A stretch of 64,000 nucleotides of DNA, taken from Chryseobacterium sp. StRB126 (GTDB lineage: Bacteria; Bacteroidota; Bacteroidia; Flavobacteriales; Weeksellaceae). The notes below the pieces were generated by a model. It was not told the origin of the DNA. It did no database searches and was given only the letters and a program-made list of their open reading frames with translations. Shown here one piece after another: positions 1 through 64,000 of this stretch. Positions within the stretch are counted from its first letter, which is position 1. Every line of letters begins with the position of its first letter. Where the stretch lies: NCBI RefSeq assembly GCF_000829375.1, contig NZ_AP014624.1:3720001-3784000 (forward strand). The letters are read 5' to 3'. The position numbers were made by a program, and so were the translations under genes.

Positions 1-1
1 A

Positions 2-1546
2 GATCCCTGCGACAATAACGTTGTCTTACATGGTGTTGCCATCACCCCTAGTCCCTGGTTCAATGGCTGTCAATATGGTGCCAATTCCGGCTACTGTACC
101 TGGGATAATTATAATGTACAGGGTGCTCTGAACTATAACAAAGCTGTTATAAACAAGCTCAGCAGCACTGCTGATGGCTGGTATCTCAATTACATTCGTC
201 TTCATATTGATCCATATTGGACTAATGATCCTGGTCCAGCTATTCCCGAAAATGATATCTCAAGATTCAATTATAACCGCTTGGTAACGTATACGGATCA
301 GGTGATCATCCCTCTGATCAACCATGCCCGAAGCCGAGGAATGTATGTCATCCTACGCCCACCGGGTGTATGTCCAAGCCGTATTGCTGTAAACGATGCC
401 TATCATAGTTACCTTAAAACCGTATGGACCTTTTTATCACAACATCCGGGTTTAAAGAATGCTGACAATGTGATGTTTGAATTAGCCAACGAACCTGTTG
501 AGATCCAAGGTACAAACGGTACATGGGGAACAACAGGCAATGAACATTTTGCAGCACTCAAAAATTTCTTTCAGCCACTGGTTAACATCATTCGCAACAA
601 CGGGGCTAATAATGTTTGCTGGATTCCGGGTACGGGCTGGCAATCGCATTATCAAGGTTATGTCAATAACCAGATCACAGGAGGTAATATTGGCTACGCT
701 GTTCACATATACCCTGGTTATTGGGGTGGTGTCAACAACTATCAAGCCTTTCAAAATGCATGGAACATCAATGTTAAACCAATTGCAGATATTGCACCGA
801 TCGCCATTACCGAGACCGACTGGGCACCACAGGGATACGGTACCTTCGGCACCGGCACCACCGGCACAGCAGGCGGAAACGGCTTTGGCGCCAATTTAAA
901 ATATATTGTGGATCAAGCCGGTAATGTAAGCTGCAATGTTCTTGCCCCGGATAATCTCCTCCACAAGGGCGATCCTAATGCAGGAACAGCCTACAACAAC
1001 GATTGGGAAGCCTGCGCCGCACCAACTAAACAGTGGTTCCAGCAATATGCATCCTCCAATTATCCTGTTTCAAACTGTAACACCACCAGTAGTCTGGTTA
1101 ATAATGGTGTTTACGAAATTGAATTTCAGACCGATTCTAATAAAGTACTTGATCTGAAATCGGGAGAGGACGCCAATGGCGCAGTATTAAGACCATGGAC
1201 AAGGAATGGAGCTACGGCACAGCGATGGGTTGCTATTGACGCAGGTAATGGCTACTGGCGTTTTATATCTAAAGCAAGTACAACAAACCGTTGCATTGAT
1301 TTGGCAAGTAACAGTAATACCCTGGGAACTTCAATCCGGCTTTGGCAAAGCTATAGTAACGATGCACAGAGCTGGCAGGTAGTTGCTGTCTCCAATGGTT
1401 ATTACAAAATACTATCCAAGGTGGATCCTACACGTGGCTGGGATATTCCTAACTGTACCATGGACGGTAATTCAAATTTACACCTTTGGGATTATTATGG
1501 TACCTCCTGTCAGTTGTTCAAGTTCAAATATATCGGGATGAACTAG
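2..1546 (+). CDS. GH5 endoglucanase with ricin-type beta-trefoil domain (5' end outside window)
   Basis: The reading frame is open from the first bases of the window, so the N-terminus and signal peptide are missing. A TTG codon at 281 is internal and not the start. The GH5 (cellulase) TIM barrel covers roughly the first 350 visible residues. It shows the IRLHID strand, the FELANEP motif with the acid/base Glu, the VHIYPGYWGG stretch and ITETDW with the nucleophile Glu. A ricin-type beta-trefoil (CBM13-like) module follows, with repeated QRW/QSW-type motifs. The enzyme is expected to be secreted and to cut beta-1,4-glucan or a related beta-glycan. It is convergent with the xylan locus and separated from it by a terminator, so it is a neighbour and not part of that operon. 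No T9SS tail is visible at its C-terminus. The exact GH5 subfamily and substrate are not resolved. Confidence 0.9.
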   Translation, partial: DPCDNNVVLHGVAITPSPWFNGCQYGANSGYCTWDNYNVQGALNYNKAVINKLSSTADGWYLNYIRLHIDPYWTNDPGPAIPENDISRFNYNRLVTYTDQVIIPLINHARSRGMYVILRPPGVCPSRIAVNDAYHSYLKTVWTFLSQHPGLKNADNVMFELANEPVEIQGTNGTWGTTGNEHFAALKNFFQPLVNIIRNNGANNVCWIPGTGWQSHYQGYVNNQITGGNIGYAVHIYPGYWGGVNNYQAFQNAWNINVKPIADIAPIAITETDWAPQGYGTFGTGTTGTAGGNGFGANLKYIVDQAGNVSCNVLAPDNLLHKGDPNAGTAYNNDWEACAAPTKQWFQQYASSNYPVSNCNTTSSLVNNGVYEIEFQTDSNKVLDLKSGEDANGAVLRPWTRNGATAQRWVAIDAGNGYWRFISKASTTNRCIDLASNSNTLGTSIRLWQSYSNDAQSWQVVAVSNGYYKILSKVDPTRGWDIPNCTMDGNSNLHLWDYYGTSCQLFKFKYIGMN

Positions 1547-1560
1547 GTATATCAAAAGAT

Positions 1561-1608
1561 ATGATAAAAAAACAGGATGCTTTTTTAAGCATCCTGTTTT
1601 TTTATCAT
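1561..1608. terminator. Bidirectional rho-independent terminator
   Basis: A perfect 22-bp inverted repeat (1561-1582 and 1587-1608) has a 4-nt T loop and A/T runs on both sides. The core stem is ACAGGATGCTT/AAGCATCCTGT. It lies between two convergent genes, so it can stop transcription from both. Confidence 0.9.
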
Positions 1609-1712
1609 ATGTGAAAAGTCAATTTTGCTTCGCAAGTTAATGGTAAGTTTTTTTAAAAAATTGACAGTGAAACGAATTCACTATTGACTATTCACTTTGT
1701 CATATTCAGTAT

Positions 1713-3440
1713 TTACCAAAACCTTACATATAAAGCAGTCAGTAAAAGCAGTGTCATCACAATCAAAACCAGTGTTCTGTTGTCCACTTTAAACATCGTT
1801 GCATCAATGGCAAAGGCTTTAGGATTTACTTTAGGACCCGCAAGACTGATGAGTATCATGGCAATTATTGTGATAAAAAACGACCATCCCATATTGATCA
1901 GGAAAGGAATCTCGGTAATAGTATGTACCACTCCATTCTCCAGTTTTTCATACGTGAATGCCGTATACATCCAGGTTTCTTTTCCGAAAATACCCACAGC
2001 AAAACTGTTGAAGAAAATGGCCAGGACAAAACCTAAGATCACTCCTACCAAAGCAGCTGTACCAGTCGTTCTTTTCCAGAACATTCCCAGAAGGAACATG
2101 GCAAATACTCCCGGACTGATAAAACCTGTATATTTCTGGATAAAGGTAAAACCTCCTTCTCCACCAATCCCCAAAACGTCTGTCCAGGTAAAGGCTAATG
2201 CTACCATCATCGCAATAATAATAACCCAGCGGCCTGTTCTTACCATCTGAATTTCGGTGGCATCTGCTTTAAGATATTTCTTATAGATATCCAGTGTAAA
2301 AATAGTTGAGATACTGTTTACTTTTCCTGCCAGTGAAGCTACAATTGCTGCCGTCAAAGCGGCAATGGCCAATCCTTTAAGTCCCACAGGCAAAAATCCC
2401 AATATTGCAGAATACGCTCCATCTTTCACTCCGTTGAATCCCGGAAGGTGTCCTTTGGAATATAATACATACGCTGCAATTCCCGGAAGCATAACAATCA
2501 CAGGCATGAATAGCTTCAGAAAACCAGCAAACAGAATTCCGGTTCTTGCCGTTTTCAGGTCTGCTCCCAATGCTCTTTGGGTAATATACTGATTGCATCC
2601 CCAATAATTCAGATTAACAATCCACTGGCCGGCAAAATACATAGCAAGACCTGGCAATACCACATATTTCTGTACCTCCAGGTTCTGAGGCATATCCAAA
2701 GTGGTAGTGGTGGTCGCTGGTTTTTCAAGAATCAGTTTAAAATGCTGCGGAGCCTCATTAATCAGGGTATTGAAACCAGCCAGCGCATTCCCTACAGCCG
2801 CTCCGTTGATTCTCTGGTCCACAATCTGTAAAGCCATATACACCGTTGCAAAACCGCCGATAATAAGAACAGCCACCTGTATAACGTCTGTATACCCGAT
2901 TACTTTCATTCCTCCGAGTCCAATCAGAAGGGCCATAAGCAAAAGGGCGATCATAATACCGTGAAGGTGCTCTCCTCCCAATAAGGTATCAATGGCAAGA
3001 GCTCCGAGATAAAGAATGGAAGTAAGGTTCACGATAACATACAGAAACAGCCAGAATACTGCCATGATGAGTGAAACAGATTTATTATACCTTCTCTCCA
3101 GAAACTGGGGCATGGTATAAATCTTATTTTTAAGATAGATCGGTATAAACCAGACTGCAATAATGATCAGCGCAAGAGCAGCAATCCATTCATAGGCGGC
3201 AACGGCAATTCCGACAAAGAAACCTTCACCGCTCATTCCGATGAACTGTTCAGCGGAGATGTTGGAAGCAATTAAGCTGGCTCCGATAGCCCACCAGGTC
3301 AAAGATCCTTCCGCAAGGAAATAATCCTTACTTCCTGTGGATTCAGATTTTTTCTTTTTATAGATCCATAGTCCGTAGGAGGCTACCACTACGAAATAGA
3401 TCAGGAATATGATGATATCAATAGTTGCTAATTTTCCCAT
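1713..3440 (-). CDS. Sodium/solute symporter (SSS family), probable pentose transporter
   Basis: This 575-residue, very hydrophobic inner-membrane protein belongs to the sodium:solute symporter family (SGLT-like, LeuT fold). The N-terminus shows a membrane helix followed by the family pattern SKDYFLAEGSLTWWAIGASL and then NISAEQFIGMSGEGF. It is the last gene of the araB-araD-araA-epimerase-symporter run, three bases downstream of the epimerase gene. That context suggests L-arabinose (or another aldose released by the locus) as the substrate, driven by Na+. The sugar itself cannot be read from the sequence; xylose or galactose are alternatives. The family and membrane location are secure. Confidence 0.88.
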   Translation of the reverse strand: MGKLATIDIIIFLIYFVVVASYGLWIYKKKKSESTGSKDYFLAEGSLTWWAIGASLIASNISAEQFIGMSGEGFFVGIAVAAYEWIAALALIIIAVWFIPIYLKNKIYTMPQFLERRYNKSVSLIMAVFWLFLYVIVNLTSILYLGALAIDTLLGGEHLHGIMIALLLMALLIGLGGMKVIGYTDVIQVAVLIIGGFATVYMALQIVDQRINGAAVGNALAGFNTLINEAPQHFKLILEKPATTTTTLDMPQNLEVQKYVVLPGLAMYFAGQWIVNLNYWGCNQYITQRALGADLKTARTGILFAGFLKLFMPVIVMLPGIAAYVLYSKGHLPGFNGVKDGAYSAILGFLPVGLKGLAIAALTAAIVASLAGKVNSISTIFTLDIYKKYLKADATEIQMVRTGRWVIIIAMMVALAFTWTDVLGIGGEGGFTFIQKYTGFISPGVFAMFLLGMFWKRTTGTAALVGVILGFVLAIFFNSFAVGIFGKETWMYTAFTYEKLENGVVHTITEIPFLINMGWSFFITIIAMILISLAGPKVNPKAFAIDATMFKVDNRTLVLIVMTLLLLTALYVRFW

Positions 3441-3443
3441 AGT

Positions 3444-4601
3444 TTAGTTTTTAACGGAGAATTTATAGATGGTTTTCGACTGGTATTTCTGCCCTGCCTT
3501 CAATTCTGTGGAAGGGAAAGAAGGCTGGTTCGGTGAATCCGGGAAATGCTGGGTTTCCAGGCAGAATCCTGTTCTGAATTCATTTTTACCTCCTGTTTTG
3601 GTATCAAACTTTCCGTCAAGAAAATTACCGGAATAAAACTGTACACCAGGTTCATCTGTAAAGACTTCCATCAGTCTTCCTGTTTCCAGATGATAGACTT
3701 TGGCTATGCTTCTGAGACCCTTACCATTCAGAATCCAGTTGTGATCATATCCTTTTCCTTTTTTCAGCTGATCATCGTCTGCATTGATATCTTTTCCGAT
3801 GGGTTTTGAAACCGTGAAATCAAAGGGAGTTCCTTTTACCGCTTTCTGCTCACCGGTAGGAATCAGAGTTTCATTCACAGGTAAAAACTTATCTGCATTA
3901 ATCTGCATTTCATGATCGGTAATCGTTTTAGTAAAATTTCCGGACAGGTTAAAATAAGAATGCTGGGTAAGATTCACCACTGTAGGCTTATCGGTTTCTG
4001 CTTCATAGGAAATTTCCAAAGCATTATCGTCTGTAAGCGTGTAGAAAACGGTTGTTGTTAATTTTCCCGGATATCCTTCTTCACCATCTGCACTGGTATA
4101 AGATAATTTCAATGTCGGAAATTTCGCATCTTTTACGGCCTCAATATTCCAGAATCTGGTATGAAATCCTTCTTTTCCTCCGTGAAGACTATTGGGACCG
4201 TCATTTTTATCAATTTCGTAAGTTTTCCCTTCCAGTGTAAACTTTGCATTGGCAATCCTGTTGCCGTATCTTCCGATCAAAGCCCCGAAATAATAAGGGT
4301 TGCCATCAAAATATCCTTCTGGTTTTGTAAAGCCAAGCACTACATCTTCGTATTTCCCATTCTTATCAGGTACGGTTAAAGAAGTGATAATCCCACCGAA
4401 GTTGATGACCTCAACTTTCATCCCGTTTTTATTGGTCAAAGTATATTTTTTAATAGAATCGTCTTTTGGCGTAACTCCATAGTCTGAAGTAGAAATGTTC
4501 TCCATTTTTCCTGAAATATCCTGTTTATTATTTTCTTTTTTACAGCCGAAAATAATTAAAAATAATAAAATAAAAATGCCATTATGTGTTGTTTTTTTCA
4601 T
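3444..4601 (-). CDS. galM: Aldose 1-epimerase (mutarotase), lipoprotein
   Basis: This GalM-type mutarotase interconverts alpha and beta anomers of free aldoses. The N-terminus has a lipoprotein signal peptide ending in a lipobox (IIFGC-KK), so the protein is anchored to a membrane and probably faces the periplasm. Family motifs are visible: GRYGNRIANAKF, NSLHGGKEGFHTRFW with a catalytic His, TQHSYFNLSG with a second His, DHNW, and a C-terminal FRTGFCLETQHFPDSPN block with the catalytic Glu. At 385 residues it has the usual length. It sits between araA and the symporter, so it probably prepares arabinose or galactose anomers for uptake and isomerisation. Confidence 0.92.
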   Translation of the reverse strand: MKKTTHNGIFILLFLIIFGCKKENNKQDISGKMENISTSDYGVTPKDDSIKKYTLTNKNGMKVEVINFGGIITSLTVPDKNGKYEDVVLGFTKPEGYFDGNPYYFGALIGRYGNRIANAKFTLEGKTYEIDKNDGPNSLHGGKEGFHTRFWNIEAVKDAKFPTLKLSYTSADGEEGYPGKLTTTVFYTLTDDNALEISYEAETDKPTVVNLTQHSYFNLSGNFTKTITDHEMQINADKFLPVNETLIPTGEQKAVKGTPFDFTVSKPIGKDINADDDQLKKGKGYDHNWILNGKGLRSIAKVYHLETGRLMEVFTDEPGVQFYSGNFLDGKFDTKTGGKNEFRTGFCLETQHFPDSPNQPSFPSTELKAGQKYQSKTIYKFSVKN

Positions 4602-4628
4602 AATTATTTACATATTTTTTAAAATTAA

Positions 4629-6125
4629 TTAACGATAATACATTTCATTCCAACGAAGTGTATTTTTAAAATCACGTATTCTGGTATCTTCATCAATGAC
4701 TAATGATTCAATGCCTGCTATCTCAGCAAAATCTTCCAGCTGTTCTGCTGAAATATTTTCACTGTAACATGTATGGTGTGCACCTCCTGCCAGTATCCAG
4801 GCTTCTGCAGCCGTATATAAATCAGGAAGTGGTTTCCACAAAACTCTTGCTACCGGAAGTTTTGGCAGCTCTTCTGTAATTTCCAATGCTCTGGTTTTGT
4901 TGATCAGCAGTCTGAAATGATTTCCAAAGTCCATTAAAGCAGCGTTTAATGAATCAATATTTCCTCTGGAGTTAAAAACGAGACGAACCGGGTCTGCTTT
5001 TCCTCCGATTCCGAGCGGATGGATCTCACATGAAGGTTTTCCGGCTGCCAGCACAGGATCTACTTCCAGCATATGGGAACCTAAAATGGAAGGATTGGAA
5101 GGATCTAAATGATAGGTATAATCTTCCATAAAGGCATTTCCTCCTTCAAGGCCCTGCCCCATTGTTTTCATGGCACGTACCAGTGCTGCTGTTTTCCAGT
5201 CTCCTTCTCCTGCAAATCCGTAGCCCTTCTGCATCAGGCGCTGTACTGCAATTCCAGGCAGCTGTTCCAGGCCGTGAAGGTCTTCAAAGGTATCTGAAAA
5301 TCCTTTAAATCCTCCGTCTTTTAAAAATTTTTCAAGCCCTAATTCAATTTTGGCGGCGGTGTGCAGTGAACTCCTGTTGGCCCCACCTTCCAAAAGGGAG
5401 GCTGCCATGTGATAAGAAGACTCATATTCTTCCATCAGACTTTTTATTTCTCCTTCACCTACAGAATTGATAACGCCTACAAGATCACCAATTCCCCAGG
5501 TATTGACTGAGAAACCGAACCTGGTTTCAGCTTCCACTTTATCACCATCTGTAACGGCTACAAATCGCATATTATCTCCAAATCGTGCAAATTTAGCTCC
5601 CTGCCAGTCGTCCCAACCTGCAGCAACACGGCTCCAGTCGCCAATCTGTTTCTGAACTCTTTCTTCTGACCAGTGCCCTACCACGACTTTTCTGTTCTTT
5701 CGGAGCCTGCTGACCATAAAACCAAATTCACGGTCACCATGAGCGGCCTGGTTGAGATTCATAAAATCCATATCCATGGTAGACCACGGAATATCTCTGT
5801 TGAATTGGGTATGCAGATGCAGAAGAGGTTTCTGTAAAATTTTTAATCCTCTGATCCACATTTTAGCGGGTGAAAAGGTATGCATCCACGTAATTACTCC
5901 TATGCAGTTTTCTGCATGATTGGCTGCTGCAATGGTTTCAAATATCTCTTCGGTAGTTTTTACCGTTGGCTTTACCATAATTTTTACCGGGATAAAAGAA
6001 GATTTTTCCAATTCTGCCACAATTTTTTGTGAGTGGTCTGCTACCTGGGCCAATGTTTCAGGTCCGTATAAATGCTGACTTCCTGTGATGAACCAGACTT
6101 CTTTGGTATTGAGAGGTGTTAACAT
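4629..6125 (-). CDS. araA: L-arabinose isomerase
   Basis: This enzyme converts L-arabinose to L-ribulose in the cytoplasm using a divalent metal. The 498-residue length is typical of the family. The N-terminus [14 protein letters not shown] is diagnostic. The [29 protein letters not shown] and [18 protein letters not shown] blocks are also characteristic. The C-terminal [16 protein letters not shown] segment carries a metal-binding His pair. It follows araB and araD and precedes the epimerase, giving a standard arabinose catabolic operon without any CDS overlaps. Confidence 0.97.
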
Positions 6126-6164
6126 AATTTTGTTGATCGTTAATAGTTGTTTATGTTGAAGTGT

Positions 6165-6890
6165 TTAGTGTTTAAATTCCTGTCCGTAATAAGCATTCTT
6201 ACCATGTTTACGTTCATAGTGTTTTTTGATGAGTGAGTCTTTCAGACGTTCTGCATCAGGATTGATCTGTCTGGTGAGATAAGCCATTTCGGCAATGGTC
6301 TCCAGCACTTTACTGTTGTAGACTGCCTTCTCTGCATTTTTCCCCCATGTAAACGGACCGTGGTTTCCAATCAGGACCATTTCTACTTCTTCAGGAGAGA
6401 GTTGTTTTTCTTTAAAGCATTCCAGAATCTGTATTCCTGTATTGTATTCGTAGTTTCCTTCAATGAGTTCATCCCGCATAGGTGGAGCACAGGGAATATC
6501 TGTCGTAAGATGATCTGCATGGGTGGTTCCGAAAACAGGAATATCCATTTGTGCCTGTGCCCAGGCCACGGAATAGATCGCATGAGTGTGGGAAATCCCA
6601 CCGATATTTTCCCAGTTTTTGTACAAGTAAGCATGGGTCTTGGTGTCGGAAGAAGGTCTGAGCCTGCCTTCAATGACATTGGCATCAAAGTCAAGAATCA
6701 CCATATCTTCCGGCTTTAAAATGTCGTAAGGAACACCGCTGGGTTTAATGGCAAAAATGCCTTTATCACGGTCTACAGTGCTTACATTCCCGAAGGTATA
6801 AACCACCAACTTCAGGGCATCCAGCTGCATATTGGCTTCATAACATTCTCTTTGGAGTTCTTTATAGGTATTCATTTGAGTGTCATTCAA
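6165..6890 (-). CDS. araD: L-ribulose-5-phosphate 4-epimerase
   Basis: This is a class II aldolase/adducin-fold epimerase. It converts L-ribulose 5-phosphate to D-xylulose 5-phosphate, the entry point to the pentose phosphate pathway. Zinc ligands are visible in GGISHTHAIYSVAWAQA (HTH) and in a later NHGPFTWG His. The FGTTHADHLTTDIPC segment and the C-terminal AEMAYLTRQINP match AraD. It is 241 residues long, slightly above the roughly 230 of the Escherichia coli enzyme. It lies between araB (18 bp upstream) and araA (39 bp downstream). Confidence 0.96.
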   Translation of the reverse strand: MNDTQMNTYKELQRECYEANMQLDALKLVVYTFGNVSTVDRDKGIFAIKPSGVPYDILKPEDMVILDFDANVIEGRLRPSSDTKTHAYLYKNWENIGGISHTHAIYSVAWAQAQMDIPVFGTTHADHLTTDIPCAPPMRDELIEGNYEYNTGIQILECFKEKQLSPEEVEMVLIGNHGPFTWGKNAEKAVYNSKVLETIAEMAYLTRQINPDAERLKDSLIKKHYERKHGKNAYYGQEFKH

Positions 6891-6908
6891 AAAGTTAAAA
6901 TTGATGAA

Positions 6909-8609
6909 TCAGAAATTCTGAAGTTCTTTCCTGTTGTTTTTCAGCTTGGTATTATATTCTACAAAATCAGCGAGCTTCTGGTATTGCTGCATTAGTTCTC
7001 TGTAGTACTGTACTTCTTCAGCTTTCGGCTGGTATTCCGCTTCAAATCCGGAGCCCATTTTCATGCTGGCATCCTGAACGGTCGGATAAATTCCTGCTGA
7101 TACGGCCGCATAAACAGCAGCCCCCAGCGCAGGAGTCTGGTCCGAAGCGGCAACAACAATCGGCATATCCAGAACATTAGCGAGTGTCTGCATGATAAAC
7201 GGCGATTTCCTTGCTACTCCTCCGATCCCAATCACTTTATTGATTTTCACACCTTCCTCTTCAAAACGGTCAACGATCTTTTTAGCTCCGAAACAAATGG
7301 CATTCACCAAAGCTTTGAAAATATGGGGTGCTTTTGTTCCCAAAGAAAGCTGACTGATCGCTGCTTTAAGTTCCTGATCTGCATCCGGTGTTCTTCTTCC
7401 GTTTACCCAGTCCAAGGCAATCGGAACGGTATCTGAAAGAGGAATTTTTTCTGCTTCAAGGGTTAATTTTTTGATAAGTCCTACCTCCATTTCATCTGCG
7501 AGCTTTGTCTTCTGTTCATCTGAAATATTTTCGGAATGCATCATAACCTGGTGAACCGGCCACATCAGGATATCTTTATACCATGCCAGCACATCTCCAA
7601 AGGCAGACTGCCCTGCTTCAAGCCCTATCAGTCCTGGAATTACGGAGCCGTCAACCTGTCCGCAGATTCCTTTTACCGTTGTATCCCCAATAGCTTCTTG
7701 TGAGGCCACCATAATATCACAGGTAGAAGTTCCCATAATCCTGATCAGTGTATTTTCTTCCACTCTTGCTCCCACAGCTCCTGAATGGGCATCAAAAGTT
7801 CCTACTGTAATAATGGTCTGGGTTGTAAGACCCGTTTTAGCGGCCCATTCTTCATTCAGATATCCTGCTATTTCATCTGAAGTATACGTTTCCCGGTATA
7901 ACCTTCCTCTGAGCTCTCCCAGAGAAGGATCAAGCCTGTTGAGAAACTCTTCAGAGGGCAGACCGTCCCATGACTCGTGCCACATGGCTTTGTGGCCTGC
8001 TGCACAACGGCTTCTTTTGAAGGTGGCCAGGTCTTTATGATCAGATAAAAGGAAAGTCAGATAATCACAGTGTTCCATCCAGCTATAAGCTGCATTTTTT
8101 ACTTCTGCATCTGCTCTGCTGATGTGCAATATTTTAGCCCAGAACCATTCTGAAGAATAAATGCCGCCTTCATATTTTGTATAATCTTCTCCACCCCATG
8201 TTCTTGCCAGGGTATTGATTTCTTCGGCTTCGCGGATGGCGGTGTGGTCTTTCCATAAAACCATCATAGCATTAGGATTCTCTTCAAATCCGGGAACCAA
8301 TGCTAAGGCTACTCCATCACTTGTTACTGGTAGTGGTGAAGAGCCTGTAGTGTCTATACAAATACTGACGATCTGCTCCGGCGGTATCCCGCTTTCTCTT
8401 ACTACTTCTGAAATGGTTTTCTCCAGGCCTTCCATATGATCTGAAGGATGCTGTCTGAAACTATTAGCTGAGGGATTACAAAATTTACCTTCCTTCCATC
8501 TCTGGTAGTAGCTGACTGAAGAAGTTATTTCCGACCCGTTTTCAGTATCAATAAGGACGGCCCGTACGGAGTCTGTACCATAGTCCAGCCCGATAACATA
8601 TTTTTTCAT
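6909..8609 (-). CDS. araB: Ribulokinase
   Basis: This FGGY-family carbohydrate kinase phosphorylates L-ribulose to L-ribulose 5-phosphate. The N-terminal phosphate-binding loop YVIGLDYGTDSVRAVLID is present. So are the GTFDAHSGAVGA segment with the catalytic Asp, IMGTSTCDIM, and the C-terminal GGVARKSPFIMQTLANVL adenosine motif. The length of 566 residues fits ribulokinase and exceeds xylulokinase. It is the first gene of the arabinose operon. A -7 element and a candidate operator precede it, and that operator sequence recurs upstream of the Nudix regulator gene at the other end of the locus. Confidence 0.96.
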   Translation of the reverse strand: MKKYVIGLDYGTDSVRAVLIDTENGSEITSSVSYYQRWKEGKFCNPSANSFRQHPSDHMEGLEKTISEVVRESGIPPEQIVSICIDTTGSSPLPVTSDGVALALVPGFEENPNAMMVLWKDHTAIREAEEINTLARTWGGEDYTKYEGGIYSSEWFWAKILHISRADAEVKNAAYSWMEHCDYLTFLLSDHKDLATFKRSRCAAGHKAMWHESWDGLPSEEFLNRLDPSLGELRGRLYRETYTSDEIAGYLNEEWAAKTGLTTQTIITVGTFDAHSGAVGARVEENTLIRIMGTSTCDIMVASQEAIGDTTVKGICGQVDGSVIPGLIGLEAGQSAFGDVLAWYKDILMWPVHQVMMHSENISDEQKTKLADEMEVGLIKKLTLEAEKIPLSDTVPIALDWVNGRRTPDADQELKAAISQLSLGTKAPHIFKALVNAICFGAKKIVDRFEEEGVKINKVIGIGGVARKSPFIMQTLANVLDMPIVVAASDQTPALGAAVYAAVSAGIYPTVQDASMKMGSGFEAEYQPKAEEVQYYRELMQQYQKLADFVEYNTKLKNNRKELQNF

Positions 8610-8664
8610 GGTGGTGAAACGTTTTTAATTAGTGAGATTTCAATTTCTCCTGATGAGATAAAAA

Positions 8665-8713
8665 CAAATATAAGATTCTATTTTAAATAAATGTAAAAAA
8701 CACACTTATTATT
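8665..8713 (-). promoter_or_regulatory. araB promoter with candidate sugar-regulator operator
   Basis: On the - strand, TATATTTG at 8672-8665 matches the Bacteroidota -7 consensus TAnnTTTG and lies about 55 bases before the araB start. Immediately upstream, 8681-8713 matches 44261-44293 at 30 of 33 positions in the same orientation. The shared core is AAATGTAAAAAACACACTT. I see no clear -33 TTG. The operator role is an inference from the repeated sequence and its position. Confidence 0.55.
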
Positions 8714-8737
8714 TATAATAATTTAATTATCAATTAA

Positions 8738-10726
8738 TTAAATTGATTTCACCTTTAAAACAACTAAAGAATTGGCAGGGATTTCAGTGGAGATTCTCCC
8801 ATTTTTAGAGCTAGAAATCTCTTCTTTAGGTTTTACAGGTTCAGTATCGAAATTATTTTCACTGGAAAGCTCTGGTGCAGACAGAAAAATTTGGGTTAGT
8901 TTTTTGCCAAGTTTCAGAGTTCCGGGATTGATATTGATTATCTTAGACTGAGTATCAGTATTGACCATTTTAATAATGATCTCATGAGTTTTTGCATCTT
9001 TTACTGCTGTAGCATATAATTTCTCCTGTCCGGATACTGCTTTTCCGTTGCTTTCTATTTTCAGTACATCCGTTCCTTTATTGTTGGAGAATAATTTCTG
9101 AACATAATAGTTTGGGGTTGCATAAGATTTCAGATTATTGAACCAGATGAGATCGGGCGTCCACTGCCAGCCATCAGCATGGGCAAAAAGCGGTGCGTAG
9201 GAAGTCATATAGACCACATCTGCGTTTCTTTCAAGACCGGTCATGAAAGCGGCTTCTGAAAGGGCTGTCAGCCAGTTATTTTTATTATCAGGTTTTACCA
9301 CTCCTACTGATTGGGCTGCATATTCTCCGGCAAAAACTTTTGGCCCGGAACGGTCATACTGATCATATCTTCCTGCATTTTTCATGAACCATTCTGGTGA
9401 ATTGTAATAATGTTCATCTACAATCTGAGCATTAAGCTGTTTCAGTTCTTTCCAGCCATATTCGAAGAACTCGCCATCGGGTGACGGTCCGCTTCCGGAG
9501 ATGATCTTAATGTCAGGATATTTTGCATGAATGGCTTTTTCAAAAACTTTATAGCGTTCGATATAATCTGCTCCCCACTGTTCATTTCCCACTCCGATAA
9601 ATTTTAAATTAAAAGGCTTTGGATGTCCCATTTCATTACGGATTCTCCCCCATTTTGTTCCGGAATCTCCGTTGGCAAATTCAATCAGATCCAAAGCATC
9701 CTGAACGTAGGGATCAAGGTCTTCCATTTTCACCAGTTCTGCCGTATTGAACTGACAAGCCATACCACAGCTCAGAATAGGAACCGGTTCTGCACCCAGA
9801 TCTTCGGAAAGCTGGAAATATTCAAAAAATCCTAACCCGAAGGACTGTCCGTAATCCGGTGTAAGCCTGTGCGGAAATCCGGTGCTCCATTTGTTGATCA
9901 GATATTCACGGTCTGCTACATTTCCCACTGTTTTTTTCCACTGATACCGTTCTGCCAGCGTTCTTCCTTCAACAATACAGCCTCCCGGAAACCGCAGAAA
10001 TCCCGGTTGCAAATCATATAATTTCTGAACCAGATCTTTTCGTAAGCCTCCTTTTCTGCCTTTCCAGGTGTCCTGCGGGAAGAGGGAGATCATATCCATG
10101 TTCACGATGCCGTTTCCGGTAAATGTAATTCGCAGTTTTGCTTTTTCTACAGTTTGTGGTGACTTAAAAACGGCTGTATATCTCTGCCATCCCTTTCCTT
10201 TTATAAGTATGGAGACTGAAGAAATTTCCTTACCGCTTTCATCAACAAGACTTGCATTTACCGCAGCAATATTTCCTGAAACATTCTCCAGATCAAAGCT
10301 GAAATCAAATTGTTCTCCCTGATGAAGCCCTATTCCTCTGAAACCTTCATTCTCCAGAATATAATTTTTATCATTCAGAACAGTAATTCTTGCGTAATTT
10401 TTATTGGTTTTGGCAGGGTCGGAATAAATGGTCAGAAATCCGGAATCCAGATTAGGAGAGAGCGTTTTTGTATTGGGCTGTTTCCAGCCTGTGAATGGTT
10501 CATCAAATTCAAAGCTGCGGTTTTTAATCAATTCCGCATACAATCCGCCGTCTGCGGCAAAATTGATGTCTTCAAAGAAAATCCCATACATGGTAGGCTG
10601 TATTTTAATAGGTGCCGGGCTTTCTTTAAGGTCCAGATTAAATGTATGGACCGTATTATTCTGAGCCGAAAAAAAAGCAGCGCTCAGAGAAATTGCAATG
10701 GAAAATATTTTATTTTTTGTTGTCAT
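8738..10726 (-). CDS. GH51 alpha-L-arabinofuranosidase
   Basis: This enzyme removes alpha-L-arabinofuranosyl side chains from arabinoxylan or its oligosaccharides. A signal peptide (about residues 1-21, ending near FFSAQ) is followed by a carbohydrate-binding-like region at about 75-215. The GH51 barrel then shows FLRFPGGCIVEG, GNEQWG with the acid/base Glu near residue 382 and DEHYYNSPEWF with the nucleophile Glu near 438. The C-terminal beta domain is complete. The gene lies between the GH3 gene (53 bp upstream) and the arabinose operon, so the released arabinose would feed directly into AraABD. Periplasmic location is inferred from the signal peptide. Confidence 0.94.
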   Translation of the reverse strand: MTTKNKIFSIAISLSAAFFSAQNNTVHTFNLDLKESPAPIKIQPTMYGIFFEDINFAADGGLYAELIKNRSFEFDEPFTGWKQPNTKTLSPNLDSGFLTIYSDPAKTNKNYARITVLNDKNYILENEGFRGIGLHQGEQFDFSFDLENVSGNIAAVNASLVDESGKEISSVSILIKGKGWQRYTAVFKSPQTVEKAKLRITFTGNGIVNMDMISLFPQDTWKGRKGGLRKDLVQKLYDLQPGFLRFPGGCIVEGRTLAERYQWKKTVGNVADREYLINKWSTGFPHRLTPDYGQSFGLGFFEYFQLSEDLGAEPVPILSCGMACQFNTAELVKMEDLDPYVQDALDLIEFANGDSGTKWGRIRNEMGHPKPFNLKFIGVGNEQWGADYIERYKVFEKAIHAKYPDIKIISGSGPSPDGEFFEYGWKELKQLNAQIVDEHYYNSPEWFMKNAGRYDQYDRSGPKVFAGEYAAQSVGVVKPDNKNNWLTALSEAAFMTGLERNADVVYMTSYAPLFAHADGWQWTPDLIWFNNLKSYATPNYYVQKLFSNNKGTDVLKIESNGKAVSGQEKLYATAVKDAKTHEIIIKMVNTDTQSKIININPGTLKLGKKLTQIFLSAPELSSENNFDTEPVKPKEEISSSKNGRISTEIPANSLVVLKVKSI

Positions 10727-10779
10727 ATATCGTATATTTTGAAAGCTAAAGCATGTCTCAATTTATCCTGAATCAATTT

Positions 10780-13413
10780 TTATTTTACTGTTAACGGAAT
10801 ACTTTTTAATCCCGCATCATCAGAAGTTCCGCCATAAAAAATGGTATACTCGCCGGGTTTTGAAACCAGATCATCTGCTTTTTCATCGTAGAATGCAAAT
10901 GAGTCTTTGGAGAGGGTCAATTGAATATTTTTTGTTTCTTTAGATTTAACCAAAGTCCTTTCAAAAGCCTTTAAGGTTTTTACCGGTGCCTGGGCATCAT
11001 TATTTCTTTTGATATAGACCTGAACGACTTCTTCACCATCCCTTTCTGAAATATTGGTTACCGGAATTGTGACAGTCACGTTTTCGTTGGTACTGATCGT
11101 ATTTTTGCTCAGTTTTGAATCTCCGTAAGCAAATTTTGAATAACTCAAACCGTGTCCGAATGCATAAAGAGGCTTTTCCGTCATATAACGATAGGTTCTC
11201 CCCTGCATATCATAATTTTCAAATCCTTCATGTTTGCTTGTCTTTGAAAGAGCGTTGTCCAGCTGTTCAAGATTTTTATAAAAAGTAATGGGTAATTTTC
11301 CGGAAGGGTTATAATCTCCTGCCAAAACATCTGCCACAGCAGTTCCTCCGGACTGTCCGCCATACCAGGCGTTCAACAAGGCATCATAGTTTTTCTCATC
11401 CTGTTCCAATCCCAGAGCACTTCCGGTACAAAGAACAAAAACAACAGGTTTTCCGGTTTTCCTAAGATCCGCCAACAGGTCCCGCTGGACTTTAGGAAGG
11501 GCAATGGAAGATTTGTCACCTCCTTTGAAGCCTTCTGCATTCACCATCATCTCTTCACCTTCCAGACTTGGTGAAAGTCCGCCTGCGAAGACAATGACGT
11601 CTGCATTTTTCACCTTTTCTCTTACCGAAGCAAAATTGACAGGGTCTTTTCTATACACTTCAAAGCTGATGCTTACATATTTTCCTTTTTGTGTATGACG
11701 CAGTTCTATCTGGTACTCTTTCCCTTTTTCCATTTTTACAGGAAACTCCGAAGGATGTCTTGCATCAGGTCCTTTCCTTGTTGCGATTTCTTTTCCGTCA
11801 ACGAAGAGTGTATAGATGTCAGAAGTGGAAGCAGAAAACACGACATCTCCTGTATAGGTACTTTTGAAAACCCCTGAAATAATCGCTGAGGTATTTTCTC
11901 TTCCTACATTGGGCGCAAGCTGGGTTCCTCCAAAACTGTTGTAGCTGATGGCAGTAGAATTTACGGAAATGTTTGCCGGTTGACCCTTAAATTCATTGTT
12001 ATTGAAAAACGTTACTTTCATTCCTTTCGCACCATTTTTCTGACTGATAAAATTCTGATAGAGTGACGTTCTGGATGAAGGGTCTGTTACTTCGCTTCCT
12101 TTTTCATACATAATTTCAGCATTCGGGAATTTGGTTTTGATTCCATCTAAAATCGTTACAATGGAAGAAGGCGTTCCGTTGTAGTTTCCTAACTGCATCA
12201 ATCCGTTATCAGCATTCGGACCTACAACGGCAATTTTTTTAATACTTCTGCTGAGAGGCAGAATATTCTTTTCGTTTTTCATCAGCACAATTGACTTTTG
12301 TGCCATTTTCAGTGCCTGCTTTTTATGTTCTTCAGAATCGACTACAGAATATGGAATGGTATTCCAGTGAACGGAAGATTTCGGATCAAGCATTCCCAGC
12401 TCAAACCAGCCTTTCAGAATTCTTCGCATTGATGCATCGATATCCTTTTCGGTAATCAGTCCGCTTGCCAGAGATTTATTCAGATTGTTATAGGTATCTC
12501 CGCATTCCAGATCTGTAGAATGTTTCAAGGCATCTGCTGCGGTTGTTTTTTCGTCAGGATGAGTGCCATGGTATTTTTTCTGAAAGAAATCGGCCAGTGC
12601 CCAGCAGTCTGAGACCACCATTCCGTCATACTTCCATTTTCCACGGAGGATTTCAGTAAGTAAAGTATTGTTTGCACAACATGGCTGTCCGTCAAAAGCA
12701 TTGTAGGCACACATTACTTCTCTTACATTTCCTTCCTGAACCAATGCTTTGAAAGCGGGAAGATACGTCTCATACAGATCTCTTTTGGAGATTTCTGCGT
12801 TATAGGAATGACGGTTCCATTCCGGTCCGCTGTGTACCGCAAAATGTTTGGCACAGGCGTGGGTTTTAAAATATTTTAGGTCGTTTCCCTGCAGACCTTT
12901 TACTGCAGCAACGCCCAGAACAGAGGTAAGATAAGGGTCTTCACCGTAAGTTTCCTGGCCTCTTCCCCATCTTGGGTCACGAAAGATATTGATATTTGGG
13001 GTCCAAAAGGTCAGTCCTTCGTACCGCCCTGTTTTTAGAGCCTCATCAAAAGATCTTTTGTATTTTGCCCGTGCTTCATCAGAAATCATTTCAAAAGTTT
13101 TAAAATGCTCCGGAACATCCCATGTGGCCGCCATCCCGATTGCCTGTGGAAAAACAGTGGCTGTTCCTGCTCTTGCTACTCCGTGAAGTGCTTCATTCCA
13201 CCATCCGTAGGCAGGAATTTCCAGACGGGGAACTGCCTGGGAATTATCCATCATCATTCCAATCTTTTCTTCTGTAGTCAGCAAAGTAAGAAGGTTCTCT
13301 ATTCTTTCATTAACCGGAAGATCCGGGTTTCTGAATGGGTATATATAATGGCTCTGAGCAAAAAATAAAGGGGCTGCCAGGGTTGCACATAGGATTAGTA
13401 CAATTCTTTTCAT
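10780..13413 (-). CDS. GH3 beta-xylosidase/beta-glucosidase with PA14 insert
   Basis: This 877-residue GH3 enzyme has an N-terminal signal peptide (about 1-19). The N-terminal barrel carries KHFAVHSGPEWNRH and DGMVVSDCWAL, with the nucleophile Asp near residue 269. The second alpha/beta domain is interrupted by a PA14-like module at about 440-600, as in many beta-xylosidases of this clade. A fibronectin III-like domain closes the protein. The xylosidase preference is inferred from the surrounding xylan genes; GH3 specificity cannot be read from motifs alone. It would convert xylo-oligosaccharides to xylose for XylA. Confidence 0.9.
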   Translation of the reverse strand: MKRIVLILCATLAAPLFFAQSHYIYPFRNPDLPVNERIENLLTLLTTEEKIGMMMDNSQAVPRLEIPAYGWWNEALHGVARAGTATVFPQAIGMAATWDVPEHFKTFEMISDEARAKYKRSFDEALKTGRYEGLTFWTPNINIFRDPRWGRGQETYGEDPYLTSVLGVAAVKGLQGNDLKYFKTHACAKHFAVHSGPEWNRHSYNAEISKRDLYETYLPAFKALVQEGNVREVMCAYNAFDGQPCCANNTLLTEILRGKWKYDGMVVSDCWALADFFQKKYHGTHPDEKTTAADALKHSTDLECGDTYNNLNKSLASGLITEKDIDASMRRILKGWFELGMLDPKSSVHWNTIPYSVVDSEEHKKQALKMAQKSIVLMKNEKNILPLSRSIKKIAVVGPNADNGLMQLGNYNGTPSSIVTILDGIKTKFPNAEIMYEKGSEVTDPSSRTSLYQNFISQKNGAKGMKVTFFNNNEFKGQPANISVNSTAISYNSFGGTQLAPNVGRENTSAIISGVFKSTYTGDVVFSASTSDIYTLFVDGKEIATRKGPDARHPSEFPVKMEKGKEYQIELRHTQKGKYVSISFEVYRKDPVNFASVREKVKNADVIVFAGGLSPSLEGEEMMVNAEGFKGGDKSSIALPKVQRDLLADLRKTGKPVVFVLCTGSALGLEQDEKNYDALLNAWYGGQSGGTAVADVLAGDYNPSGKLPITFYKNLEQLDNALSKTSKHEGFENYDMQGRTYRYMTEKPLYAFGHGLSYSKFAYGDSKLSKNTISTNENVTVTIPVTNISERDGEEVVQVYIKRNNDAQAPVKTLKAFERTLVKSKETKNIQLTLSKDSFAFYDEKADDLVSKPGEYTIFYGGTSDDAGLKSIPLTVK

Positions 13414-13469
13414 AGTATTATGGTTTCAATAAAGGCCTAAAAATGTTTATGGTCTTTGCAGTTAAATTT

Positions 13470-13510
13470 TCTAACCACGGATTTCACAGATTTTCACAGA
13501 GGATTGTGTC
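13470..13510. repeat. Short intergenic repeat fragment (cacagatt type)
   Basis: The GH3-GH30 intergenic segment contains ACGGATTTCACAGATTTTCACAG, written here in parts: ACGGATTTCACAG followed by ATTTTCACAG. This resembles a widespread intergenic repeat of Bacteroidota. I saw no second copy in this window, so the call rests on recall of that repeat class. Confidence 0.3.
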
Positions 13511-13572
13511 TATTTTTGGATGCTTCTCTATTTCAATCTTTATGCTTCCATCATCGGATGGATATGAATAAA

Positions 13573-13599
13573 GCCACCATAAGCTGATCTTATGATGGC
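13573..13599 (-). terminator. Hairpin after GH30 gene, possible terminator
   Basis: Two 11-nt arms (13573-13583 and 13589-13599, GCCACCATAAG/CTTATGATGGC) pair with one mismatch around a 5-nt loop. It lies 13 bases beyond the GH30 stop codon. The T-run that follows on the - strand is weak, so termination efficiency is uncertain. Confidence 0.5.
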
Positions 13600-13611
13600 A
13601 TTGGATTCAAT

Positions 13612-16347
13612 TTACTCTTTAACAAATTTTTGTTTTAATACCGTATTATTTTTATGGGTAACCTCAATAAAATAAGTACCAGCTGGGAAATCTGCCACAT
13701 TAATATGGTTTTTCCCTGAATTTATTTTCAATCCGGATCTGATGATGCTTCCTTTTCCATCAAAAATGGTGGCAGCTTCTAAAAAATCAGAATCAATGAA
13801 AAGATCTGCCTTTACAGGATTAGGATATATTTTCACACTCTCCTTTTTAGCTTCAGCATAAATATTTCTGGCACTTAACGATCCGAAATTTAAAGGAAGA
13901 ATGTTGGCAGAATAAGTATTTTCTTCTGTAAGATAGGCTTTGAAAGATCCTATTGCAGGTTCACTTCCTGCAGTTACTTTATAGAACCCTGTTACTCCGT
14001 TTTCTGTTTTCAAAACATAAGCATTGGCCGGAACTTTAATGCTCTGATAAACTCCGTTCATCTGATTAACAGTAATTGCTTTGGGGGTGGAAACATTCCC
14101 CGAACCATTGAAGGTAATATTCCCTGTCGCATTGATGATTACCGGAGTATTTGCAGGAATGATTCCATTTGAAATTGCGGTACAGCTGATATTGCCTGCA
14201 CCGGGTGACATCAGATAAGCAGTAACTCCGGAAGGTATATTAGCCTGGAATGGTAAGATCAGCACGTCGTAGCCATTAAATGTACGGCTGTAAGAAGCAG
14301 TATTGGCGGTAAAGTTAAACGGTACCTGAAAATCCATACCCTGACCGGAAAGGACAAGATTTGAACATGTAGTACCGGAGATCACATTATTGGCAGATGA
14401 GCTTACATTTGAGTTCACATAATAAATGCTGTTCGTATTGGTACTCATAGGCTGCCAATTATTGGAGGAAGTAACCCCTGCTGTATTTCTGAAGTCTACA
14501 GAAGTGTAGTATCCGCTTTCCAGCGCATCCATCAGGTAGCTGTCACTAGCAGAATAAGTTCCCCCGAATTTAGAAGCAATTTCATTACCCACATTGAAAT
14601 AAACATCTCCCAGATTAAGGGTAAGTACAGAGCTGTAATTGGAATTTCTCAGTCCTAAAATGCCTTTGCATCCGTCTGTGAGTACCTGTCTTGAAATATC
14701 GAGTGTGATATCGAAATTTCCTCCTTGCGGAAGATTAATCTTTCCGTAATTATACGATTTCGTTACGCCCTGGCTGTTGATATAGTATAAAGTGGTATTG
14801 TCCGAATAGCTTTGTCCCGCCGTTGTATAGCTGTTTACATGCAGAATCAGTTTATTGTATCGGTCATTAAGCTGAAGATATCCGTTAGCCGCAGTCATAT
14901 TATTACTGATAAGAGGACTTGGATTGGAGAACGTCACCGTTGTATTGCTGATATTGAATCCTGTTCCAAAAGCTGTACTGGTAGCCGTTTGTGTTTCAAT
15001 TTTATTATAATGAATATCACCGCCTGTCATCAGAGAAGCAGGTCTGTCGCCACTTTTATTAAAAACAAAAGTCATGACACTGGAAGAGCTGATATCAGCC
15101 GTAGGCCGGAATGTTGCCGTACTCATAGTGATAGGTGTGCTGACCATATTGGATTGCGTATTGGTCAGTACTTTTGTTCCTGAAGTCGTGTAAAAAGGCA
15201 GATCAACCTTAAGACTATACGCATTTTGAGAAGAGTTGATGACCATAAGAACCACCTGATTTCCATCCTGGGAAATATAGGAAGAGCCTTGTAAAACTCC
15301 GGTTTTGTCATCCCACTTTGCCTCTATTCTCGTTTTTCCTGTTGTATACTTAGCATAATGTGAAAGGATATAGCCTCTTTTGGTCATTACTCCTGCGGGA
15401 GTTCCGTAAATTCCGTCGCCCATTAAACCATAATAACGTTTGGCAGAGTAATGGATCCAGGCATTGACATTACCCAATAATGCATTGTTGACACTGCCGG
15501 CGAAAGTAAAAGCATCCGTATTCCAGCTGAAATCGCGGGCCGGCTGGGTAGATGAAGAGTTCCAGTTGATCAGATATTCTGTCTGCCAGATTTCTTTATT
15601 ATAATTCTGAAATTGCTTGTAGGTAGACTGGATAGGTCCATATTGATGGCCTCCATAGACTTCAAAATTAGCCATTGCTGCGGGATCCAGCAAAGCACTT
15701 GCAAAATTATCTGTAAGCCCTACGCTTTCCGGGGCAATTACTTTGCAGTTGATAAGTTGCCCGTAATTTTTGATAAAAGAGGCAATCTGTGCAGGAGTCC
15801 AGATGCATCCCTGATACTGCGCCATTTCATCCGGTTCATTTTGAATGGAGATATAATCAAGTTCTACTCCGTTGTTCTGAAGATAGGTAACAAAGCTGTT
15901 GAGATAAAGGGCATAATCCTGATAATTTTCGGTTTTCAGATATCCTATCTGCTGTACGCCGTTGGCATCCGTGTACACAGCATTTACATGGTTATTGGTT
16001 TTCCAGGCTGCGGGCATTGTCCATGGGGAAGCAAAAATGGTAAGTCCCATAGATTTGGCAAGCTGTGCTGTTGCCAATACGGAGCTCCAGTTGCTGCTGT
16101 TTTCGGGAATATATAATCTCATAATGTTATATCCGCCTTCACTGGAAGCTCCCCAAAGATTCTGAATCTCTGATGTTGACATATGATTATAGGCAAACTG
16201 GGGACTGCAGACAAATCCCCCGAATCCTCTTATTTTCTGGTAAGTAATATTCTTGTCAATTTTTACTGTAGTAAGCTGCCCATGCAACATACAGCTGAAA
16301 AACAAACATATAGAATGAATACTGAGAAAATTTAAAAGTTTTTTCAT
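13612..16347 (-). CDS. GH30 endo-xylanase (glucuronoxylanase-like) with T9SS sorting domain
   Basis: This 911-residue secreted enzyme probably cuts the xylan backbone. A signal peptide (about 1-23) precedes a GH30 barrel. LDYISIQNEPDEM holds the acid/base Glu near 171, and KEIWQTEYLINWN holds the nucleophile Glu near 257. The CIWTPAQIASFIKNYGQLINCKVIAPES segment, read in short pieces, resembles the glucuronoxylanase (XynC, GH30_8) group. After the barrel and side beta domain comes a long region of unassigned beta-rich modules. The last 75 or so residues begin VKIYPNPVKADLFI and end VLKQKFVKE, a type A T9SS C-terminal domain. It is the only protein here with such a tail, so it is the likely surface-exposed or released enzyme that starts xylan attack. 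Confidence 0.9.
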   Translation of the reverse strand: MKKLLNFLSIHSICLFFSCMLHGQLTTVKIDKNITYQKIRGFGGFVCSPQFAYNHMSTSEIQNLWGASSEGGYNIMRLYIPENSSNWSSVLATAQLAKSMGLTIFASPWTMPAAWKTNNHVNAVYTDANGVQQIGYLKTENYQDYALYLNSFVTYLQNNGVELDYISIQNEPDEMAQYQGCIWTPAQIASFIKNYGQLINCKVIAPESVGLTDNFASALLDPAAMANFEVYGGHQYGPIQSTYKQFQNYNKEIWQTEYLINWNSSSTQPARDFSWNTDAFTFAGSVNNALLGNVNAWIHYSAKRYYGLMGDGIYGTPAGVMTKRGYILSHYAKYTTGKTRIEAKWDDKTGVLQGSSYISQDGNQVVLMVINSSQNAYSLKVDLPFYTTSGTKVLTNTQSNMVSTPITMSTATFRPTADISSSSVMTFVFNKSGDRPASLMTGGDIHYNKIETQTATSTAFGTGFNISNTTVTFSNPSPLISNNMTAANGYLQLNDRYNKLILHVNSYTTAGQSYSDNTTLYYINSQGVTKSYNYGKINLPQGGNFDITLDISRQVLTDGCKGILGLRNSNYSSVLTLNLGDVYFNVGNEIASKFGGTYSASDSYLMDALESGYYTSVDFRNTAGVTSSNNWQPMSTNTNSIYYVNSNVSSSANNVISGTTCSNLVLSGQGMDFQVPFNFTANTASYSRTFNGYDVLILPFQANIPSGVTAYLMSPGAGNISCTAISNGIIPANTPVIINATGNITFNGSGNVSTPKAITVNQMNGVYQSIKVPANAYVLKTENGVTGFYKVTAGSEPAIGSFKAYLTEENTYSANILPLNFGSLSARNIYAEAKKESVKIYPNPVKADLFIDSDFLEAATIFDGKGSIIRSGLKINSGKNHINVADFPAGTYFIEVTHKNNTVLKQKFVKE

Positions 16348-16616
16348 AATGGTTTAGTTTTAGATATTCGTGATTTTGATTATCAACAATTAAAGTAAGG
16401 GCAATAGATTCCCCATCAAGACAGTTTATTTTCAAAAACCGTCAGGAAAATACCCTGAATGATATCAGGCAGCGATCTGTTAAATAAAGTTGCTTACAAA
16501 ATCATCCGCCATTCTTTCTCTTCATTCTCTGTCAGGGAACTGTATTTCAGATTTGAGTGTGAAATGAGATTAATATTCCATGCTTAAAGGATTGTTTTTT
16601 ATTGGTATTTTGGTCC

Positions 16617-19139
16617 TCAGTGAAGCATTTCGCTTTCGGGAGCTCCAAGGTATGAAGGTTTTAAACCTCCGGTATTGATCAATATTTTTTCCAGGACAAT
16701 GCCTGGTTCCAGCACTCTGAAACGTAAAGTATGTTTTCCTGTGTTCTGAATCGAATGCTTTGAAATGGATTTAATAATATGTTCAGACTGCCATTTTCCC
16801 AATTCTCCTTTATAATGGCCGTTGAAATTCACAATCTGCGGACTTTCGTTGTCAAAAGAAATCTCATAACGCAATCCTTTATTATGGTTAAAATTTAAAG
16901 TAGGAGCTAAAAGAAGTTCCACCTCAAATTTTCCTTTGGATTCAAAGTTAATATCATATTCCAGCCAGATATTTTCATCAGCTTTTGGATAGGCACTCTG
17001 CGGAAATGTTGTCACCCCGGATTTTGTTTTTCCAAAATCAGGAATCACTTCCCAATGGATTCGATCAGAATTGCTCATTCTTGCAAAATTCTCTGCCTCA
17101 ATGGAAACATACCCGTTTTTCTCCTGAAATATCTTTTCTTTGGGAACCTCAGCATCAGAAATATAGGTAACTTCAGGCATTATATTTTCTTTTCCGTCTG
17201 CCCAGCTTTTATATCCTATTCTCATCTGATCCATCATATGCTTCCATTTTCCGCCGGCAATCACATTATTGTATTGATTATCCAGATAAGTGTTTCTTTC
17301 AAAACATGCCTTCACTTTATCTGCGTAGAAATTGGCTCCCGGATCTTTTTTCGCTGCCAGTTCCCTGTTTTTTGCCACAGCATAGTACATTTCGTATAAA
17401 TTACTGCATGCATCAATCGGGTACAAAACCAACTGATAATATGCATCCTGGTACTCAGCCGGAATCTGCTCTTTTAACCGTAAAGCTTCTACGGCCAATG
17501 CTCTGTAATCATTTAAAACCGTTTCAAATTCATGGTAATTTTCAAGGCTGTACGTTTTGCTGTCAAGGGTTTCAGGAGTTACTCTTCTGTTGTATTTGGA
17601 ATACAGGTTAATCATCCGGGCAATTTCCCCGGCATGTTTTTCACCAAACTGCTGAGCGGTCCATTTCTCAGTATATTCAAAAAGATTTTTAGTGTTAAAC
17701 TGCTTTGGATTCCAAGCCATTTCCAGGAAAAAACTGATCGGAAACTCCATCGGTTTTAAATCTCCTACATTCACAACCCAAAGCTTATCTATCTTATGTT
17801 CATAAGAAAGATTCATCTGTTCCCAAACTCTTTGAATAGGGCTTATGTTGATCCATTTGGAATTTCTCGGTCCGCCTACATAGTCGAAATGATAATAGAT
17901 TCCATAGCCTCCTTTATGCAAAGGTTTTGAAAGGTCCGGAAGCTTTCTTACATTTCCCCAGTTATCATCACAGAACAGCAGGATCACATCATCCGGAACC
18001 CGCATTCCTTTATCATAATAGTCCTGAACTTCTTTATACAATGCCCAGACCTGAGGTGTTTTCTCAGCTTTTTTTCCGGTAACCTCAGCAATGATTTTAC
18101 GCTGATCTTTTACAATTTTCTCGAGCAGGGAAATATTGGTTCCCTCTCCCATCGCTTCGTCACCGTCACCCCGCATTCCCACTGTAACAAGTTTTTCCCA
18201 GTTTTTGCTTCTCTCGAGTCCGGATCTCCAGAATTTCTGTAAAACTTCTGCATTTTTAGCATAATCCCAGACATTCGGGAGGTTATTTTTTTTGATATAC
18301 CTGTGCCAGTCGGTTTGTGCCAAAGCCATAGGCTCATGGTGGGAAGTTCCCATCACAATACCCATTTCATTCGCTAACGGCCCGCTCAGAGCATCATCGT
18401 CATAAAATGCCTTTCCCCACATTGCCGGCCAGATATAGTTTCCCTTAAGGCGCAGGATCAGCTCAAAAACTTTCTCATAAAACTTACTGTTTACTCCGCC
18501 AAATGTTGCTCTGGCCCAACCTCCCAACGAAGGCTCTTCATCATTAAGGAAAATACCGCGATACTCTACAGCAGGCTCACCATCGGTATAGATTCCTTTT
18601 TTGAAATATAAATTTTCTTTTTTCTCAACCGGAACATCTGCCCAGTAATACCATGGTGACACACCTATCTGTTGAGACATTTCATAAATCCCGTAAATCG
18701 TTCCCCGTTTATCACTTCCTGCAATCACAATGGCTTCAGAAACGCCAGGAAATGGATTACTGACATTCTGAATGATATATTTTTCTCTTTTCCCTGTTAA
18801 TGCTTTTCCATCCAGCTTTTTTTGCCTGATTAAACCATCAATGGTCTTGCTTTTACCTGCTTCACCAATAATGATAATCATTCCGTTCACACCGGAATTT
18901 TGGGAAACAAGATGAGGCTGAACACCTGTTACTTTTTGAAAATCGGATTGAAGGTTCGCAACAGCACGCAGAATTCCTTTATCCGAATCGCTATCCGAAA
19001 GCAGCATCAAACCTGAATTGCGCTCTTTCAATACCACCGAATTTTCTGTCCTGGCAAAAGAAATAAATGGTTCGGCTGCTTTTACAAAAAATATAAACAA
19101 CAACGTAAGAAACAGCGAAATGTTTTTTGTAAAATTCAT
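16617..19139 (-). CDS. GH115 xylan alpha-1,2-glucuronidase
   Basis: This enzyme removes (4-O-methyl-)D-glucuronic acid from the xylan backbone, including internal positions. The 840-residue protein starts with a signal peptide (cleavage near VKAAEP). It shows the GH115 core blocks GIYEMSQQIGVSPWYYWADV, EYRGIFLNDEEPSLGGWA, GNYIWPAMWGKAFYDDD and GTSHHEPMALAQTDW. A C-terminal GH115 domain spans about 680-840. Its product enters the uronate route (UxaC to Eda) encoded in the same locus. The SGNH esterase gene lies 17 bases upstream, so the two are probably co-transcribed. Periplasmic location is inferred. Confidence 0.94.
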   Translation of the reverse strand: MNFTKNISLFLTLLFIFFVKAAEPFISFARTENSVVLKERNSGLMLLSDSDSDKGILRAVANLQSDFQKVTGVQPHLVSQNSGVNGMIIIIGEAGKSKTIDGLIRQKKLDGKALTGKREKYIIQNVSNPFPGVSEAIVIAGSDKRGTIYGIYEMSQQIGVSPWYYWADVPVEKKENLYFKKGIYTDGEPAVEYRGIFLNDEEPSLGGWARATFGGVNSKFYEKVFELILRLKGNYIWPAMWGKAFYDDDALSGPLANEMGIVMGTSHHEPMALAQTDWHRYIKKNNLPNVWDYAKNAEVLQKFWRSGLERSKNWEKLVTVGMRGDGDEAMGEGTNISLLEKIVKDQRKIIAEVTGKKAEKTPQVWALYKEVQDYYDKGMRVPDDVILLFCDDNWGNVRKLPDLSKPLHKGGYGIYYHFDYVGGPRNSKWINISPIQRVWEQMNLSYEHKIDKLWVVNVGDLKPMEFPISFFLEMAWNPKQFNTKNLFEYTEKWTAQQFGEKHAGEIARMINLYSKYNRRVTPETLDSKTYSLENYHEFETVLNDYRALAVEALRLKEQIPAEYQDAYYQLVLYPIDACSNLYEMYYAVAKNRELAAKKDPGANFYADKVKACFERNTYLDNQYNNVIAGGKWKHMMDQMRIGYKSWADGKENIMPEVTYISDAEVPKEKIFQEKNGYVSIEAENFARMSNSDRIHWEVIPDFGKTKSGVTTFPQSAYPKADENIWLEYDINFESKGKFEVELLLAPTLNFNHNKGLRYEISFDNESPQIVNFNGHYKGELGKWQSEHIIKSISKHSIQNTGKHTLRFRVLEPGIVLEKILINTGGLKPSYLGAPESEMLH

Positions 19140-19156
19140 ACTATATCTTTTTGATT

Positions 19157-20404
19157 TTAATTTTTAAATAAGTTCAGATCCACAAAATCTCCCATTCTTT
19201 TGTAACCGGCTTCATTGGGATGAAGAAAATCATGGTCGTGCATATCATTTAAGATGACTTCCGGATTTTCACTTTGCATTTGTTTTGCAAAATCTATAAC
19301 GGCATCAAACTTCCCGCTGTTCCTGATCCAGTCGTTTACTTTTTTCCAGGCCTCGATACGGAAAGGTTTGTCATAGAAAGACTTTGCGAAAGGAAGAATT
19401 GTTGCTCCGTACACTTTGATTCCGTTAGCGTGTGCCTTATCGATCATCATCTGGTAAGCGGCAATCAGTTCTTCTGTTCTTTTGGAAGCGTCATCAGGGT
19501 CTCTTGTTCCTCCCAGATCATTCACTCCTTCCAGAATGATCAACCATTTTACACCCTGCTGATTGAGGATGTTATAATCAAAACGGTCTAATGCTATAGG
19601 ACCCAAACCGCCACGCACCACACAATTCCCACCAATTCCGAAATTAAGGACACTTATATTTCTGGTAGAAGGATTCGCCAGTAACCGTTGCGAAAAAATA
19701 TCCGGCCAGCGATTCTGCCTGTTGGTTCCCGAACCTCTTCCGTCGGTAATAGAATTTCCCATAATAGCCACCGCATACGAGGGTTCACCGGTCTTTACAT
19801 CGATGTTAAAAAGCGAATACCAATGATCTGTTTTTACAGGGTTTTTAAATACCATTGCATTGGTCTGCTCACCTTTAACAACAAAAGAGGTAGTTCTTGA
19901 ACCCGGATGTCCGGTGACAGATTGGGTTACTTTTGCATAGGAAATGGTAATGGCCAGCAGCGAATTAGGCTTCAGATTAAAGTTCACCTCATCAGAATAA
20001 ATATCAGATCCGGGAGCAATTTTAAAATTATTTTTCTTCTCAAACGTTAATGATCTGATGCTGGCTGCATCCACATTGCTGCTATCGGACGGTACAGCAA
20101 TAGAAACTGCTTTTACCGCCAGGCTGTCTACAGAATATTTGTTGGACAAACGTAACCGCAATTTTTTTCCACCTACAGATACACGGACAATCTGACGCAG
20201 GGTATTCCCCGAAAGCCCCGGTTCCGGCGGAAGGTTTTTAGGTTCCACCAATTGGGGAGCCGTTGCCCAGGTGGTAAGCCAGCGGTCTTTGGATGACTGC
20301 TTTGCCAGACTCTGGGAGGAAGAGCAGGAAACCAAAAATCCCGAAATGATAAAGATGTATAAGTTTTTGAAGCGCATTTTTTCTGTTTTTTCGTTTTTTC
20401 TCAA
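19157..20404 (-). CDS. SGNH/GDSL-family esterase, lipoprotein (putative acetyl-xylan esterase)
   Basis: This SGNH hydrolase is predicted to remove ester groups, most plausibly acetyl, from xylan. The catalytic Ser is in AIMGNSITDGRG (near residue 218). The block II Gly is in NFGIGGNC, the block III Asn in LEGVNDLGG, and the Asp/His pair in HDHDFLHPNEAGY. An N-terminal beta-sandwich region at about 40-200 precedes the catalytic domain. The signal ends in a lipobox (FLVSC-SSS). Two starts are possible: the listed ATG at 20404, or the ATG at 20377, which gives a more typical lipoprotein signal (MRFKNLY). The ester substrate is inferred from neighbours. Confidence 0.82.
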   Translation of the reverse strand: MRKNEKTEKMRFKNLYIFIISGFLVSCSSSQSLAKQSSKDRWLTTWATAPQLVEPKNLPPEPGLSGNTLRQIVRVSVGGKKLRLRLSNKYSVDSLAVKAVSIAVPSDSSNVDAASIRSLTFEKKNNFKIAPGSDIYSDEVNFNLKPNSLLAITISYAKVTQSVTGHPGSRTTSFVVKGEQTNAMVFKNPVKTDHWYSLFNIDVKTGEPSYAVAIMGNSITDGRGSGTNRQNRWPDIFSQRLLANPSTRNISVLNFGIGGNCVVRGGLGPIALDRFDYNILNQQGVKWLIILEGVNDLGGTRDPDDASKRTEELIAAYQMMIDKAHANGIKVYGATILPFAKSFYDKPFRIEAWKKVNDWIRNSGKFDAVIDFAKQMQSENPEVILNDMHDHDFLHPNEAGYKRMGDFVDLNLFKN

Positions 20405-20427
20405 ACTCTCCGGATATTGGCCAATCC

Positions 20428-22365
20428 TTAATTTTTCAATACAAATCCTCCGTTCGGCTGAATTTCAATCGTAAAATCACCTTTTGCATTCACTTTCACT
20501 TCTTTCTCTGATGTATTTCCTTTTGCATCATCATTGATAAGTTTCAAGTTTTTCCCGGCAAACATCGGAAGTTTTATTTTCAGTTTCTGGGACTGCTTTT
20601 CGGCATTTACACCTGCTACATACCATTGATCCGCATGTCTTCTCGCCACCACGGCATATTTTCCAGGATAACCGTCTATGAAAACTGTTTCATCCCAAAG
20701 TGTCGGAACTTCTTTCATAAAGTCAAGCTGAAATTTTAGTGAATCTGTAAGATTATTCGGCATTACGGCAAACATCTGAACCGGATTCTGAAACAGAACT
20801 GCTGTAGCCAGCTGAAAGCCGTCTGTGGTATGTCTTTTATTTTTATCTCTATTGGATTCCGTTAAATATGTATTGAGGAAAGTACCTCCGAATTCCATAC
20901 TTCCCACTGTATTTCTGATGAAAGGATGAAGTGTGGCAAAAAAAGCTTCCTGTTTCCGTACATCTTCTGAGAAATAAAGCATTTCTGAGGCAAGAACAGC
21001 TTCGCTTCCTGCATAATTCGGGTACATCACTTCCCAGCCTCTCGGGACAGTGGCTCCATGGAAAATAATGGTTAATCCGTAATCATTGGCATCCGAGAGA
21101 ATGTCTTCGTAAAGACGCATGGTTTCCTGTTTATCTCCTCCAAAGAAATCCACTTTCAGTCCTTTTACGCCTACTTCCTTCAGCCATTTCATTTCCTTTT
21201 TCCGTTCAACGGATGAGCTCATTTTATTTCTGGGTCCCATGGGCGCATCATTGGCCGCTCCGTTGGAATTATACCAAAGCAATACCCCTACATTTCTGGA
21301 TTTTGCATACTGAATAAGTTCTTTCATGCGGTCTTTACCTATATTTTTATCCCAAAGCGCATCCATAAGAATAAACTGATAGTTCAATGCAGCAGCAAGG
21401 TCTATGAATTTTACCTGATCATCATAGTTCATACTTTTGTCCTGCCAAAGAATCCAGCTCCAGGTAGATTTTCCGAACTGATATTCCTGTGAAGGCTCAT
21501 ACATCGGATCTACCACATCAAAAGGAATCGTGGTCTCCACGATAGGTTTCAAAGAATCCCCCACTGTGATTGTTCTCCACGGCGTCTTTCCGGGAAGAGA
21601 AACAGCTGCTCCAGTACTTCCGAAACCATTATTTTCAGCAATGTTCGGATAAGCTACTTTGTAAAGGCTTTTTTCTGCTGTGGTTTCAAGGTGTGAAGCA
21701 CAATATGTACTGTTCACTCCAGTCTCAGAAAGCAATACCCATCCTTCATTTCCGATATGGAACAGACCCGGGAAAACGTATCCGTAATCGGATGGTATTC
21801 CCAGCTCAGCATCAGCTTTATAACCACTTTCATAACTTGGTGCTGTGCGCGCAAATCCTGTCATCGGCTTCATCATAGGTGAAATAAAAGTAGTGGTCTG
21901 TGTCGGGAATCTATAACCTGTAGTTTCTGACTGTACTACAACACTCAACCGTTCTTTCATTGGTGGAATATTGTAGCGGAAAGCAATATTGTTGTTGCTC
22001 ACCTGAAATTCAATGCTTATTTGATGTTGATCTGCGTTGATAAAACTAACCGATAAAGTATTGGCCTTATAATCAATCTCAGATTTTTTGATCTTTGTGT
22101 TTGTGTATTTCTTAGAAACCACGTCTTTTTGGCTGTCAGTAAATTTCAGATTCTTTGAAAAGTCTGATTCGTTGGTTACCAGGCCCAACGGGGATTTTTC
22201 AAGCACTATTTTTTCCTGAAGGATAACTTTATACGATGCTTTTCCCTCTTCTGAAAAGACCTGAAGCTTCAGGTGTCCATCCGGACTTGAAATCTCTGCT
22301 ACCTGCGCAAAGCTTTTGTTGATCAGAAATAAACTGAATAGAAGATATAAAACTTTTTTTCTCAT
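20428..22365 (-). CDS. GH97 glycoside hydrolase, retaining type
   Basis: This 645-residue GH97 protein has a signal peptide (about 1-20), an N-terminal beta-sandwich, a central barrel and a C-terminal beta domain ending IEIQPNGGFVLKN. The barrel shows STWSWILWQDKSM, and GVKGLKVDFFGG with an Asp near 406. From family knowledge, an Asp at this site marks the retaining subgroup (alpha-galactosidase and beta-L-arabinopyranosidase) rather than the inverting SusB-type alpha-glucosidase. Glu 461 is a candidate acid/base. Complex arabinoxylans carry galactosyl and some arabinopyranosyl ends, which fits the location. The gene abuts the GH43 gene upstream (2 bp gap) and the esterase downstream. Confidence 0.88.
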   Translation of the reverse strand: MRKKVLYLLFSLFLINKSFAQVAEISSPDGHLKLQVFSEEGKASYKVILQEKIVLEKSPLGLVTNESDFSKNLKFTDSQKDVVSKKYTNTKIKKSEIDYKANTLSVSFINADQHQISIEFQVSNNNIAFRYNIPPMKERLSVVVQSETTGYRFPTQTTTFISPMMKPMTGFARTAPSYESGYKADAELGIPSDYGYVFPGLFHIGNEGWVLLSETGVNSTYCASHLETTAEKSLYKVAYPNIAENNGFGSTGAAVSLPGKTPWRTITVGDSLKPIVETTIPFDVVDPMYEPSQEYQFGKSTWSWILWQDKSMNYDDQVKFIDLAAALNYQFILMDALWDKNIGKDRMKELIQYAKSRNVGVLLWYNSNGAANDAPMGPRNKMSSSVERKKEMKWLKEVGVKGLKVDFFGGDKQETMRLYEDILSDANDYGLTIIFHGATVPRGWEVMYPNYAGSEAVLASEMLYFSEDVRKQEAFFATLHPFIRNTVGSMEFGGTFLNTYLTESNRDKNKRHTTDGFQLATAVLFQNPVQMFAVMPNNLTDSLKFQLDFMKEVPTLWDETVFIDGYPGKYAVVARRHADQWYVAGVNAEKQSQKLKIKLPMFAGKNLKLINDDAKGNTSEKEVKVNAKGDFTIEIQPNGGFVLKN

Positions 22366-22367
22366 GA

Positions 22368-23744
22368 TTAATTATTTTCAAGAAAGGTCCAGTAATCGAA
22401 ATACATAATATCTGTTGAGGCTTTGCCATTGAATATAAAGTACAGATCATGAATGCCGGTAATCTTTTCAGTCATCTGAACTTTTACCGTTTCCCAGCGG
22501 TCATCCCCACCCGTCATCGGAACCTTTACCGTTGCGGCAACCGGTCCGTTCACAGCATCCAGATGAATAGTCATTGTGACGTCACTGTTATGGGTAGTTC
22601 CTACCCTTGCAGAGAAAGCACTGGCTCCTTTTTTTCGGAAATCCACATTCTTTACACTGGTATAAGCCCCATTTTTCTTTGCTTTGATGAAAACACCAGC
22701 CTCTTTATTCTGATAAGATTTTACATTTTCTGACCATGCAATCATTTCTGCCTGATTGAACGAATAAGGATTAACGGTTGCAATAGCTTTTGCAATTCCG
22801 TTAGTCATTTTAAACGGTGAAATGGAGCCGTCTTTATTGAATGTAAGCTCTTCCAGACTTACTGATCTTGTAAAACCGCTTCCGCCCGGCAATGCACCAT
22901 TGTGATAAAAGAAATAGGTTTTCCCCCGGAAATCAATAACACCGGGATGATTGGTGAATGACTTCCCTTCAGTAGGCATTACAATTCCTCCATATTTCCA
23001 GGGTCCCTGTGCTGTTTTACCTGTAGAATATCCTATGAATTCAGGAAGCGGGCCTCCCGGCCAGAAAAGATAATACAGGTTTTTCCTTTTGTACAGCCAC
23101 GGGCCTTCCTCGTATTTTGTCGGTCTTTCCGGATTGGGTTTCCCATCTCTTTTTCCAAATGATTCTTCTGTCATCGGAACTTCTACAATATTTCCGGAAT
23201 AGGAGATCATATCTTCATTCAGTTTTACGTATTTCAATTTAGGATTTCCCCAATACATATGACTCTGTCCGTCATCATCCACAAAAACTGTGGGATCAAT
23301 ATCCCCCCATTCACTCTGAACCAGAGGTTTTCCCAGCGGATCATGAAAAGGCCCAAACGGACTGTCGCCTACAGCAACCCCTATAGCGCCTTTGTTATTG
23401 GTTTTGGACCACATCGGAACGTATAAAAAAAACTTTCCGTTTCTTTCTACACATTGTGCGGCCCATGCATCGCGTTTCGCCCAGTCGAAATCTTTATACG
23501 AGAGAATTGTCCCGTGGTCTGTCCAGTTCACCATATCATTCGTAGAATATACTTTCCAGTCATTCATAGTGAACCATGTAGAATCATCTTCATCGTGAGT
23601 AGTATACACATATAGCCTGTCGTTATAAACCATTGGAGCAGGATCCGCAGTATAACTGGTCTGTACGATAGGGTTTTGGGCAAATCCCATCTGAGAAAAC
23701 CCTATCATTGCAATTAAACTGACATATATTTTATTGATATTCAT
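22368..23744 (-). CDS. GH43 arabinofuranosidase/xylosidase with CBM6-like module
   Basis: This 458-residue protein with a signal peptide has a five-bladed GH43 propeller. The three acidic catalytic residues are visible: Asp 34 in TADPAPM, Asp 150 in WGDIDPTVF and Glu 213 in [11 protein letters not shown]-terminal module at about 330-458 ([11 protein letters not shown], then [13 protein letters not shown]) looks like CBM6. The combination is common among arabinofuranosidases and exo-acting xylosidases acting on arabinoxylan. Specificity is not resolved. The gene lies just upstream of the GH97 gene in the same direction. Confidence 0.88.
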
Positions 23745-23782
23745 AGAATGGGAAATTTGGATTTAAAGCTTCTAACCTAGTC

Positions 23783-24661
<879 letters not shown>

Positions 24662-24744
24662 TTATTTGTATTTTTAACACTTATTATCTCAGATAAAAAA
24701 ATAATAGCAAAGCTGTTTATAGTTTTATATTAATTATTTTTAGG

Positions 24745-24937
24745 CACAAAAGTTTTAAACACCTAAGTTTTTTCAGAGCCAAACCTTATGCGTAATAAGT
24801 ACACCTAAGTTTTGTGAAAGTCTTTGATTTTCATCTTATGTGAACTTTTCTATACAATCATTTTAAACTTACTTAGGTGAACTCAAGTGTTTTAAAATAA
24901 AGCTTTTGTGACTTTTGCGGTTTAATAAAGTTTAAAC
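24745..24937. repeat. Fold-back intergenic repeat, copy A
   Basis: This fills most of the 338-bp gap between the CE1 esterase and a GH43 gene. It is closely matched, in inverted orientation, by 33011-33195; shared pieces include CTTTGATTTTCATCTTATGT and TTTTAAAATAAAGCTTTTGT. Its two ends are themselves imperfect inverted repeats (CACAAAAG...CTAAG against CTTAG...CTTTTGTG), so it can fold into a long hairpin. No coding sequence is visible. Confidence 0.8.
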
Positions 24938-24993
24938 ATCTGAATACTTATTTTATTTATCTGTTTACAGCAGACTTTTCCCTGCTAATTTTG

Positions 24994-26607
24994 TTATTTT
25001 TCATTCTCGGCTTTATTGACTCTGAAAAAATCAACATCTACGAAACCTCCGGTATTTTTAGTGGCATAATTAAAAACTGCGAATTTTGATCCCATAAAAA
25101 ATCTACGGTAGTCAAAGATCATTTTGTAGTTTTTTGCCAATTCCGTCCAGTTCTTCTGATCAGTACTGTAATAAAAGTCTGCAAGATCTTTCCCGAGATT
25201 AAAATCAGCATCGATACGGAGGAAAATCTTATCAGAATTAAGAGGAATCCGTTTTTTTTCTTCTTTTTTAACCCCAGTAATCGCTTTTGTTTTATTGTCC
25301 AGACTCACTTCGTTGGTTGAAAAAACAATGAATTTTTCTTCACCTTCCTTCACTACTGACAAAATCCCGGAATCCCCGTTGAAGGCACTGAAACCCGCTA
25401 CATCTCCATCTTTCATTCCTTTAAGGTCCATTGCGACAACTGCTGAAGAAGTCGGGCCTTCCATTCTCTGGGTTAAAGTATTGGGTGCTGCGTACAGATT
25501 GTCCGTCACTCTGCTGGTTTTCAGTCTCAGAAAACCTTTTCTTTCGGATAAAGACCACGCTTCATTCACAGGATTATGATTCCATTGCCACTGGATTTTC
25601 ATTGTTTTATCAGAGAATTCATCGCTTTCCACCAGATGATTTTTTGCTTTGAACGGCGGAAGCGGAACTTCTCCCTTCAATGGAACTTTTCCGTTATCTC
25701 CCAAGACCGGCCAATCGTTTTCCCATTGTACGGGCAACAGCAGCGGAACGCGTCCCACACCGTTTCTGTCCTGGAAAATAAGAGAATACCAGTTTCCGTT
25801 TTTATCATCTATCAAAGCGCCCTGACCTGCATAGGAAAATCCTAAAAAATTATCTTCCAGAATTACTTTTTTCTCATAAGGACCTGCCACTTTATCTGCC
25901 CTGTAGACTACCTGACGGCGTTTTCCGTTTCTGGGCCATGAAATCATCATCATATAGTATTTTCCGTTTCTTTTGATGATCTGATTGCCTTCCAGAAGTC
26001 CGGTTTCCGAAGCATCTTTCTGAAACACTTCAGTTCCGTCCGGATTTCCTATGACCTCTTTAAAGTCAGAACTCAGTTCAAAAACTTTGTTGGAAGTGAA
26101 AACATATACTTTATCATCATCATCAAAAAACAGAGAAGCATCATGAAAATGCCGTGTTCTGGTGATGAGCTTCCAGTTTCCTTTTTCAGGATTATCTGTC
26201 ACATAGAAATAAGATTTGAAAGGTTCATCATTCGGAGAAAATAAAACATAATATTTTCCTTTATGGTAGCGGATTGAAGAAGCCCATTGACCTCTCCCGT
26301 AAACCGTTCCATTCCATAAATTATATTTTGAATTATCATTTAAAGTATCAAAAACATAACCTGACATTTCCCAATGTACAAGATCTCTGGAATGCATTAC
26401 CGGTGCTCCCGGCATCAGATGCATTGTGGTACTGATCAGGTAAAAATCGTTTCCGTTTCGGGTAATGGATAAGTCCGGCGCATCTGCCCATATGATAGGA
26501 TTAGTAAACGCTGTACTCTGTTTTCCGGAAGGATTTACCTGGGCTGAGAGAAGATTCAGCCCGATAAACCCCAATAAAGAAACTATATAAGATTTTTTGA
26601 TTTTCAA
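24994..26607 (-). CDS. GH43 glycoside hydrolase with C-terminal beta-sandwich
   Basis: This 537-residue enzyme has a signal peptide (about 1-22). The propeller carries the catalytic acids Asp 45 (ADAPDLSI), Asp 156 (HDASLFFDDD) and Glu 206 (GLLEGNQII). After about residue 330 comes a concanavalin-like beta-sandwich of the kind that follows the catalytic domain in beta-xylosidases and arabinofuranosidases (HNPVNEAWSLSERKGFLRLK). The architecture suggests release of arabinofuranose from arabinoxylan, although xylosidase activity is equally possible. It lies downstream of the second GH43 gene, and together they end the hexuronate block. Confidence 0.88.
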   Translation of the reverse strand: MKIKKSYIVSLLGFIGLNLLSAQVNPSGKQSTAFTNPIIWADAPDLSITRNGNDFYLISTTMHLMPGAPVMHSRDLVHWEMSGYVFDTLNDNSKYNLWNGTVYGRGQWASSIRYHKGKYYVLFSPNDEPFKSYFYVTDNPEKGNWKLITRTRHFHDASLFFDDDDKVYVFTSNKVFELSSDFKEVIGNPDGTEVFQKDASETGLLEGNQIIKRNGKYYMMMISWPRNGKRRQVVYRADKVAGPYEKKVILEDNFLGFSYAGQGALIDDKNGNWYSLIFQDRNGVGRVPLLLPVQWENDWPVLGDNGKVPLKGEVPLPPFKAKNHLVESDEFSDKTMKIQWQWNHNPVNEAWSLSERKGFLRLKTSRVTDNLYAAPNTLTQRMEGPTSSAVVAMDLKGMKDGDVAGFSAFNGDSGILSVVKEGEEKFIVFSTNEVSLDNKTKAITGVKKEEKKRIPLNSDKIFLRIDADFNLGKDLADFYYSTDQKNWTELAKNYKMIFDYRRFFMGSKFAVFNYATKNTGGFVDVDFFRVNKAENEK

Positions 26608-26702
26608 AATGTACTGTGATGTTTGGTTTTACGCTTAGTTTTTCAATTTTAAAATACTTAATTGCTGTCACTAAGTATTTTTTCTCTACTGTCAGTAAAA
26701 GA

Positions 26703-26741
26703 CGAGATTCTTCATTTCACTTCGTTCCATTCAGAATAACA
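26703..26741. repeat. Short intergenic repeat (GAGATTCTTC...CAGAATAACA type)
   Basis: GAGATTCTTCATTTCACTTC continues to CATTCAGAATAACAG. The same words occur in the fold-back element at 51850-52005 (GAGATTCTTC, TTCG, CAGAATGACA). This is a known style of dispersed intergenic repeat in Bacteroidota. It sits between the two GH43 genes. Confidence 0.5.
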
Positions 26742-26752
26742 GATCTTTCATA

Positions 26753-28471
26753 CTATTGTGGCACAATATCATTGGAAGAGGTACTGTACAGACCAATAAG
26801 GCTTCCTGTAAAACCTCCTGCTACATCAGTAGAAAGAATATCTCCTGAAACCGGTCCTCCAAGGTTTTTATAGCTTTTACCATCCAGCGAATAATTAAAA
26901 CTATGTTCATCTTTATCAGCAACCACCTGCAGTTTAACTGGTTTGGATAATGAAATTTTCTCGCTTGCAATTAACTTGGATTCTCCTTTTTCGGTTCTTT
27001 CCAATACAATGTAGAAATCTTTATCCTTTTTGGTGATTCCGAAAACATAATTGAATGTTTCACTTTGATAACAGGTAATTCCTGCCAGTTCTTTTTCTGA
27101 TTTAGGCTTGAAATCGAGCGTTACTGATGTTTCAAAATCTTCGTGCTGCAATCTGTGGAATAATGCTGAAACCGGAGCCAACGATTTGATATTAGTCTCC
27201 ATAGGATTCACTTTTATGCCATTTTTCGTGACCGTGATGAAATTCTCACGCGGTCCGCGCATCGCAATCCATCGGAAATCAAGATCTTTATCAGTTAATT
27301 TGTCGTTATAGGTAAAGTTTCCATTGGGAAAAAATCCGTTTTGCCCGGTTTGATTCTGAACACCTTGTGGCATTTTCAATTTTGGTTTCATCGGAACCAG
27401 TCCATTTTGGAAAACAGGATATTTTCCACTCCAGTCAACCGGAAGGATGAATGTTTCACGGCCTTTGTTAACACGGTTTTTCTCGTTGGGGCGTATCGCC
27501 AGAAATACTCCGTAATACTGGCCATCCGGTGTTTCCACAAGATCTGCATGACCGGCCCAGTCTACTTTTTCTTTTCTGTCTTTCGGGAAATAACGTTGTG
27601 TCAGAATCGGGTTGTTGCCAGCAGGAACGTAAGGTCCTTTCGGGGAATCAGACATAAAAATAACTTCGCTGTGATTCCCTCCAGTTCCTCCTTCTGCACA
27701 CATCAGATAATATTTACCATTTTTCTTATAAATATGCGGACCTTCAATCCAGATCGGTTTTTGGGAAAGATCCACCCCGCCGTTGACAATAATCTTATCC
27801 GAATCCGGAACTACCTGATCTTTTTCGAGATCGTAGTCCCACATCTTAATAACGCGGTGTCCGTTATACTGCTCGGTATCTTTTGGCGGAGCATCGTTGT
27901 GAACAATGTAAGCTTTTCCATCATCATCAAAGAAAATAGCAGGATCAATACCGTCAAAATTCAGTTTCTGAACTTCGCTCCATCCTTTTGACGGATCTTT
28001 TGTTTTTACGACCATATTTCCAATACCTCCCGCAAATTGGGTAGTGATCATATAAAAAGTGTCGTTGTGCTTATTGTATTTGATGTCCGGAGCATAAATT
28101 CCGTGCGAAACACCTGATTTTTCAACTTTAAGCTGTGAAGGTCTGTCCAGGACATGCCCTACCTGTTTCCAGTTCACCAGATCTTTAGAAGTAAAAATCG
28201 GGACGCCCGGGAACATTGAAAATGAGGAGTTCACGAGATAATAATCTTTCCCTTTTCTGGTAATGCTGGGATCGGGATAACAGCCCTGAAGGATCGGTGA
28301 GTAGAACTCATCCGGTTTAAGAGGGTTGTCATTATATATTTTATCGTTTCCACGGTAGTTAAAGTCTGAGAAAGTTTGTGCAGAAATAGTAGTCACTGAG
28401 AGCAAAGCAGCTGCTGCAATGATATGTTTTTTATTCCTGAAAAAAGCTAAATTCATTATATTCTGTTTCAT
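26753..28471 (-). CDS. GH43 beta-xylosidase/alpha-L-arabinofuranosidase
   Basis: This 572-residue GH43 enzyme has an N-terminal signal or membrane segment (about 15-32, ending TTISAQ). The catalytic triad is visible as Asp 67 (GCYPDPSI), Asp 176 (GIDPAIFFDDDG) and Glu 243 (WIEGPHIYKK). A C-terminal beta-sandwich begins near 390 (DLDFRWIAMRGP). It differs from the other two GH43 proteins in the locus in length and motifs, so the three probably cut different linkages. It follows exuT and precedes the other GH43 gene, so transcripts may join side-chain removal with uronate catabolism. Exact specificity is unresolved. Confidence 0.88.
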   Translation of the reverse strand: MKQNIMNLAFFRNKKHIIAAAALLSVTTISAQTFSDFNYRGNDKIYNDNPLKPDEFYSPILQGCYPDPSITRKGKDYYLVNSSFSMFPGVPIFTSKDLVNWKQVGHVLDRPSQLKVEKSGVSHGIYAPDIKYNKHNDTFYMITTQFAGGIGNMVVKTKDPSKGWSEVQKLNFDGIDPAIFFDDDGKAYIVHNDAPPKDTEQYNGHRVIKMWDYDLEKDQVVPDSDKIIVNGGVDLSQKPIWIEGPHIYKKNGKYYLMCAEGGTGGNHSEVIFMSDSPKGPYVPAGNNPILTQRYFPKDRKEKVDWAGHADLVETPDGQYYGVFLAIRPNEKNRVNKGRETFILPVDWSGKYPVFQNGLVPMKPKLKMPQGVQNQTGQNGFFPNGNFTYNDKLTDKDLDFRWIAMRGPRENFITVTKNGIKVNPMETNIKSLAPVSALFHRLQHEDFETSVTLDFKPKSEKELAGITCYQSETFNYVFGITKKDKDFYIVLERTEKGESKLIASEKISLSKPVKLQVVADKDEHSFNYSLDGKSYKNLGGPVSGDILSTDVAGGFTGSLIGLYSTSSNDIVPQ

Positions 28472-28541
28472 TGTTATTCTTTTTATAGTTTTTAATGTTT
28501 TACAATTTTTGAATATCTGTTATTTATCGTATTCTTTTTTA

Positions 28542-28606
28542 ACGCTGAGTCCGCAAGTTTTTTAACTGCTATCTTCATAAGGTTCGCAAGGGCGTTACAC
28601 TCAGCA
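28542..28606. repeat. Fold-back intergenic repeat
   Basis: The arms GCTGAGT (28544-28550) and ACTCAGC (28599-28605) enclose two direct copies of CGCAAG. It lies between exuT and the GH43 gene and could act as a transcript boundary. It has no T-run typical of a strong terminator. Confidence 0.45.
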
Positions 28607-28643
28607 ATGGGTATTTATTTTATCATTATGATCGATATATATT

Positions 28644-29918
28644 TTAAACAGCTTTCTTACGGTTGATGATTTTTATCAACCCCCAGGCTGTAACGTAGGA
28701 TATTCCAGCTATAAAAAATATGATATTGTAGCCTCCGTTGATGTTTCCTGATTTTTTAAAAGCATCGAGAACGATTCCGATAAAAAGCGGAAAAATAATT
28801 CCTGCTGCCGAACCAAGCATACCGCCAAATCCTATCACAGAACTAACATAACTGTTAGGTAAATTATCTCCAACCGTCGTCATAAGATTGGCTCCCCATC
28901 CCTGATGCGCCGCTGTGGCAAGGGCAATAATCAGGGTAATCAGCCACATATTATCTACATATTTTGAGAACATGACCGGAACAACCATCAAGGCAAACAG
29001 TAACATCGTAAAGCTTCTTGCTTTTCCGATGGCCCAGCCTTTTTTGATCAGAAATGATGAGAGATATCCTCCGCCGATACTTCCGATCGTCGTTCCGCTG
29101 TAAATAATAATCAAAGGAATGGAAGGCTTTGTTAAATCCATTTTGAACACATCCGAGAAATACGCCGGCAGCCAGAACATGAAGAAATACCAGATAGGAT
29201 CAGTTAAGATTTTACCGATAGCAAATGCCCATGTTACTTTATATTTGAATAATTCCGATAAAGGAATTTTGGTTTTCTCTTCTGTTTTTTCAGCCTGATC
29301 ACTTTTTATATACTGCAGTTCTTCTTTGCTAAGGTTTTTTGTTTTTTCAGGTACGGCATAGAATTTCCACCAAAGGATAATCCACACCATTCCTAAAGCA
29401 CCAATCCACACAAAAGTCTGTCTCCATCCGTAATGTCCGAGAATGAACGGAACAAGCAGCGGTGCTAAAATGGCTCCTACAGTTGCTCCCGAATTGAAAA
29501 TTCCTGTTGCCAATGCCCTTTCTTTTTTTGGGAACCATTCAGCCACAGATTTGATGGCGGCAGGGAAATTTCCTGCTTCACTGATTCCCAAGGTACTTCT
29601 CGCTATGATAAATCCTACTGTACTTTTGACAAACCCATGTCCTATAGAGGCAAGACTCCATACAATAAGAGAAACGGCATACCCTATTTTGGTTCCCACT
29701 CTGTCTATAAATCGTCCCATCGCCATGTAACCGATAGCATAAGTAGTGGTAAAAGCCATGACAATGTAACTGTAATCTTTTTCATCCCAGATGAATTCTT
29801 TTTCCAGAACAGGTTTCAGCAAACCCATTACCTGACGGTCAAGATAATTGATCGTAGTGGCAAGAAAAACGAGAGACAGCATCCACCATCTTATATTTCG
29901 GTTGTGAGGAGCCTGCAT
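28644..29918 (-). CDS. exuT: MFS hexuronate transporter
   Basis: This 424-residue major facilitator protein has the usual 12-helix hydrophobic pattern. The ExuT/anion:cation symporter signature is at the N-terminus (TTINYLDRQVMGLLKPVLEKE), followed by GRFIDRVGTKIGYAVS, ARSTLGISEAGNFPAAIKSV and EWFPKKERALATGIFNSG. It should import D-glucuronate or galacturonate across the inner membrane. Its ATG directly abuts the eda stop codon, so it is co-transcribed with uronate catabolism. The Glu/Asn in ISEAGNFPA is typical of uronate carriers, which supports the call. Confidence 0.92.
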   Translation of the reverse strand: MQAPHNRNIRWWMLSLVFLATTINYLDRQVMGLLKPVLEKEFIWDEKDYSYIVMAFTTTYAIGYMAMGRFIDRVGTKIGYAVSLIVWSLASIGHGFVKSTVGFIIARSTLGISEAGNFPAAIKSVAEWFPKKERALATGIFNSGATVGAILAPLLVPFILGHYGWRQTFVWIGALGMVWIILWWKFYAVPEKTKNLSKEELQYIKSDQAEKTEEKTKIPLSELFKYKVTWAFAIGKILTDPIWYFFMFWLPAYFSDVFKMDLTKPSIPLIIIYSGTTIGSIGGGYLSSFLIKKGWAIGKARSFTMLLFALMVVPVMFSKYVDNMWLITLIIALATAAHQGWGANLMTTVGDNLPNSYVSSVIGFGGMLGSAAGIIFPLFIGIVLDAFKKSGNINGGYNIIFFIAGISYVTAWGLIKIINRKKAV

Positions 29919-30554
29919 TTAGTTATGATTAAGTTGTTGTAATAAATTCTTTGTTTTCAGAGTCAGTTCTTCTTCATTAAAATCCTTTCCGATGAGCGAG
30001 CTGCCCAGTCCTACTGCTATGGCACCACCATTGAGCCATTCCGTGATATCTTTATAATCACCATTGATTCCTCCGGTGGGCATAAAATTCATTCCCGGGA
30101 AAACTGGCTGTACCGATTTGATGTAGTTCTTACCTAAAGCATCAGCCGGGAATATTTTAACCAGTATTAACCCATTCTGATACGCAATATTGATATCGGA
30201 AGGGGTAAAACAACCTGGAATCAAAAGGATATTTCTTTCAAGTGCATGTTTTACCAATGCTTCACTGATGACAGGTGTAATGATAAAATCTGCTTTTACA
30301 CCCGCATAATCATCCATTTCCTGTATGTTTTTTACCGTCCCGATTCCTAGCAGAAGTTCGGGAAATTCTGTATGGGAAATGTCTTTCAGCCTGGTAAAAT
30401 TTTCCAATGCCTGATGGCCGCGGTTGGTATATTCTATCACACGGATTCCTGCTTCATATAAAGCTTTTATGATATTTTTTGAGACTTCAAACGATTCGTT
30501 ATAGAATAACGGAACTATTTTCTGGTCTTTTATTTTCTGTAGTATTTCACTCAT
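29919..30554 (-). CDS. eda: 2-dehydro-3-deoxyphosphogluconate (KDPG) aldolase
   Basis: This class I aldolase splits KDPG into pyruvate and glyceraldehyde 3-phosphate, the last step of the uronate route. It shows IRVIEYTNRG, LLLGIGTVKN, the ADFIITPVIS strand, LIPGCFTPSDI, LVKIFPADALG with the Schiff-base Lys, and MPTGGIN. The 211 residues match the family. Its start overlaps the kdgK stop by 4 bases (ATGA), and its stop abuts the exuT start, indicating tight coupling. Confidence 0.94.
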   Translation of the reverse strand: MSEILQKIKDQKIVPLFYNESFEVSKNIIKALYEAGIRVIEYTNRGHQALENFTRLKDISHTEFPELLLGIGTVKNIQEMDDYAGVKADFIITPVISEALVKHALERNILLIPGCFTPSDINIAYQNGLILVKIFPADALGKNYIKSVQPVFPGMNFMPTGGINGDYKDITEWLNGGAIAVGLGSSLIGKDFNEEELTLKTKNLLQQLNHN

Positions 30555-31549
30555 AATTTTTCGATATTAATGCTTTCATCAATGGTATCTCCTTTTACAA
30601 AAAGCTTTTTGAACGCAACTTTTGCGGCATCTTCCAGGATCTTCTGTTCAGGATTTCCTTTTAAAATTCCGTGTATTAAAGCAGCCATAAAGGAATCTCC
30701 GCTTCCTACCCTTTCTTCAATCTTATCTGAATTGTATTGTTCTGAAACCAAAAGCTGTTCATCAGCAAATAAGGTGGCAAAATAATTAACCTTTTCTCCA
30801 TTTGTGAAGCGAAACGTATTGGCAATCTTTTCTACATTTGGAAATTGTTTCCGGATTTCCAAGGCTGTTTTTCCTGCCTGTTTCAGGAGGTTTTCATCGT
30901 CAAAATTTCCATTAAGCTCATATTCAATGGGAATATTCAGGAACTGCTCAACAGACCAGATATTTCCCATGAGAACGTTCACAAAAGGCATCAGCTCTTT
31001 AATTTTGTGAGGATTCTGGTTTTGCCAAAGTAACGCCCTGTAATTCAAGTCGAGAGAAACCGTAATATTTCTTACTCTGGCTTCTTTCATGATATGTAAA
31101 CATTTCCGGAACGCATGGTCACTTAATGCAGGAGTGATGGTGCTGATATGCAGCCATTTTACTTCTGAAAATATTTCATCATCACTGAAATTTTCAAAAT
31201 CCGATTGGGTAAAAACAGACGGAAAGCGGTCGTACACCACTGATGCATTCTGCATATCGCCATCGGAAGAAAGATAAAATGTTCCTATTCTTCCTTGAGT
31301 TTTTTCTGCAAGCACTTCTATTCCTTTATTTTTAAGCTGAAATTCTAACTGGTTTCCCATAAAATTCTCAGGTAAAGCTGTTAACAATTTCACAGAATTT
31401 TCCCACTGGGAAAGTGCTGCCGTTACATTGTATTCGGCTCCCCCCACATAGATTTTCAGAGACAGCTCATTGAACCACTTTCCTTCGGAATCCGGAGCAA
31501 AGTGGAGAAGCAGTTCTCCGAAACATAATATCTTAGACGAATTCTGCAT
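30551..31549 (-). CDS. kdgK: 2-dehydro-3-deoxygluconokinase
   Basis: This PfkB/ribokinase-family kinase phosphorylates KDG to KDPG. I place the start at the ATG at 31549 (MQNSSKILCFGELLLHF), giving 333 residues; the open frame upstream lies inside the uxaC coding sequence and has no family similarity. Visible features are VGGAEYNVTAALSQW near the N-terminus, VSLDLNYRALLW, and the C-terminal EERVGSGDSFMAALIHG with the catalytic Asp of the GSGDSF motif. It begins 4 bases after the uxaC stop and overlaps eda at the 3' end. Confidence 0.92.
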   Translation of the reverse strand: MQNSSKILCFGELLLHFAPDSEGKWFNELSLKIYVGGAEYNVTAALSQWENSVKLLTALPENFMGNQLEFQLKNKGIEVLAEKTQGRIGTFYLSSDGDMQNASVVYDRFPSVFTQSDFENFSDDEIFSEVKWLHISTITPALSDHAFRKCLHIMKEARVRNITVSLDLNYRALLWQNQNPHKIKELMPFVNVLMGNIWSVEQFLNIPIEYELNGNFDDENLLKQAGKTALEIRKQFPNVEKIANTFRFTNGEKVNYFATLFADEQLLVSEQYNSDKIEERVGSGDSFMAALIHGILKGNPEQKILEDAAKVAFKKLFVKGDTIDESINIEKL

Positions 31550-31553
31550 GGTA

Positions 31554-32972
31554 TTAAATTTCAAAATAATTTTTTGTATTGTGATAACAGATATCCTGAA
31601 TGATCTTTCCCACCCATTTTTCATCATCGGGAAGAAGACCTCTCTCCATCTCGCTTCCAAACAGATTGCATAAAAGCCTTCTGAAATAATCATGTCTTGA
31701 GAACGACAGCAGACTTCGGGAATCGGTCAACATGCCGATAAAAGTGCTGATTAATCCAATATTGGAAAGCGTATTCATCTGTTTTGTCATTCCATCCAGC
31801 TGATCCAGAAACCACCAGGCTGCCCCAAACTGTACCTTGGATTTGATTCCTCCTTCGTTGAAATTTCCGGCAAGAGCTGCCAGAACTTCGTTAAATGCCG
31901 GGTTTAAATTGTAGATAATGGTTTTCGTGAGTTTTCCTTCTGTATTCAGTTCATCAAGCAAAATGCTCATTCTCTGTGCGTAGTATGGTTCTCCAATGGC
32001 GTCATATCCTGCGTTGGCACCTATTTTTCTGAACATTTCTGAATTGTTGTTCCTTGTTGCCCCTACATGAAACTGTTGTACCCAGCCTTTTTCTGCATAC
32101 ATTTTGCAAAGCTCTTTCAGCATATAGCCGCACAAGGCTTCAGGATCTGAAAATGATGAGAGATTGCCCTTAAGGAATTCAGAAAATTCTTTTTCAAGGC
32201 TATGATTCCATTTCGTAGTATCCGGGAAGTATTCAAAGCCATGGTCGGCCACTTTTGCTCCTGCTTCCACAAAATAATTGATTCTGCCCTGAAGTGCACT
32301 CAACAAATCAGAAGCTGATGTAATTTGAAATCCACAGACCTTTTCAAACTTTTTGATTCCTGAAAGATATTGTTCAGAATTAATGATATTAATATAGGCA
32401 TCCGGACGGAAAGCCGGAAGAACAGCCGTTTTAAAGCCACTATCTTTTAAAGCTTTATGATGAACGAGATCATCAGCAGGATCATCAGTGGTACATAAAG
32501 CCTCCACCTTAAAATTCTGAAGAATGGATTGTGGCAGAAAACCAGAGGTCTGCAGACTTTCATTCATCTGATGATACACCGTATTTGCATTTTTTGGTGA
32601 TAAATATTCGCTGATTCCAAAAGGATTTTTTAATTCCAAATGGGTCCAGTGAAATAATGGGTTGCGAAGTGTATAAGGCACGACTTCTGCCCATTTCATA
32701 AACTTTTCCTGGTCTGAAGCCTGCCCTGAAATAAACTGTTCATGAACTCCAAAATTTCTCATAGCCCTCCATTTGTAATGGTCTCCATCCAGCCAAATAG
32801 CCGTTGGAGAGCGGAAATTCTGATTGGCAGAAATAACGTCCGGTTCAAGGTGATTGTGATAATCGATAACCGGCATATCTTTAGCATAGCCAAAATACAG
32901 ATTCTCTGCCTTTGCTGATTCCAGCAAAAACGATTCTCCGAAAACTTCTTTATTTTTAATGGAATTACTCAT
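31554..32972 (-). CDS. uxaC: Glucuronate isomerase
   Basis: This amidohydrolase-fold enzyme converts D-glucuronate to D-fructuronate. Its 472 residues match the family. The metal-binding motif is DYHNHLEPD near residue 37. ALCTTDDPADDLVHH and PAFRPDAY are further family blocks, followed by the YAEKGWVQQFHVGATRNNN strand (read in parts) and SDSR-like TDSRSLLSFSRHDYFRR near the C-terminus. It is the first gene of the uxaC-kdgK-eda-exuT run. Upstream lie repeat copy B and a terminator of the preceding operon, so it probably has its own promoter. I could not find a clean TAnnTTTG within the 40 bases before it. Confidence 0.96.
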   Translation of the reverse strand: MSNSIKNKEVFGESFLLESAKAENLYFGYAKDMPVIDYHNHLEPDVISANQNFRSPTAIWLDGDHYKWRAMRNFGVHEQFISGQASDQEKFMKWAEVVPYTLRNPLFHWTHLELKNPFGISEYLSPKNANTVYHQMNESLQTSGFLPQSILQNFKVEALCTTDDPADDLVHHKALKDSGFKTAVLPAFRPDAYINIINSEQYLSGIKKFEKVCGFQITSASDLLSALQGRINYFVEAGAKVADHGFEYFPDTTKWNHSLEKEFSEFLKGNLSSFSDPEALCGYMLKELCKMYAEKGWVQQFHVGATRNNNSEMFRKIGANAGYDAIGEPYYAQRMSILLDELNTEGKLTKTIIYNLNPAFNEVLAALAGNFNEGGIKSKVQFGAAWWFLDQLDGMTKQMNTLSNIGLISTFIGMLTDSRSLLSFSRHDYFRRLLCNLFGSEMERGLLPDDEKWVGKIIQDICYHNTKNYFEI

Positions 32973-33010
32973 TATTTACTTTTACAATCCTGGATTTTAA
33001 TTCTAAACTT

Positions 33011-33195
33011 GTTTAAACTTTATAAAACCACAAAAGTCACAAAAGCTTTATTTTAAAACACTTTAGTTCACATAAGTAAGTTTAAAATGATTCTGCAGAA
33101 AGTTCACATAAGATGAAAATCAAAGATTTTCACAAAACTTAAGTGTACTTATTATGCATAAAGCTTAGCTCTAAAAAATTTAAGTGGTTAAACCT
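33011..33195. repeat. Fold-back intergenic repeat, copy B (inverted relative to copy A)
   Basis: This segment is the reverse complement, with scattered differences, of 24745-24937. It occupies the gap between uxaC and the mannonate oxidoreductase. With copy A it brackets the two GH43 genes plus exuT, eda, kdgK and uxaC. No coding sequence is visible. Confidence 0.8.
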
Positions 33196-33202
33196 TTAAC
33201 AT

Positions 33203-33243
33203 TAAAAAAACAGGACCTTGCATGAAACCATTAAGGTCCTGTT
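33203..33243 (-). terminator. Rho-independent terminator after the mannonate oxidoreductase gene
   Basis: The arms AACAGGACCTT (33209-33219) and AAGGTCCTGTT (33233-33243) pair over 11 bp with a 13-nt loop. On the - strand the hairpin is followed by a run of seven T. It lies 25 bases past the stop codon at 33269. Confidence 0.85.
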
Positions 33244-33268
33244 CATTGGATATGAAGAAATTAGTTTT

Positions 33269-34084
33269 TTATACTCCGCTGAATGCACTGAAACCTCCAT
33301 CAACAGGAATCAGTGCTCCTGTAATGAAACTTGCTGCCTCCGAACATAAAAACTGTACAACTCCATTCAGTTCTTCTACTTCTCCAAATCTCTGCATGGG
33401 TGTTTTGGCGATTACTTTTTTGCTTCTCTCGGTTAAACTTCCATCCGGGTTCAGGAGAATGGCGCGGTTCTGATCACCAATAAAAAATCCTGGCGCCACT
33501 GCATTAACACGTATTTTATCTCCGAATTTCAATGCCAGATCTGATGCAAGCCATTGTGTGAAGTTGGTAATTGCAGATTTAGCTGCAGAATATCCGGCGA
33601 CTCTTGTAATTGCTGAATAAGCAGCCATAGAAGAAATATTAATAATGTTTCCACTTCCCTGCCCGGCCATTACTTTTCCGAAAACATAGCTTGGATAAAC
33701 GGTTCCGTTGATATTAAGATCGGTAACGGCATTCCACCCTTTGATATCCATGTCAAAAAATGATTGATCAGGAGATAAGGTCGCTTCCGGAATATTTCCA
33801 CCGGCGATGTTGAGCAGAATATCAATCCTGCCATATTTTTCTTTTATTTTTTCTGAGGCGGCTTCAAGGCTTTCGATATCCATTACATTGGCTTCTACAG
33901 CGAGTGCCTCTCCTCCCAAGTCTGTCAGTTCTTTTACACGGGCATCCAGTGTTTCCTGGTTTCTTCCCAGTGCGATAACTTTAGCCCCGGCATCGATAAA
34001 ACTTTTAGCAAGACTGCCTCCCAAAACGCCTGAAGCTCCTGTGATAACTACCACTTTGTCTTTAATACTAAACAGATCTTTCAT
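33269..34084 (-). CDS. uxuB: SDR-family D-mannonate oxidoreductase (fructuronate reductase)
   Basis: This 271-residue short-chain dehydrogenase is predicted to interconvert D-fructuronate and D-mannonate. The Rossmann motif is ITGASGVLGGSLA. The NIAGG motif follows, with the catalytic Ser in NISSMAAYS and the YSAAK Tyr/Lys pair. The DQNRAILLNPDGSLTERS loop resembles mannonate oxidoreductases of the SDR type rather than the long-chain UxuB/UxaB family of Escherichia coli. The function is supported by the mannonate dehydratase gene 32 bases upstream. It closes the pathway gap between UxaC and UxuA. It is followed by a strong terminator. Confidence 0.87.
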   Translation of the reverse strand: MKDLFSIKDKVVVITGASGVLGGSLAKSFIDAGAKVIALGRNQETLDARVKELTDLGGEALAVEANVMDIESLEAASEKIKEKYGRIDILLNIAGGNIPEATLSPDQSFFDMDIKGWNAVTDLNINGTVYPSYVFGKVMAGQGSGNIINISSMAAYSAITRVAGYSAAKSAITNFTQWLASDLALKFGDKIRVNAVAPGFFIGDQNRAILLNPDGSLTERSKKVIAKTPMQRFGEVEELNGVVQFLCSEAASFITGALIPVDGGFSAFSGV

Positions 34085-34116
34085 TTTACTTTTTACTATT
34101 TTATTACAAACGCAGA

Positions 34117-35292
34117 TTAATTTTTCTGTAGTTCTGACTGTACTGCTGCCATTACCCCTTCAATCTGTCCTAATGCGAGCATTCTTCCTAAAAATGAATA
34201 ACCGGGGTTATATCCTTTATCAATATCTTCTGTTAAAAGTCTTCCGTGATCAATTCTCATGGGCAGATCATGGTTTTCTTTTTCGAAGACACGGATTACT
34301 TCAATAAGCTTTCCTCTTCCTCCCAGATGATGAGCCTCGATGAAATCACCGTTTTCAAAGACATTTGTACTTCTCAGGTGAACGAATTTTGTCCGGTGGG
34401 CAAATTTCTGAGCCAGTTTCGGAACATCATTCTGAAGGTTAGCACTTAAAGAACCTGCACAGAAGGTTAATCCGTTGTGAGGATTATCAACGGCATTCAG
34501 AAGCCAGTCAATATCTTCTTCATTAGTTACTATTCTTGGCAGGCCGAGTAATGAAAACGGCGGATCATCAGGGTGTACACACATCTGGATATTCCATTTT
34601 TCGCAGACAGGCATTATTTTTTCAAGGAAATATTTCATATTCTGACGAAGCTGATGTTTATCTATACCATCATATAATGCCAGTAAACTTTTAAACTTTT
34701 CTACGGGATTCAATTCGCCTTCTTTGATATTTCCGTTCACGAATCCCTGTGTTTTTACAATAATTGAGTCTATCAGATCATTGTTATCTTTTTCTGTTAA
34801 GGTATTTTTTAATTCTTCTACTTTTTGAAGGATCTCTGAATTATAATCATTTTCTGCTCCTTCTCTTTGAAGGATATGAATTTCGAAGTACGCAAACTTG
34901 GCTTTGTCAAAATAAAGTGATGATGAGCCGTCTTCCCATTCGTGAAAGAGATCGGTTCTTGCCCAGTCGAGGACAGGCATAAAGTTGTAGCAAACTGTTG
35001 TAATGCCTGCTTTACCCAGATTCTCCAGGCTTATGATATAATTTTCTATTAAAGAGTCACGGTCTTCACCTCCATATTTGATCGCTTCGCTTACAGGAAG
35101 ACTTTCCACAACAGACCAGCGAAGTCCGTGGCTTTCTATATAGTTTTTATAATCATTGATGGCCTCAAAACTCCAGATTTCTCCGTTTGGGATATCATGC
35201 AGTGCGGAAACAATTCCTTCTACTCCGATCTGACAGAGCGTGTTGAGTTTTATTTTGTCTTTTTTTCCAAACCAGCGCCAGGTTTTTTCCAT
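34117..35292 (-). CDS. uxuA: Mannonate dehydratase
   Basis: This TIM-barrel enzyme dehydrates D-mannonate to 2-keto-3-deoxygluconate (KDG). It has the family start TWRWFGKKDKIKLNTLCQIG. Further blocks are WSVVESLPVSEAIKYG, TTVCYNFMPVLDWARTDL, MCVHPDDPPFSLLGLPRIV with metal-binding residues, and the C-terminal DHGRLL and GYNPGYSFLGRMLALG. The length of 391 residues is normal. It follows susD and precedes the oxidoreductase gene, linking polysaccharide uptake with uronate use in one transcript. Confidence 0.96.
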   Translation of the reverse strand: MEKTWRWFGKKDKIKLNTLCQIGVEGIVSALHDIPNGEIWSFEAINDYKNYIESHGLRWSVVESLPVSEAIKYGGEDRDSLIENYIISLENLGKAGITTVCYNFMPVLDWARTDLFHEWEDGSSSLYFDKAKFAYFEIHILQREGAENDYNSEILQKVEELKNTLTEKDNNDLIDSIIVKTQGFVNGNIKEGELNPVEKFKSLLALYDGIDKHQLRQNMKYFLEKIMPVCEKWNIQMCVHPDDPPFSLLGLPRIVTNEEDIDWLLNAVDNPHNGLTFCAGSLSANLQNDVPKLAQKFAHRTKFVHLRSTNVFENGDFIEAHHLGGRGKLIEVIRVFEKENHDLPMRIDHGRLLTEDIDKGYNPGYSFLGRMLALGQIEGVMAAVQSELQKN

Positions 35293-35324
35293 AATTTTTA
35301 AATTTTAATTCAGATAAACAAAGC

Positions 35325-35340
35325 AGGTGTTTGCACACCT
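35325..35340. terminator. Small GC-rich hairpin between susD and uxuA
   Basis: AGGTGT (35325-35330) and ACACCT (35335-35340) pair around a 4-nt loop, with further partial pairing outside (AGC/GCT). No strong T-run follows on the - strand. It may attenuate transcription or stabilise the susCD message rather than terminate it. Confidence 0.35.
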
Positions 35341-35371
35341 ACTCTGTTGCTGATATGAATGTAGAATGAAA

Positions 35372-37336
35372 TTAGTTGTATCCGGGATTCTGATATTTTG
35401 CTTTATCTGTCGCAGACATTTCAGTCATTGCATCTAACTGTCCTTGAGGAATTGGTCTCAGGTAATGATATGGCTGAATATTTCTTGTAAAATTCTGTGG
35501 CGTATGATTTCCATAAGCTGTTCCTCCTATCTGATAAGTTGCGGCATATTCTGCCCACTTTTGAGTTCTTACCAAATCAAACCATCTGTAAAATTCACCA
35601 TAATATTCTCGTGATCTTTCTGCTAAAATATAATCTATAGTAATAGTAGCAGGCGTTGCTGCAATCATAGCTGCACTATTGTCGGCAATATATGCGGCAT
35701 TATTTTTATTACTAAATCTCCATTTTCCTGCTCTTGCACGAATTACATTGATCAAATCTCGCGCACTCATAGCACCTGAAGCACCTTTTACAGCCGCTTC
35801 TGCGGCAATGAAATAAAACTCGGAAAATTTAGCCACAGGGAATGGCCTTGTTAAAGCAGCATTTGGATAACCTAAACCAGTAACGTCATTTGTCTGATAT
35901 GTTCCAATTTTCCAAAGTCCCGGATATACAATTCTGCTAATTCCGTTAGGTGAAATTACCCAATCTGCACGTCCAGGCAAAACACCGGCACCTACACTAT
36001 TTTGGCCACCATCAGAAGGATAAGCAATATTTGATAGCTGAGAATCATCATCCAAGAAGCTTAATATTGCTCCTCCTATCGGGACAGGAAGATTATTGGC
36101 ATTGTATAGTGTTGTAACAGTTTCCAAGCCTGTTCCTGTTTTCTGCCAGTTTCCTCTGTAAGTAGTTACAAAAGTACCATCATAGCGGGAATCGTTATTT
36201 TTATCGGCAAAGGTATTTTTGATAACCCCGATAGGCGGAGCCATACGTACCCAAGGTCTCCCCAGCGATTGCGCCGCTTCTCTTGTGATCGGACTTGCAG
36301 GAGTCCATGAAGTAGCCGATTTACTACTTTTGATATTAGTATAATTCCAGGTTTGCATCCAGGTAGCGAAGTTATCCGGAGCCCATCCCGAACCGTATCC
36401 TACGGGATCACCTTCGTTATAAAAAATACTAGATGCTGTATGATCTGCGTAAAGCATATGCTCTGAATTGCGGTCTTTAGAGCCTTCATTTACATCATAG
36501 TAAGTAGGTTGAAGTGCATAAGATCCTGGATTATTAATACCCTGTAGAGATAAATCATATGCTTTTTGAAAATACCATTGTGCATTATGGCCATCAAGAT
36601 CCGTTCGTGCAGTATCAGGATATGTCGGGATATTATTAGGATTTTGCAACCACCAACCGTAAGTAAGATATGCTTTAGCTAAAATCAGCCTTGCCACATT
36701 TTTTGTAACCCCACCCGTAACTCTAGGGGTTGCAGGAAGATTGTCTATTGCTTTTAATAAATCAGGAAAAATACCTCTTGAATATACCTCAGGAACCGTA
36801 TTTCTTTTGGACAAAGTTGTAGGTGAAATGTTCAGAACCAGTTCTCCGGAACCTAAATCCAACGGTACACCGCCATACGTCTGTACTAATTGGAAGTAAT
36901 AAAATGATCTGAAAAAACGAGCTTCAGATACAAGAGATTCAGGAAGATTAAATTTCGGTGCTCTTTCTATAATACCATTAGCTGTATTAATATAAGGAAA
37001 AACGGATCCCCAAACCATACTCGTAGGAAAGGTATTAGAGTTTATTGCTCCGGCACCACCTGTCATATCCAGATCTTTAAAATTACCGTCTGCACTCTGA
37101 GCCCAAGTCGCCTCATCCGTTCCGTTCTGCGTTGCGCTCATATAATAACCGTTACCATAAAGAAGACGTAAACTTCTGTACAATGCAGTTACGCCAGATG
37201 TTACGCCATCTGCAGAATTGAAATAATCAACCGTATATCCTGATCTGGGTTGTTCGTCTAGAATCTCATTACAGCTAGACAATACTAGTGAAGCCACTAC
37301 AATTCCCAATACAATTTTTTTGTTAATTTTTATCAT
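35372..37336 (-). CDS. SusD/RagB-family outer-membrane glycan-binding lipoprotein
   Basis: This 654-residue SusD-like lipoprotein is expected to cap the SusC barrel and bind xylo-oligosaccharides at the cell surface. The signal peptide ends in a lipobox (LVLSSC-NEI). The early TVDYFNSADG segment, the SEARFFRSFYYFQLVQTYGGVPL motif (read in parts) of the TPR-like fold, FYFIAAEAAV and the C-terminal EFYRWFDLVRT and HYLRPIPQGQLD are family hallmarks. It starts 13 bases after susC ends. The ligand is inferred from context. Confidence 0.93.
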   Translation of the reverse strand: MIKINKKIVLGIVVASLVLSSCNEILDEQPRSGYTVDYFNSADGVTSGVTALYRSLRLLYGNGYYMSATQNGTDEATWAQSADGNFKDLDMTGGAGAINSNTFPTSMVWGSVFPYINTANGIIERAPKFNLPESLVSEARFFRSFYYFQLVQTYGGVPLDLGSGELVLNISPTTLSKRNTVPEVYSRGIFPDLLKAIDNLPATPRVTGGVTKNVARLILAKAYLTYGWWLQNPNNIPTYPDTARTDLDGHNAQWYFQKAYDLSLQGINNPGSYALQPTYYDVNEGSKDRNSEHMLYADHTASSIFYNEGDPVGYGSGWAPDNFATWMQTWNYTNIKSSKSATSWTPASPITREAAQSLGRPWVRMAPPIGVIKNTFADKNNDSRYDGTFVTTYRGNWQKTGTGLETVTTLYNANNLPVPIGGAILSFLDDDSQLSNIAYPSDGGQNSVGAGVLPGRADWVISPNGISRIVYPGLWKIGTYQTNDVTGLGYPNAALTRPFPVAKFSEFYFIAAEAAVKGASGAMSARDLINVIRARAGKWRFSNKNNAAYIADNSAAMIAATPATITIDYILAERSREYYGEFYRWFDLVRTQKWAEYAATYQIGGTAYGNHTPQNFTRNIQPYHYLRPIPQGQLDAMTEMSATDKAKYQNPGYN

Positions 37337-37349
37337 GATGATGTGTGAT

Positions 37350-40229
37350 TTAGAAAGATAAATTAATTCCCATTATAAAGTTTCTTGTTGCAGGATTATT
37401 AGTTCCTATAATCAACTGACGATTTTTGTATCCGCTTACAGCCTGATTTTGATCACCTGTAGAGTTCGGTTCAGGATCCATTCCAGACATTTTATGGTAT
37501 GGAGAATAAATTATCAGCGGATTTGTAACCGTAAAATAAATTCTTAAGCTGTTAATGTTAAAATCTTTAAGAAAATCCTTACTTAAGTTATACCCTAATG
37601 TGATTGTTCTTAATTTCACGTATGACCCGTCAAAAAGACCTAGAGTTGACAGATACTTCGGATTATCACCACTTAACAATCCGCCTGGTTTCGGGAATCT
37701 TGCATCTGTATTATCATCCGTATAGTAATCTACATCTACGTTATTTCCTCTACCAGTTAATCTATTCAAGTAACCTGCAGAACCATAAATAGAACTGATC
37801 AGAACACCTCCTTTTTGGAATGCGCCTACTGTACTCAATTCAAAGCCTTTGTAAGCAAAACGCATATTGAAACCTCCTTGCCAATCCGGATTGGTATCTA
37901 TAATTTGTCTATCTTCAGGACCTATAGCTCTCACAGGTGTCCCATCTGCATTATACCCTCCTGTATATAGAACTTTAATCATACCTGGAGCAGCGCCGAC
38001 CTGAGGTTCAAGAATACTCAAATAAGGATCTCCTTGTTGCCATAAACCTACATACTGATAATCATATAGTGAATTTACATTATGACCCACGAACCATAAA
38101 TTATTTTCATCTCTTTGTGCACCGGATGCAAGTGATAGAATTTTGTTTTTATTAGCATACCAGTTAACTCCGGCGTCCCAGCTGAAACCATCCGGTTTAT
38201 CAATAATAACTGCATTAAGGGAAGCTTCCCAGCCTTTGTTTTCAATATCTCCTACATTTTGTAATATTCCTCCCGGAATCCCTGAAGTTGGAGGTAAACT
38301 CTTATTTTGAAGTATTCCGGAAGTATGTGTTCTGTAATATTCTACTGTCCCGTTGATTCTATTGTTAAGAAACCCAAAATCCAATCCAGCATTGTGGGTT
38401 TTGGAATATTCCCATCCTAAGAAAGGGTTTGGAGCTGTATTAATAGAAACACCTGTAGAATAAGCCCCTCCAAAGTTATATGGATTAACAGTTAAGCTTC
38501 CTAAAGTTGTATAAGGTGCAATAGCTTGATTTGACGTTTCTCCCCAACCATATCTTAATTTCAAAAGATTAACGAATTGGAAAGTTTTCATAAAGTTTTC
38601 ATTAGTAATATTCCACCCCACAGAGATTGCAGGATAGGTATTCCATTTGTGCCCTTCTGCAAGTACAGAAGCACCGTCCCTTCTAAGAGTAGCTGTAATC
38701 ATATACTTATTGTCATACGTATACATCGCTCGTCCCATATAGGAAACCAATCCTGTTCTGGCATAAGATTGATCTTCAGGCCTTACAGTAATATCAGCTT
38801 GCGGAGATTGACCTAGATTATAATATTGAAAAAAATCTGCAGGTACATTTTTAGCACTCATATAACTACTTGTATAAGTATTTTGTTCAGAAGAATATAA
38901 GGCAACAGCATTTATCTTATGTTTTCCGAAAGTCTTATCGTAAGTCAATAAGTTCTCTATAGTCCAGTGATAGGTTTGGTTATTACCCTTGCCCGCAGAA
39001 GAAATAGAAGCAGGATTTGTATTAAATACTCCTACCCCTGTATAATTTCCACTATTTGAGGTTCTGAAATCCAATCCTACATTTATACGGTATTTCAATC
39101 CATCTATTGGTAATTTTACTTCACCATACATGTTATTATAAGATGAGAAAGCTTTTGTTTCATCTACATATTTCTCTCCCAGAGCTTTAAGACTTTCTCT
39201 TGTATAAACCCAGGCCTGATCCATATTTGATGACATCGTTAATGTTCTTCTCGGATTACCAAATTCATCATACGGACTGGCCAAAGGTGAATATCCCAAG
39301 GTAGGAGCTGAAGCAATACCATTACCCTCTGATTTTACATAATTGGAATTTGTAGTAAAACCAAATTTAAAATTTTTTCCGATCTGCTGATCCAGACCTA
39401 ATCGAAATCCAAAACGTTCATAACTTTGTAAAGGAACTATCGCGTCTTGCTTCAAGTATGACAAACCAACATTATAATTACCCCCTTCTGTACCTCCGGA
39501 AACTCCAACATCATGGTTCGTTATCATTGCAGGCTTATAATACAGTTTTTGCCAGTCCGTATCAACTCCGTTTTTTTCACTGTCTCCATTTTTGATGAGA
39601 TCATTGGCATCATGTCTCAGCTTAGTCAATTGGGCAGCATTCATCATAGGATACCTGGAAAACAGAGTCTGGCTCCCTGTGAAAGAATTATAAGTAAATC
39701 TAGGTTTTAGTCCTTTTGCCCCTCTGTTTGTTGTAACTAAGATAACCCCGTTCGCTCCTCTGGAACCATAAATAGCGGTTGCAGAAGCATCTTTCAGGAT
39801 ATCTACACTCTTGATGTCACTAGAACTTATATCTCCCAAAGATCCCACAAAAGGAATTCCATCCAATACGATAAGCGGATCATTTGCAGAGTCCGATAAT
39901 GATCTTGTCCCTCTAATTCGTATTTTCATGGTTGCCCCCGGCTTGCTGGACGTTTGATTGATTTCTACCCCGGCGCTTCTGCTTTGTAGAGCCTGTGTTA
40001 TATTTGCAGTAGGAACTTCTCTAAGGGCTTCACCTTTTACAGTTACAACCGAACCCGTTACAGCTTCTTTTCTCTGCGTTCCATATCCTATTACAACAAC
40101 TTCATCTATTTTATTTTCTTTAGCTACTGTATCTTTTTTAACCTGTGAATATGCTATGCCGGAAGGCAATAAAGTCATTGCAAAAAATAATGCAGCTCTA
40201 TTGCTTTTATTGAAATAAAATCGGTTCAT
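37350..40229 (-). CDS. SusC/RagA-family TonB-linked outer-membrane transporter
   Basis: This outer-membrane beta-barrel imports oligosaccharides using TonB energy. The signal peptide (about 1-29, ending IAYSQ) is followed by a TonB-box region, IDEVVVIGYGTQRKEAVTG. The plug domain then shows SRSAGVEI, IRIRGTRSLS, PLIVLDGIPF and ILKDASATAIYGSRGANGVI. The barrel ends ATRNFIMGINLSF. At 959 residues it lacks the N-terminal carboxypeptidase-regulatory-like domain seen in most SusC proteins, since only about 15 residues separate the signal peptide from the TonB box. It is the only SusC here, placed between xylA and susD. Confidence 0.93.
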   Translation of the reverse strand: MNRFYFNKSNRAALFFAMTLLPSGIAYSQVKKDTVAKENKIDEVVVIGYGTQRKEAVTGSVVTVKGEALREVPTANITQALQSRSAGVEINQTSSKPGATMKIRIRGTRSLSDSANDPLIVLDGIPFVGSLGDISSSDIKSVDILKDASATAIYGSRGANGVILVTTNRGAKGLKPRFTYNSFTGSQTLFSRYPMMNAAQLTKLRHDANDLIKNGDSEKNGVDTDWQKLYYKPAMITNHDVGVSGGTEGGNYNVGLSYLKQDAIVPLQSYERFGFRLGLDQQIGKNFKFGFTTNSNYVKSEGNGIASAPTLGYSPLASPYDEFGNPRRTLTMSSNMDQAWVYTRESLKALGEKYVDETKAFSSYNNMYGEVKLPIDGLKYRINVGLDFRTSNSGNYTGVGVFNTNPASISSAGKGNNQTYHWTIENLLTYDKTFGKHKINAVALYSSEQNTYTSSYMSAKNVPADFFQYYNLGQSPQADITVRPEDQSYARTGLVSYMGRAMYTYDNKYMITATLRRDGASVLAEGHKWNTYPAISVGWNITNENFMKTFQFVNLLKLRYGWGETSNQAIAPYTTLGSLTVNPYNFGGAYSTGVSINTAPNPFLGWEYSKTHNAGLDFGFLNNRINGTVEYYRTHTSGILQNKSLPPTSGIPGGILQNVGDIENKGWEASLNAVIIDKPDGFSWDAGVNWYANKNKILSLASGAQRDENNLWFVGHNVNSLYDYQYVGLWQQGDPYLSILEPQVGAAPGMIKVLYTGGYNADGTPVRAIGPEDRQIIDTNPDWQGGFNMRFAYKGFELSTVGAFQKGGVLISSIYGSAGYLNRLTGRGNNVDVDYYTDDNTDARFPKPGGLLSGDNPKYLSTLGLFDGSYVKLRTITLGYNLSKDFLKDFNINSLRIYFTVTNPLIIYSPYHKMSGMDPEPNSTGDQNQAVSGYKNRQLIIGTNNPATRNFIMGINLSF

Positions 40230-40321
40230 AATTATTATTTTAATTAGTTATTGAACAAAAGGCTATTTAATAATTATAGTCTATAAGAATCCTTAGTGTT
40301 TATGAGCCTTTTATCTTTTTA

Positions 40322-41650
40322 TTATATATACATATTCACGATGGCCTCAAACAGTTCCTGTTTTCCGCTTTTTGGCTGTGGTTCGCCTATTTCGTGAGCA
40401 ATTCTCTGAAGATCTTCCAAGGTAAGCGTACCTTCCTCGAATGCTTTTCCACTTCCGTTATCAAAAGAAGCATAACGGTTTGTTTTCAGTTTTTTGTAAT
40501 CCGAATTTTCAAAAATATCCGCTGCCGCAAGAAGACCTTTAGCGAATACATCCATTCCTGAAATATGAGAAATGAATAAATCTTCAGCATCAATAGAATT
40601 TCTTCTGATTTTGGCATCAAAGTTTACGCCTCCGGTTCCCAGACCTCCTGCCGGAAGCAGTACCAACCATGCCTGAACCATATCATAATAATCGATCGGA
40701 AACTGATCCGTATCCCAGCCGTTTTGATAATCTCCTCTGTTCGCATCAATACTTCCTAAAAGCCCTGCATCAACAGCAACCTGAAGTTCATGTTCAAATG
40801 TATGACCTGCCAATGTAGCATGATTCACTTCGATATTCAGTTTAAAGTCTTTGTCTAGTCCATAGTGTCTCAGGAATCCGATTACGGTTTCAGAGTCATA
40901 ATCATACTGATGTTTGGTAGGCTCCATTGGTTTAGGTTCAATAAGGAAAGTTCCTTTAAATCCTTGCTGACGGGCATAATCTCTCGACATGGAAAGGAAA
41001 CGGGCCAGATGATCTTTTTCACGCTTCATATCGGTATTTAAAAGACTCATATATCCTTCTCTTCCACCCCAGAAAACATAGTTTTCACCTCCAAGTGCAA
41101 TGGTGGCATCTATTGAATTTTTCACCTGGGTTCCTGCGCAGGCTACAACATCAAAATTGGGATTGGTAGAAGCTCCATTCATGTATCTTTCATGCGTGAA
41201 AACATTTGCTGTTCCCCATAAAAGTTTAATTCCTGTTTCCTTCTGCTTTTGTTTTGCATACTCCACAATAGTCTGCATATTCTTCTCATAGTCTTTCCAA
41301 TTATTGGCGGGGTCTACCAAATCGATATCATGGAAACAGTAATAATTGAAGCCCATTTTAGACATGAATTCAAAGCCTGCATCCATCTTATGCATTGCTC
41401 TGGTCACAGGATCATTTCCGATATCCCATGGGTGGTGGATAGTAGGTCCTCCGAATGGATCGCTTCCGTTTGCACATAAGGTATGCCACCATGCCATTGC
41501 AAATCTGGTCCAGTCTTTCATTGGTTTTCCCATTACGATCTTTTCAGCATCATAATAACGGAATGCCAACGGATTCCTGCTTTCCTTCCCCTCAAACTTA
41601 ATTTTTTCAATACCTGTAAAAAACTCTTTTGTACCTGTTAAAGTGTTCAT
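40322..41650 (-). CDS. xylA: Xylose isomerase
   Basis: This TIM-barrel isomerase converts D-xylose to D-xylulose with two divalent cations. It shows [26 protein letters not shown] with the catalytic His, VFWGGREGY and [17 protein letters not shown] with a metal Glu. [18 protein letters not shown] and [19 protein letters not shown] hold metal ligands. The 442 residues match the long class II type common in Bacteroidota. It lies downstream of xylB across a 107-bp gap with a perfect palindrome, and upstream of susC. Confidence 0.97.
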
Positions 41651-41707
41651 ATTTATTTGATTATTTTTAATTTGTTTTTTAAATTTTTGCGTAGAGATAC
41701 CCTCCTC

Positions 41708-41727
41708 ACTGACTCTTAAGAGTCAGT
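41708..41727. promoter_or_regulatory. Perfect 20-bp palindrome between xylB and xylA
   Basis: ACTGACTCTTAAGAGTCAGT is a perfect palindrome with no loop, in the 107-bp gap between the two genes. It is not followed by a T-run on either strand, so it is a poor terminator. A dimeric regulator binding site, or an mRNA processing structure, is possible. No second copy was noticed in the window. Confidence 0.45.
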
Positions 41728-41757
41728 AAGCGGATGAAAAATGCTGTTGTAACTTTT

Positions 41758-43242
41758 CTAGATTATTTCGTTAAGATGATGTTTCCATCTGGCATAGGCT
41801 TCTAAATATTGTTCTTGTTTTTCGTGTTCAGGCTCTATCACCGCTATTTTTTCAAGTGAAGAAAATGCTTCTTTGGAGTCTGAGTAAAACCCTATTCCCA
41901 TTCCGGCAGCTCTTGCTGCTCCTACCGCTCCATCAGTATCATAAAGTTCAATGACCGCATTGCTGACGCTGGATAACGACTGACGAAAAATTGAACTTAA
42001 AAACATGTTGGCATTTCCTGCACGGACAACCTGGATATCCATTCCGATATTTCTCATGATATCCATTCCGTACTCATAAGAGAATACAATACCTTCCTGT
42101 GCCGCACGCAGTATATCTCCTTTAGTATGTATGTTGAAATTAATTCCGTGAATAGAACAACTTGTATCTTTATTTTCAAGCACTCTCTCAGCTCCGTTTC
42201 CAAAAGGGATAATACTTAATCCTTTTGATCCTATAGGTGAAAGCGAAGCCATATCATTCATATCACCGTAAGAAGAGAGTGAGGTTGCAAAATTATGTTT
42301 TAACCAGGAATTTAAAATTCCAGTGCCATTGATACAAAGCAAAACTCCCAGCCTGATCTGTTCTGGTGCGTAATTGACATGGGCAAAGGTATTGACCCTT
42401 GATAATTTATCATATTCCAGCTGATCAAGAACTCCATACACCACTCCGGAAGTTCCTGCAGTAGAGGCAATTTCTCCCGGATTAAAAACATTCAGTGAAA
42501 GAGCATTGTTGGGCTGATCTCCTGCCCTGTATGAGATGGGCGTTCCTTCTTTTAAACCTAATTCTTCAGCCGCAATTCTGGAAACGGTTGCCTGAATACC
42601 AAATGTGGGGACAATTTCCGGGAAAAAACTTTTAGGAATCCCATAGTGGTTAATGATATCTTCCGAGATACAGTTATTCTTAAAATCCCAGAAAATTCCT
42701 TCTGATAATCCTTCGATGGTTATTCCTATCTGCCCTGATAGTCTCATCGCAATATAATCTCCAGGAAGCATTATTTTATCTATCTTTTCAAAAATATCAG
42801 GTTCATTTTCTTTTACCCATGCGAGCTTTGATGCCGTAAAATTTCCTGGTGAATTCAACAGATGGGAGAGACATTTTTCTTCTCCTATTGTTTTAAAAGC
42901 TCTTTCACCATAAGGTACAGCACGGCTGTCACACCAGATAATGGATGGTCTTAGAAGGTTCTGATCTTTATCCACCAGAATCAAACCATGCATCTGCCAT
43001 GTGATTCCAATTCCTTTAATATCTTCAGCATGTACACCGGATTCATGCATAACAGCTTCATGTGCCAATTTCAGATTGATCCACCAGTCCACCGGATTTT
43101 GCTCTGCCCATCCCGGATTTATCGCAGTGATTTTCATTTCTTTTTTGGGAGAAAATTCAGAAGCAATCACTTTTCCACTGGATGCCTCAATGAGACACAC
43201 TTTCACAGAAGAACTGCCAATGTCATAGCCTAGTAAGTACAT
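41758..43242 (-). CDS. xylB: Xylulokinase
   Basis: This FGGY-family kinase phosphorylates D-xylulose to xylulose 5-phosphate. Visible blocks are YLLGYDIGSSSVKVCLIE (ATP loop), ITWQMHGLILVD with IIWCDSRAV, SYRAGDQPNNALSLNV with the catalytic Asp, and STAGTSGVVYGVL. The C-terminal VVRAGNANMFLSSIFRQ block precedes GAVGAARAAGMG. The 494 residues fit xylulokinase. It follows the Nudix regulator gene by 16 bases and precedes xylA, so all three may share a transcript. Confidence 0.95.
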   Translation of the reverse strand: MYLLGYDIGSSSVKVCLIEASSGKVIASEFSPKKEMKITAINPGWAEQNPVDWWINLKLAHEAVMHESGVHAEDIKGIGITWQMHGLILVDKDQNLLRPSIIWCDSRAVPYGERAFKTIGEEKCLSHLLNSPGNFTASKLAWVKENEPDIFEKIDKIMLPGDYIAMRLSGQIGITIEGLSEGIFWDFKNNCISEDIINHYGIPKSFFPEIVPTFGIQATVSRIAAEELGLKEGTPISYRAGDQPNNALSLNVFNPGEIASTAGTSGVVYGVLDQLEYDKLSRVNTFAHVNYAPEQIRLGVLLCINGTGILNSWLKHNFATSLSSYGDMNDMASLSPIGSKGLSIIPFGNGAERVLENKDTSCSIHGINFNIHTKGDILRAAQEGIVFSYEYGMDIMRNIGMDIQVVRAGNANMFLSSIFRQSLSSVSNAVIELYDTDGAVGAARAAGMGIGFYSDSKEAFSSLEKIAVIEPEHEKQEQYLEAYARWKHHLNEII

Positions 43243-43258
43243 AATTTTTAAAAAGGGG

Positions 43259-43984
43259 TTATTTTATAAGTTTTGTATTGTTTTTCTTGTAAATCTTAGC
43301 ATCAAATCGGTAATATCTTGCTGCGCGGTGCGATACATCTTTTTGAATTTCGTCCAAAGGAACAATATAGGGGAATGAAGATATTTTTTTATGAAAATTC
43401 TTAATATCAATATTTTTTTCATTTAAAGCGCTGTAGAGCTGATAGAGCTGTCTTATGGTAAATCTTTTTGGCAGCAGCTCAAAAATAATGGAAAAATCAG
43501 ATTCAATCCATTTTCTGATCTCCATCAAAGATTCATTGATGATTTTATTATGGTCAAACGGTAGTACCGGAACCTCATCAATAGGGTACCAGTCTACGGT
43601 ATCATATTTTGTACTATTGATCTTATGATCTATTTTACAAAGGGAAAGATAGGCCACTGTAATAATCCTGTCTATATGATGTTTATATTCCTGATCCATC
43701 CATTTGATATCATGTACATTGCTTGCTCTCATGGGGTCTGCAAAGCATTTAAACTGCTTGAGAACCATTTTTTTTATCCCTGTAAGTTCGTGAAGTACCC
43801 TTTGTGCAGCATCATCTACATCTTCATCACTGAAAATCAAACTACCGGGAAGTTTAATCTGTTTTTCCAATGGTACATCATCAACATGGCGTTGTACTAA
43901 TAATATATTCAACCGGTTTTCATGGTCAAATCCAAAGACAACACAATCTACAGAGACATAGGTATGGATAAAGTTCTGATTCAT
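43259..43984 (-). CDS. Nudix-domain transcriptional regulator of pentose utilisation (AraR/NrtR-like)
   Basis: This 241-residue protein has an N-terminal Nudix domain (about 10-145) and a C-terminal winged helix (about 155-235). The latter includes LPKRFTIRQLYQLYSAL and ends RAARYYRFDAKIYKK. This is the NrtR/AraR architecture. In Bacteroides, AraR of this type senses L-arabinose and represses arabinose genes. The Nudix box is degenerate: starting at GSLIFSDEDVDD, the REUxEE positions read QRVLHE, so hydrolysis is unlikely and the domain is probably a ligand sensor. It is the only regulator inside the xylan locus. Arabinose, xylose or a phosphorylated derivative could be the effector. Confidence 0.88.
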   Translation of the reverse strand: MNQNFIHTYVSVDCVVFGFDHENRLNILLVQRHVDDVPLEKQIKLPGSLIFSDEDVDDAAQRVLHELTGIKKMVLKQFKCFADPMRASNVHDIKWMDQEYKHHIDRIITVAYLSLCKIDHKINSTKYDTVDWYPIDEVPVLPFDHNKIINESLMEIRKWIESDFSIIFELLPKRFTIRQLYQLYSALNEKNIDIKNFHKKISSFPYIVPLDEIQKDVSHRAARYYRFDAKIYKKNNTKLIK

Positions 43985-44011
43985 TAGTTCGTTAACATTT
44001 TGGTAACATTA

Positions 44012-44019
44012 CAAATATA
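44012..44019 (-). promoter_or_regulatory. -7 element upstream of the Nudix regulator gene
   Basis: On the - strand TATATTTG fits TAnnTTTG and lies 27 bases before the start codon at 43984. The same octamer precedes araB. No clear -33 TTG is seen. Confidence 0.5.
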
Positions 44020-44260
44020 AAAATTCATCTGAATAAAAAAAATAAATCCATCATTATCTACTGCTTATCAACATCTTACATATCGAATTTTTATGATATC
44101 AATTGTATAAAAAATATGATAAGGTTATCATTAGTTTTACACTTACTTATTTCATAAAACATGAATTAACAATTCATTACAATACAACGATACCCCTAAA
44201 AAAATATATTTTTTTTGAATAAATATTATGATAAGAAGAATTAATTTTTTTTCTTTTTGG

Positions 44261-44293
44261 TTTAAAAAAAATGTAAAAAACACACTTTTTATT
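44261..44293 (-). promoter_or_regulatory. Second copy of the araB-promoter motif
   Basis: This matches 8681-8713 at 30 of 33 positions, with an identical 19-nt core. It lies about 277 bases upstream of the Nudix regulator gene, in the same orientation relative to that gene as the copy at araB. It is a candidate operator for the regulator. No promoter element is placed relative to it as at araB, so it may act at a distance or be a relic. Confidence 0.45.
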
Positions 44294-44785
44294 ATTAAAA
44301 AAGAAGTAAATAACTGTTTTCAATTACCATTTTTTATGCTATAACCTCAAATAATTAAGAAACATCCAACTTAAACACCAATATAATATGATAATGTAAA
44401 CATGAAAAATTCAAAATATACCGTAAGCATTTGCTTAAAAATTTCGCGAATATGCCAACAAAAAAATCCTGCAGCCTTTATTTTTTACAGGATTTCATTT
44501 ACAGCAAATTCTTATTTTTCATTAGGAAGGAGAAAGCTTCATTCACCGTTTGTTCGGGATTTTTTGGATAAAAGCAAAGTTCGTTTCTGGATTTAGATCT
44601 ATCAACGTTCTGTTGTAATCCTGAAAACATTACCATCTTTTTGTAGTTAATACCAGAGGTTTTTCACTAATTTTAGCTGAAAATCCCATTAACCCAGACA
44701 TTACGTATAGTACTAACTTAGGAGCAAGATCTGACTATGGGGACAAAACAATCACCACTAACTACAGACTTAGTATTCCAATGTA
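44294..44785. other. AT-rich intergenic region with possible gene remnant
   Basis: I find no convincing gene between the Nudix regulator and the OYE operon. A short + strand frame ending at 44786 (about 53 codons, tail ENPINPDITYSTNLG then NYRLSIPM and stop) has protein-like composition. It has no start codon or upstream continuation, so it may be the decayed 3' end of a lost gene. A 64-codon frame at 44402-44596 is not convincing either. Confidence 0.3.
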
Positions 44786-44980
44786 GATTATTATTAATTT
44801 TTAAAACTAAGCTGCAATAATTATAAACTAAAAGAAATTATTTGATAAAAATGAGTGTTGTAATTGTTGTTTTATTTGGCTTAAACGAACCAAATCATCT
44901 ATAAAAGTGTTTGAAGATACGCTCGTCTTGGTCACAAACAGCCAAATGGCGCCAACTGAAGACAGTTGGCGCCATTTTTT
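44786..44980 (+). repeat. Dispersed repeat with terminal hairpin, copy 1
   Basis: This roughly 195-bp unit recurs at 51641-51838 and, truncated, at 55650-55743. Shared words include GAACCAAATCATCTATAAAA, GATACGCTCGT and GGTCAC. Copy 1 ends with a perfect 15-bp hairpin (arms 44944-44958 and 44963-44977, AAATGGCGCCAACTG with AAGA loop) followed by a T-run. It could be a MITE, a structured RNA with its own terminator, or both. The hairpin also serves as a likely terminator for the OYE operon, which ends 31 bases away on the other strand. Confidence 0.75.
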
Positions 44981-45007
44981 ATTACTTTGAAGGTAGATCA
45001 ATGTTTT

Positions 45008-46153
45008 TTAAAGTGTTTTAGACTCCAATGGAACCCAACCTTTTAACGCTTCAAAAATTGTGATCAATTTCGAGGGGATTTTTTTGTCTTCAATCGTATC
45101 AAGTTTAAGATTTGAAACAATTTTTTCTTCTTCCCCACTTTCAACCAATTCCACCCAATCCGGATTGATAACCAAAGTTCTACCGATTGCTACCATAGAA
45201 ATACCATAGTCCAAAACCCGATCAGCCATTGCAGGTGTTGTAATACCTCCGGCAACAAGAACAGGAACTCTGTTGTTTACATAATTGTTGAGTACAACTG
45301 ATATTGGCTCATCTGAAAATTCTGAATCAATTGGTTTTTGATTTACAGCATCCAATAAAGAAAAATGTAGATAATCGATGTTTTCTTCAATTAACTTATC
45401 AATTAAAATGAAAGTATCTTGAAGTCCATAGGTTTGTTGAGGCATTTCTTCAGGTGAAATTCTGTAACCTATAAGAAAAGGACGATCAGCATATTCTGAA
45501 ACTACTTTTTTCACTTCACGAACAATTTCAAGGCTAAGTCTCAAACGATTTTCAAGAGAACCTCCCCACTTATCATTTCTTCGATTGAAAAAAGGAGATA
45601 TGAAATTCTGAAGCAAAAACCCATGTGCACCGTGAATTTCTACTCCATTAAAACCAGCTTCTACTGCTCTTCTTGTAGTTTCTGCAAATGCTGTGATGAT
45701 TTCCAGAATTTCAATTTCGGTTAATTCTTTCGGAAGATTTTCTTTATCAGAAAGCAATATTGGCCCACTTGAAACGGCACTTGCACTTACCACTTCGCCA
45801 TTGGGAATTAGATCGGGAATTGCTTTATTTCCTGCATGAAATATTTGTAAAATTGCCGGTGCACCACCACTTTTAGCTGCATTGGCCAACTTCTTCAGGC
45901 TAGGAAGAAAAGTGTCATCATATCCTGCAAATTCGTGGGTAAAACCAATTCCATTTGCTGTAACGTGGGTACATCCTGTAATCACCAATCCTACCCCTTT
46001 AACTCTTTTATGATAGTATTCGACTTCTTCATCGGAAATGGTAAAATCTTCATCCGATGCCCAAGTGGTCATTGGCGACATCACAATTCTGTTTTTTAAA
46101 CTAACTCCTTTGTCAAATGATAAAGGAGAAAATAGCTTATTATATTTATTCAT
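45008..46153 (-). CDS. Old Yellow Enzyme-family NADH:flavin oxidoreductase
   Basis: This FMN-dependent TIM-barrel reductase of the OYE superfamily probably reduces activated C=C bonds (enones, nitro-olefins). It shows LKNRIVMSPMTTWASDEDF, LQIFHAGNKA, and GVEIHGAHGFLLQNFISPFFNRR with the FMN/substrate-binding His pair. RNDKWGGSLENRLRL and VAIGRTLVINPDWV follow. The length of 381 residues fits the single-domain type. It is the last gene of a six-gene operon and differs from the NamA-type paralogue three genes upstream. The physiological substrate is unknown. Confidence 0.88.
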   Translation of the reverse strand: MNKYNKLFSPLSFDKGVSLKNRIVMSPMTTWASDEDFTISDEEVEYYHKRVKGVGLVITGCTHVTANGIGFTHEFAGYDDTFLPSLKKLANAAKSGGAPAILQIFHAGNKAIPDLIPNGEVVSASAVSSGPILLSDKENLPKELTEIEILEIITAFAETTRRAVEAGFNGVEIHGAHGFLLQNFISPFFNRRNDKWGGSLENRLRLSLEIVREVKKVVSEYADRPFLIGYRISPEEMPQQTYGLQDTFILIDKLIEENIDYLHFSLLDAVNQKPIDSEFSDEPISVVLNNYVNNRVPVLVAGGITTPAMADRVLDYGISMVAIGRTLVINPDWVELVESGEEEKIVSNLKLDTIEDKKIPSKLITIFEALKGWVPLESKTL

Positions 46154-46180
46154 TACTTAAAAATTCTTTTTTATTAAATA

Positions 46181-46924
46181 TTACCAGTCTTGCAAAGTTG
46201 GGCTGATAACAATGTCATTCACGTTAACATTATCAGGTTGATCAAATGCAAATAGGACAGCATTGGCAATATCATCTGGCTCAATAGCCTGCTTGTTCAG
46301 CTCTGCAGCGATCTCTGCTCCTTCTTTGTTGGTCACTTTATCTGCCCATCCAGTGTTAATCACTCCCGGACTTATCAGGCTTATCTTGATACCTTTATGA
46401 ACAGAAACTTCTTTTCTTAAACTTTCGGTAATTGCCCGAACGAAAAACTTAGTTCCGTGGTAGATTCCTGCACCGATGTCGATATTGATTCCCGCCACAG
46501 ATCCCATATTGAGAACATGACCTGATCTCTGCTCCAACAGTTTGGGAAGCACAGCTGCAATGGCATTTAAATAGCCTTTGATATTGGTGTCAATCATCGA
46601 ATTCCATTCATCAATCGCAACGTCCTTCCATTGTGAAAACAACATCAAACCTGCATTATTGACCAAATTATCTACTCTTCCAAACTTATCAATAGTAAAA
46701 TCAACCATCGCTTTCATTTGGCCAATATCTGTTACGTCTGCAACAAATATTTCAGCTTTACCATCTTCTTCTTCAATCTGTTGTTTTACTTTTTCTATTT
46801 TATCATCAGCTCTAGAGACCAAAACAATACTGCTTCCTGCTTTAGCTAATTTTAATGCTGTTGCCGCACCAATTCCGGAAGATGCACCGGTAATAATGGT
46901 TACAGACTCATTTAATTTTTTCAT
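46181..46924 (-). CDS. Short-chain dehydrogenase/reductase
   Basis: This 247-residue classical SDR has the cofactor motif IITGASSGIGAATALKLAK, DNLVNNAGLMLFSQW (NNAG), the catalytic Ser in VLNMGSVAGI, and YHGTK as the Tyr/Lys pair. It belongs to the NADP-dependent YdfG-like group. It lies between the ABM-domain gene and the first OYE gene in the operon, which suggests a shared route of carbonyl and alkene reduction. Substrate unknown. Confidence 0.88.
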   Translation of the reverse strand: MKKLNESVTIITGASSGIGAATALKLAKAGSSIVLVSRADDKIEKVKQQIEEEDGKAEIFVADVTDIGQMKAMVDFTIDKFGRVDNLVNNAGLMLFSQWKDVAIDEWNSMIDTNIKGYLNAIAAVLPKLLEQRSGHVLNMGSVAGINIDIGAGIYHGTKFFVRAITESLRKEVSVHKGIKISLISPGVINTGWADKVTNKEGAEIAAELNKQAIEPDDIANAVLFAFDQPDNVNVNDIVISPTLQDW

Positions 46925-46954
46925 ATTTCTAAATTTTACAAATTCTCCTAAAAA

Positions 46955-47233
46955 TTATTTGGATCGATAAATAATCGGTTGCTCTTGTAATTTATCGAAT
47001 GATGCAAAAAACTCCTTTGAATATGATTGATCATTATGGAGATCTAAACCATCTACACTTTCCCATTTTTCATTAAGGATAAAAGTATTTTCATCATCAA
47101 TACTCTGGTGAACATCATATTCGATGCAGGCCTCTTCTTTCTTAGATAATTCCGGGAGACTGTATAAAAGGGTTTTAATTTCTTGCTGATGCTCAGGTTT
47201 TGCCTTTACAACAACGGTTAAATAAATACTCAT
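46955..47233 (-). CDS. Antibiotic biosynthesis monooxygenase (ABM) domain protein
   Basis: This 92-residue ferredoxin-like alpha/beta-barrel protein of the ABM family (YgiN-like) shows YLTVVVKAKPEHQQEI at the N-terminus, then CIEYDVHQS and FILNEKWESVDGLDLH. Members are cofactor-free quinol or polyphenol monooxygenases, or small dimeric stress proteins. It sits between two reductases, so quinone or reactive carbonyl handling is plausible. The role is not established. Confidence 0.85.
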   Translation of the reverse strand: MSIYLTVVVKAKPEHQQEIKTLLYSLPELSKKEEACIEYDVHQSIDDENTFILNEKWESVDGLDLHNDQSYSKEFFASFDKLQEQPIIYRSK

Positions 47234-47248
47234 AATTTTTTTTTAATG

Positions 47249-48319
47249 TTAAAAGGCAAGCTCATAAGGTTTTGGAACAGGAGCTTCAGAACGAAGCTGT
47301 TTTGCTGCTTCTAAAGAGAAATATGGATTTCGTAAAAGTTCGCGACCTATGAAAATAAGATCAGCATCTCCATTGGTCAAGATCGTTTCGGCTTGATGTG
47401 CGCTGGTTATCATACCGACTGCTCCCACTAATAATTGGTTTTTCAACTCACGTTTAATCGTACTTGCAAATGGTAATTGATAACCTGAGCCTACTGTAAT
47501 TTTAGCATTCGGAACGGTACCTCCGGAAGAAACATCAACAATGTCAATTCCCTTCCCTGCTAATTTTTTGCTTAACCAAACTGAATCATCAATGTTCCAG
47601 CCATCTTCCATCCAGTCGGTAGCCGAAATACGAACAGCAATTGGAAGTTCAGTAGGCCATACTGCTTTTACTTTATCTATGGTTTCAAATAAAAATCTTG
47701 CTCTGTTTTCAATACTTCCGCCATAGTGATCGGTTCTTTTGTTTGGAATAGGTGACAGAAATTCATTGATCAGATAACCGTGCGCACTGTGAATTTCGAC
47801 CATTTCAAAACCAGCCTTTAACGCTCTCGCGGCAGCATCCGCAAAGGCTTGTTGAAGTTCTTCGATATCTTCCAAAGTCATTTCGCGGGGTGTTTGCATT
47901 GTTGGAGAAAATGCAATAGCAGAAGGTGCAATCACTTCCCACCCATTTTCTTCATCGGGCATTAACGGGCGGCTCTCACGCCCTGAAGCCCACGTACTTC
48001 CTTTTCTACCGGCATGCGCCAATTGAATAGCAGGAACAGATCCGGTACTTTTTATAAATGACGTGATCTTGGTAAGCATTTCAATATGTTCGTCTTTCCA
48101 GATTCCCAAATCTCCAACACCAATACGTCCGTCAGCGCTAATAGCTGTTGCTTCCAGCATTACTGCACCTGCGCCTCCCATTGCTCTCGAACCATAATGA
48201 ACCAAGTGCCAATCACTTGCAAAGCCATCTTCGGCCATGTACATACACATTGGCGAAGTGATGATTCTGTTTTTAAACGTAATTGATTTTACATTCAATG
48301 GACTGAATAATTTTGACAT
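47249..48319 (-). CDS. namA: NADPH dehydrogenase, NamA/YqjM-type ene-reductase
   Basis: This thermophilic-like OYE (YqjM class) shows ITFKNRIITSPMCMYMAEDG with the conserved Cys and Tyr of the class near the flavin. QLAHAGRKGSTWASGRESRP, VEIHSAHGYLINEFLSP (His pair) and LIFIGRELLRNPYF follow. I start it at the ATG at 48319 (MSKLFSPLNVK), giving 356 residues like known YqjM proteins; an upstream ATG at 48358 would add 13 residues outside the fold. It lies 80 bases downstream of an NTF2-like gene. It should reduce enones, quinones or nitro compounds with NAD(P)H. Confidence 0.9.
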   Translation of the reverse strand: MSKLFSPLNVKSITFKNRIITSPMCMYMAEDGFASDWHLVHYGSRAMGGAGAVMLEATAISADGRIGVGDLGIWKDEHIEMLTKITSFIKSTGSVPAIQLAHAGRKGSTWASGRESRPLMPDEENGWEVIAPSAIAFSPTMQTPREMTLEDIEELQQAFADAAARALKAGFEMVEIHSAHGYLINEFLSPIPNKRTDHYGGSIENRARFLFETIDKVKAVWPTELPIAVRISATDWMEDGWNIDDSVWLSKKLAGKGIDIVDVSSGGTVPNAKITVGSGYQLPFASTIKRELKNQLLVGAVGMITSAHQAETILTNGDADLIFIGRELLRNPYFSLEAAKQLRSEAPVPKPYELAF

Positions 48320-48399
48320 TTTATTTTTTTTTGACGCAAAAGTTCCTGCTGGAAGCAATTTGATGCTCCCAGTAAAAACTTTTACAGAATGATTTTTAA

Positions 48400-48786
48400 T
48401 TATTTATCGTAGAGATGAAAAAGTTTTGCAACAACTTTCCAATCTCCATCAATTTTGATCAATGAATGGAAATCTGTAAAATTTTCATCGGCAGCATCGT
48501 GTTCCATTTCGATACGAACAACTGCTGTAGTGGGTGTTTTGTGTAAAACCGTAAGATTGGTTTTGATATTGGGCGCCGCGCCAAATTTCTCCACATAGGT
48601 GTACAGATTATCTATACTTCCTTGCGACAGATCACTTCCTAAATGACCATACATGATCGCATCCTTGTGAAAGGTCTTTTTTAATTCTGCTACGTTTCCT
48701 GTTTTTAATCCGTGAACATAGCCTTCCATTGCCGCTAAGACATCTTCATAATCCTGAACGGTGTTGATATTTTTATTTGCTGACAT
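48400..48786 (-). CDS. NTF2-like (putative lumazine-binding/SnoaL-type) protein
   Basis: This 128-residue cone-shaped NTF2-like protein has the pattern YVHGLKTGNVAELKKTFHKDA at the N-terminus (read in parts) and FHSLIKIDGDWKVVAKLFH at the end. These match the lumazine-binding-like NTF2 group. No catalytic motif is evident. Its start codon overlaps the stop codon of the upstream NTF2-like gene by one base (TAATG), so the two are translationally coupled. Confidence 0.83.
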   Translation of the reverse strand: MSANKNINTVQDYEDVLAAMEGYVHGLKTGNVAELKKTFHKDAIMYGHLGSDLSQGSIDNLYTYVEKFGAAPNIKTNLTVLHKTPTTAVVRIEMEHDAADENFTDFHSLIKIDGDWKVVAKLFHLYDK

Positions 48787-49346
48787 TATTTTATGGTTTG
48801 ATAAATTTTACTGATAATTTTCCAATCGTTACCGTCTTTTACCAGTGTAAACATATCGGCATATTTGTTGGCTCCAAACTGAGATTCGATTCTCACGATT
48901 GCTACATCTCCCTCTGCATCTAAAGTTGTCAGTTGGTAATTTGCTTCCATTGGCTCTGCTACGGAAAATCCGTCAAAAAGCACCTGTATTGGTATACTTT
49001 TCAATGCTCCGCCTTCAGACCATGACATAGTTGCAGTCGATGCGAATGCCGGTTTAGCAATATTGCCGTCGCCTTTTCTTCCTGCTTCAACATATAAATC
49101 TATTGGTTTAAGGATAGCTTCTTTTTGCTCTTGATTGTTTTGCATAACTTCTGTTTTATTGTTTTGATTGTTTTTATCTTGACATGAAATTAATAATCCG
49201 CCAACGGTAAAGACTGAGATAATTGCTACAGTTGGCACTGAAGAAAATATTTTTTTCGAAATTTTTCCAATGTTTTGCCTTAACCAATCAGGATTAGAAT
49301 TTACGGAACTCGAAATAATGTTTTTACGGTTTTGAATGTTTTTCAT
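48786..49346 (-). CDS. NTF2-like protein with lipobox, first gene of OYE operon
   Basis: This 186-residue protein has a hydrophobic stretch (VPTVAIISVFTVGG) running into a lipobox-like LLISC at Cys 55, a linker rich in Asn/Gln, and a C-terminal NTF2-like domain (DLYVEAGRKGD to DGNDWKIISKIYQ). It resembles the next gene's product in fold. A lipoprotein signal usually starts within 5-10 residues of the hydrophobic core, but here about 35 residues precede it, so the real start may be a later non-ATG codon. It is the first gene after an operator-promoter region. Confidence 0.75.
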   Translation of the reverse strand: MKNIQNRKNIISSSVNSNPDWLRQNIGKISKKIFSSVPTVAIISVFTVGGLLISCQDKNNQNNKTEVMQNNQEQKEAILKPIDLYVEAGRKGDGNIAKPAFASTATMSWSEGGALKSIPIQVLFDGFSVAEPMEANYQLTTLDAEGDVAIVRIESQFGANKYADMFTLVKDGNDWKIISKIYQTIK

Positions 49347-49430
49347 AAATCGCCCTTTTTTTAGTATTGCTATTTTTTGAGCATAATTAACTGTTTTTTT
49401 GAACAGAATAATTAAGCTCTTTTTCTATAA

Positions 49431-49500
49431 CAAAGGTACAATGACGACAATGGGATGCTTTTTCTAATTAGTTCAAATATTTTGACTAATTAGTCCTTTT
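49431..49500 (-). promoter_or_regulatory. OYE-operon promoter with AraC-type direct-repeat operator
   Basis: On the - strand TACCTTTG at 49438-49431 fits the -7 consensus. Thirty bases separate it from a 22-bp-spaced direct repeat on the + strand, beginning TAGTTCAAAT at 49469 and TAGTCC at 49491. The 22-base unit matches the one at 51304-51325 in 17 positions, and the spacing to the -7 element is identical there. No -33 TTG is seen, which fits activator dependence. Confidence 0.6.
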
Positions 49501-49628
49501 TAGCAGTGAAAAATTGAGAAATATAATGTTGACGTTTCTCCATTAATAAGATTCAAAAAATTAATGGGAAAAGTGAAGATTAAGTAAGATAGGAAGCCAA
49601 TATATTCAGTTAATTGAATACAGCCTTT

Positions 49629-50264
49629 TTATCCAAGTTGATTAAGTGCTTTATCAATCGGTGTATTTCCATCATGCATCAAAATAACCTTACCAATTGT
49701 TGAATTATTTTCCAATACTGCGACAAGGGTATCAACAACATTAGCAATAGAATTAGTTCCCGGGCTAGTAACATTAGCCTCTATTTTTCCTGTTCCTTGC
49801 CCTTCTTTAAGTCCTCCGGGTTGCAAAATAGTATAATCGAGATCAGTTTGGGTTGTGAGGTAGAGATCAGCGTAATGTTTAGCAATATTATAATCTGTAA
49901 GATCATTGAGGAAAGATTCATTCCAGCGTTCGGGTTGCAATGCAAAAACTGAGCTCAGCATAATATAACGTTTAACCCCAGCTTTTTCTGCGGCTTGCAT
50001 GGTTTTAATTGCTCCATGTAAATCTATCTGTAAAAGATTTTTCCCACGCGATCCAGAAACAAAATAAACCGCATCAGCACCGCTCATACTTTCTGCAAGC
50101 ATATCTACATCGCTGAGCAAATCAATATAAACCTGCTCAATATTATATGCGTTATTTGCTGAATTTGGATTTCTTGAGCCTGCCAAAACCTGATATTGAG
50201 TAGCTAGCTTATTTACTAAAAGAGATCCGACTCTACCATTTGCTCCAATAACCAATACTTTCAT
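49629..50264 (-). CDS. NAD(P)-binding protein (atypical SDR, NmrA/YwnB-like)
   Basis: This 211-residue Rossmann protein begins MKVLVIGANGRVGSLLVNKL, an atypical SDR nucleotide motif. It also has DAVYFVSGSRG, KRYIMLSSVFA and YTILQPGGLKEG. Members of this group are often NAD(P)H sensors or quinone reductase-like proteins. It follows the AraC regulator gene by 23 bases and probably shares its transcript. The function is not known. Confidence 0.85.
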   Translation of the reverse strand: MKVLVIGANGRVGSLLVNKLATQYQVLAGSRNPNSANNAYNIEQVYIDLLSDVDMLAESMSGADAVYFVSGSRGKNLLQIDLHGAIKTMQAAEKAGVKRYIMLSSVFALQPERWNESFLNDLTDYNIAKHYADLYLTTQTDLDYTILQPGGLKEGQGTGKIEANVTSPGTNSIANVVDTLVAVLENNSTIGKVILMHDGNTPIDKALNQLG

Positions 50265-50287
50265 ACATTTAATTTTAAAATGATTTG

Positions 50288-51148
50288 TTAACGGGATATG
50301 CTCGGTGCCTGTCCATGAAATTCTTTATATATTCTTGAAAAATGAGAGACATTTTCAAATCCTAAGGAATAACAAATATCTGAGACCGACAAAGATGTTG
50401 TTTCCAGCATTTCTTTTGCCTTCTCTAATCTCTTTTCTCTGATCCAGGTTGCTGGCGCAACATTGTAGATATTCTGAAAATCTCTCTTAAAACTTGATAA
50501 ACTTCTGCCAGAAAGATAAGCCAGTTCAGAAACAGAAACCGGTGAAGCATAATGCTGTTCCACCACGTTACGGATATCGGTCCGTATAGGCTCGTGTAAT
50601 TGTAGAATTTGTAAAAACATATTTCGGTTACATTCCGCAACATCGTATAGCAATTCCATAATTTTCAACCGAAGTTGTCCAGGATGAACCACAGATTGAT
50701 CAAAAAAGTAAGGCTTCATGGAATGGGCAAATGCAACCAAACATTCATTCATTGGATATGGTCTTGTTTTGATCTCTCCTTCAGGTTTTGACACCTTGAT
50801 TTCTGATGTTGACAAAAATGACTTTAGGAGATCATCTTTAATGCTGAACATCAAACTGTCATAAATATTGTCATTTTCAGTATTTCCAAATTTATGATAC
50901 TTTACTGCAGTAGCTTTCTTTAGCAAAATCATATCATTTTTGCCCACTATATATTCCTGCTTTCCATAGGTAAGAACAACCGTTCCCTCAAGGACAATAA
51001 GAAGTAAATGCTGTTCGAGATACATAGTACCTCTAACTTCTGTACTATGTATACATTGCTCAATTAAAGTACAACCATCAAGTTCTAAGGTATTCTGAGG
51101 TGTATCAAGACCTATCAAAGAAGTCGGAAACTTTATCATTTTTTTCAT
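50288..51148 (-). CDS. AraC-family transcriptional regulator (probable OYE-operon regulator)
   Basis: This 286-residue protein has an N-terminal cupin-like sensing domain (TMYLEQHLLLIVLEGTVVL, then KQEYIVGKNDMILLKK) and a C-terminal double HTH (about 180-286). The HTH contains SVSELAYLSGRSLSSFKRDF and VSDICYSLGFENVSHFSRIY followed by GQAPS. The start fits an upstream -7 element and operator at 51266-51335. It shares that operator pattern with the neighbouring OYE operon, so it probably regulates both itself and that operon. The inducer is unknown. Confidence 0.92.
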   Translation of the reverse strand: MKKMIKFPTSLIGLDTPQNTLELDGCTLIEQCIHSTEVRGTMYLEQHLLLIVLEGTVVLTYGKQEYIVGKNDMILLKKATAVKYHKFGNTENDNIYDSLMFSIKDDLLKSFLSTSEIKVSKPEGEIKTRPYPMNECLVAFAHSMKPYFFDQSVVHPGQLRLKIMELLYDVAECNRNMFLQILQLHEPIRTDIRNVVEQHYASPVSVSELAYLSGRSLSSFKRDFQNIYNVAPATWIREKRLEKAKEMLETTSLSVSDICYSLGFENVSHFSRIYKEFHGQAPSISR

Positions 51149-51265
51149 TTACTTACTTTTTGTAACATTAAATTTCATTACGTGTGTGCAATACTAATTT
51201 AAATAATAACTCTTACTCCATCACAGAGTAGATTATTAAGTAAAAACATACTATTTGAGCGTACA

Positions 51266-51335
51266 CAAATTTATAGATCTTTTAAATAAAATAATATTCT
51301 TTTTAGCTCAAATTATTTTACTAAATAGTTCAAAT
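51266..51335 (-). promoter_or_regulatory. AraC-gene promoter with matching direct-repeat operator
   Basis: On the - strand TAAATTTG at 51273-51266 fits TAnnTTTG. Thirty bases upstream lies a + strand direct repeat with 22-bp period: TAGCTCAAAT at 51304 and TAGTTCAAAT at 51326. This is the same layout as at 49431-49500. Confidence 0.6.
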
Positions 51336-51640
51336 AATAACATATGGAAATTAGGAAATTTGAATAGATTTTCTCGTTATTTTTTTTCTTAAAAATCTGA
51401 TTTATAGTTCAAAATTTTAAGAACCATGTTATAAGCAATCAATTATTTTACATCTCGAAACCTGTAGTTATTGTAATGCTATGAACCTGCAATATGGATT
51501 TGACAAATAAGTTTTCATTTGTGATAATTCAGAAATTCTTTCAAAATCTTCAACTAAATATTTCGATATTTCTTCAGTTATGAGTACAAGACAAGCACAG
51601 ACATCTAAAGACTAACTATTCTAATTCTAATGCTAATGCT

Positions 51641-51838
51641 CATTATTATTAATTTTTAAAATTAAATTGCAATAGACAAAAACTAAAAGAAACTACTTGA
51701 TAAAAATGAGTTTTGTAATTCTTTTTTAATTTGGCTTAAACGAACCAAATCATCTATAAAAGTGTTTGAAAATACGCTCGTTGAGGTCACAAAAAGCTAA
51801 ATGGCACCTACTAAATACTGTTGGTGTCATTTTTTTTT
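51641..51838 (+). repeat. Dispersed repeat with terminal hairpin, copy 2
   Basis: This copy is collinear with 44786-44980, including ATTATTATTAATTTTTAAAA at the start and GGCTTAAACGAACCAAATCA in the middle. The terminal hairpin (51801-51830) is imperfect. One stem pair is changed on both sides relative to copy 1 and still pairs, another becomes a wobble, and a few mispair. A T-run follows. It lies about 580 bases upstream of the NRPS-like gene. The rest of the 51149-52416 gap holds the AraC promoter, the element at 51850 and no gene. Confidence 0.75.
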
Positions 51839-51849
51839 AGGTAATTATA

Positions 51850-52005
51850 TACAATTTTACACTGACCCAAATATTTTACTATTTTGACCCCTGTCATTCT
51901 GAATACCGGCTGAAGGCCTGCGAACATAGTTCAGAAGTGAAATGAAGAATCTAAGCCAAATATGAGATTCTTCCTTCGTCAGAATGACAATGGTGTAAAA
52001 TTGTA
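51850..52005. mobile_element. MITE-like element with 13-bp terminal inverted repeats
   Basis: The ends TACAATTTTACAC (51850-51862) and GTGTAAAATTGTA (51993-52005) are perfect inverted repeats. Nested inside are TGTCATTCTGA/TCAGAATGACA and GAAGAATCT/AGATTCTTC, so the whole 156 bp can fold into a long hairpin. It encodes nothing convincing. A clear target duplication is not visible. A partial relative lies at 26703-26741. Confidence 0.65.
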
Positions 52006-52416
52006 GATAGACTCCTTTTTTATTTAGGATTGATGCATCAATTAAGTTAAGATAAAAAATTACGCTACAAACATTTCTAACAATCAATGCCAATTTATAA
52101 AAAGGGCTTTAAATCTTCTTTCCAAGTTGCATAAAAAAATAAGATTAAAAAGAAAACAAAACAGAAAACCGGGTTTGTGAATTATGGGCAGCCAAAGTGT
52201 AAGATGAAGAAACAACCGCACATTAAATAGATTTGACGGGAATAAAAAAATAAAAGGAATTAAACGATATGTAATGATCTACAAAACAGATTTCTATTCG
52301 CAATCATGGTTTTGTTACCATCTAATTTTTTGCTTAGTTATTATAATTTGGAAACCTTTTTTTATCTAATTTTATGTGGAAAACTAACACCAAATTTTAA
52401 CATAAAATTTTACACC

Positions 52417-55400
52417 ATGAAAAAAGAGCCAGCTACCATGAGCTTTCATTCGAATGACTTTTCAACAAATAACTTCCATAAAAAAGTAGTTGATATTGTA
52501 AAACAAATCGAGAAAATCTCGAAAGAATACCCCGAAAAAATTGCCATTGTTGATGGTGCTGAAAAAATTACTTATGAAAAGTTAAACGAAAAAGCGAATC
52601 AATTAGCACACTATCTACAAACTCGGAATATTGAAGAAGGTGGACTGATCGGGGTCTGTATCCCGCAGTCAACAGGCCGTATCATTGCTTTTTTAGCCAT
52701 TTTAAAAACGGGAGCCACTTATTTACCTATCGATGGGGAACTACCGCAAGCCCGAATCCAGATGATGATTGATGATTCAAAAATTAAAATGATCATCACC
52801 GTAGATCAATATGTAGATAAAGTCAATAATGACCAAATTCAATGTATTGCATTAGATTCTTTAATTTCTGATGAAATTTTTCAAAATAGGTCAACTGAGA
52901 ACCTTTTAATTAATATTTTACCTGAAAATCCTGCTTACGTAATTTACACTTCCGGCAGTACGGGAATGCCAAAAGGAGTGATCATTTCACATCATTCTTT
53001 TTATAATTTTGTACAATATCAGGCAGAAATTTTAGGTTTATCTGCAGATAATACAACTTTGCAGTTTGCTTCTCCGAGTTTTGATGCAGCCATAATAGAT
53101 ATCTGGACACCCTTAATTAAAGGAGCCACGATGCATTTATATCCGAATAATAAAATTGTGGGCGAGCCGCTTTTAGATTTTATTGTTGAGCACTCTATAG
53201 ACACCGTTCCTTTGATGCCTCCGATGGTATTGGCTTCGTTGCCGGTAAACAAACCTATCGGAAATCTCCGCACTATAGCGATTGGAGGTGAAGCCTGTAC
53301 TGAAAACACGGTAAAAGCATGGTATAAAAAGATTCGTCTGATCAATAGTTATGGACCGACCGAAGCAACTGTTGCGGTAAGTAATTATGAATTTAAAGAA
53401 GAGGTTGATCCAAGAATTATCGGAACCGCAATACCGTTTGTTGATGTATTTCTATTAGACGAAAATCTGAAACCTGTAATAGGTGGAACAGTTGGAGAAA
53501 TTTATATCGGAGGTTCTCAATTGGCGTTAGGGTATTTACATCGTGAAGAAGACACTCAAAAATCTTTTATTCAAGCTCCGGAATGGCTTTTAGATCAATT
53601 AAATAATGGTAAAACGCTTTATAAAACCGGAGATATGGCTCTTCGCAGAGAAGACGGAAATCTTGAATTTTACGGAAGAAAAGACGATCAGGTTAAAATT
53701 AGGGGTTACAGGATCGAACTTGCTGAGATTGAATATAATATCTCAAAATTGCCACAGATCACTCAAAGTGCTGTTAAAGTTCAGAGAAAAGAAAATGGTT
53801 TACCGGCTTTAATTGCTTTTATTCAGCTTGCAACGGATGAAGATCAGACAAAAGTTCTGCAGAACATAAAGGCAAAATTACAACAGGTAATGCCTGCGTA
53901 TATGCTTCCTGACAAGATTTTAATTATAGATCAGATGCCTTTGAACCATGCCGGAAAAATAGATAAAAAACTCTTGGAAATTCCCGAAAATCAAGTAAAA
54001 AATGACAATCTGCCGAAATGGAAAGATGATAATTTAACCCAAGTCGTAATGCATATCTGGAAAGATCTTCTTTCGTTGGAAGACGTTAATGAAGAAGAAG
54101 ACTTCTTTGAATTGGGAGGTCATTCTTTGTTGCTTGCTCAACTGCATATGCTGCTTCCTGAACCTGTCAGAAATTTGATCAGCTTACCGGAACTTTATAT
54201 TTACACCACTATTTCAGCTTTTGTTAAAGAAGTTAAAAACCGAATGGTAAAAACTGAAATTTCGCAAAAAAATAAAGCTGAAATGATGATCAGCGAGTTG
54301 ATAAAAGATTCAGAACTACACATTGATTTTACTATAAATGAATCACCAAATCCCGAGATTTTAAAGAATCCTAAGAGTATTTTTTTAACAGGAACAACGG
54401 GTTTTGTGGGATCTCATTTACTGGAAGAACTTTTACAGCAGACCACAGCAAATATTTACTGTTTGGTGCGTGCAGCCTCTTCGGAAGAAGGATTGGAACG
54501 TATTAAAGCTACTTTTGAAAAATTTAAATTATCGTGGTCACTCGAGTATGACAGCCGCGTTATCGCGATGACTGGAGATTTATCCTTGCATCATTTCGGT
54601 ATGGAAGATGAAAATTACAGTTTCATTACCAATCGTATCGAAGTGATTTATCATTCGGGGAGTTCGGTGAGCTATGTGCAGCCTTATTCTTTAATTAAAA
54701 AATCGAATATTGACGGTTTACACAATATCATTGATCTTGCAGTGACAGGAAAAATAAAATTTCTGATGTTGCTGTCTTCGATGGGCGTATTTAGCTGGGG
54801 AAGACCTTTTACAAAGAAAACCTGGATGTATGAAGATGATTCGATCAACCAAAATATGGATGCAGTCGCCAGAGATCTTGGATATATAAAAAGCAAATGG
54901 GTAATGGAAAGTATTGCTGAAAAAGCCCGGCAAAAAGGGCTTCCAATTACGAATTTCAGATTGGGTTTTGCGGTTTGTCACAGTACTTCCGGAGCAACCG
55001 TGATGAATCAATGGTGGGGATCGCTGATCAGAAGTTGTGTTGAGCTGAACTCGTTTCCACTTGTGATGGGATTAAAGGATGAGCTTACAACGGTAGATTA
55101 TATGTGTAAAGCCATCATGCACATCAGTAAGAAGAAAGAAGCGATCGGACTCAATTTCCACCTTTCTCCTTTGCCAGAAAATGATGTTTCACTTACTGAT
55201 TTCTGCGTCAAAATAAATGAATATTATGATATCAATTTAAAAGGAATGGAATACCATCAATGGCTCAACCAATGGAAATATGATAATAATTTACCGATTT
55301 ACCCTTTGTTGAGCCTGTTTACAGAAGATGTACACGAAGGAAAATCATTAGTAGAAGCGTATGAAAACACTTATTATTACGACAGAAGCAATACGCAGCA

Positions 55401-55485
55401 GTTTTTAGCAGATACAGATTTGATGCCTCCAGTTTTTGATAAAAAATTGATGACTCCTTATCTGGAGTTTATGGGAGTTCTTTAA
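52417..55485 (+). CDS. NRPS-like carboxylic acid reductase (adenylation-carrier-reductase)
   Basis: This 1022-residue enzyme should activate an acid as its AMP ester, load it on a carrier and release it reductively as an aldehyde. I start at the ATG at 52417 (MKKEPATMSF); an ATG at 52306 would add 37 unrelated residues. The A domain (about 15-525) has YTSGSTGMPKGV, NSYGPTEATV, YKTGDMALR, RGYRIELAEIE and the A10 Lys in NHAGKIDKK (Lys 514). The carrier has FELGGHSLLL with Ser 570 for phosphopantetheine. The reductase (about 650-1000) has LTGTTGFVGSHLLEELL and the YIKSK Tyr/Lys pair. Asp 223 in SFDAAI suggests an alpha-amino acid substrate. There is no condensation domain and no partner gene. 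Confidence 0.9.
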   Translation: MKKEPATMSFHSNDFSTNNFHKKVVDIVKQIEKISKEYPEKIAIVDGAEKITYEKLNEKANQLAHYLQTRNIEEGGLIGVCIPQSTGRIIAFLAILKTGATYLPIDGELPQARIQMMIDDSKIKMIITVDQYVDKVNNDQIQCIALDSLISDEIFQNRSTENLLINILPENPAYVIYTSGSTGMPKGVIISHHSFYNFVQYQAEILGLSADNTTLQFASPSFDAAIIDIWTPLIKGATMHLYPNNKIVGEPLLDFIVEHSIDTVPLMPPMVLASLPVNKPIGNLRTIAIGGEACTENTVKAWYKKIRLINSYGPTEATVAVSNYEFKEEVDPRIIGTAIPFVDVFLLDENLKPVIGGTVGEIYIGGSQLALGYLHREEDTQKSFIQAPEWLLDQLNNGKTLYKTGDMALRREDGNLEFYGRKDDQVKIRGYRIELAEIEYNISKLPQITQSAVKVQRKENGLPALIAFIQLATDEDQTKVLQNIKAKLQQVMPAYMLPDKILIIDQMPLNHAGKIDKKLLEIPENQVKNDNLPKWKDDNLTQVVMHIWKDLLSLEDVNEEEDFFELGGHSLLLAQLHMLLPEPVRNLISLPELYIYTTISAFVKEVKNRMVKTEISQKNKAEMMISELIKDSELHIDFTINESPNPEILKNPKSIFLTGTTGFVGSHLLEELLQQTTANIYCLVRAASSEEGLERIKATFEKFKLSWSLEYDSRVIAMTGDLSLHHFGMEDENYSFITNRIEVIYHSGSSVSYVQPYSLIKKSNIDGLHNIIDLAVTGKIKFLMLLSSMGVFSWGRPFTKKTWMYEDDSINQNMDAVARDLGYIKSKWVMESIAEKARQKGLPITNFRLGFAVCHSTSGATVMNQWWGSLIRSCVELNSFPLVMGLKDELTTVDYMCKAIMHISKKKEAIGLNFHLSPLPENDVSLTDFCVKINEYYDINLKGMEYHQWLNQWKYDNNLPIYPLLSLFTEDVHEGKSLVEAYENTYYYDRSNTQQFLADTDLMPPVFDKKLMTPYLEFMGVL

Positions 55486-55649
55486 ATATTGATTGTTTTG
55501 GATAGAGTTTGCCCTGATAAGGACTACGCAACCCAGAAAGTTGCAGCAACTCTGCATTATCCTGTGTAATCATTTTTAGAATCCCGGCATTAGAAAAACA
55601 TTTCTAGGGTTGTAGTAGGTAACTGTTTTTGAAGTTTGTTAACAAAATA

Positions 55650-55743
55650 TTGATAAAAAAGAGCTTTATAATTCTTGTTGTATTTCGCTCAAACAAACCA
55701 AATCATCTATAAAAAGTTTTGAAGATACGCTCGTCGAGGTCAC
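55650..55743 (+). repeat. Dispersed repeat, truncated copy 3
   Basis: TTGATAAAAAAGAG through CAAATCATCTATAAAAAG and GAAGATACGCTCGT to GAGGTCAC matches copies 1 and 2. The 5' part and the terminal hairpin are missing. It begins 164 bases downstream of the NRPS-like gene. Confidence 0.65.
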
Positions 55744-56236
55744 AATATAACAACAGATTTTGTAATGGGCTGATGATAGATTTTTCTTAGATTATAAGAT
55801 AGCGATACATGTTTTCAAGGTCAGGATAGTACTATCGCTATAAATGGAAAACAAAGCAACATTAGTTCTCTGGATAAAATCTACCTTTTACTTGATTTTA
55901 TCCAAGGAGATTCCTTGTTTTTTTAATTTTAGTCCAGTATAAAACGCTCCTGGTCTAATCAATTAACCATCACCCAATAATAGCTGAAAATGCGGGTGTT
56001 ATTTGCCGTTCCGCTTTGGGAATTCCCCACCCTCCTTGAGAAAATCCTACATACCCTGTTTCGGAACGAATAATGTGTCCGCTAATTCATCACCTTTTAA
56101 AGTAAATGCTAAGTCTTATGAAAAATATTTTCAATGTCAAATTCCTGAGATCCTCTGTAGATGAAGTAAACCGTTGAGCATAATAAGACAAGGATTATCG
56201 ATGAAACAATAAACTTTCGGGTGATAGCTATAACGT
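55744..56236. other. Intergenic region without recognisable gene
   Basis: One strong hairpin is visible: TGGATAAAATC (55871-55881) and GATTTTATCCA (55894-55904). A T-run follows some 11 bases later. It may terminate the NRPS-like transcript or belong to an unannotated small RNA. Nothing else is supported here. Confidence 0.35.
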
Positions 56237-56698
56237 TTATTTATTCAAGTCGAGCTTGTATATATGCTCTTCATCTTTTTCCCTTCCTGTGAAAACAAAG
56301 CCAAATGATGTATAGAGAGCTTTGGCAATTTCATTTTCAGGATATAGGCCTAAATAAATTGTTGATATGGAGTTTAAGGCCTCGACTTCTTTAAGGAAAG
56401 CTTCAAAAGCAGCTTTTCCAAATCCTTTACCCCTATATCTGTAATCTATCATATACCTAAGTAACCAAAAGTTGTTTTCATCCTCTTCGTATGGTCCAAA
56501 CAGCATAAATCCTACAGCTGTATCGCCCTGATAGATAGCACGTGTATGCAAGTTGGGATAATATTTAGATTCCGCTATAGAAACGGAATTTGCACAAACA
56601 TATTCTTCATCAAAAGTAGGCATTCCATCTGCATTAGTAGTAAGAAGGCATACTTCATAGTAGTTGCTTTGTGTAATTTCTCTAAGTTTTACTATCAT
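56237..56698 (-). CDS. GNAT-family N-acetyltransferase
   Basis: This 153-residue acetyltransferase has the acetyl-CoA loop in YRYRGKGFGKAAFEAFL (RxxGxG) and C-terminal EIAKALYTSFGFVFTGR. I start it at the ATG at 56698 (MIVKLREITQ), where GNAT folds usually begin. An ATG at 56764 would add 22 residues and is possible, since a -7-like TAATTTTG lies at 56846-56839 on the same strand. The substrate is unknown. It resembles spermidine or aminoglycoside-type acetyltransferases in size only. It diverges from the MarR-GNAT gene across a 422-bp gap. Confidence 0.87.
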   Translation of the reverse strand: MIVKLREITQSNYYEVCLLTTNADGMPTFDEEYVCANSVSIAESKYYPNLHTRAIYQGDTAVGFMLFGPYEEDENNFWLLRYMIDYRYRGKGFGKAAFEAFLKEVEALNSISTIYLGLYPENEIAKALYTSFGFVFTGREKDEEHIYKLDLNK

Positions 56699-57067
56699 TT
56701 TGAATTTATTTAATAAATCACCCAGGCCATTGTTGATTTTTCTTGTAGTTATATTGCATAACATTTGAAACTTATCTTAACTGTTCCAGCTGGAGTCATA
56801 TAGTTGAAAAAGAAGTTGTATTTCATTTTTCTGAAAAACAAAATTAGTTCTTTCGTCCGTTCAAAAATTATCAGTTAAAGTAATTTATCGTGCAATTTGT
56901 AATATAATGTGGCTATTATTCTAAATAATTCAATAAATAACATTCAGATATTACGATTATACGTTACATTTTTTTGATTATTTAGAATGTTTTGTAATGA
57001 TGTCAATAAGAAATTTTATATGAAAAAGACATAGTCATAATTTATTAAAAAATCTTCAACCCTTCAG

Positions 57068-57102
57068 TTAGTTGCCAAAGTCAACTAATTAATTTACATT
57101 TG
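57068..57102 (+). promoter_or_regulatory. MarR-GNAT promoter with overlapping operator
   Basis: TTG at 57072-57074 and TACATTTG at 57095-57102 with a 20-nt spacer match the Bacteroidota -33/-7 consensus. A perfect inverted repeat, TTAGTTG (57068-57074) and CAACTAA (57082-57088), covers the -33 box and spacer, as expected for a repressor site. The start codon follows 18 bases after the -7 element. The rest of the 56699-57120 gap shows only the possible -7 element of the divergent GNAT gene. Confidence 0.75.
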
Positions 57103-57120
57103 GGGCTTAAAACTACAGAA

Positions 57121-58050
57121 ATGGAACAGATCATTAGCAACATACGAAGCTTCAACAGGTTTTACACCTCTCATATTGGGCTTTTGAACCAACAATTCTT
57201 GGATAGCCCCTATTCATTAACCGAAGTACGTATATTATACGAAATTGGTGCACATGAAAATATAACAGCCCAGCATATATGTGATTTATTAAACCTAGAT
57301 AAGGGATATGTAAGCCGTCTTTTGAATAGTTTCTTGAAAAAAGATATTATTCAAAAGATGAAATGTGAGGATGACGCAAGATCCCTGATAATTACGCTCT
57401 CAGACAAAGGTCAGCAATTACTTCATGAGTTACAGACCAAATCGGACAAACAGATAGCAAGTTTTGAAAACAAATTAGGCACCGAAGAAAAGTCCATGCT
57501 TATAAATTCGATGCGTACCATTCAAAATCTCCTATCGAAGGATTATAACAACAGCATGCTCGCCAAAGAAGTAACTTTTAGAGAAGGACTAAAACCAGGT
57601 GACATTGGCTATTTAATCTATTTGCATGGTTTGCTCTATGCCAGAGAATCCGGGTATTCACTTCAATTTGAAGGATATGTTGCAAAGACTTTCTATGATT
57701 TCTTAGGAAGTTACTCTGAAGCAGATGACCGTGTATGGCTAGCTGAATACAATCAGCAGATCATTGGCTGTATAGCAATTGTCCATCATAATTCAGAAGA
57801 AGCACAATTACGCTGGTTTCTGACCCATCCTATCTTTCGTGGAACTGGAATTGGTAAACGACTCCTGAATGTGGCACTGGAATATTGCAAAGAAAGAGAT
57901 TATAGCAATATATTTCTATTGACTACAAGTATTCAAGAACGTGCTATAAGCATGTATAAAAAAGCTGGTTTTGTGCAAACACATGCCGTCGAATCTACAC
58001 AATGGGGAAAACCCTTGTACGAAGAACGATTTGATTTAAAGCTCATTTAG
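57121..58050 (+). CDS. MarR regulator-GNAT acetyltransferase fusion
   Basis: This 309-residue two-domain protein starts at the ATG at 57121 (MEQIISNIRSF). A TTG seven codons earlier overlaps the -7 element and is not used. The MarR domain (about 1-145) has YSLTEVRILYEI, HICDLLNLDKGYVSRLLN (recognition helix) and a wing with KCEDDARSLIITLSDKG. The GNAT domain (about 150-309) has RGTGIGKRLLNVAL and MYKKAGFVQTH. Such fusions are common in bacteria and are often autoregulated. The clear operator at 57068-57088 supports this. The acetylated substrate is unknown. It is followed by an ABC exporter gene. Confidence 0.92.
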   Translation: MEQIISNIRSFNRFYTSHIGLLNQQFLDSPYSLTEVRILYEIGAHENITAQHICDLLNLDKGYVSRLLNSFLKKDIIQKMKCEDDARSLIITLSDKGQQLLHELQTKSDKQIASFENKLGTEEKSMLINSMRTIQNLLSKDYNNSMLAKEVTFREGLKPGDIGYLIYLHGLLYARESGYSLQFEGYVAKTFYDFLGSYSEADDRVWLAEYNQQIIGCIAIVHHNSEEAQLRWFLTHPIFRGTGIGKRLLNVALEYCKERDYSNIFLLTTSIQERAISMYKKAGFVQTHAVESTQWGKPLYEERFDLKLI

Positions 58051-58173
58051 TTACGGATTGAATGTAAAACCAGTAGAATTGCCAACAAAAGCAAACTCTT
58101 TACATGTATTTTTGCAATTCGCTATTAAATATAGCAATACACTCACTTTTTGCCGCTAGATAATCCTACTATA

Positions 58174-59931
58174 ATGAAAGCAAATACAAAAGTATCTCAT
58201 ACGAAATTTTCCTTTTCAAGGGTTACACATCTTGTGAAACCCTATACTACCACGTTAGCTATTGTACTATTATTAATTATAATAGGTGGGATATTTGGCA
58301 CAATAAGTCCCTTCTTAATCCAGAAAATCGTCGACGATGCACTACCGGCCTCGGATATGGATTTACTATACAAGCTCGTGCTTGGATTAGCAGCTATTTC
58401 AATTTTTACAACAATTGTCTCTGTTGTACAATCTTATATTTCAACTAGCATTGGACAAAAGATTATGCATGATCTTCGTGTGAAGCTCTATGAACATCTC
58501 CAGTCCTTATCGCTCTCATTTTTTTCATCCACCCGAACAGGAGAAATACAAGCACGTATTACGAGTGACATTTCGAAAATGCAATCTTTGTTAACGAATA
58601 CCGCAACTGATTTTGCCAGACATATAACCGCTATTATTACAACTACTATAGCCATGTTACTTTTAGATTGGCGCATAGCTATTGTTTCTATTTTGATAGT
58701 CCCTCTACTCGTCTTGGTCAACCAACGAGTTGCCAAAATACGGGAAAGGATTATGCATGACCAACAGGAACGTGTAGCTGATCTCTCGTCTAATATTACT
58801 GAATCTTTATCTGCTGGAGGTTTCATTCTAGCCAGAACAATGGGACGAGCGAAGCATCTTGTACACATGTTCAGAAAGAACTCTGAAGATCTATCCAAAT
58901 TAGAAACCCGGTCAAACACAGCAGGCCAATGGGAATTTGCTATTATTTTTCTATTCTTGGATATGTTGCCTGCCTTTACATTCTTTGGTGGGGGCATGCT
59001 TTTGGGAATGGGTTACCAAGTATCTATCGGGACTATGGTAGCCTTTGTAGCACTGCAGGAACAACTTCTATGGCCTCTCCTAGAAGTGTTTGAAACTCGT
59101 ATTGAATTTGGTAAAGTAAGGGCAATCCTTACCAGAGTTTTTTCCTATCTTGATATGCCTCCAGAAATAACAGAAAGAGAAAATCCTCTCACATTAGACA
59201 AAAGTGAATTCAAAAAGGGTATAACATTCGAGAACGTTTCATTCTCTTATGACAGGGAATCTGTATCTTTGCTGAAAAACATCTCCTTTACAATCCCTGC
59301 TGGTAAATATACTGCTCTTATCGGACCGACAGGATCTGGGAAGAGTACAATTGGAAATCTTATCGCCAGGCTGTACGATACCGACGAGGGACGAATACTG
59401 TTTGATGGGATAGATGTTAAGGATTTAAGCTTTAAATCTATTTCTGAATTGCTGGGGATAGTAACGCAAGACCCTTTTTTACTCAACGCCTCTATTGAAG
59501 AGAATCTTCTTTTTGCTAAACCAGATGCTACAGGGGAAGAGATAGCAAATATTCTCCAGGTAGCACAGCTAAAGACACTTATCGCCAGCCTCCCAGAAGG
59601 TCTACAAACTCAGGTGGGTGAACGTGGTTATCAATTTTCTGGTGGAGAACGACAACGACTGTGTATTGCCAGAACATTATTACGTCAACCGCCAATTCTA
59701 CTTCTCGATGAAGCAACAAGCGCACTGGACGCTGAAACCCAAAAAGCATTCACTGCTGCTTTATCTTCTGTGAGTGATGGTATGACCGTCATTTCGATCG
59801 CGCACAGACTTTCAACTGTTCGTTATGCAGATCAAATAATCGTTCTAGAAAATGGTAGGGTTGAAGAAATAGGCACGCACGATCATTTGATTACTCTTGG
59901 AGGCAGGTATGCCAAAATGATATTCAACTGA
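58174..59931 (+). CDS. ABC-type exporter, fused permease and ATPase
   Basis: This 585-residue half-transporter has six membrane helices in its first 320 residues and a C-terminal nucleotide-binding domain. Walker A is GPTGSGKST (about 384-392), the signature is YQFSGGERQR (about 486-495), Walker B is ILLLDEA with the catalytic Glu, and the H-loop is SIAHRLSTV. It would act as a homodimer exporting drugs, lipids or peptides. I start at the ATG at 58174; an upstream TTG at 58150 is less likely. It follows the MarR-GNAT gene by 123 bases, a gap with a small inverted repeat (GCTAT/ATAGC, 58121-58135). Substrate unknown. Confidence 0.93.
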   Translation: MKANTKVSHTKFSFSRVTHLVKPYTTTLAIVLLLIIIGGIFGTISPFLIQKIVDDALPASDMDLLYKLVLGLAAISIFTTIVSVVQSYISTSIGQKIMHDLRVKLYEHLQSLSLSFFSSTRTGEIQARITSDISKMQSLLTNTATDFARHITAIITTTIAMLLLDWRIAIVSILIVPLLVLVNQRVAKIRERIMHDQQERVADLSSNITESLSAGGFILARTMGRAKHLVHMFRKNSEDLSKLETRSNTAGQWEFAIIFLFLDMLPAFTFFGGGMLLGMGYQVSIGTMVAFVALQEQLLWPLLEVFETRIEFGKVRAILTRVFSYLDMPPEITERENPLTLDKSEFKKGITFENVSFSYDRESVSLLKNISFTIPAGKYTALIGPTGSGKSTIGNLIARLYDTDEGRILFDGIDVKDLSFKSISELLGIVTQDPFLLNASIEENLLFAKPDATGEEIANILQVAQLKTLIASLPEGLQTQVGERGYQFSGGERQRLCIARTLLRQPPILLLDEATSALDAETQKAFTAALSSVSDGMTVISIAHRLSTVRYADQIIVLENGRVEEIGTHDHLITLGGRYAKMIFN

Positions 59932-60096
59932 TAGTAGTCAAAAATATCCAGAAGTGCGTTTAACTTCTAAGGAATAATAGTAAAAATTTCTATTCATTTC
60001 CTTGATGAATTAAATTGTCCCGTTTTAACTCAATTGGTAAATTTTATAGAACATCAATTATGAATAAATTCGCTATCACAGACCTAAATTATAAGT

Positions 60097-60813
60097 ATGA
60101 AACAAAATATATATGATCATCCCGATTTTTTCGAAGGTTATAAAGATTTAAGAGACAATGACAAGGGTTTGAATGAACTGTTGGAACAGCCCGCAATAAA
60201 ATGTCTAATGAAACCTGTACAAGGCAAGATAGTTGTAGATCTGGGCTGCGGACTAGGTCATCAAGTAGAATCGATTTTGAGTCAGAGTCCAAAAAAAATT
60301 ATTGGTGTAGATATTTCTAAAAAAATGCTTGCTGAGGCAAAGAAGAGAATTTCTTCTCCCTCTGTTCAATGGGTTTGTCAGGCAGTAGAAGAATATGAGT
60401 TTGGAAAAGAAAAACTCGATTTAGTATTGAGTTCCATGACGCTGCACTATATTGCCAATTTAAAAATGGTATTTAAAAAAATATATGCCGGCTTAAAACC
60501 AGGCGGGCAATTTTTATTTTCAATAGAACACCCGAGTTGCACTGCAATACTCGAGAGTTTAAATCGGATGCAAACCATCCCCAATTACGCAATCGAAAAT
60601 CAACGTAAACAGGATTGGTTTATAAAAGATGTCGTAAAATACCATCGTAAGCTCTCTACTATTGTACAAGAAGTGCTAGAAGTTGGTTTTATTTTAAAGA
60701 ATTTGAAAGAACCTACGCCAGATACAAGACTTTTAAGACAACGTACAGATTTTGAGAAACATATTCAACATCCACCAATTTTAATTTTAGATACTTTAAA
60801 ACCCTTAAGTTGA
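60097..60813 (+). CDS. Class I SAM-dependent methyltransferase
   Basis: This 238-residue protein has a motif I loop, VVDLGCGLGHQVE, followed by IIGVDISKKMLAEAKKR (motif II region). LVLSSMTLHYIANL (motif IV region) and LKPGGQFLFSIEHPSC come next. It belongs to the UbiE/MenG-like group of small-molecule methyltransferases. The upstream gap of 165 bases contains no clear promoter. A role with the ABC exporter (modification or resistance) is possible but only by proximity. Confidence 0.87.
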   Translation: MKQNIYDHPDFFEGYKDLRDNDKGLNELLEQPAIKCLMKPVQGKIVVDLGCGLGHQVESILSQSPKKIIGVDISKKMLAEAKKRISSPSVQWVCQAVEEYEFGKEKLDLVLSSMTLHYIANLKMVFKKIYAGLKPGGQFLFSIEHPSCTAILESLNRMQTIPNYAIENQRKQDWFIKDVVKYHRKLSTIVQEVLEVGFILKNLKEPTPDTRLLRQRTDFEKHIQHPPILILDTLKPLS

Positions 60814-61043
60814 ATCATATCCCAGCGTCAAAAATAGTAGCTCAACAGAGGAATCGGTAAAAAAGGACTAACAATCAGGGGACCTAACTTTAAATTCTCT
60901 CTACGGGTTAAAGGGTGCATAATAAATATCTTGAATTGCTTACTTTTGGTTTTCAGCGGACAACTACTTTCAATTTGTAACAAATTATACGTATTGACCG
61001 TCAGGTATTCACAAGAAATGTTCATTTTTTCTAATATTTGCTT

Positions 61044-61919
61044 ATGCCTTTATTCTTAACATTAGACAACGTCTATAAGCTTTATAATATTGACCCTTCT
61101 AAAAAAGCTGAGGGAATGTTTATCATTGATCAAAATGATCAGCCACAAAAAGAATTCACCGATTATAGGCATCAGTTTGACGGCTTATTACTGGGTTTTA
61201 TGTTAAAAGGCTCAATGCGTACACAAATTCATTTTTTGGAGTATGAAGTTCATGCAGACGATACTCTTGTTGTATTGCCCCAATTAATGATAGAAACTAA
61301 AACGGCTAGTGAAGACGCTGAATTTGTCACTATTGGACTGTCGCTAGATTTTATTACAGCTTTTCCAATTCTTCGTGAATTTATCATGAATGACCAAATT
61401 CGGTGGAATCCTATTGTAAAGCTATTACCTGAAAGTATAGGACGTCAAAAAGAATTGCTGGCTCTTTTACAAGATTTCTACCATAGTAAACAAAGTTCTA
61501 AGAAGACAGAAATTTTACAACATCTTATCATAGCTCTAATTTGTATGATTTCCGAAGTGTATTCCAGTTTAGCAAATAACAATAGTCTCGTAAAAAACCG
61601 CGTACATGAGATAATTGATGGTTTCTATATCTTAATTTCTAAACATGCCAATCAAGAGCGAAGCGTAAAATTTTATGCAGAAAAACTGCATCTGACCCCT
61701 CAGTATCTCTCTACACTATTAAAACAAAAGACGGGAAAATCTGTCATACAATGGGTTGATCATGTTATGATACTACATGCAAAAACATTGCTTAAGTCAT
61801 CTAATCTATCAATTAAACAGATCAGCAGTGAACTAAATTTTGCAGATACCAGTTTATTTTGCAGATATTTTAAAAGACTCACAGGTTCCTCCCCAAGAAA
61901 TTTTAGGAATAAGACATAA
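61044..61919 (+). CDS. AraC-family transcriptional regulator
   Basis: This 291-residue protein has an N-terminal sensing domain (HQFDGLLLGFMLKGSMRTQI and a beta-rich stretch) and a C-terminal AraC DNA-binding domain. The latter shows SVKFYAEKLHLTPQYLSTLLK as first HTH (read in parts), QWVDHVMILHAKTLL, and SIKQISSELNFADTSLFCRYF with GSSPRNFR as second HTH. I start at the ATG at 61044, two codons after a TTG. It lies 230 bases after the methyltransferase gene in the same direction. Its targets are unknown. Confidence 0.9.
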   Translation: MPLFLTLDNVYKLYNIDPSKKAEGMFIIDQNDQPQKEFTDYRHQFDGLLLGFMLKGSMRTQIHFLEYEVHADDTLVVLPQLMIETKTASEDAEFVTIGLSLDFITAFPILREFIMNDQIRWNPIVKLLPESIGRQKELLALLQDFYHSKQSSKKTEILQHLIIALICMISEVYSSLANNNSLVKNRVHEIIDGFYILISKHANQERSVKFYAEKLHLTPQYLSTLLKQKTGKSVIQWVDHVMILHAKTLLKSSNLSIKQISSELNFADTSLFCRYFKRLTGSSPRNFRNKT

Positions 61920-62629
61920 TATAACTTGATCAAGTTTGAAAATTTTACTGCTCTTATGCTCTATTTACAATGATTAGTTGTCTGAATTACCTATATTCTT
62001 TTATTTTTGTATCTGGAAGGCATTTTAAAATCATATCGTCTTGGTATTTCACAAAAAGGAAATAAGAATTTCAAAAGATACTTTCACCTCGCCTTGTAAA
62101 CCAGAAGCAGCGCTAAAGAATCCGACTAAACTTTAGAAAATAAATCGGATAATAAAGTATAAGACAGTAATTCTCTGCTAAAACTACTACTTAGATGATC
62201 CTTAAAACATTAGCATGGAAATTCTTATATTTAACATTAGAGATTTATGGATGTTCTTTGAAGTCGATATAGAATAATTATAGCATAAATTTTGTGCTAT
62301 TTTTTCGTGGAAGAATCATAATATATGTGAAAATGAGATTTTAAAGTGTTTTGAAAGAGAGGATTCGAATGCATCAAGCTCCACTTTTCAAGCTAAAAAC
62401 AATATACAAATCACTCATTTACAATCGATTATGTTTTATTATTTTTGTATATTCTGTTTTTCCTTTCCCCTTTGCTCATTCAATAATGACTTTAACTATT
62501 TCAAAATAAGCCAGGACTGTGGCTGTATTGGTATTTACAACAATACAACTTTTAGCATTTGGATAAAATCATCTATACTTTTTTAAGCTTTCCTATTTAA
62601 ATATTAAATTGCACCTACGTTAAAAAACT
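61920..62629. other. AT-rich intergenic region with a possible terminator
   Basis: No gene is supported. A hairpin at 62280-62300 (ATAGCA/TGCTAT, 9-nt loop) is followed by a run of T on the + strand. It could end a transcript from the AraC gene 360 bases upstream. The rest shows no repeats matching the other elements of this window. Confidence 0.35.
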
Positions 62630-63766
62630 ATGGACAAATACAGCTTTTTGGAAATAGCAGCATTTATAGGAATATTTTTGGTGCTGTTTCTCGCCCTATT
62701 TTTATTGACTGTAAAAACGAAGCACAAACTTGCAAATTGGCTTCTTGCTTTTTTCCTTTTTACAAATGCCGTAGATGCTTGTAAATTTTTGATGCGTGAT
62801 TTTCCTGTTAATTTCATCAACCTCGAGGCTTTTCGCTGGAGCATTAACTATTTGGTTCCGGCATCATTTTACCTCTATGTATTGTCCGTTTGTTTTTCCA
62901 ACTTTCGATTAAAACCGAAACATTTATGGCACACCATTCCGTTTATTGCGTTCAATTTGTATATGGCGTATGGGATTTATTTTGAAGATAGAGCTTCGAA
63001 AATAAGCTTCATAAATACAATGAATCAAACGCCTATCATGCAGTTTTTTTATTTTCTTTTTGAATTTCTATTTCAGGTTTATTTTATTGCTTCATTTCTG
63101 GTGATTAGAAAATCTAAAACCGTCTATCTGGAAAATTATACGAATCCAAATATTTCTATCCTCAATGCACTTTACAAAATAACAATTCTCTATTATGTCT
63201 TACATTTTTTAGTACTTATCAGATGGTCGGTTACTTTTATCTTTGGTTGGGGTGAGATCAGAGCATGGATTGTAACCCTTGATGGATTTGCGTTTTTGTT
63301 TTGTACGTGTTGGTATCTATTTGTTGCATTAGACAAACCTGAATTTTTCAGAGGCGTTAATTCTCTATTAAAGCCGATCTCAGATGTTGCCCCGAAAAAA
63401 AAATCTTCTCCTATCATTGATGATGAAAAAAATAAACAAATCGAATTCTTAAAAGATTATATGGTGGAAAAAGAGCCCTACCTGGATTCTTCGTTAACGA
63501 TTCAGGATCTGGCAGAACAATTAAATATGCCCGTTAAAGATCTGTCTGCTTTGATTAATCTGTATATGAACAAGCATTTTTTTGATTTCGTAAATGAATA
63601 TCGGATCGAAAAAGCAAAGGAAATATTGAAAGATCCTTCGCAAAAAGAGCTCACTATTTTAGAAATTCTTTACCAGGTTGGTTTCAATTCTAAATCGTCG
63701 TTTAGTACTTCTTTTAAAAAATATACAGGAACAACACCAACAGATTTTAGAAAAAATCCAAATTAA
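62630..63766 (+). CDS. Membrane-anchored AraC-type regulator
   Basis: This 378-residue protein has about seven hydrophobic segments in residues 1-235 (IAAFIGIFLVLFLALFLLT and later ones). A charged linker follows, then a C-terminal AraC HTH (about 275-378) with SLTIQDLAEQLNMPVKDLSALI and ILEILYQVGFNSKSSFSTSF and GTTPTDFRKN. This architecture is common in Bacteroidota and senses signals at the membrane. It lies 90 bases upstream of a probable serine hydrolase gene, which may be its target. Confidence 0.9.
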   Translation: MDKYSFLEIAAFIGIFLVLFLALFLLTVKTKHKLANWLLAFFLFTNAVDACKFLMRDFPVNFINLEAFRWSINYLVPASFYLYVLSVCFSNFRLKPKHLWHTIPFIAFNLYMAYGIYFEDRASKISFINTMNQTPIMQFFYFLFEFLFQVYFIASFLVIRKSKTVYLENYTNPNISILNALYKITILYYVLHFLVLIRWSVTFIFGWGEIRAWIVTLDGFAFLFCTCWYLFVALDKPEFFRGVNSLLKPISDVAPKKKSSPIIDDEKNKQIEFLKDYMVEKEPYLDSSLTIQDLAEQLNMPVKDLSALINLYMNKHFFDFVNEYRIEKAKEILKDPSQKELTILEILYQVGFNSKSSFSTSFKKYTGTTPTDFRKNPN

Positions 63767-63856
63767 TCCATCCTTTTTCTAAGAAATGGGTTCGACTTTT
63801 TTTAATCGGTCGCGTACTGAGGCGTTTTAAAGCATCTTTGCCTCAAATTATAAAAT

Positions 63857-64000
63857 ATGAAGAATTTTCTGTTTGCATTGCTAGTGCTTTTATCTCTGAA
63901 TACTTTTGCACAAAACCCCTACACCAATTCAAATGAAGAAAAAGCTAAGAAAATTGATTTAATCATTGGTAAATATCACGATTACAATCTTTTTAACGGA
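63857..64000 (+). CDS. Putative serine hydrolase (beta-lactamase-like), 3' end outside window
   Basis: Only the first 48 codons are present. A signal peptide (FLFALLVLLSLNTFAQ) is followed by ANKKIDLIIGKYHDYNLFNG-like sequence; the actual text is KKIDLIIGKYHDYNLFNG. This start is typical of class C beta-lactamase-like serine hydrolases of flavobacteria. The catalytic SxxK lies beyond the window, so the call is tentative. Confidence 0.55.
   Translation, partial: MKNFLFALLVLLSLNTFAQNPYTNSNEEKAKKIDLIIGKYHDYNLFNG

Follow-up and report, generated by a model that had tools for sequence, protein, structure and literature searches.

Described arabinose, xylose, and xylan systems

In gut Bacteroides, PULs for xylan are usually described under hybrid two-component sensors, with sugar catabolism encoded elsewhere. 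The Bacteroides regulon of AraR (BT0354; NrtR family) comprises araMPRDAB and arabinan PULs; the regulator (BtAraR) reaches into PULs with GH51, GH43, GH97, and SusCD, and its three gel-shift-tested sites share the form GTGT-N7-ACAC (PMC4666351). The xylRBAE operon begins with the gene of the Nudix-type (NrtR) regulator XylR (BT0791), followed by xylB and xylA (PMC3878776). In Gramella flava, a xylan PUL containing GH10, GH43, and GH67 is followed by xylA, xylB, and a xylose transporter gene; the xylan PULs of this organism are induced on xylan and have a LacI-type regulator, and the part of PMC5306329 that describes them names no arabinose or glucuronate catabolic genes.

The locus described here shares with the AraR regulon (PMC4666351) the branch of the regulator, the form of the operator, and the ara set (mutarotase, transporter, araD, araA, araB), but araR is on the opposite strand, and a xylan PUL lies next to the arabinose genes. 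Its xylose operon opens like xylRBAE (PMC3878776), except that susCD and uxuAB come after, with no gap exceeding 107 nt. AraR-type boxes are located also upstream of xylR-xylBA and fsa-galKT, which has no counterpart in the regulon accounts of PMC4666351 and PMC3878776.

Gene content and extent of the locus

The window (the whole stretch of 64,000 nucleotides analyzed) encodes on its minus strand, at positions 1713-43984, 26 genes that were assigned by profile annotation to the breakdown of glucuronoarabinoxylan and the catabolism of xylose, arabinose, and glucuronate. The original prediction had counted only 24 genes on one strand; the single strand and all the functions it named were recovered in this range, but the gene at the upstream end, a regulator with Nudix and winged-helix domains, was missing from its list. 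The genes are:

43259-43984, minus: nudR, Nudix and NrtR winged-helix regulator of the XylR type, heads the xylose/SusCD run (Pfam NrtR_WHD, AraR_C, NUDIX; 116 bits to BtAraR 5bs6)
41758-43242, minus: xylB, xylulokinase-like (304 bits to TIGR01312, cut-off 380)
40322-41650, minus: xylA, xylose isomerase (TIGR02630, 678 bits, above cut-off)
37350-40229, minus: susC (TIGR04056, above cut-off)
35372-37336, minus: susD (PF07980, PF14322)
34117-35292, minus: uxuA, mannonate dehydratase (profile matches)
33269-34084, minus: uxuB-type SDR, D-mannonate oxidoreductase (NF006132, 383 bits, above cut-off)
31554-32972, minus: uxaC, glucuronate isomerase, locus-type class (profile matches)
30551-31693, minus: kdgK, 2-keto-3-deoxygluconate kinase type (profile matches)
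29919-30554, minus: eda, KDPG aldolase type (profile matches)
28644-29918, minus: MFS transporter, hexuronate-type by context (TIGR00893, under cut-off)
26753-28471, minus: GH43-GH43_C2 (a) (profile match)
24994-26607, minus: GH43-GH43_C2 (b) (profile match)
23783-24655, minus: PF00756 esterase, feruloyl-esterase-like (top NCBIfam hit to the C-terminal portion of Xylase_Ferestase, 150 bits, cut-off 1200)
22368-23744, minus: GH43 with CBM6 (profile match)
20428-22365, minus: GH97 (closest solved relative 5xfm, 790 bits)
19157-20404, minus: GDSL esterase, weakly acetylxylan-esterase-like (AxeA1 esterase model, 25 bits, cut-off 700)
16617-19139, minus: GH115 alpha-glucuronidase (PF15979; 867 bits to 4c90)
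13612-16347, minus: GH30 with T9SS sorting domain (profile matches)
10780-13413, minus: GH3 beta-xylosidase, Xyl3A-like (NF041776, 1185 bits, cut-off 1250)
8738-10726, minus: GH51-type alpha-L-arabinofuranosidase (profile match)
6909-8609, minus: araB, ribulokinase (profile matches)
6165-6890, minus: araD, L-ribulose-5-phosphate 4-epimerase (profile matches)
4629-6125, minus: araA, L-arabinose isomerase (profile matches)
3444-4601, minus: galM/araM-type mutarotase (profile matches)
1713-3440, minus: SSF symporter, araP-type by context (profile matches)

The xylose, arabinose, and glucuronate routes are all present in this single collinear block; susC adjoins susD and is linked to CAZyme genes, as in a PUL of the SusCD type. 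Translation of kdgK probably starts downstream of the annotated position, because the PfkB domain begins only at residue 53. The enzyme families point to a decorated xylan as substrate, as had been predicted, and the family assignments suggest glucuronoarabinoxylan. Because the GH30 protein scores 198 bits against the 650-bit cut-off of the XynC equivalog, it is assigned to the GH30 family at large; it bears a T9SS sorting tail.

The claim of a complete locus did not hold. To the left of the window edge, the locus continues for approximately 17 kb with genes for GH10, GH67, a further GH43, a GH127-type enzyme, an esterase, an oligosaccharide-type symporter, a galactose route (fsa-galK-galT), and a second Nudix regulator, AraR. 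On our best reading, the block in the window represents the window-side two thirds of a glucuronoarabinoxylan utilization locus of roughly 61 kb. The GlcA of xylan is often 4-O-methylated; no demethylase was noticed, which counts against this reading. Among the locus genes annotated in the window and the left flank, there is no hybrid two-component sensor.

Conservation among related genomes

The comparisons drew on samples of 148 genomes, all from the family of this bacterium and including its own genome, and of 296 genomes. GH115 is present in 34 of the 148 genomes; within 60 kb of it, we found xylA in 33, araA in 27, uxaC in 20, and the three together in 17 genomes, which are lower bounds because some contigs are broken (one uxaC fragment of 196 bits, in G067, belongs to neither score class in this count). 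Every nearby copy of the three genes is on the strand of GH115, and the 17 genomes with all three belong to two genera (codes g1 and g7). The left flank is conserved as well: araR, GH10, GH43, GH67, SASA, GPH, galK, and galT were present in all 20 genomes fetched out of the 29 other AraR-positive genomes.

In Flavobacterium, each of 14 GH115 loci has esterases and SusC and/or SusD next to GH115, and none has ara, xyl, uxu, or uxaC genes within 10 kb; among other or unplaced Bacteroidota, uxuA lies no more than 10 kb from GH115 in 7 of the 17 loci, some of which are on short contigs. In a neighboring family, araA and GH115 are within 60 kb of each other in only 1 of 21 genomes having both, a set that includes two weak GH115 matches and drafts with the genes on separate contigs, which cannot reveal linkage. 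The block, originally considered unusual, is thus rare outside the family but not within it, where half of the GH115 genomes show it. The locus is a lineage-typical, enlarged PUL of a known kind.

Two Nudix regulators

AraR (NrtR branch; positions 3718403-3719089 of the contig, opposite strand to the arabinose genes) clusters with arabinose genes and with operators of the GTGT-N7-ACAC type. Its orthologs (at least 74%) are present in exactly those 30 of the 148 genomes that possess araA. In an alignment with BtAraR (5bs6) inspected by eye, it retains the arabinose-binding residues Arg34, Arg86, and His131 and three of the six DNA contacts (Lys179, Arg180, Asn181); positions 204/205 are swapped to Arg/Lys, and position 184 is changed (residue list as given in PMC4666351).

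Its paralog in the window (nudR; 35% identical) keeps a different three of the six contacts (Asn181, Lys184, Arg205) and is named XylR type rather than AraR because of Ile179, Lys180, and His204; these residues, compared with those of the left-flank AraR, ruled out that nudR is AraR itself. Like BT0791, it is a Nudix-winged-helix regulator clustered with xylBA, a likeness judged by gene context and not against the BT0791 sequence.

AraR-type boxes and promoter elements

The palindrome AAGTGT-N7-ACAYTT, which has the form of the tested BtAraR operator, precedes araB, xylR-xylBA, araR, and fsa-galKT. The regulatory features in the window are:

44269-44287, minus: AraR-type box AAGTGTGTTTTTTACATTT upstream of nudR (285-303 nt from nudR; relaxed form in 25 of 30 AraR-positive genomes)
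43991-44019, minus: core promoter element TATATTTG (44012-44019), then ATGTTACNNAAATGTTAAC (43991-44009), the candidate XylR operator (34 of 39 upstream regions)
33200-33241, minus: hairpin and T-run after uxuB, likely terminator (-15.5 kcal/mol; absent from the listing of another scan)
8689-8707, minus: AraR-type box AAGTGTGTTTTTTACATTT at the araB promoter (ends 16 nt before TATATTTG at 8665-8672)
1561-1608, minus: strong terminator-like stem after the SSF gene (20 pairs)

The initial search of the window was weak by itself, as two matches with up to two mismatches also turned up in 8 of 100 shuffles (both real sites have none). In the whole genome (5.5 Mb), the strict box occurs at only five places, which excludes a frequent motif, and four of these are inside a region of 58 kb (3706099-3764288; binomial P 6e-8); without the two motif-defining sites, two of three are in the locus (P 3e-4). 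With one mismatch allowed, there was no enrichment in the genome (12 + 17 matches vs 24 + 28 for the reversed motif). The fifth strict box (2446764) maps to the 3'-terminal end of a TonB-receptor gene; from there it is 313 nt to an ORF that matches no Pfam family.

Upstream of araB, the box is present in 28 of 30 fetched regions (from 29 genomes; 1.05 expected by shuffling) and ends 15-16 nt before the TAnnTTTG element in 29 of 29 cases, window included, occupying the position expected of a -33 element. The two regions without box (G073 and G111:C3) have araA copies that are not within 60 kb of GH115. In the left flanks of the 20 genomes, there were 30 boxes (0.1 expected; one for the reversed motif), located before araR in 19 and before fsa or galK in 11 genomes; fsa and box are not always paired (box without fsa match in two, fsa without box in two). 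The araB site is well supported as a predicted AraR operator.

The original prediction of co-induction as one block is doubtful. TAnnTTTG was found in only 2 of 12 intergenic gaps examined, and neither the box nor TAnnTTTG precedes uxaC, GH43 (a) and (b), the feruloyl-esterase-like gene, GH30, or GH3; a single transcript was rejected on the terminator-like hairpin after uxuB. Inverted repeats flanking the segment from uxaC to GH43 (b) (24755-24938, 33010-33192), considered as a locus-specific switch, proved to be copies of a dispersed element that matches at 37 places in the genome. Scans for sigma-70 promoters, Rfam families, and tRNAs gave nothing useful.

Control of the xylose operon

Action of AraR at xylR is predicted from the distribution of the box upstream of this gene, which is present in 25 of 30 AraR-positive but in none of 8 AraR-negative genomes (defined as lacking a match to the left-flank AraR with an E value of 1e-45 or lower; a second, box-less xylR copy of G136, L192, was excluded from both counts). 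The Fisher P of 2.6e-5 for this association is overstated because the genomes are not independent by kinship; there are only two supported independent contrasts (five in all), which leaves no power. One of the five AraR-positive genomes without box at xylR (G073) lacks it also at araB. Unlike the araB box, the xylR box ends 249 nt before the sole clear promoter.

Alternatively, the two ends may be controlled separately: the box, which sits in the upstream region of xylR itself, would be a XylR site, both Nudix regulators would read GTGT-N7-ACAY, and each operon would answer its own sugar without cross-wiring. The paralogy of the regulators, the equal number of BtAraR contacts they retain, and the shortage of independent contrasts agree with such an arrangement, which we nevertheless regard as unlikely, because XylR has Ile and Lys in place of Lys179 and Arg180 of BtAraR, the box is missing from all eight genomes with XylR but without AraR, and the xylR promoter carries a different conserved element. 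This candidate XylR operator is present in 34 of 39 upstream regions, but in only 4 of the 8 AraR-negative ones; the 39 regions comprise an initial set of 34, the window, and four added loci. A search for further XylR operators returned the known site alone in the window (34 of 100 shuffles also matched with up to three mismatches) and no comparable match in the left flank. It is very unlikely that the sugar operons merely came alongside an ordinary xylan PUL without shared control, leaving a tidy inventory only: although xylAB beside a xylan PUL are known from Gramella flava (PMC5306329) and araMPRDAB and xylRBAE operons with AraR and XylR from Bacteroides (PMC4666351, PMC3878776), the linkage of all three routes on one strand, found in 17 genomes from two genera, the conserved left flank, and the clustering of strict boxes at the locus argue against it.

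We therefore favor, as the probable explanation, a known kind of PUL with AraR connected to the xylose/SusCD operon. GH30 and the left-flank GH10 would cut the xylan backbone, the esterases and the GH115, GH67, GH43, GH51, GH97, and GH127-type enzymes would strip the side groups, and the products would be imported via SusCD and symporters; xylAB, araBAD, uxaC-uxuBA-kdgK-eda, and the left-flank fsa-galKT would channel the sugars into central metabolism. Two putative Nudix repressors of one NrtR branch, encoded at or near the locus ends, may control these steps. XylR would bind an operator of its own at the xylR-xylB-xylA-susCD-uxuAB promoter, and AraR would read the GTGT-N7-ACAY boxes of araB, of its own gene, of fsa-galKT, and of the region upstream of xylR. 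L-Arabinose freed from the side chains would lift AraR off araB and, via AraR, may act also on the xylose/SusCD operon. A more far-reaching version, in which AraR is the master switch of a xylan super-locus, is conceivable but rather doubtful; L-arabinose would then open the operons for the backbone sugar, SusCD, glucuronate, and galactose, and the boxes would have been gained with the arabinose module atop an older, glucuronoxylan-only core locus.

In place of hybrid two-component sensors, the locus is flanked by two small regulators of the sugar-binding type, and an operator of the tested type joins its arabinose, xylose, and galactose operons. Whether a side-chain sugar signals for the whole polymer can thereby be tested exactly and cheaply.

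Content and extent of the locus

In Chryseobacterium sp. StRB126, whose genome was searched as a single contig of 5.50 Mb (the window covers 64 kb of it), the block for glucuronoarabinoxylan breakdown and for xylose, arabinose, and glucuronate catabolism comprises 26 genes, all on the minus strand and separated by intergenic gaps of at most 338 nt. Family searches confirm the gene functions named in the original prediction, some at the family level only, and add a regulator (xylR) absent from its gene list. The locus extends past the left edge of the window.

1713–43984 (−): the block
43259–43984 (−): xylR, Nudix-NrtR winged-helix regulator, first gene of the block
31554–32972 (−): uxaC
2–1546 (+): cellulase-type (PF00150) protein that also has a ricin-type lectin domain; it separates araR from the ara operon and lies on the strand opposite to the block
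Left of the window, same strand as the block: GH127-type enzyme (closest chain 5opj; presumably GH146)
Left of the window, same strand: SASA-type esterase
Left of the window, same strand: GPH symporter
Left of the window, same strand: GH10, GH43, and GH67
Left of the window, same strand, past the GH67 group: AraC-type gene, followed by fsa (fructose-6-phosphate aldolase/TalC type), galK, and galT
Left flank, strand opposite to the block: araR, second Nudix regulator

With GH10 and GH67, the left flank supplies an endo-xylanase and another family of alpha-glucuronidase, neither of which is encoded in the window; it also adds a galactose route. Among 20 surveyed left flanks from the 29 other genomes with an AraR match, araR, SASA, GPH, GH10, GH43, GH67, galK, and galT are always present, the GH127-type gene occurs in 19, and fsa in 11.

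The GH115 protein is 94–96% identical to those of named Chryseobacterium species, among them C. cucumeris, C. rhizosphaerae, and C. rhizoplanae, in keeping with the genus given in the original prediction. It aligns end to end (867 bits) with the solved enzyme 4c90 from B. ovatus. The closest solved relative of GH97 is 5xfm (790 bits). GH30 retains two Glu of its closest solved relatives, presumably the catalytic pair, but its score falls well short of the cut-off for the XynC equivalog.

A hairpin and T-run follow uxuB, and the promoter element TAnnTTTG is absent before uxaC, FAE, GH30, and GH3. Several neighboring features were also recorded.

24755–24938 and 33010–33192: intergenic element of ~183 bp, an inverted pair (90% alike) flanking uxaC to GH43b; the family is dispersed, with 37 genomic matches
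44775–44984 and 51630–51839: 210-nt direct repeat (85% alike) flanking the OYE/SDR/AraC gene group at 45008–51148
52306–55485 (+): 1059-aa protein with AMP-binding, PP-binding, and NAD_binding_4 domains, a carboxylic-acid-reductase-like layout

Distribution and modular make-up

Of 148 genomes sampled from the family, StRB126 among them, 34 have GH115. In 33 of these, xylA is no more than 60 kb from GH115; the same holds for araA in 27, for uxaC in 20, and for all three in 17 genomes, which represent two genera. All these near copies share the strand of GH115. Among 296 genomes of the order, 21 from another family encode araA and GH115 (two with weak GH115 matches), and only one has both within 60 kb on one contig. 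All 14 Flavobacterium GH115 loci contain SusC and/or SusD and esterases; none has ara, xyl, uxu, or uxaC genes within 10 kb. A smaller form in four genomes without araA combines xylR-xylBA-susCD-uxuAB-GH43 with GH115 and lacks the arabinose module; one of them also has uxaC-kdgK-eda-MFS. The linkage counts and smaller forms therefore identify the block as a lineage habit assembled from modules. The original prediction of an unusual collinear block uniting all three sugar routes was correct as an observation; its reading was right in kind but too narrow and too strong on rarity.

The uxaC of the block belongs to a separate score class (598–615 bits), whose copies lie near both GH115 and xylA in 19 of 19 cases; among higher-scoring copies, 1 of 47 is near GH115 and 5 of 47 are near xylA. 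Eleven genomes carry the higher-scoring class elsewhere besides the block type. One relative has a broken extra GH115 copy (G137:C29:79090–80139; fragments, one TGA) close to the intact one.

A predicted operator shared by arabinose and xylose genes

A 41-nt near-repeat occurs upstream of araB (8681–8721) and of xylR (44261–44301). Its core, AAGTGT-N7-ACAYTT (the box), has five strict occurrences genome-wide: one each upstream of araB, xylR, araR, and fsa, plus one elsewhere in the genome, where a TonB-receptor gene has its 3' end. Four of the five lie within 58 kb (binomial P 6e-8); once the pair of sites used to derive the motif is set aside, two of three do (P 3e-4). With one mismatch allowed, the motif is no commoner in the whole genome than its reversed control, so only strict boxes carry weight. 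The fifth strict box (G000:C1:2446764–2446784) is 313 nt upstream of an ORF that resembles a lipoprotein gene and has no Pfam match; it may be accidental or mark an additional target.

The box has the same form as GTGT-N7-ACAC, the operator of Bacteroides AraR (BtAraR) demonstrated by gel shift (PMC4666351). Of the 148 genomes, precisely the 30 that contain araA also have an AraR orthologue. Upstream of araB, the box occurs in 28 of 30 regions, against 1.05 expected and none for the reversed control. It stops 15–16 nt short of TAnnTTTG in 29 of 29, window included, and so takes the place of the −33 element, where a bound regulator would simply block the promoter. Among the 30 genomes with AraR, 25 have the box upstream of xylR, as do none of the 8 without AraR, an association that tracks kinship and comprises two to five independent contrasts, too few for significance. 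In the window, this box ends 249 nt ahead of a clear promoter. Of the 20 surveyed left flanks, 19 have the box before araR and 11 have it before fsa or galK; the presence of fsa and of the box is mismatched in 4 of 20. One genome with AraR (G073; loci L104, L150), in which araA lies more than 60 kb from GH115, lacks the box at both araB and xylR and offers a natural contrast.

The match of left-flank AraR to BtAraR scores 232 bits, with all three arabinose-binding residues and contacts 179–181 conserved. XylR matches with 116 bits, conserves the sugar-binding residues, and has Ile179, Lys180, and His204 at BtAraR contact positions. Since each regulator keeps three of six DNA contacts, the assignment of the box to AraR leans on context more than on residues. 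Another conserved element, TATATTTG-N2-ATGTTACNNAAATGTTAAC, marks the xylR promoter in 34 of 39 regions, and 4 of the 8 regions that lack AraR are among these; judged from sequence, this element is likely the XylR operator. Many xylR upstream regions of relatives (e.g., L082–L113) have a TTCTTATCAT stretch some dozens of nucleotides past the box.

The locus probably represents a known kind of polysaccharide utilization locus in which AraR is wired to the xylose/SusCD operon. That AraR acts as the master switch of an entire xylan-degrading super-locus is a more doubtful proposition. The one-mismatch control and the correction for motif seeding slightly lowered confidence in both readings. The titles and abstracts listed by literature searches, which covered few subscription papers, give no account of this locus or of any xylR-associated AraR site. 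What is new is the pair of regulators, together with a predicted operator that would tie arabinose to xylose, to fsa-galKT, and to araR itself.
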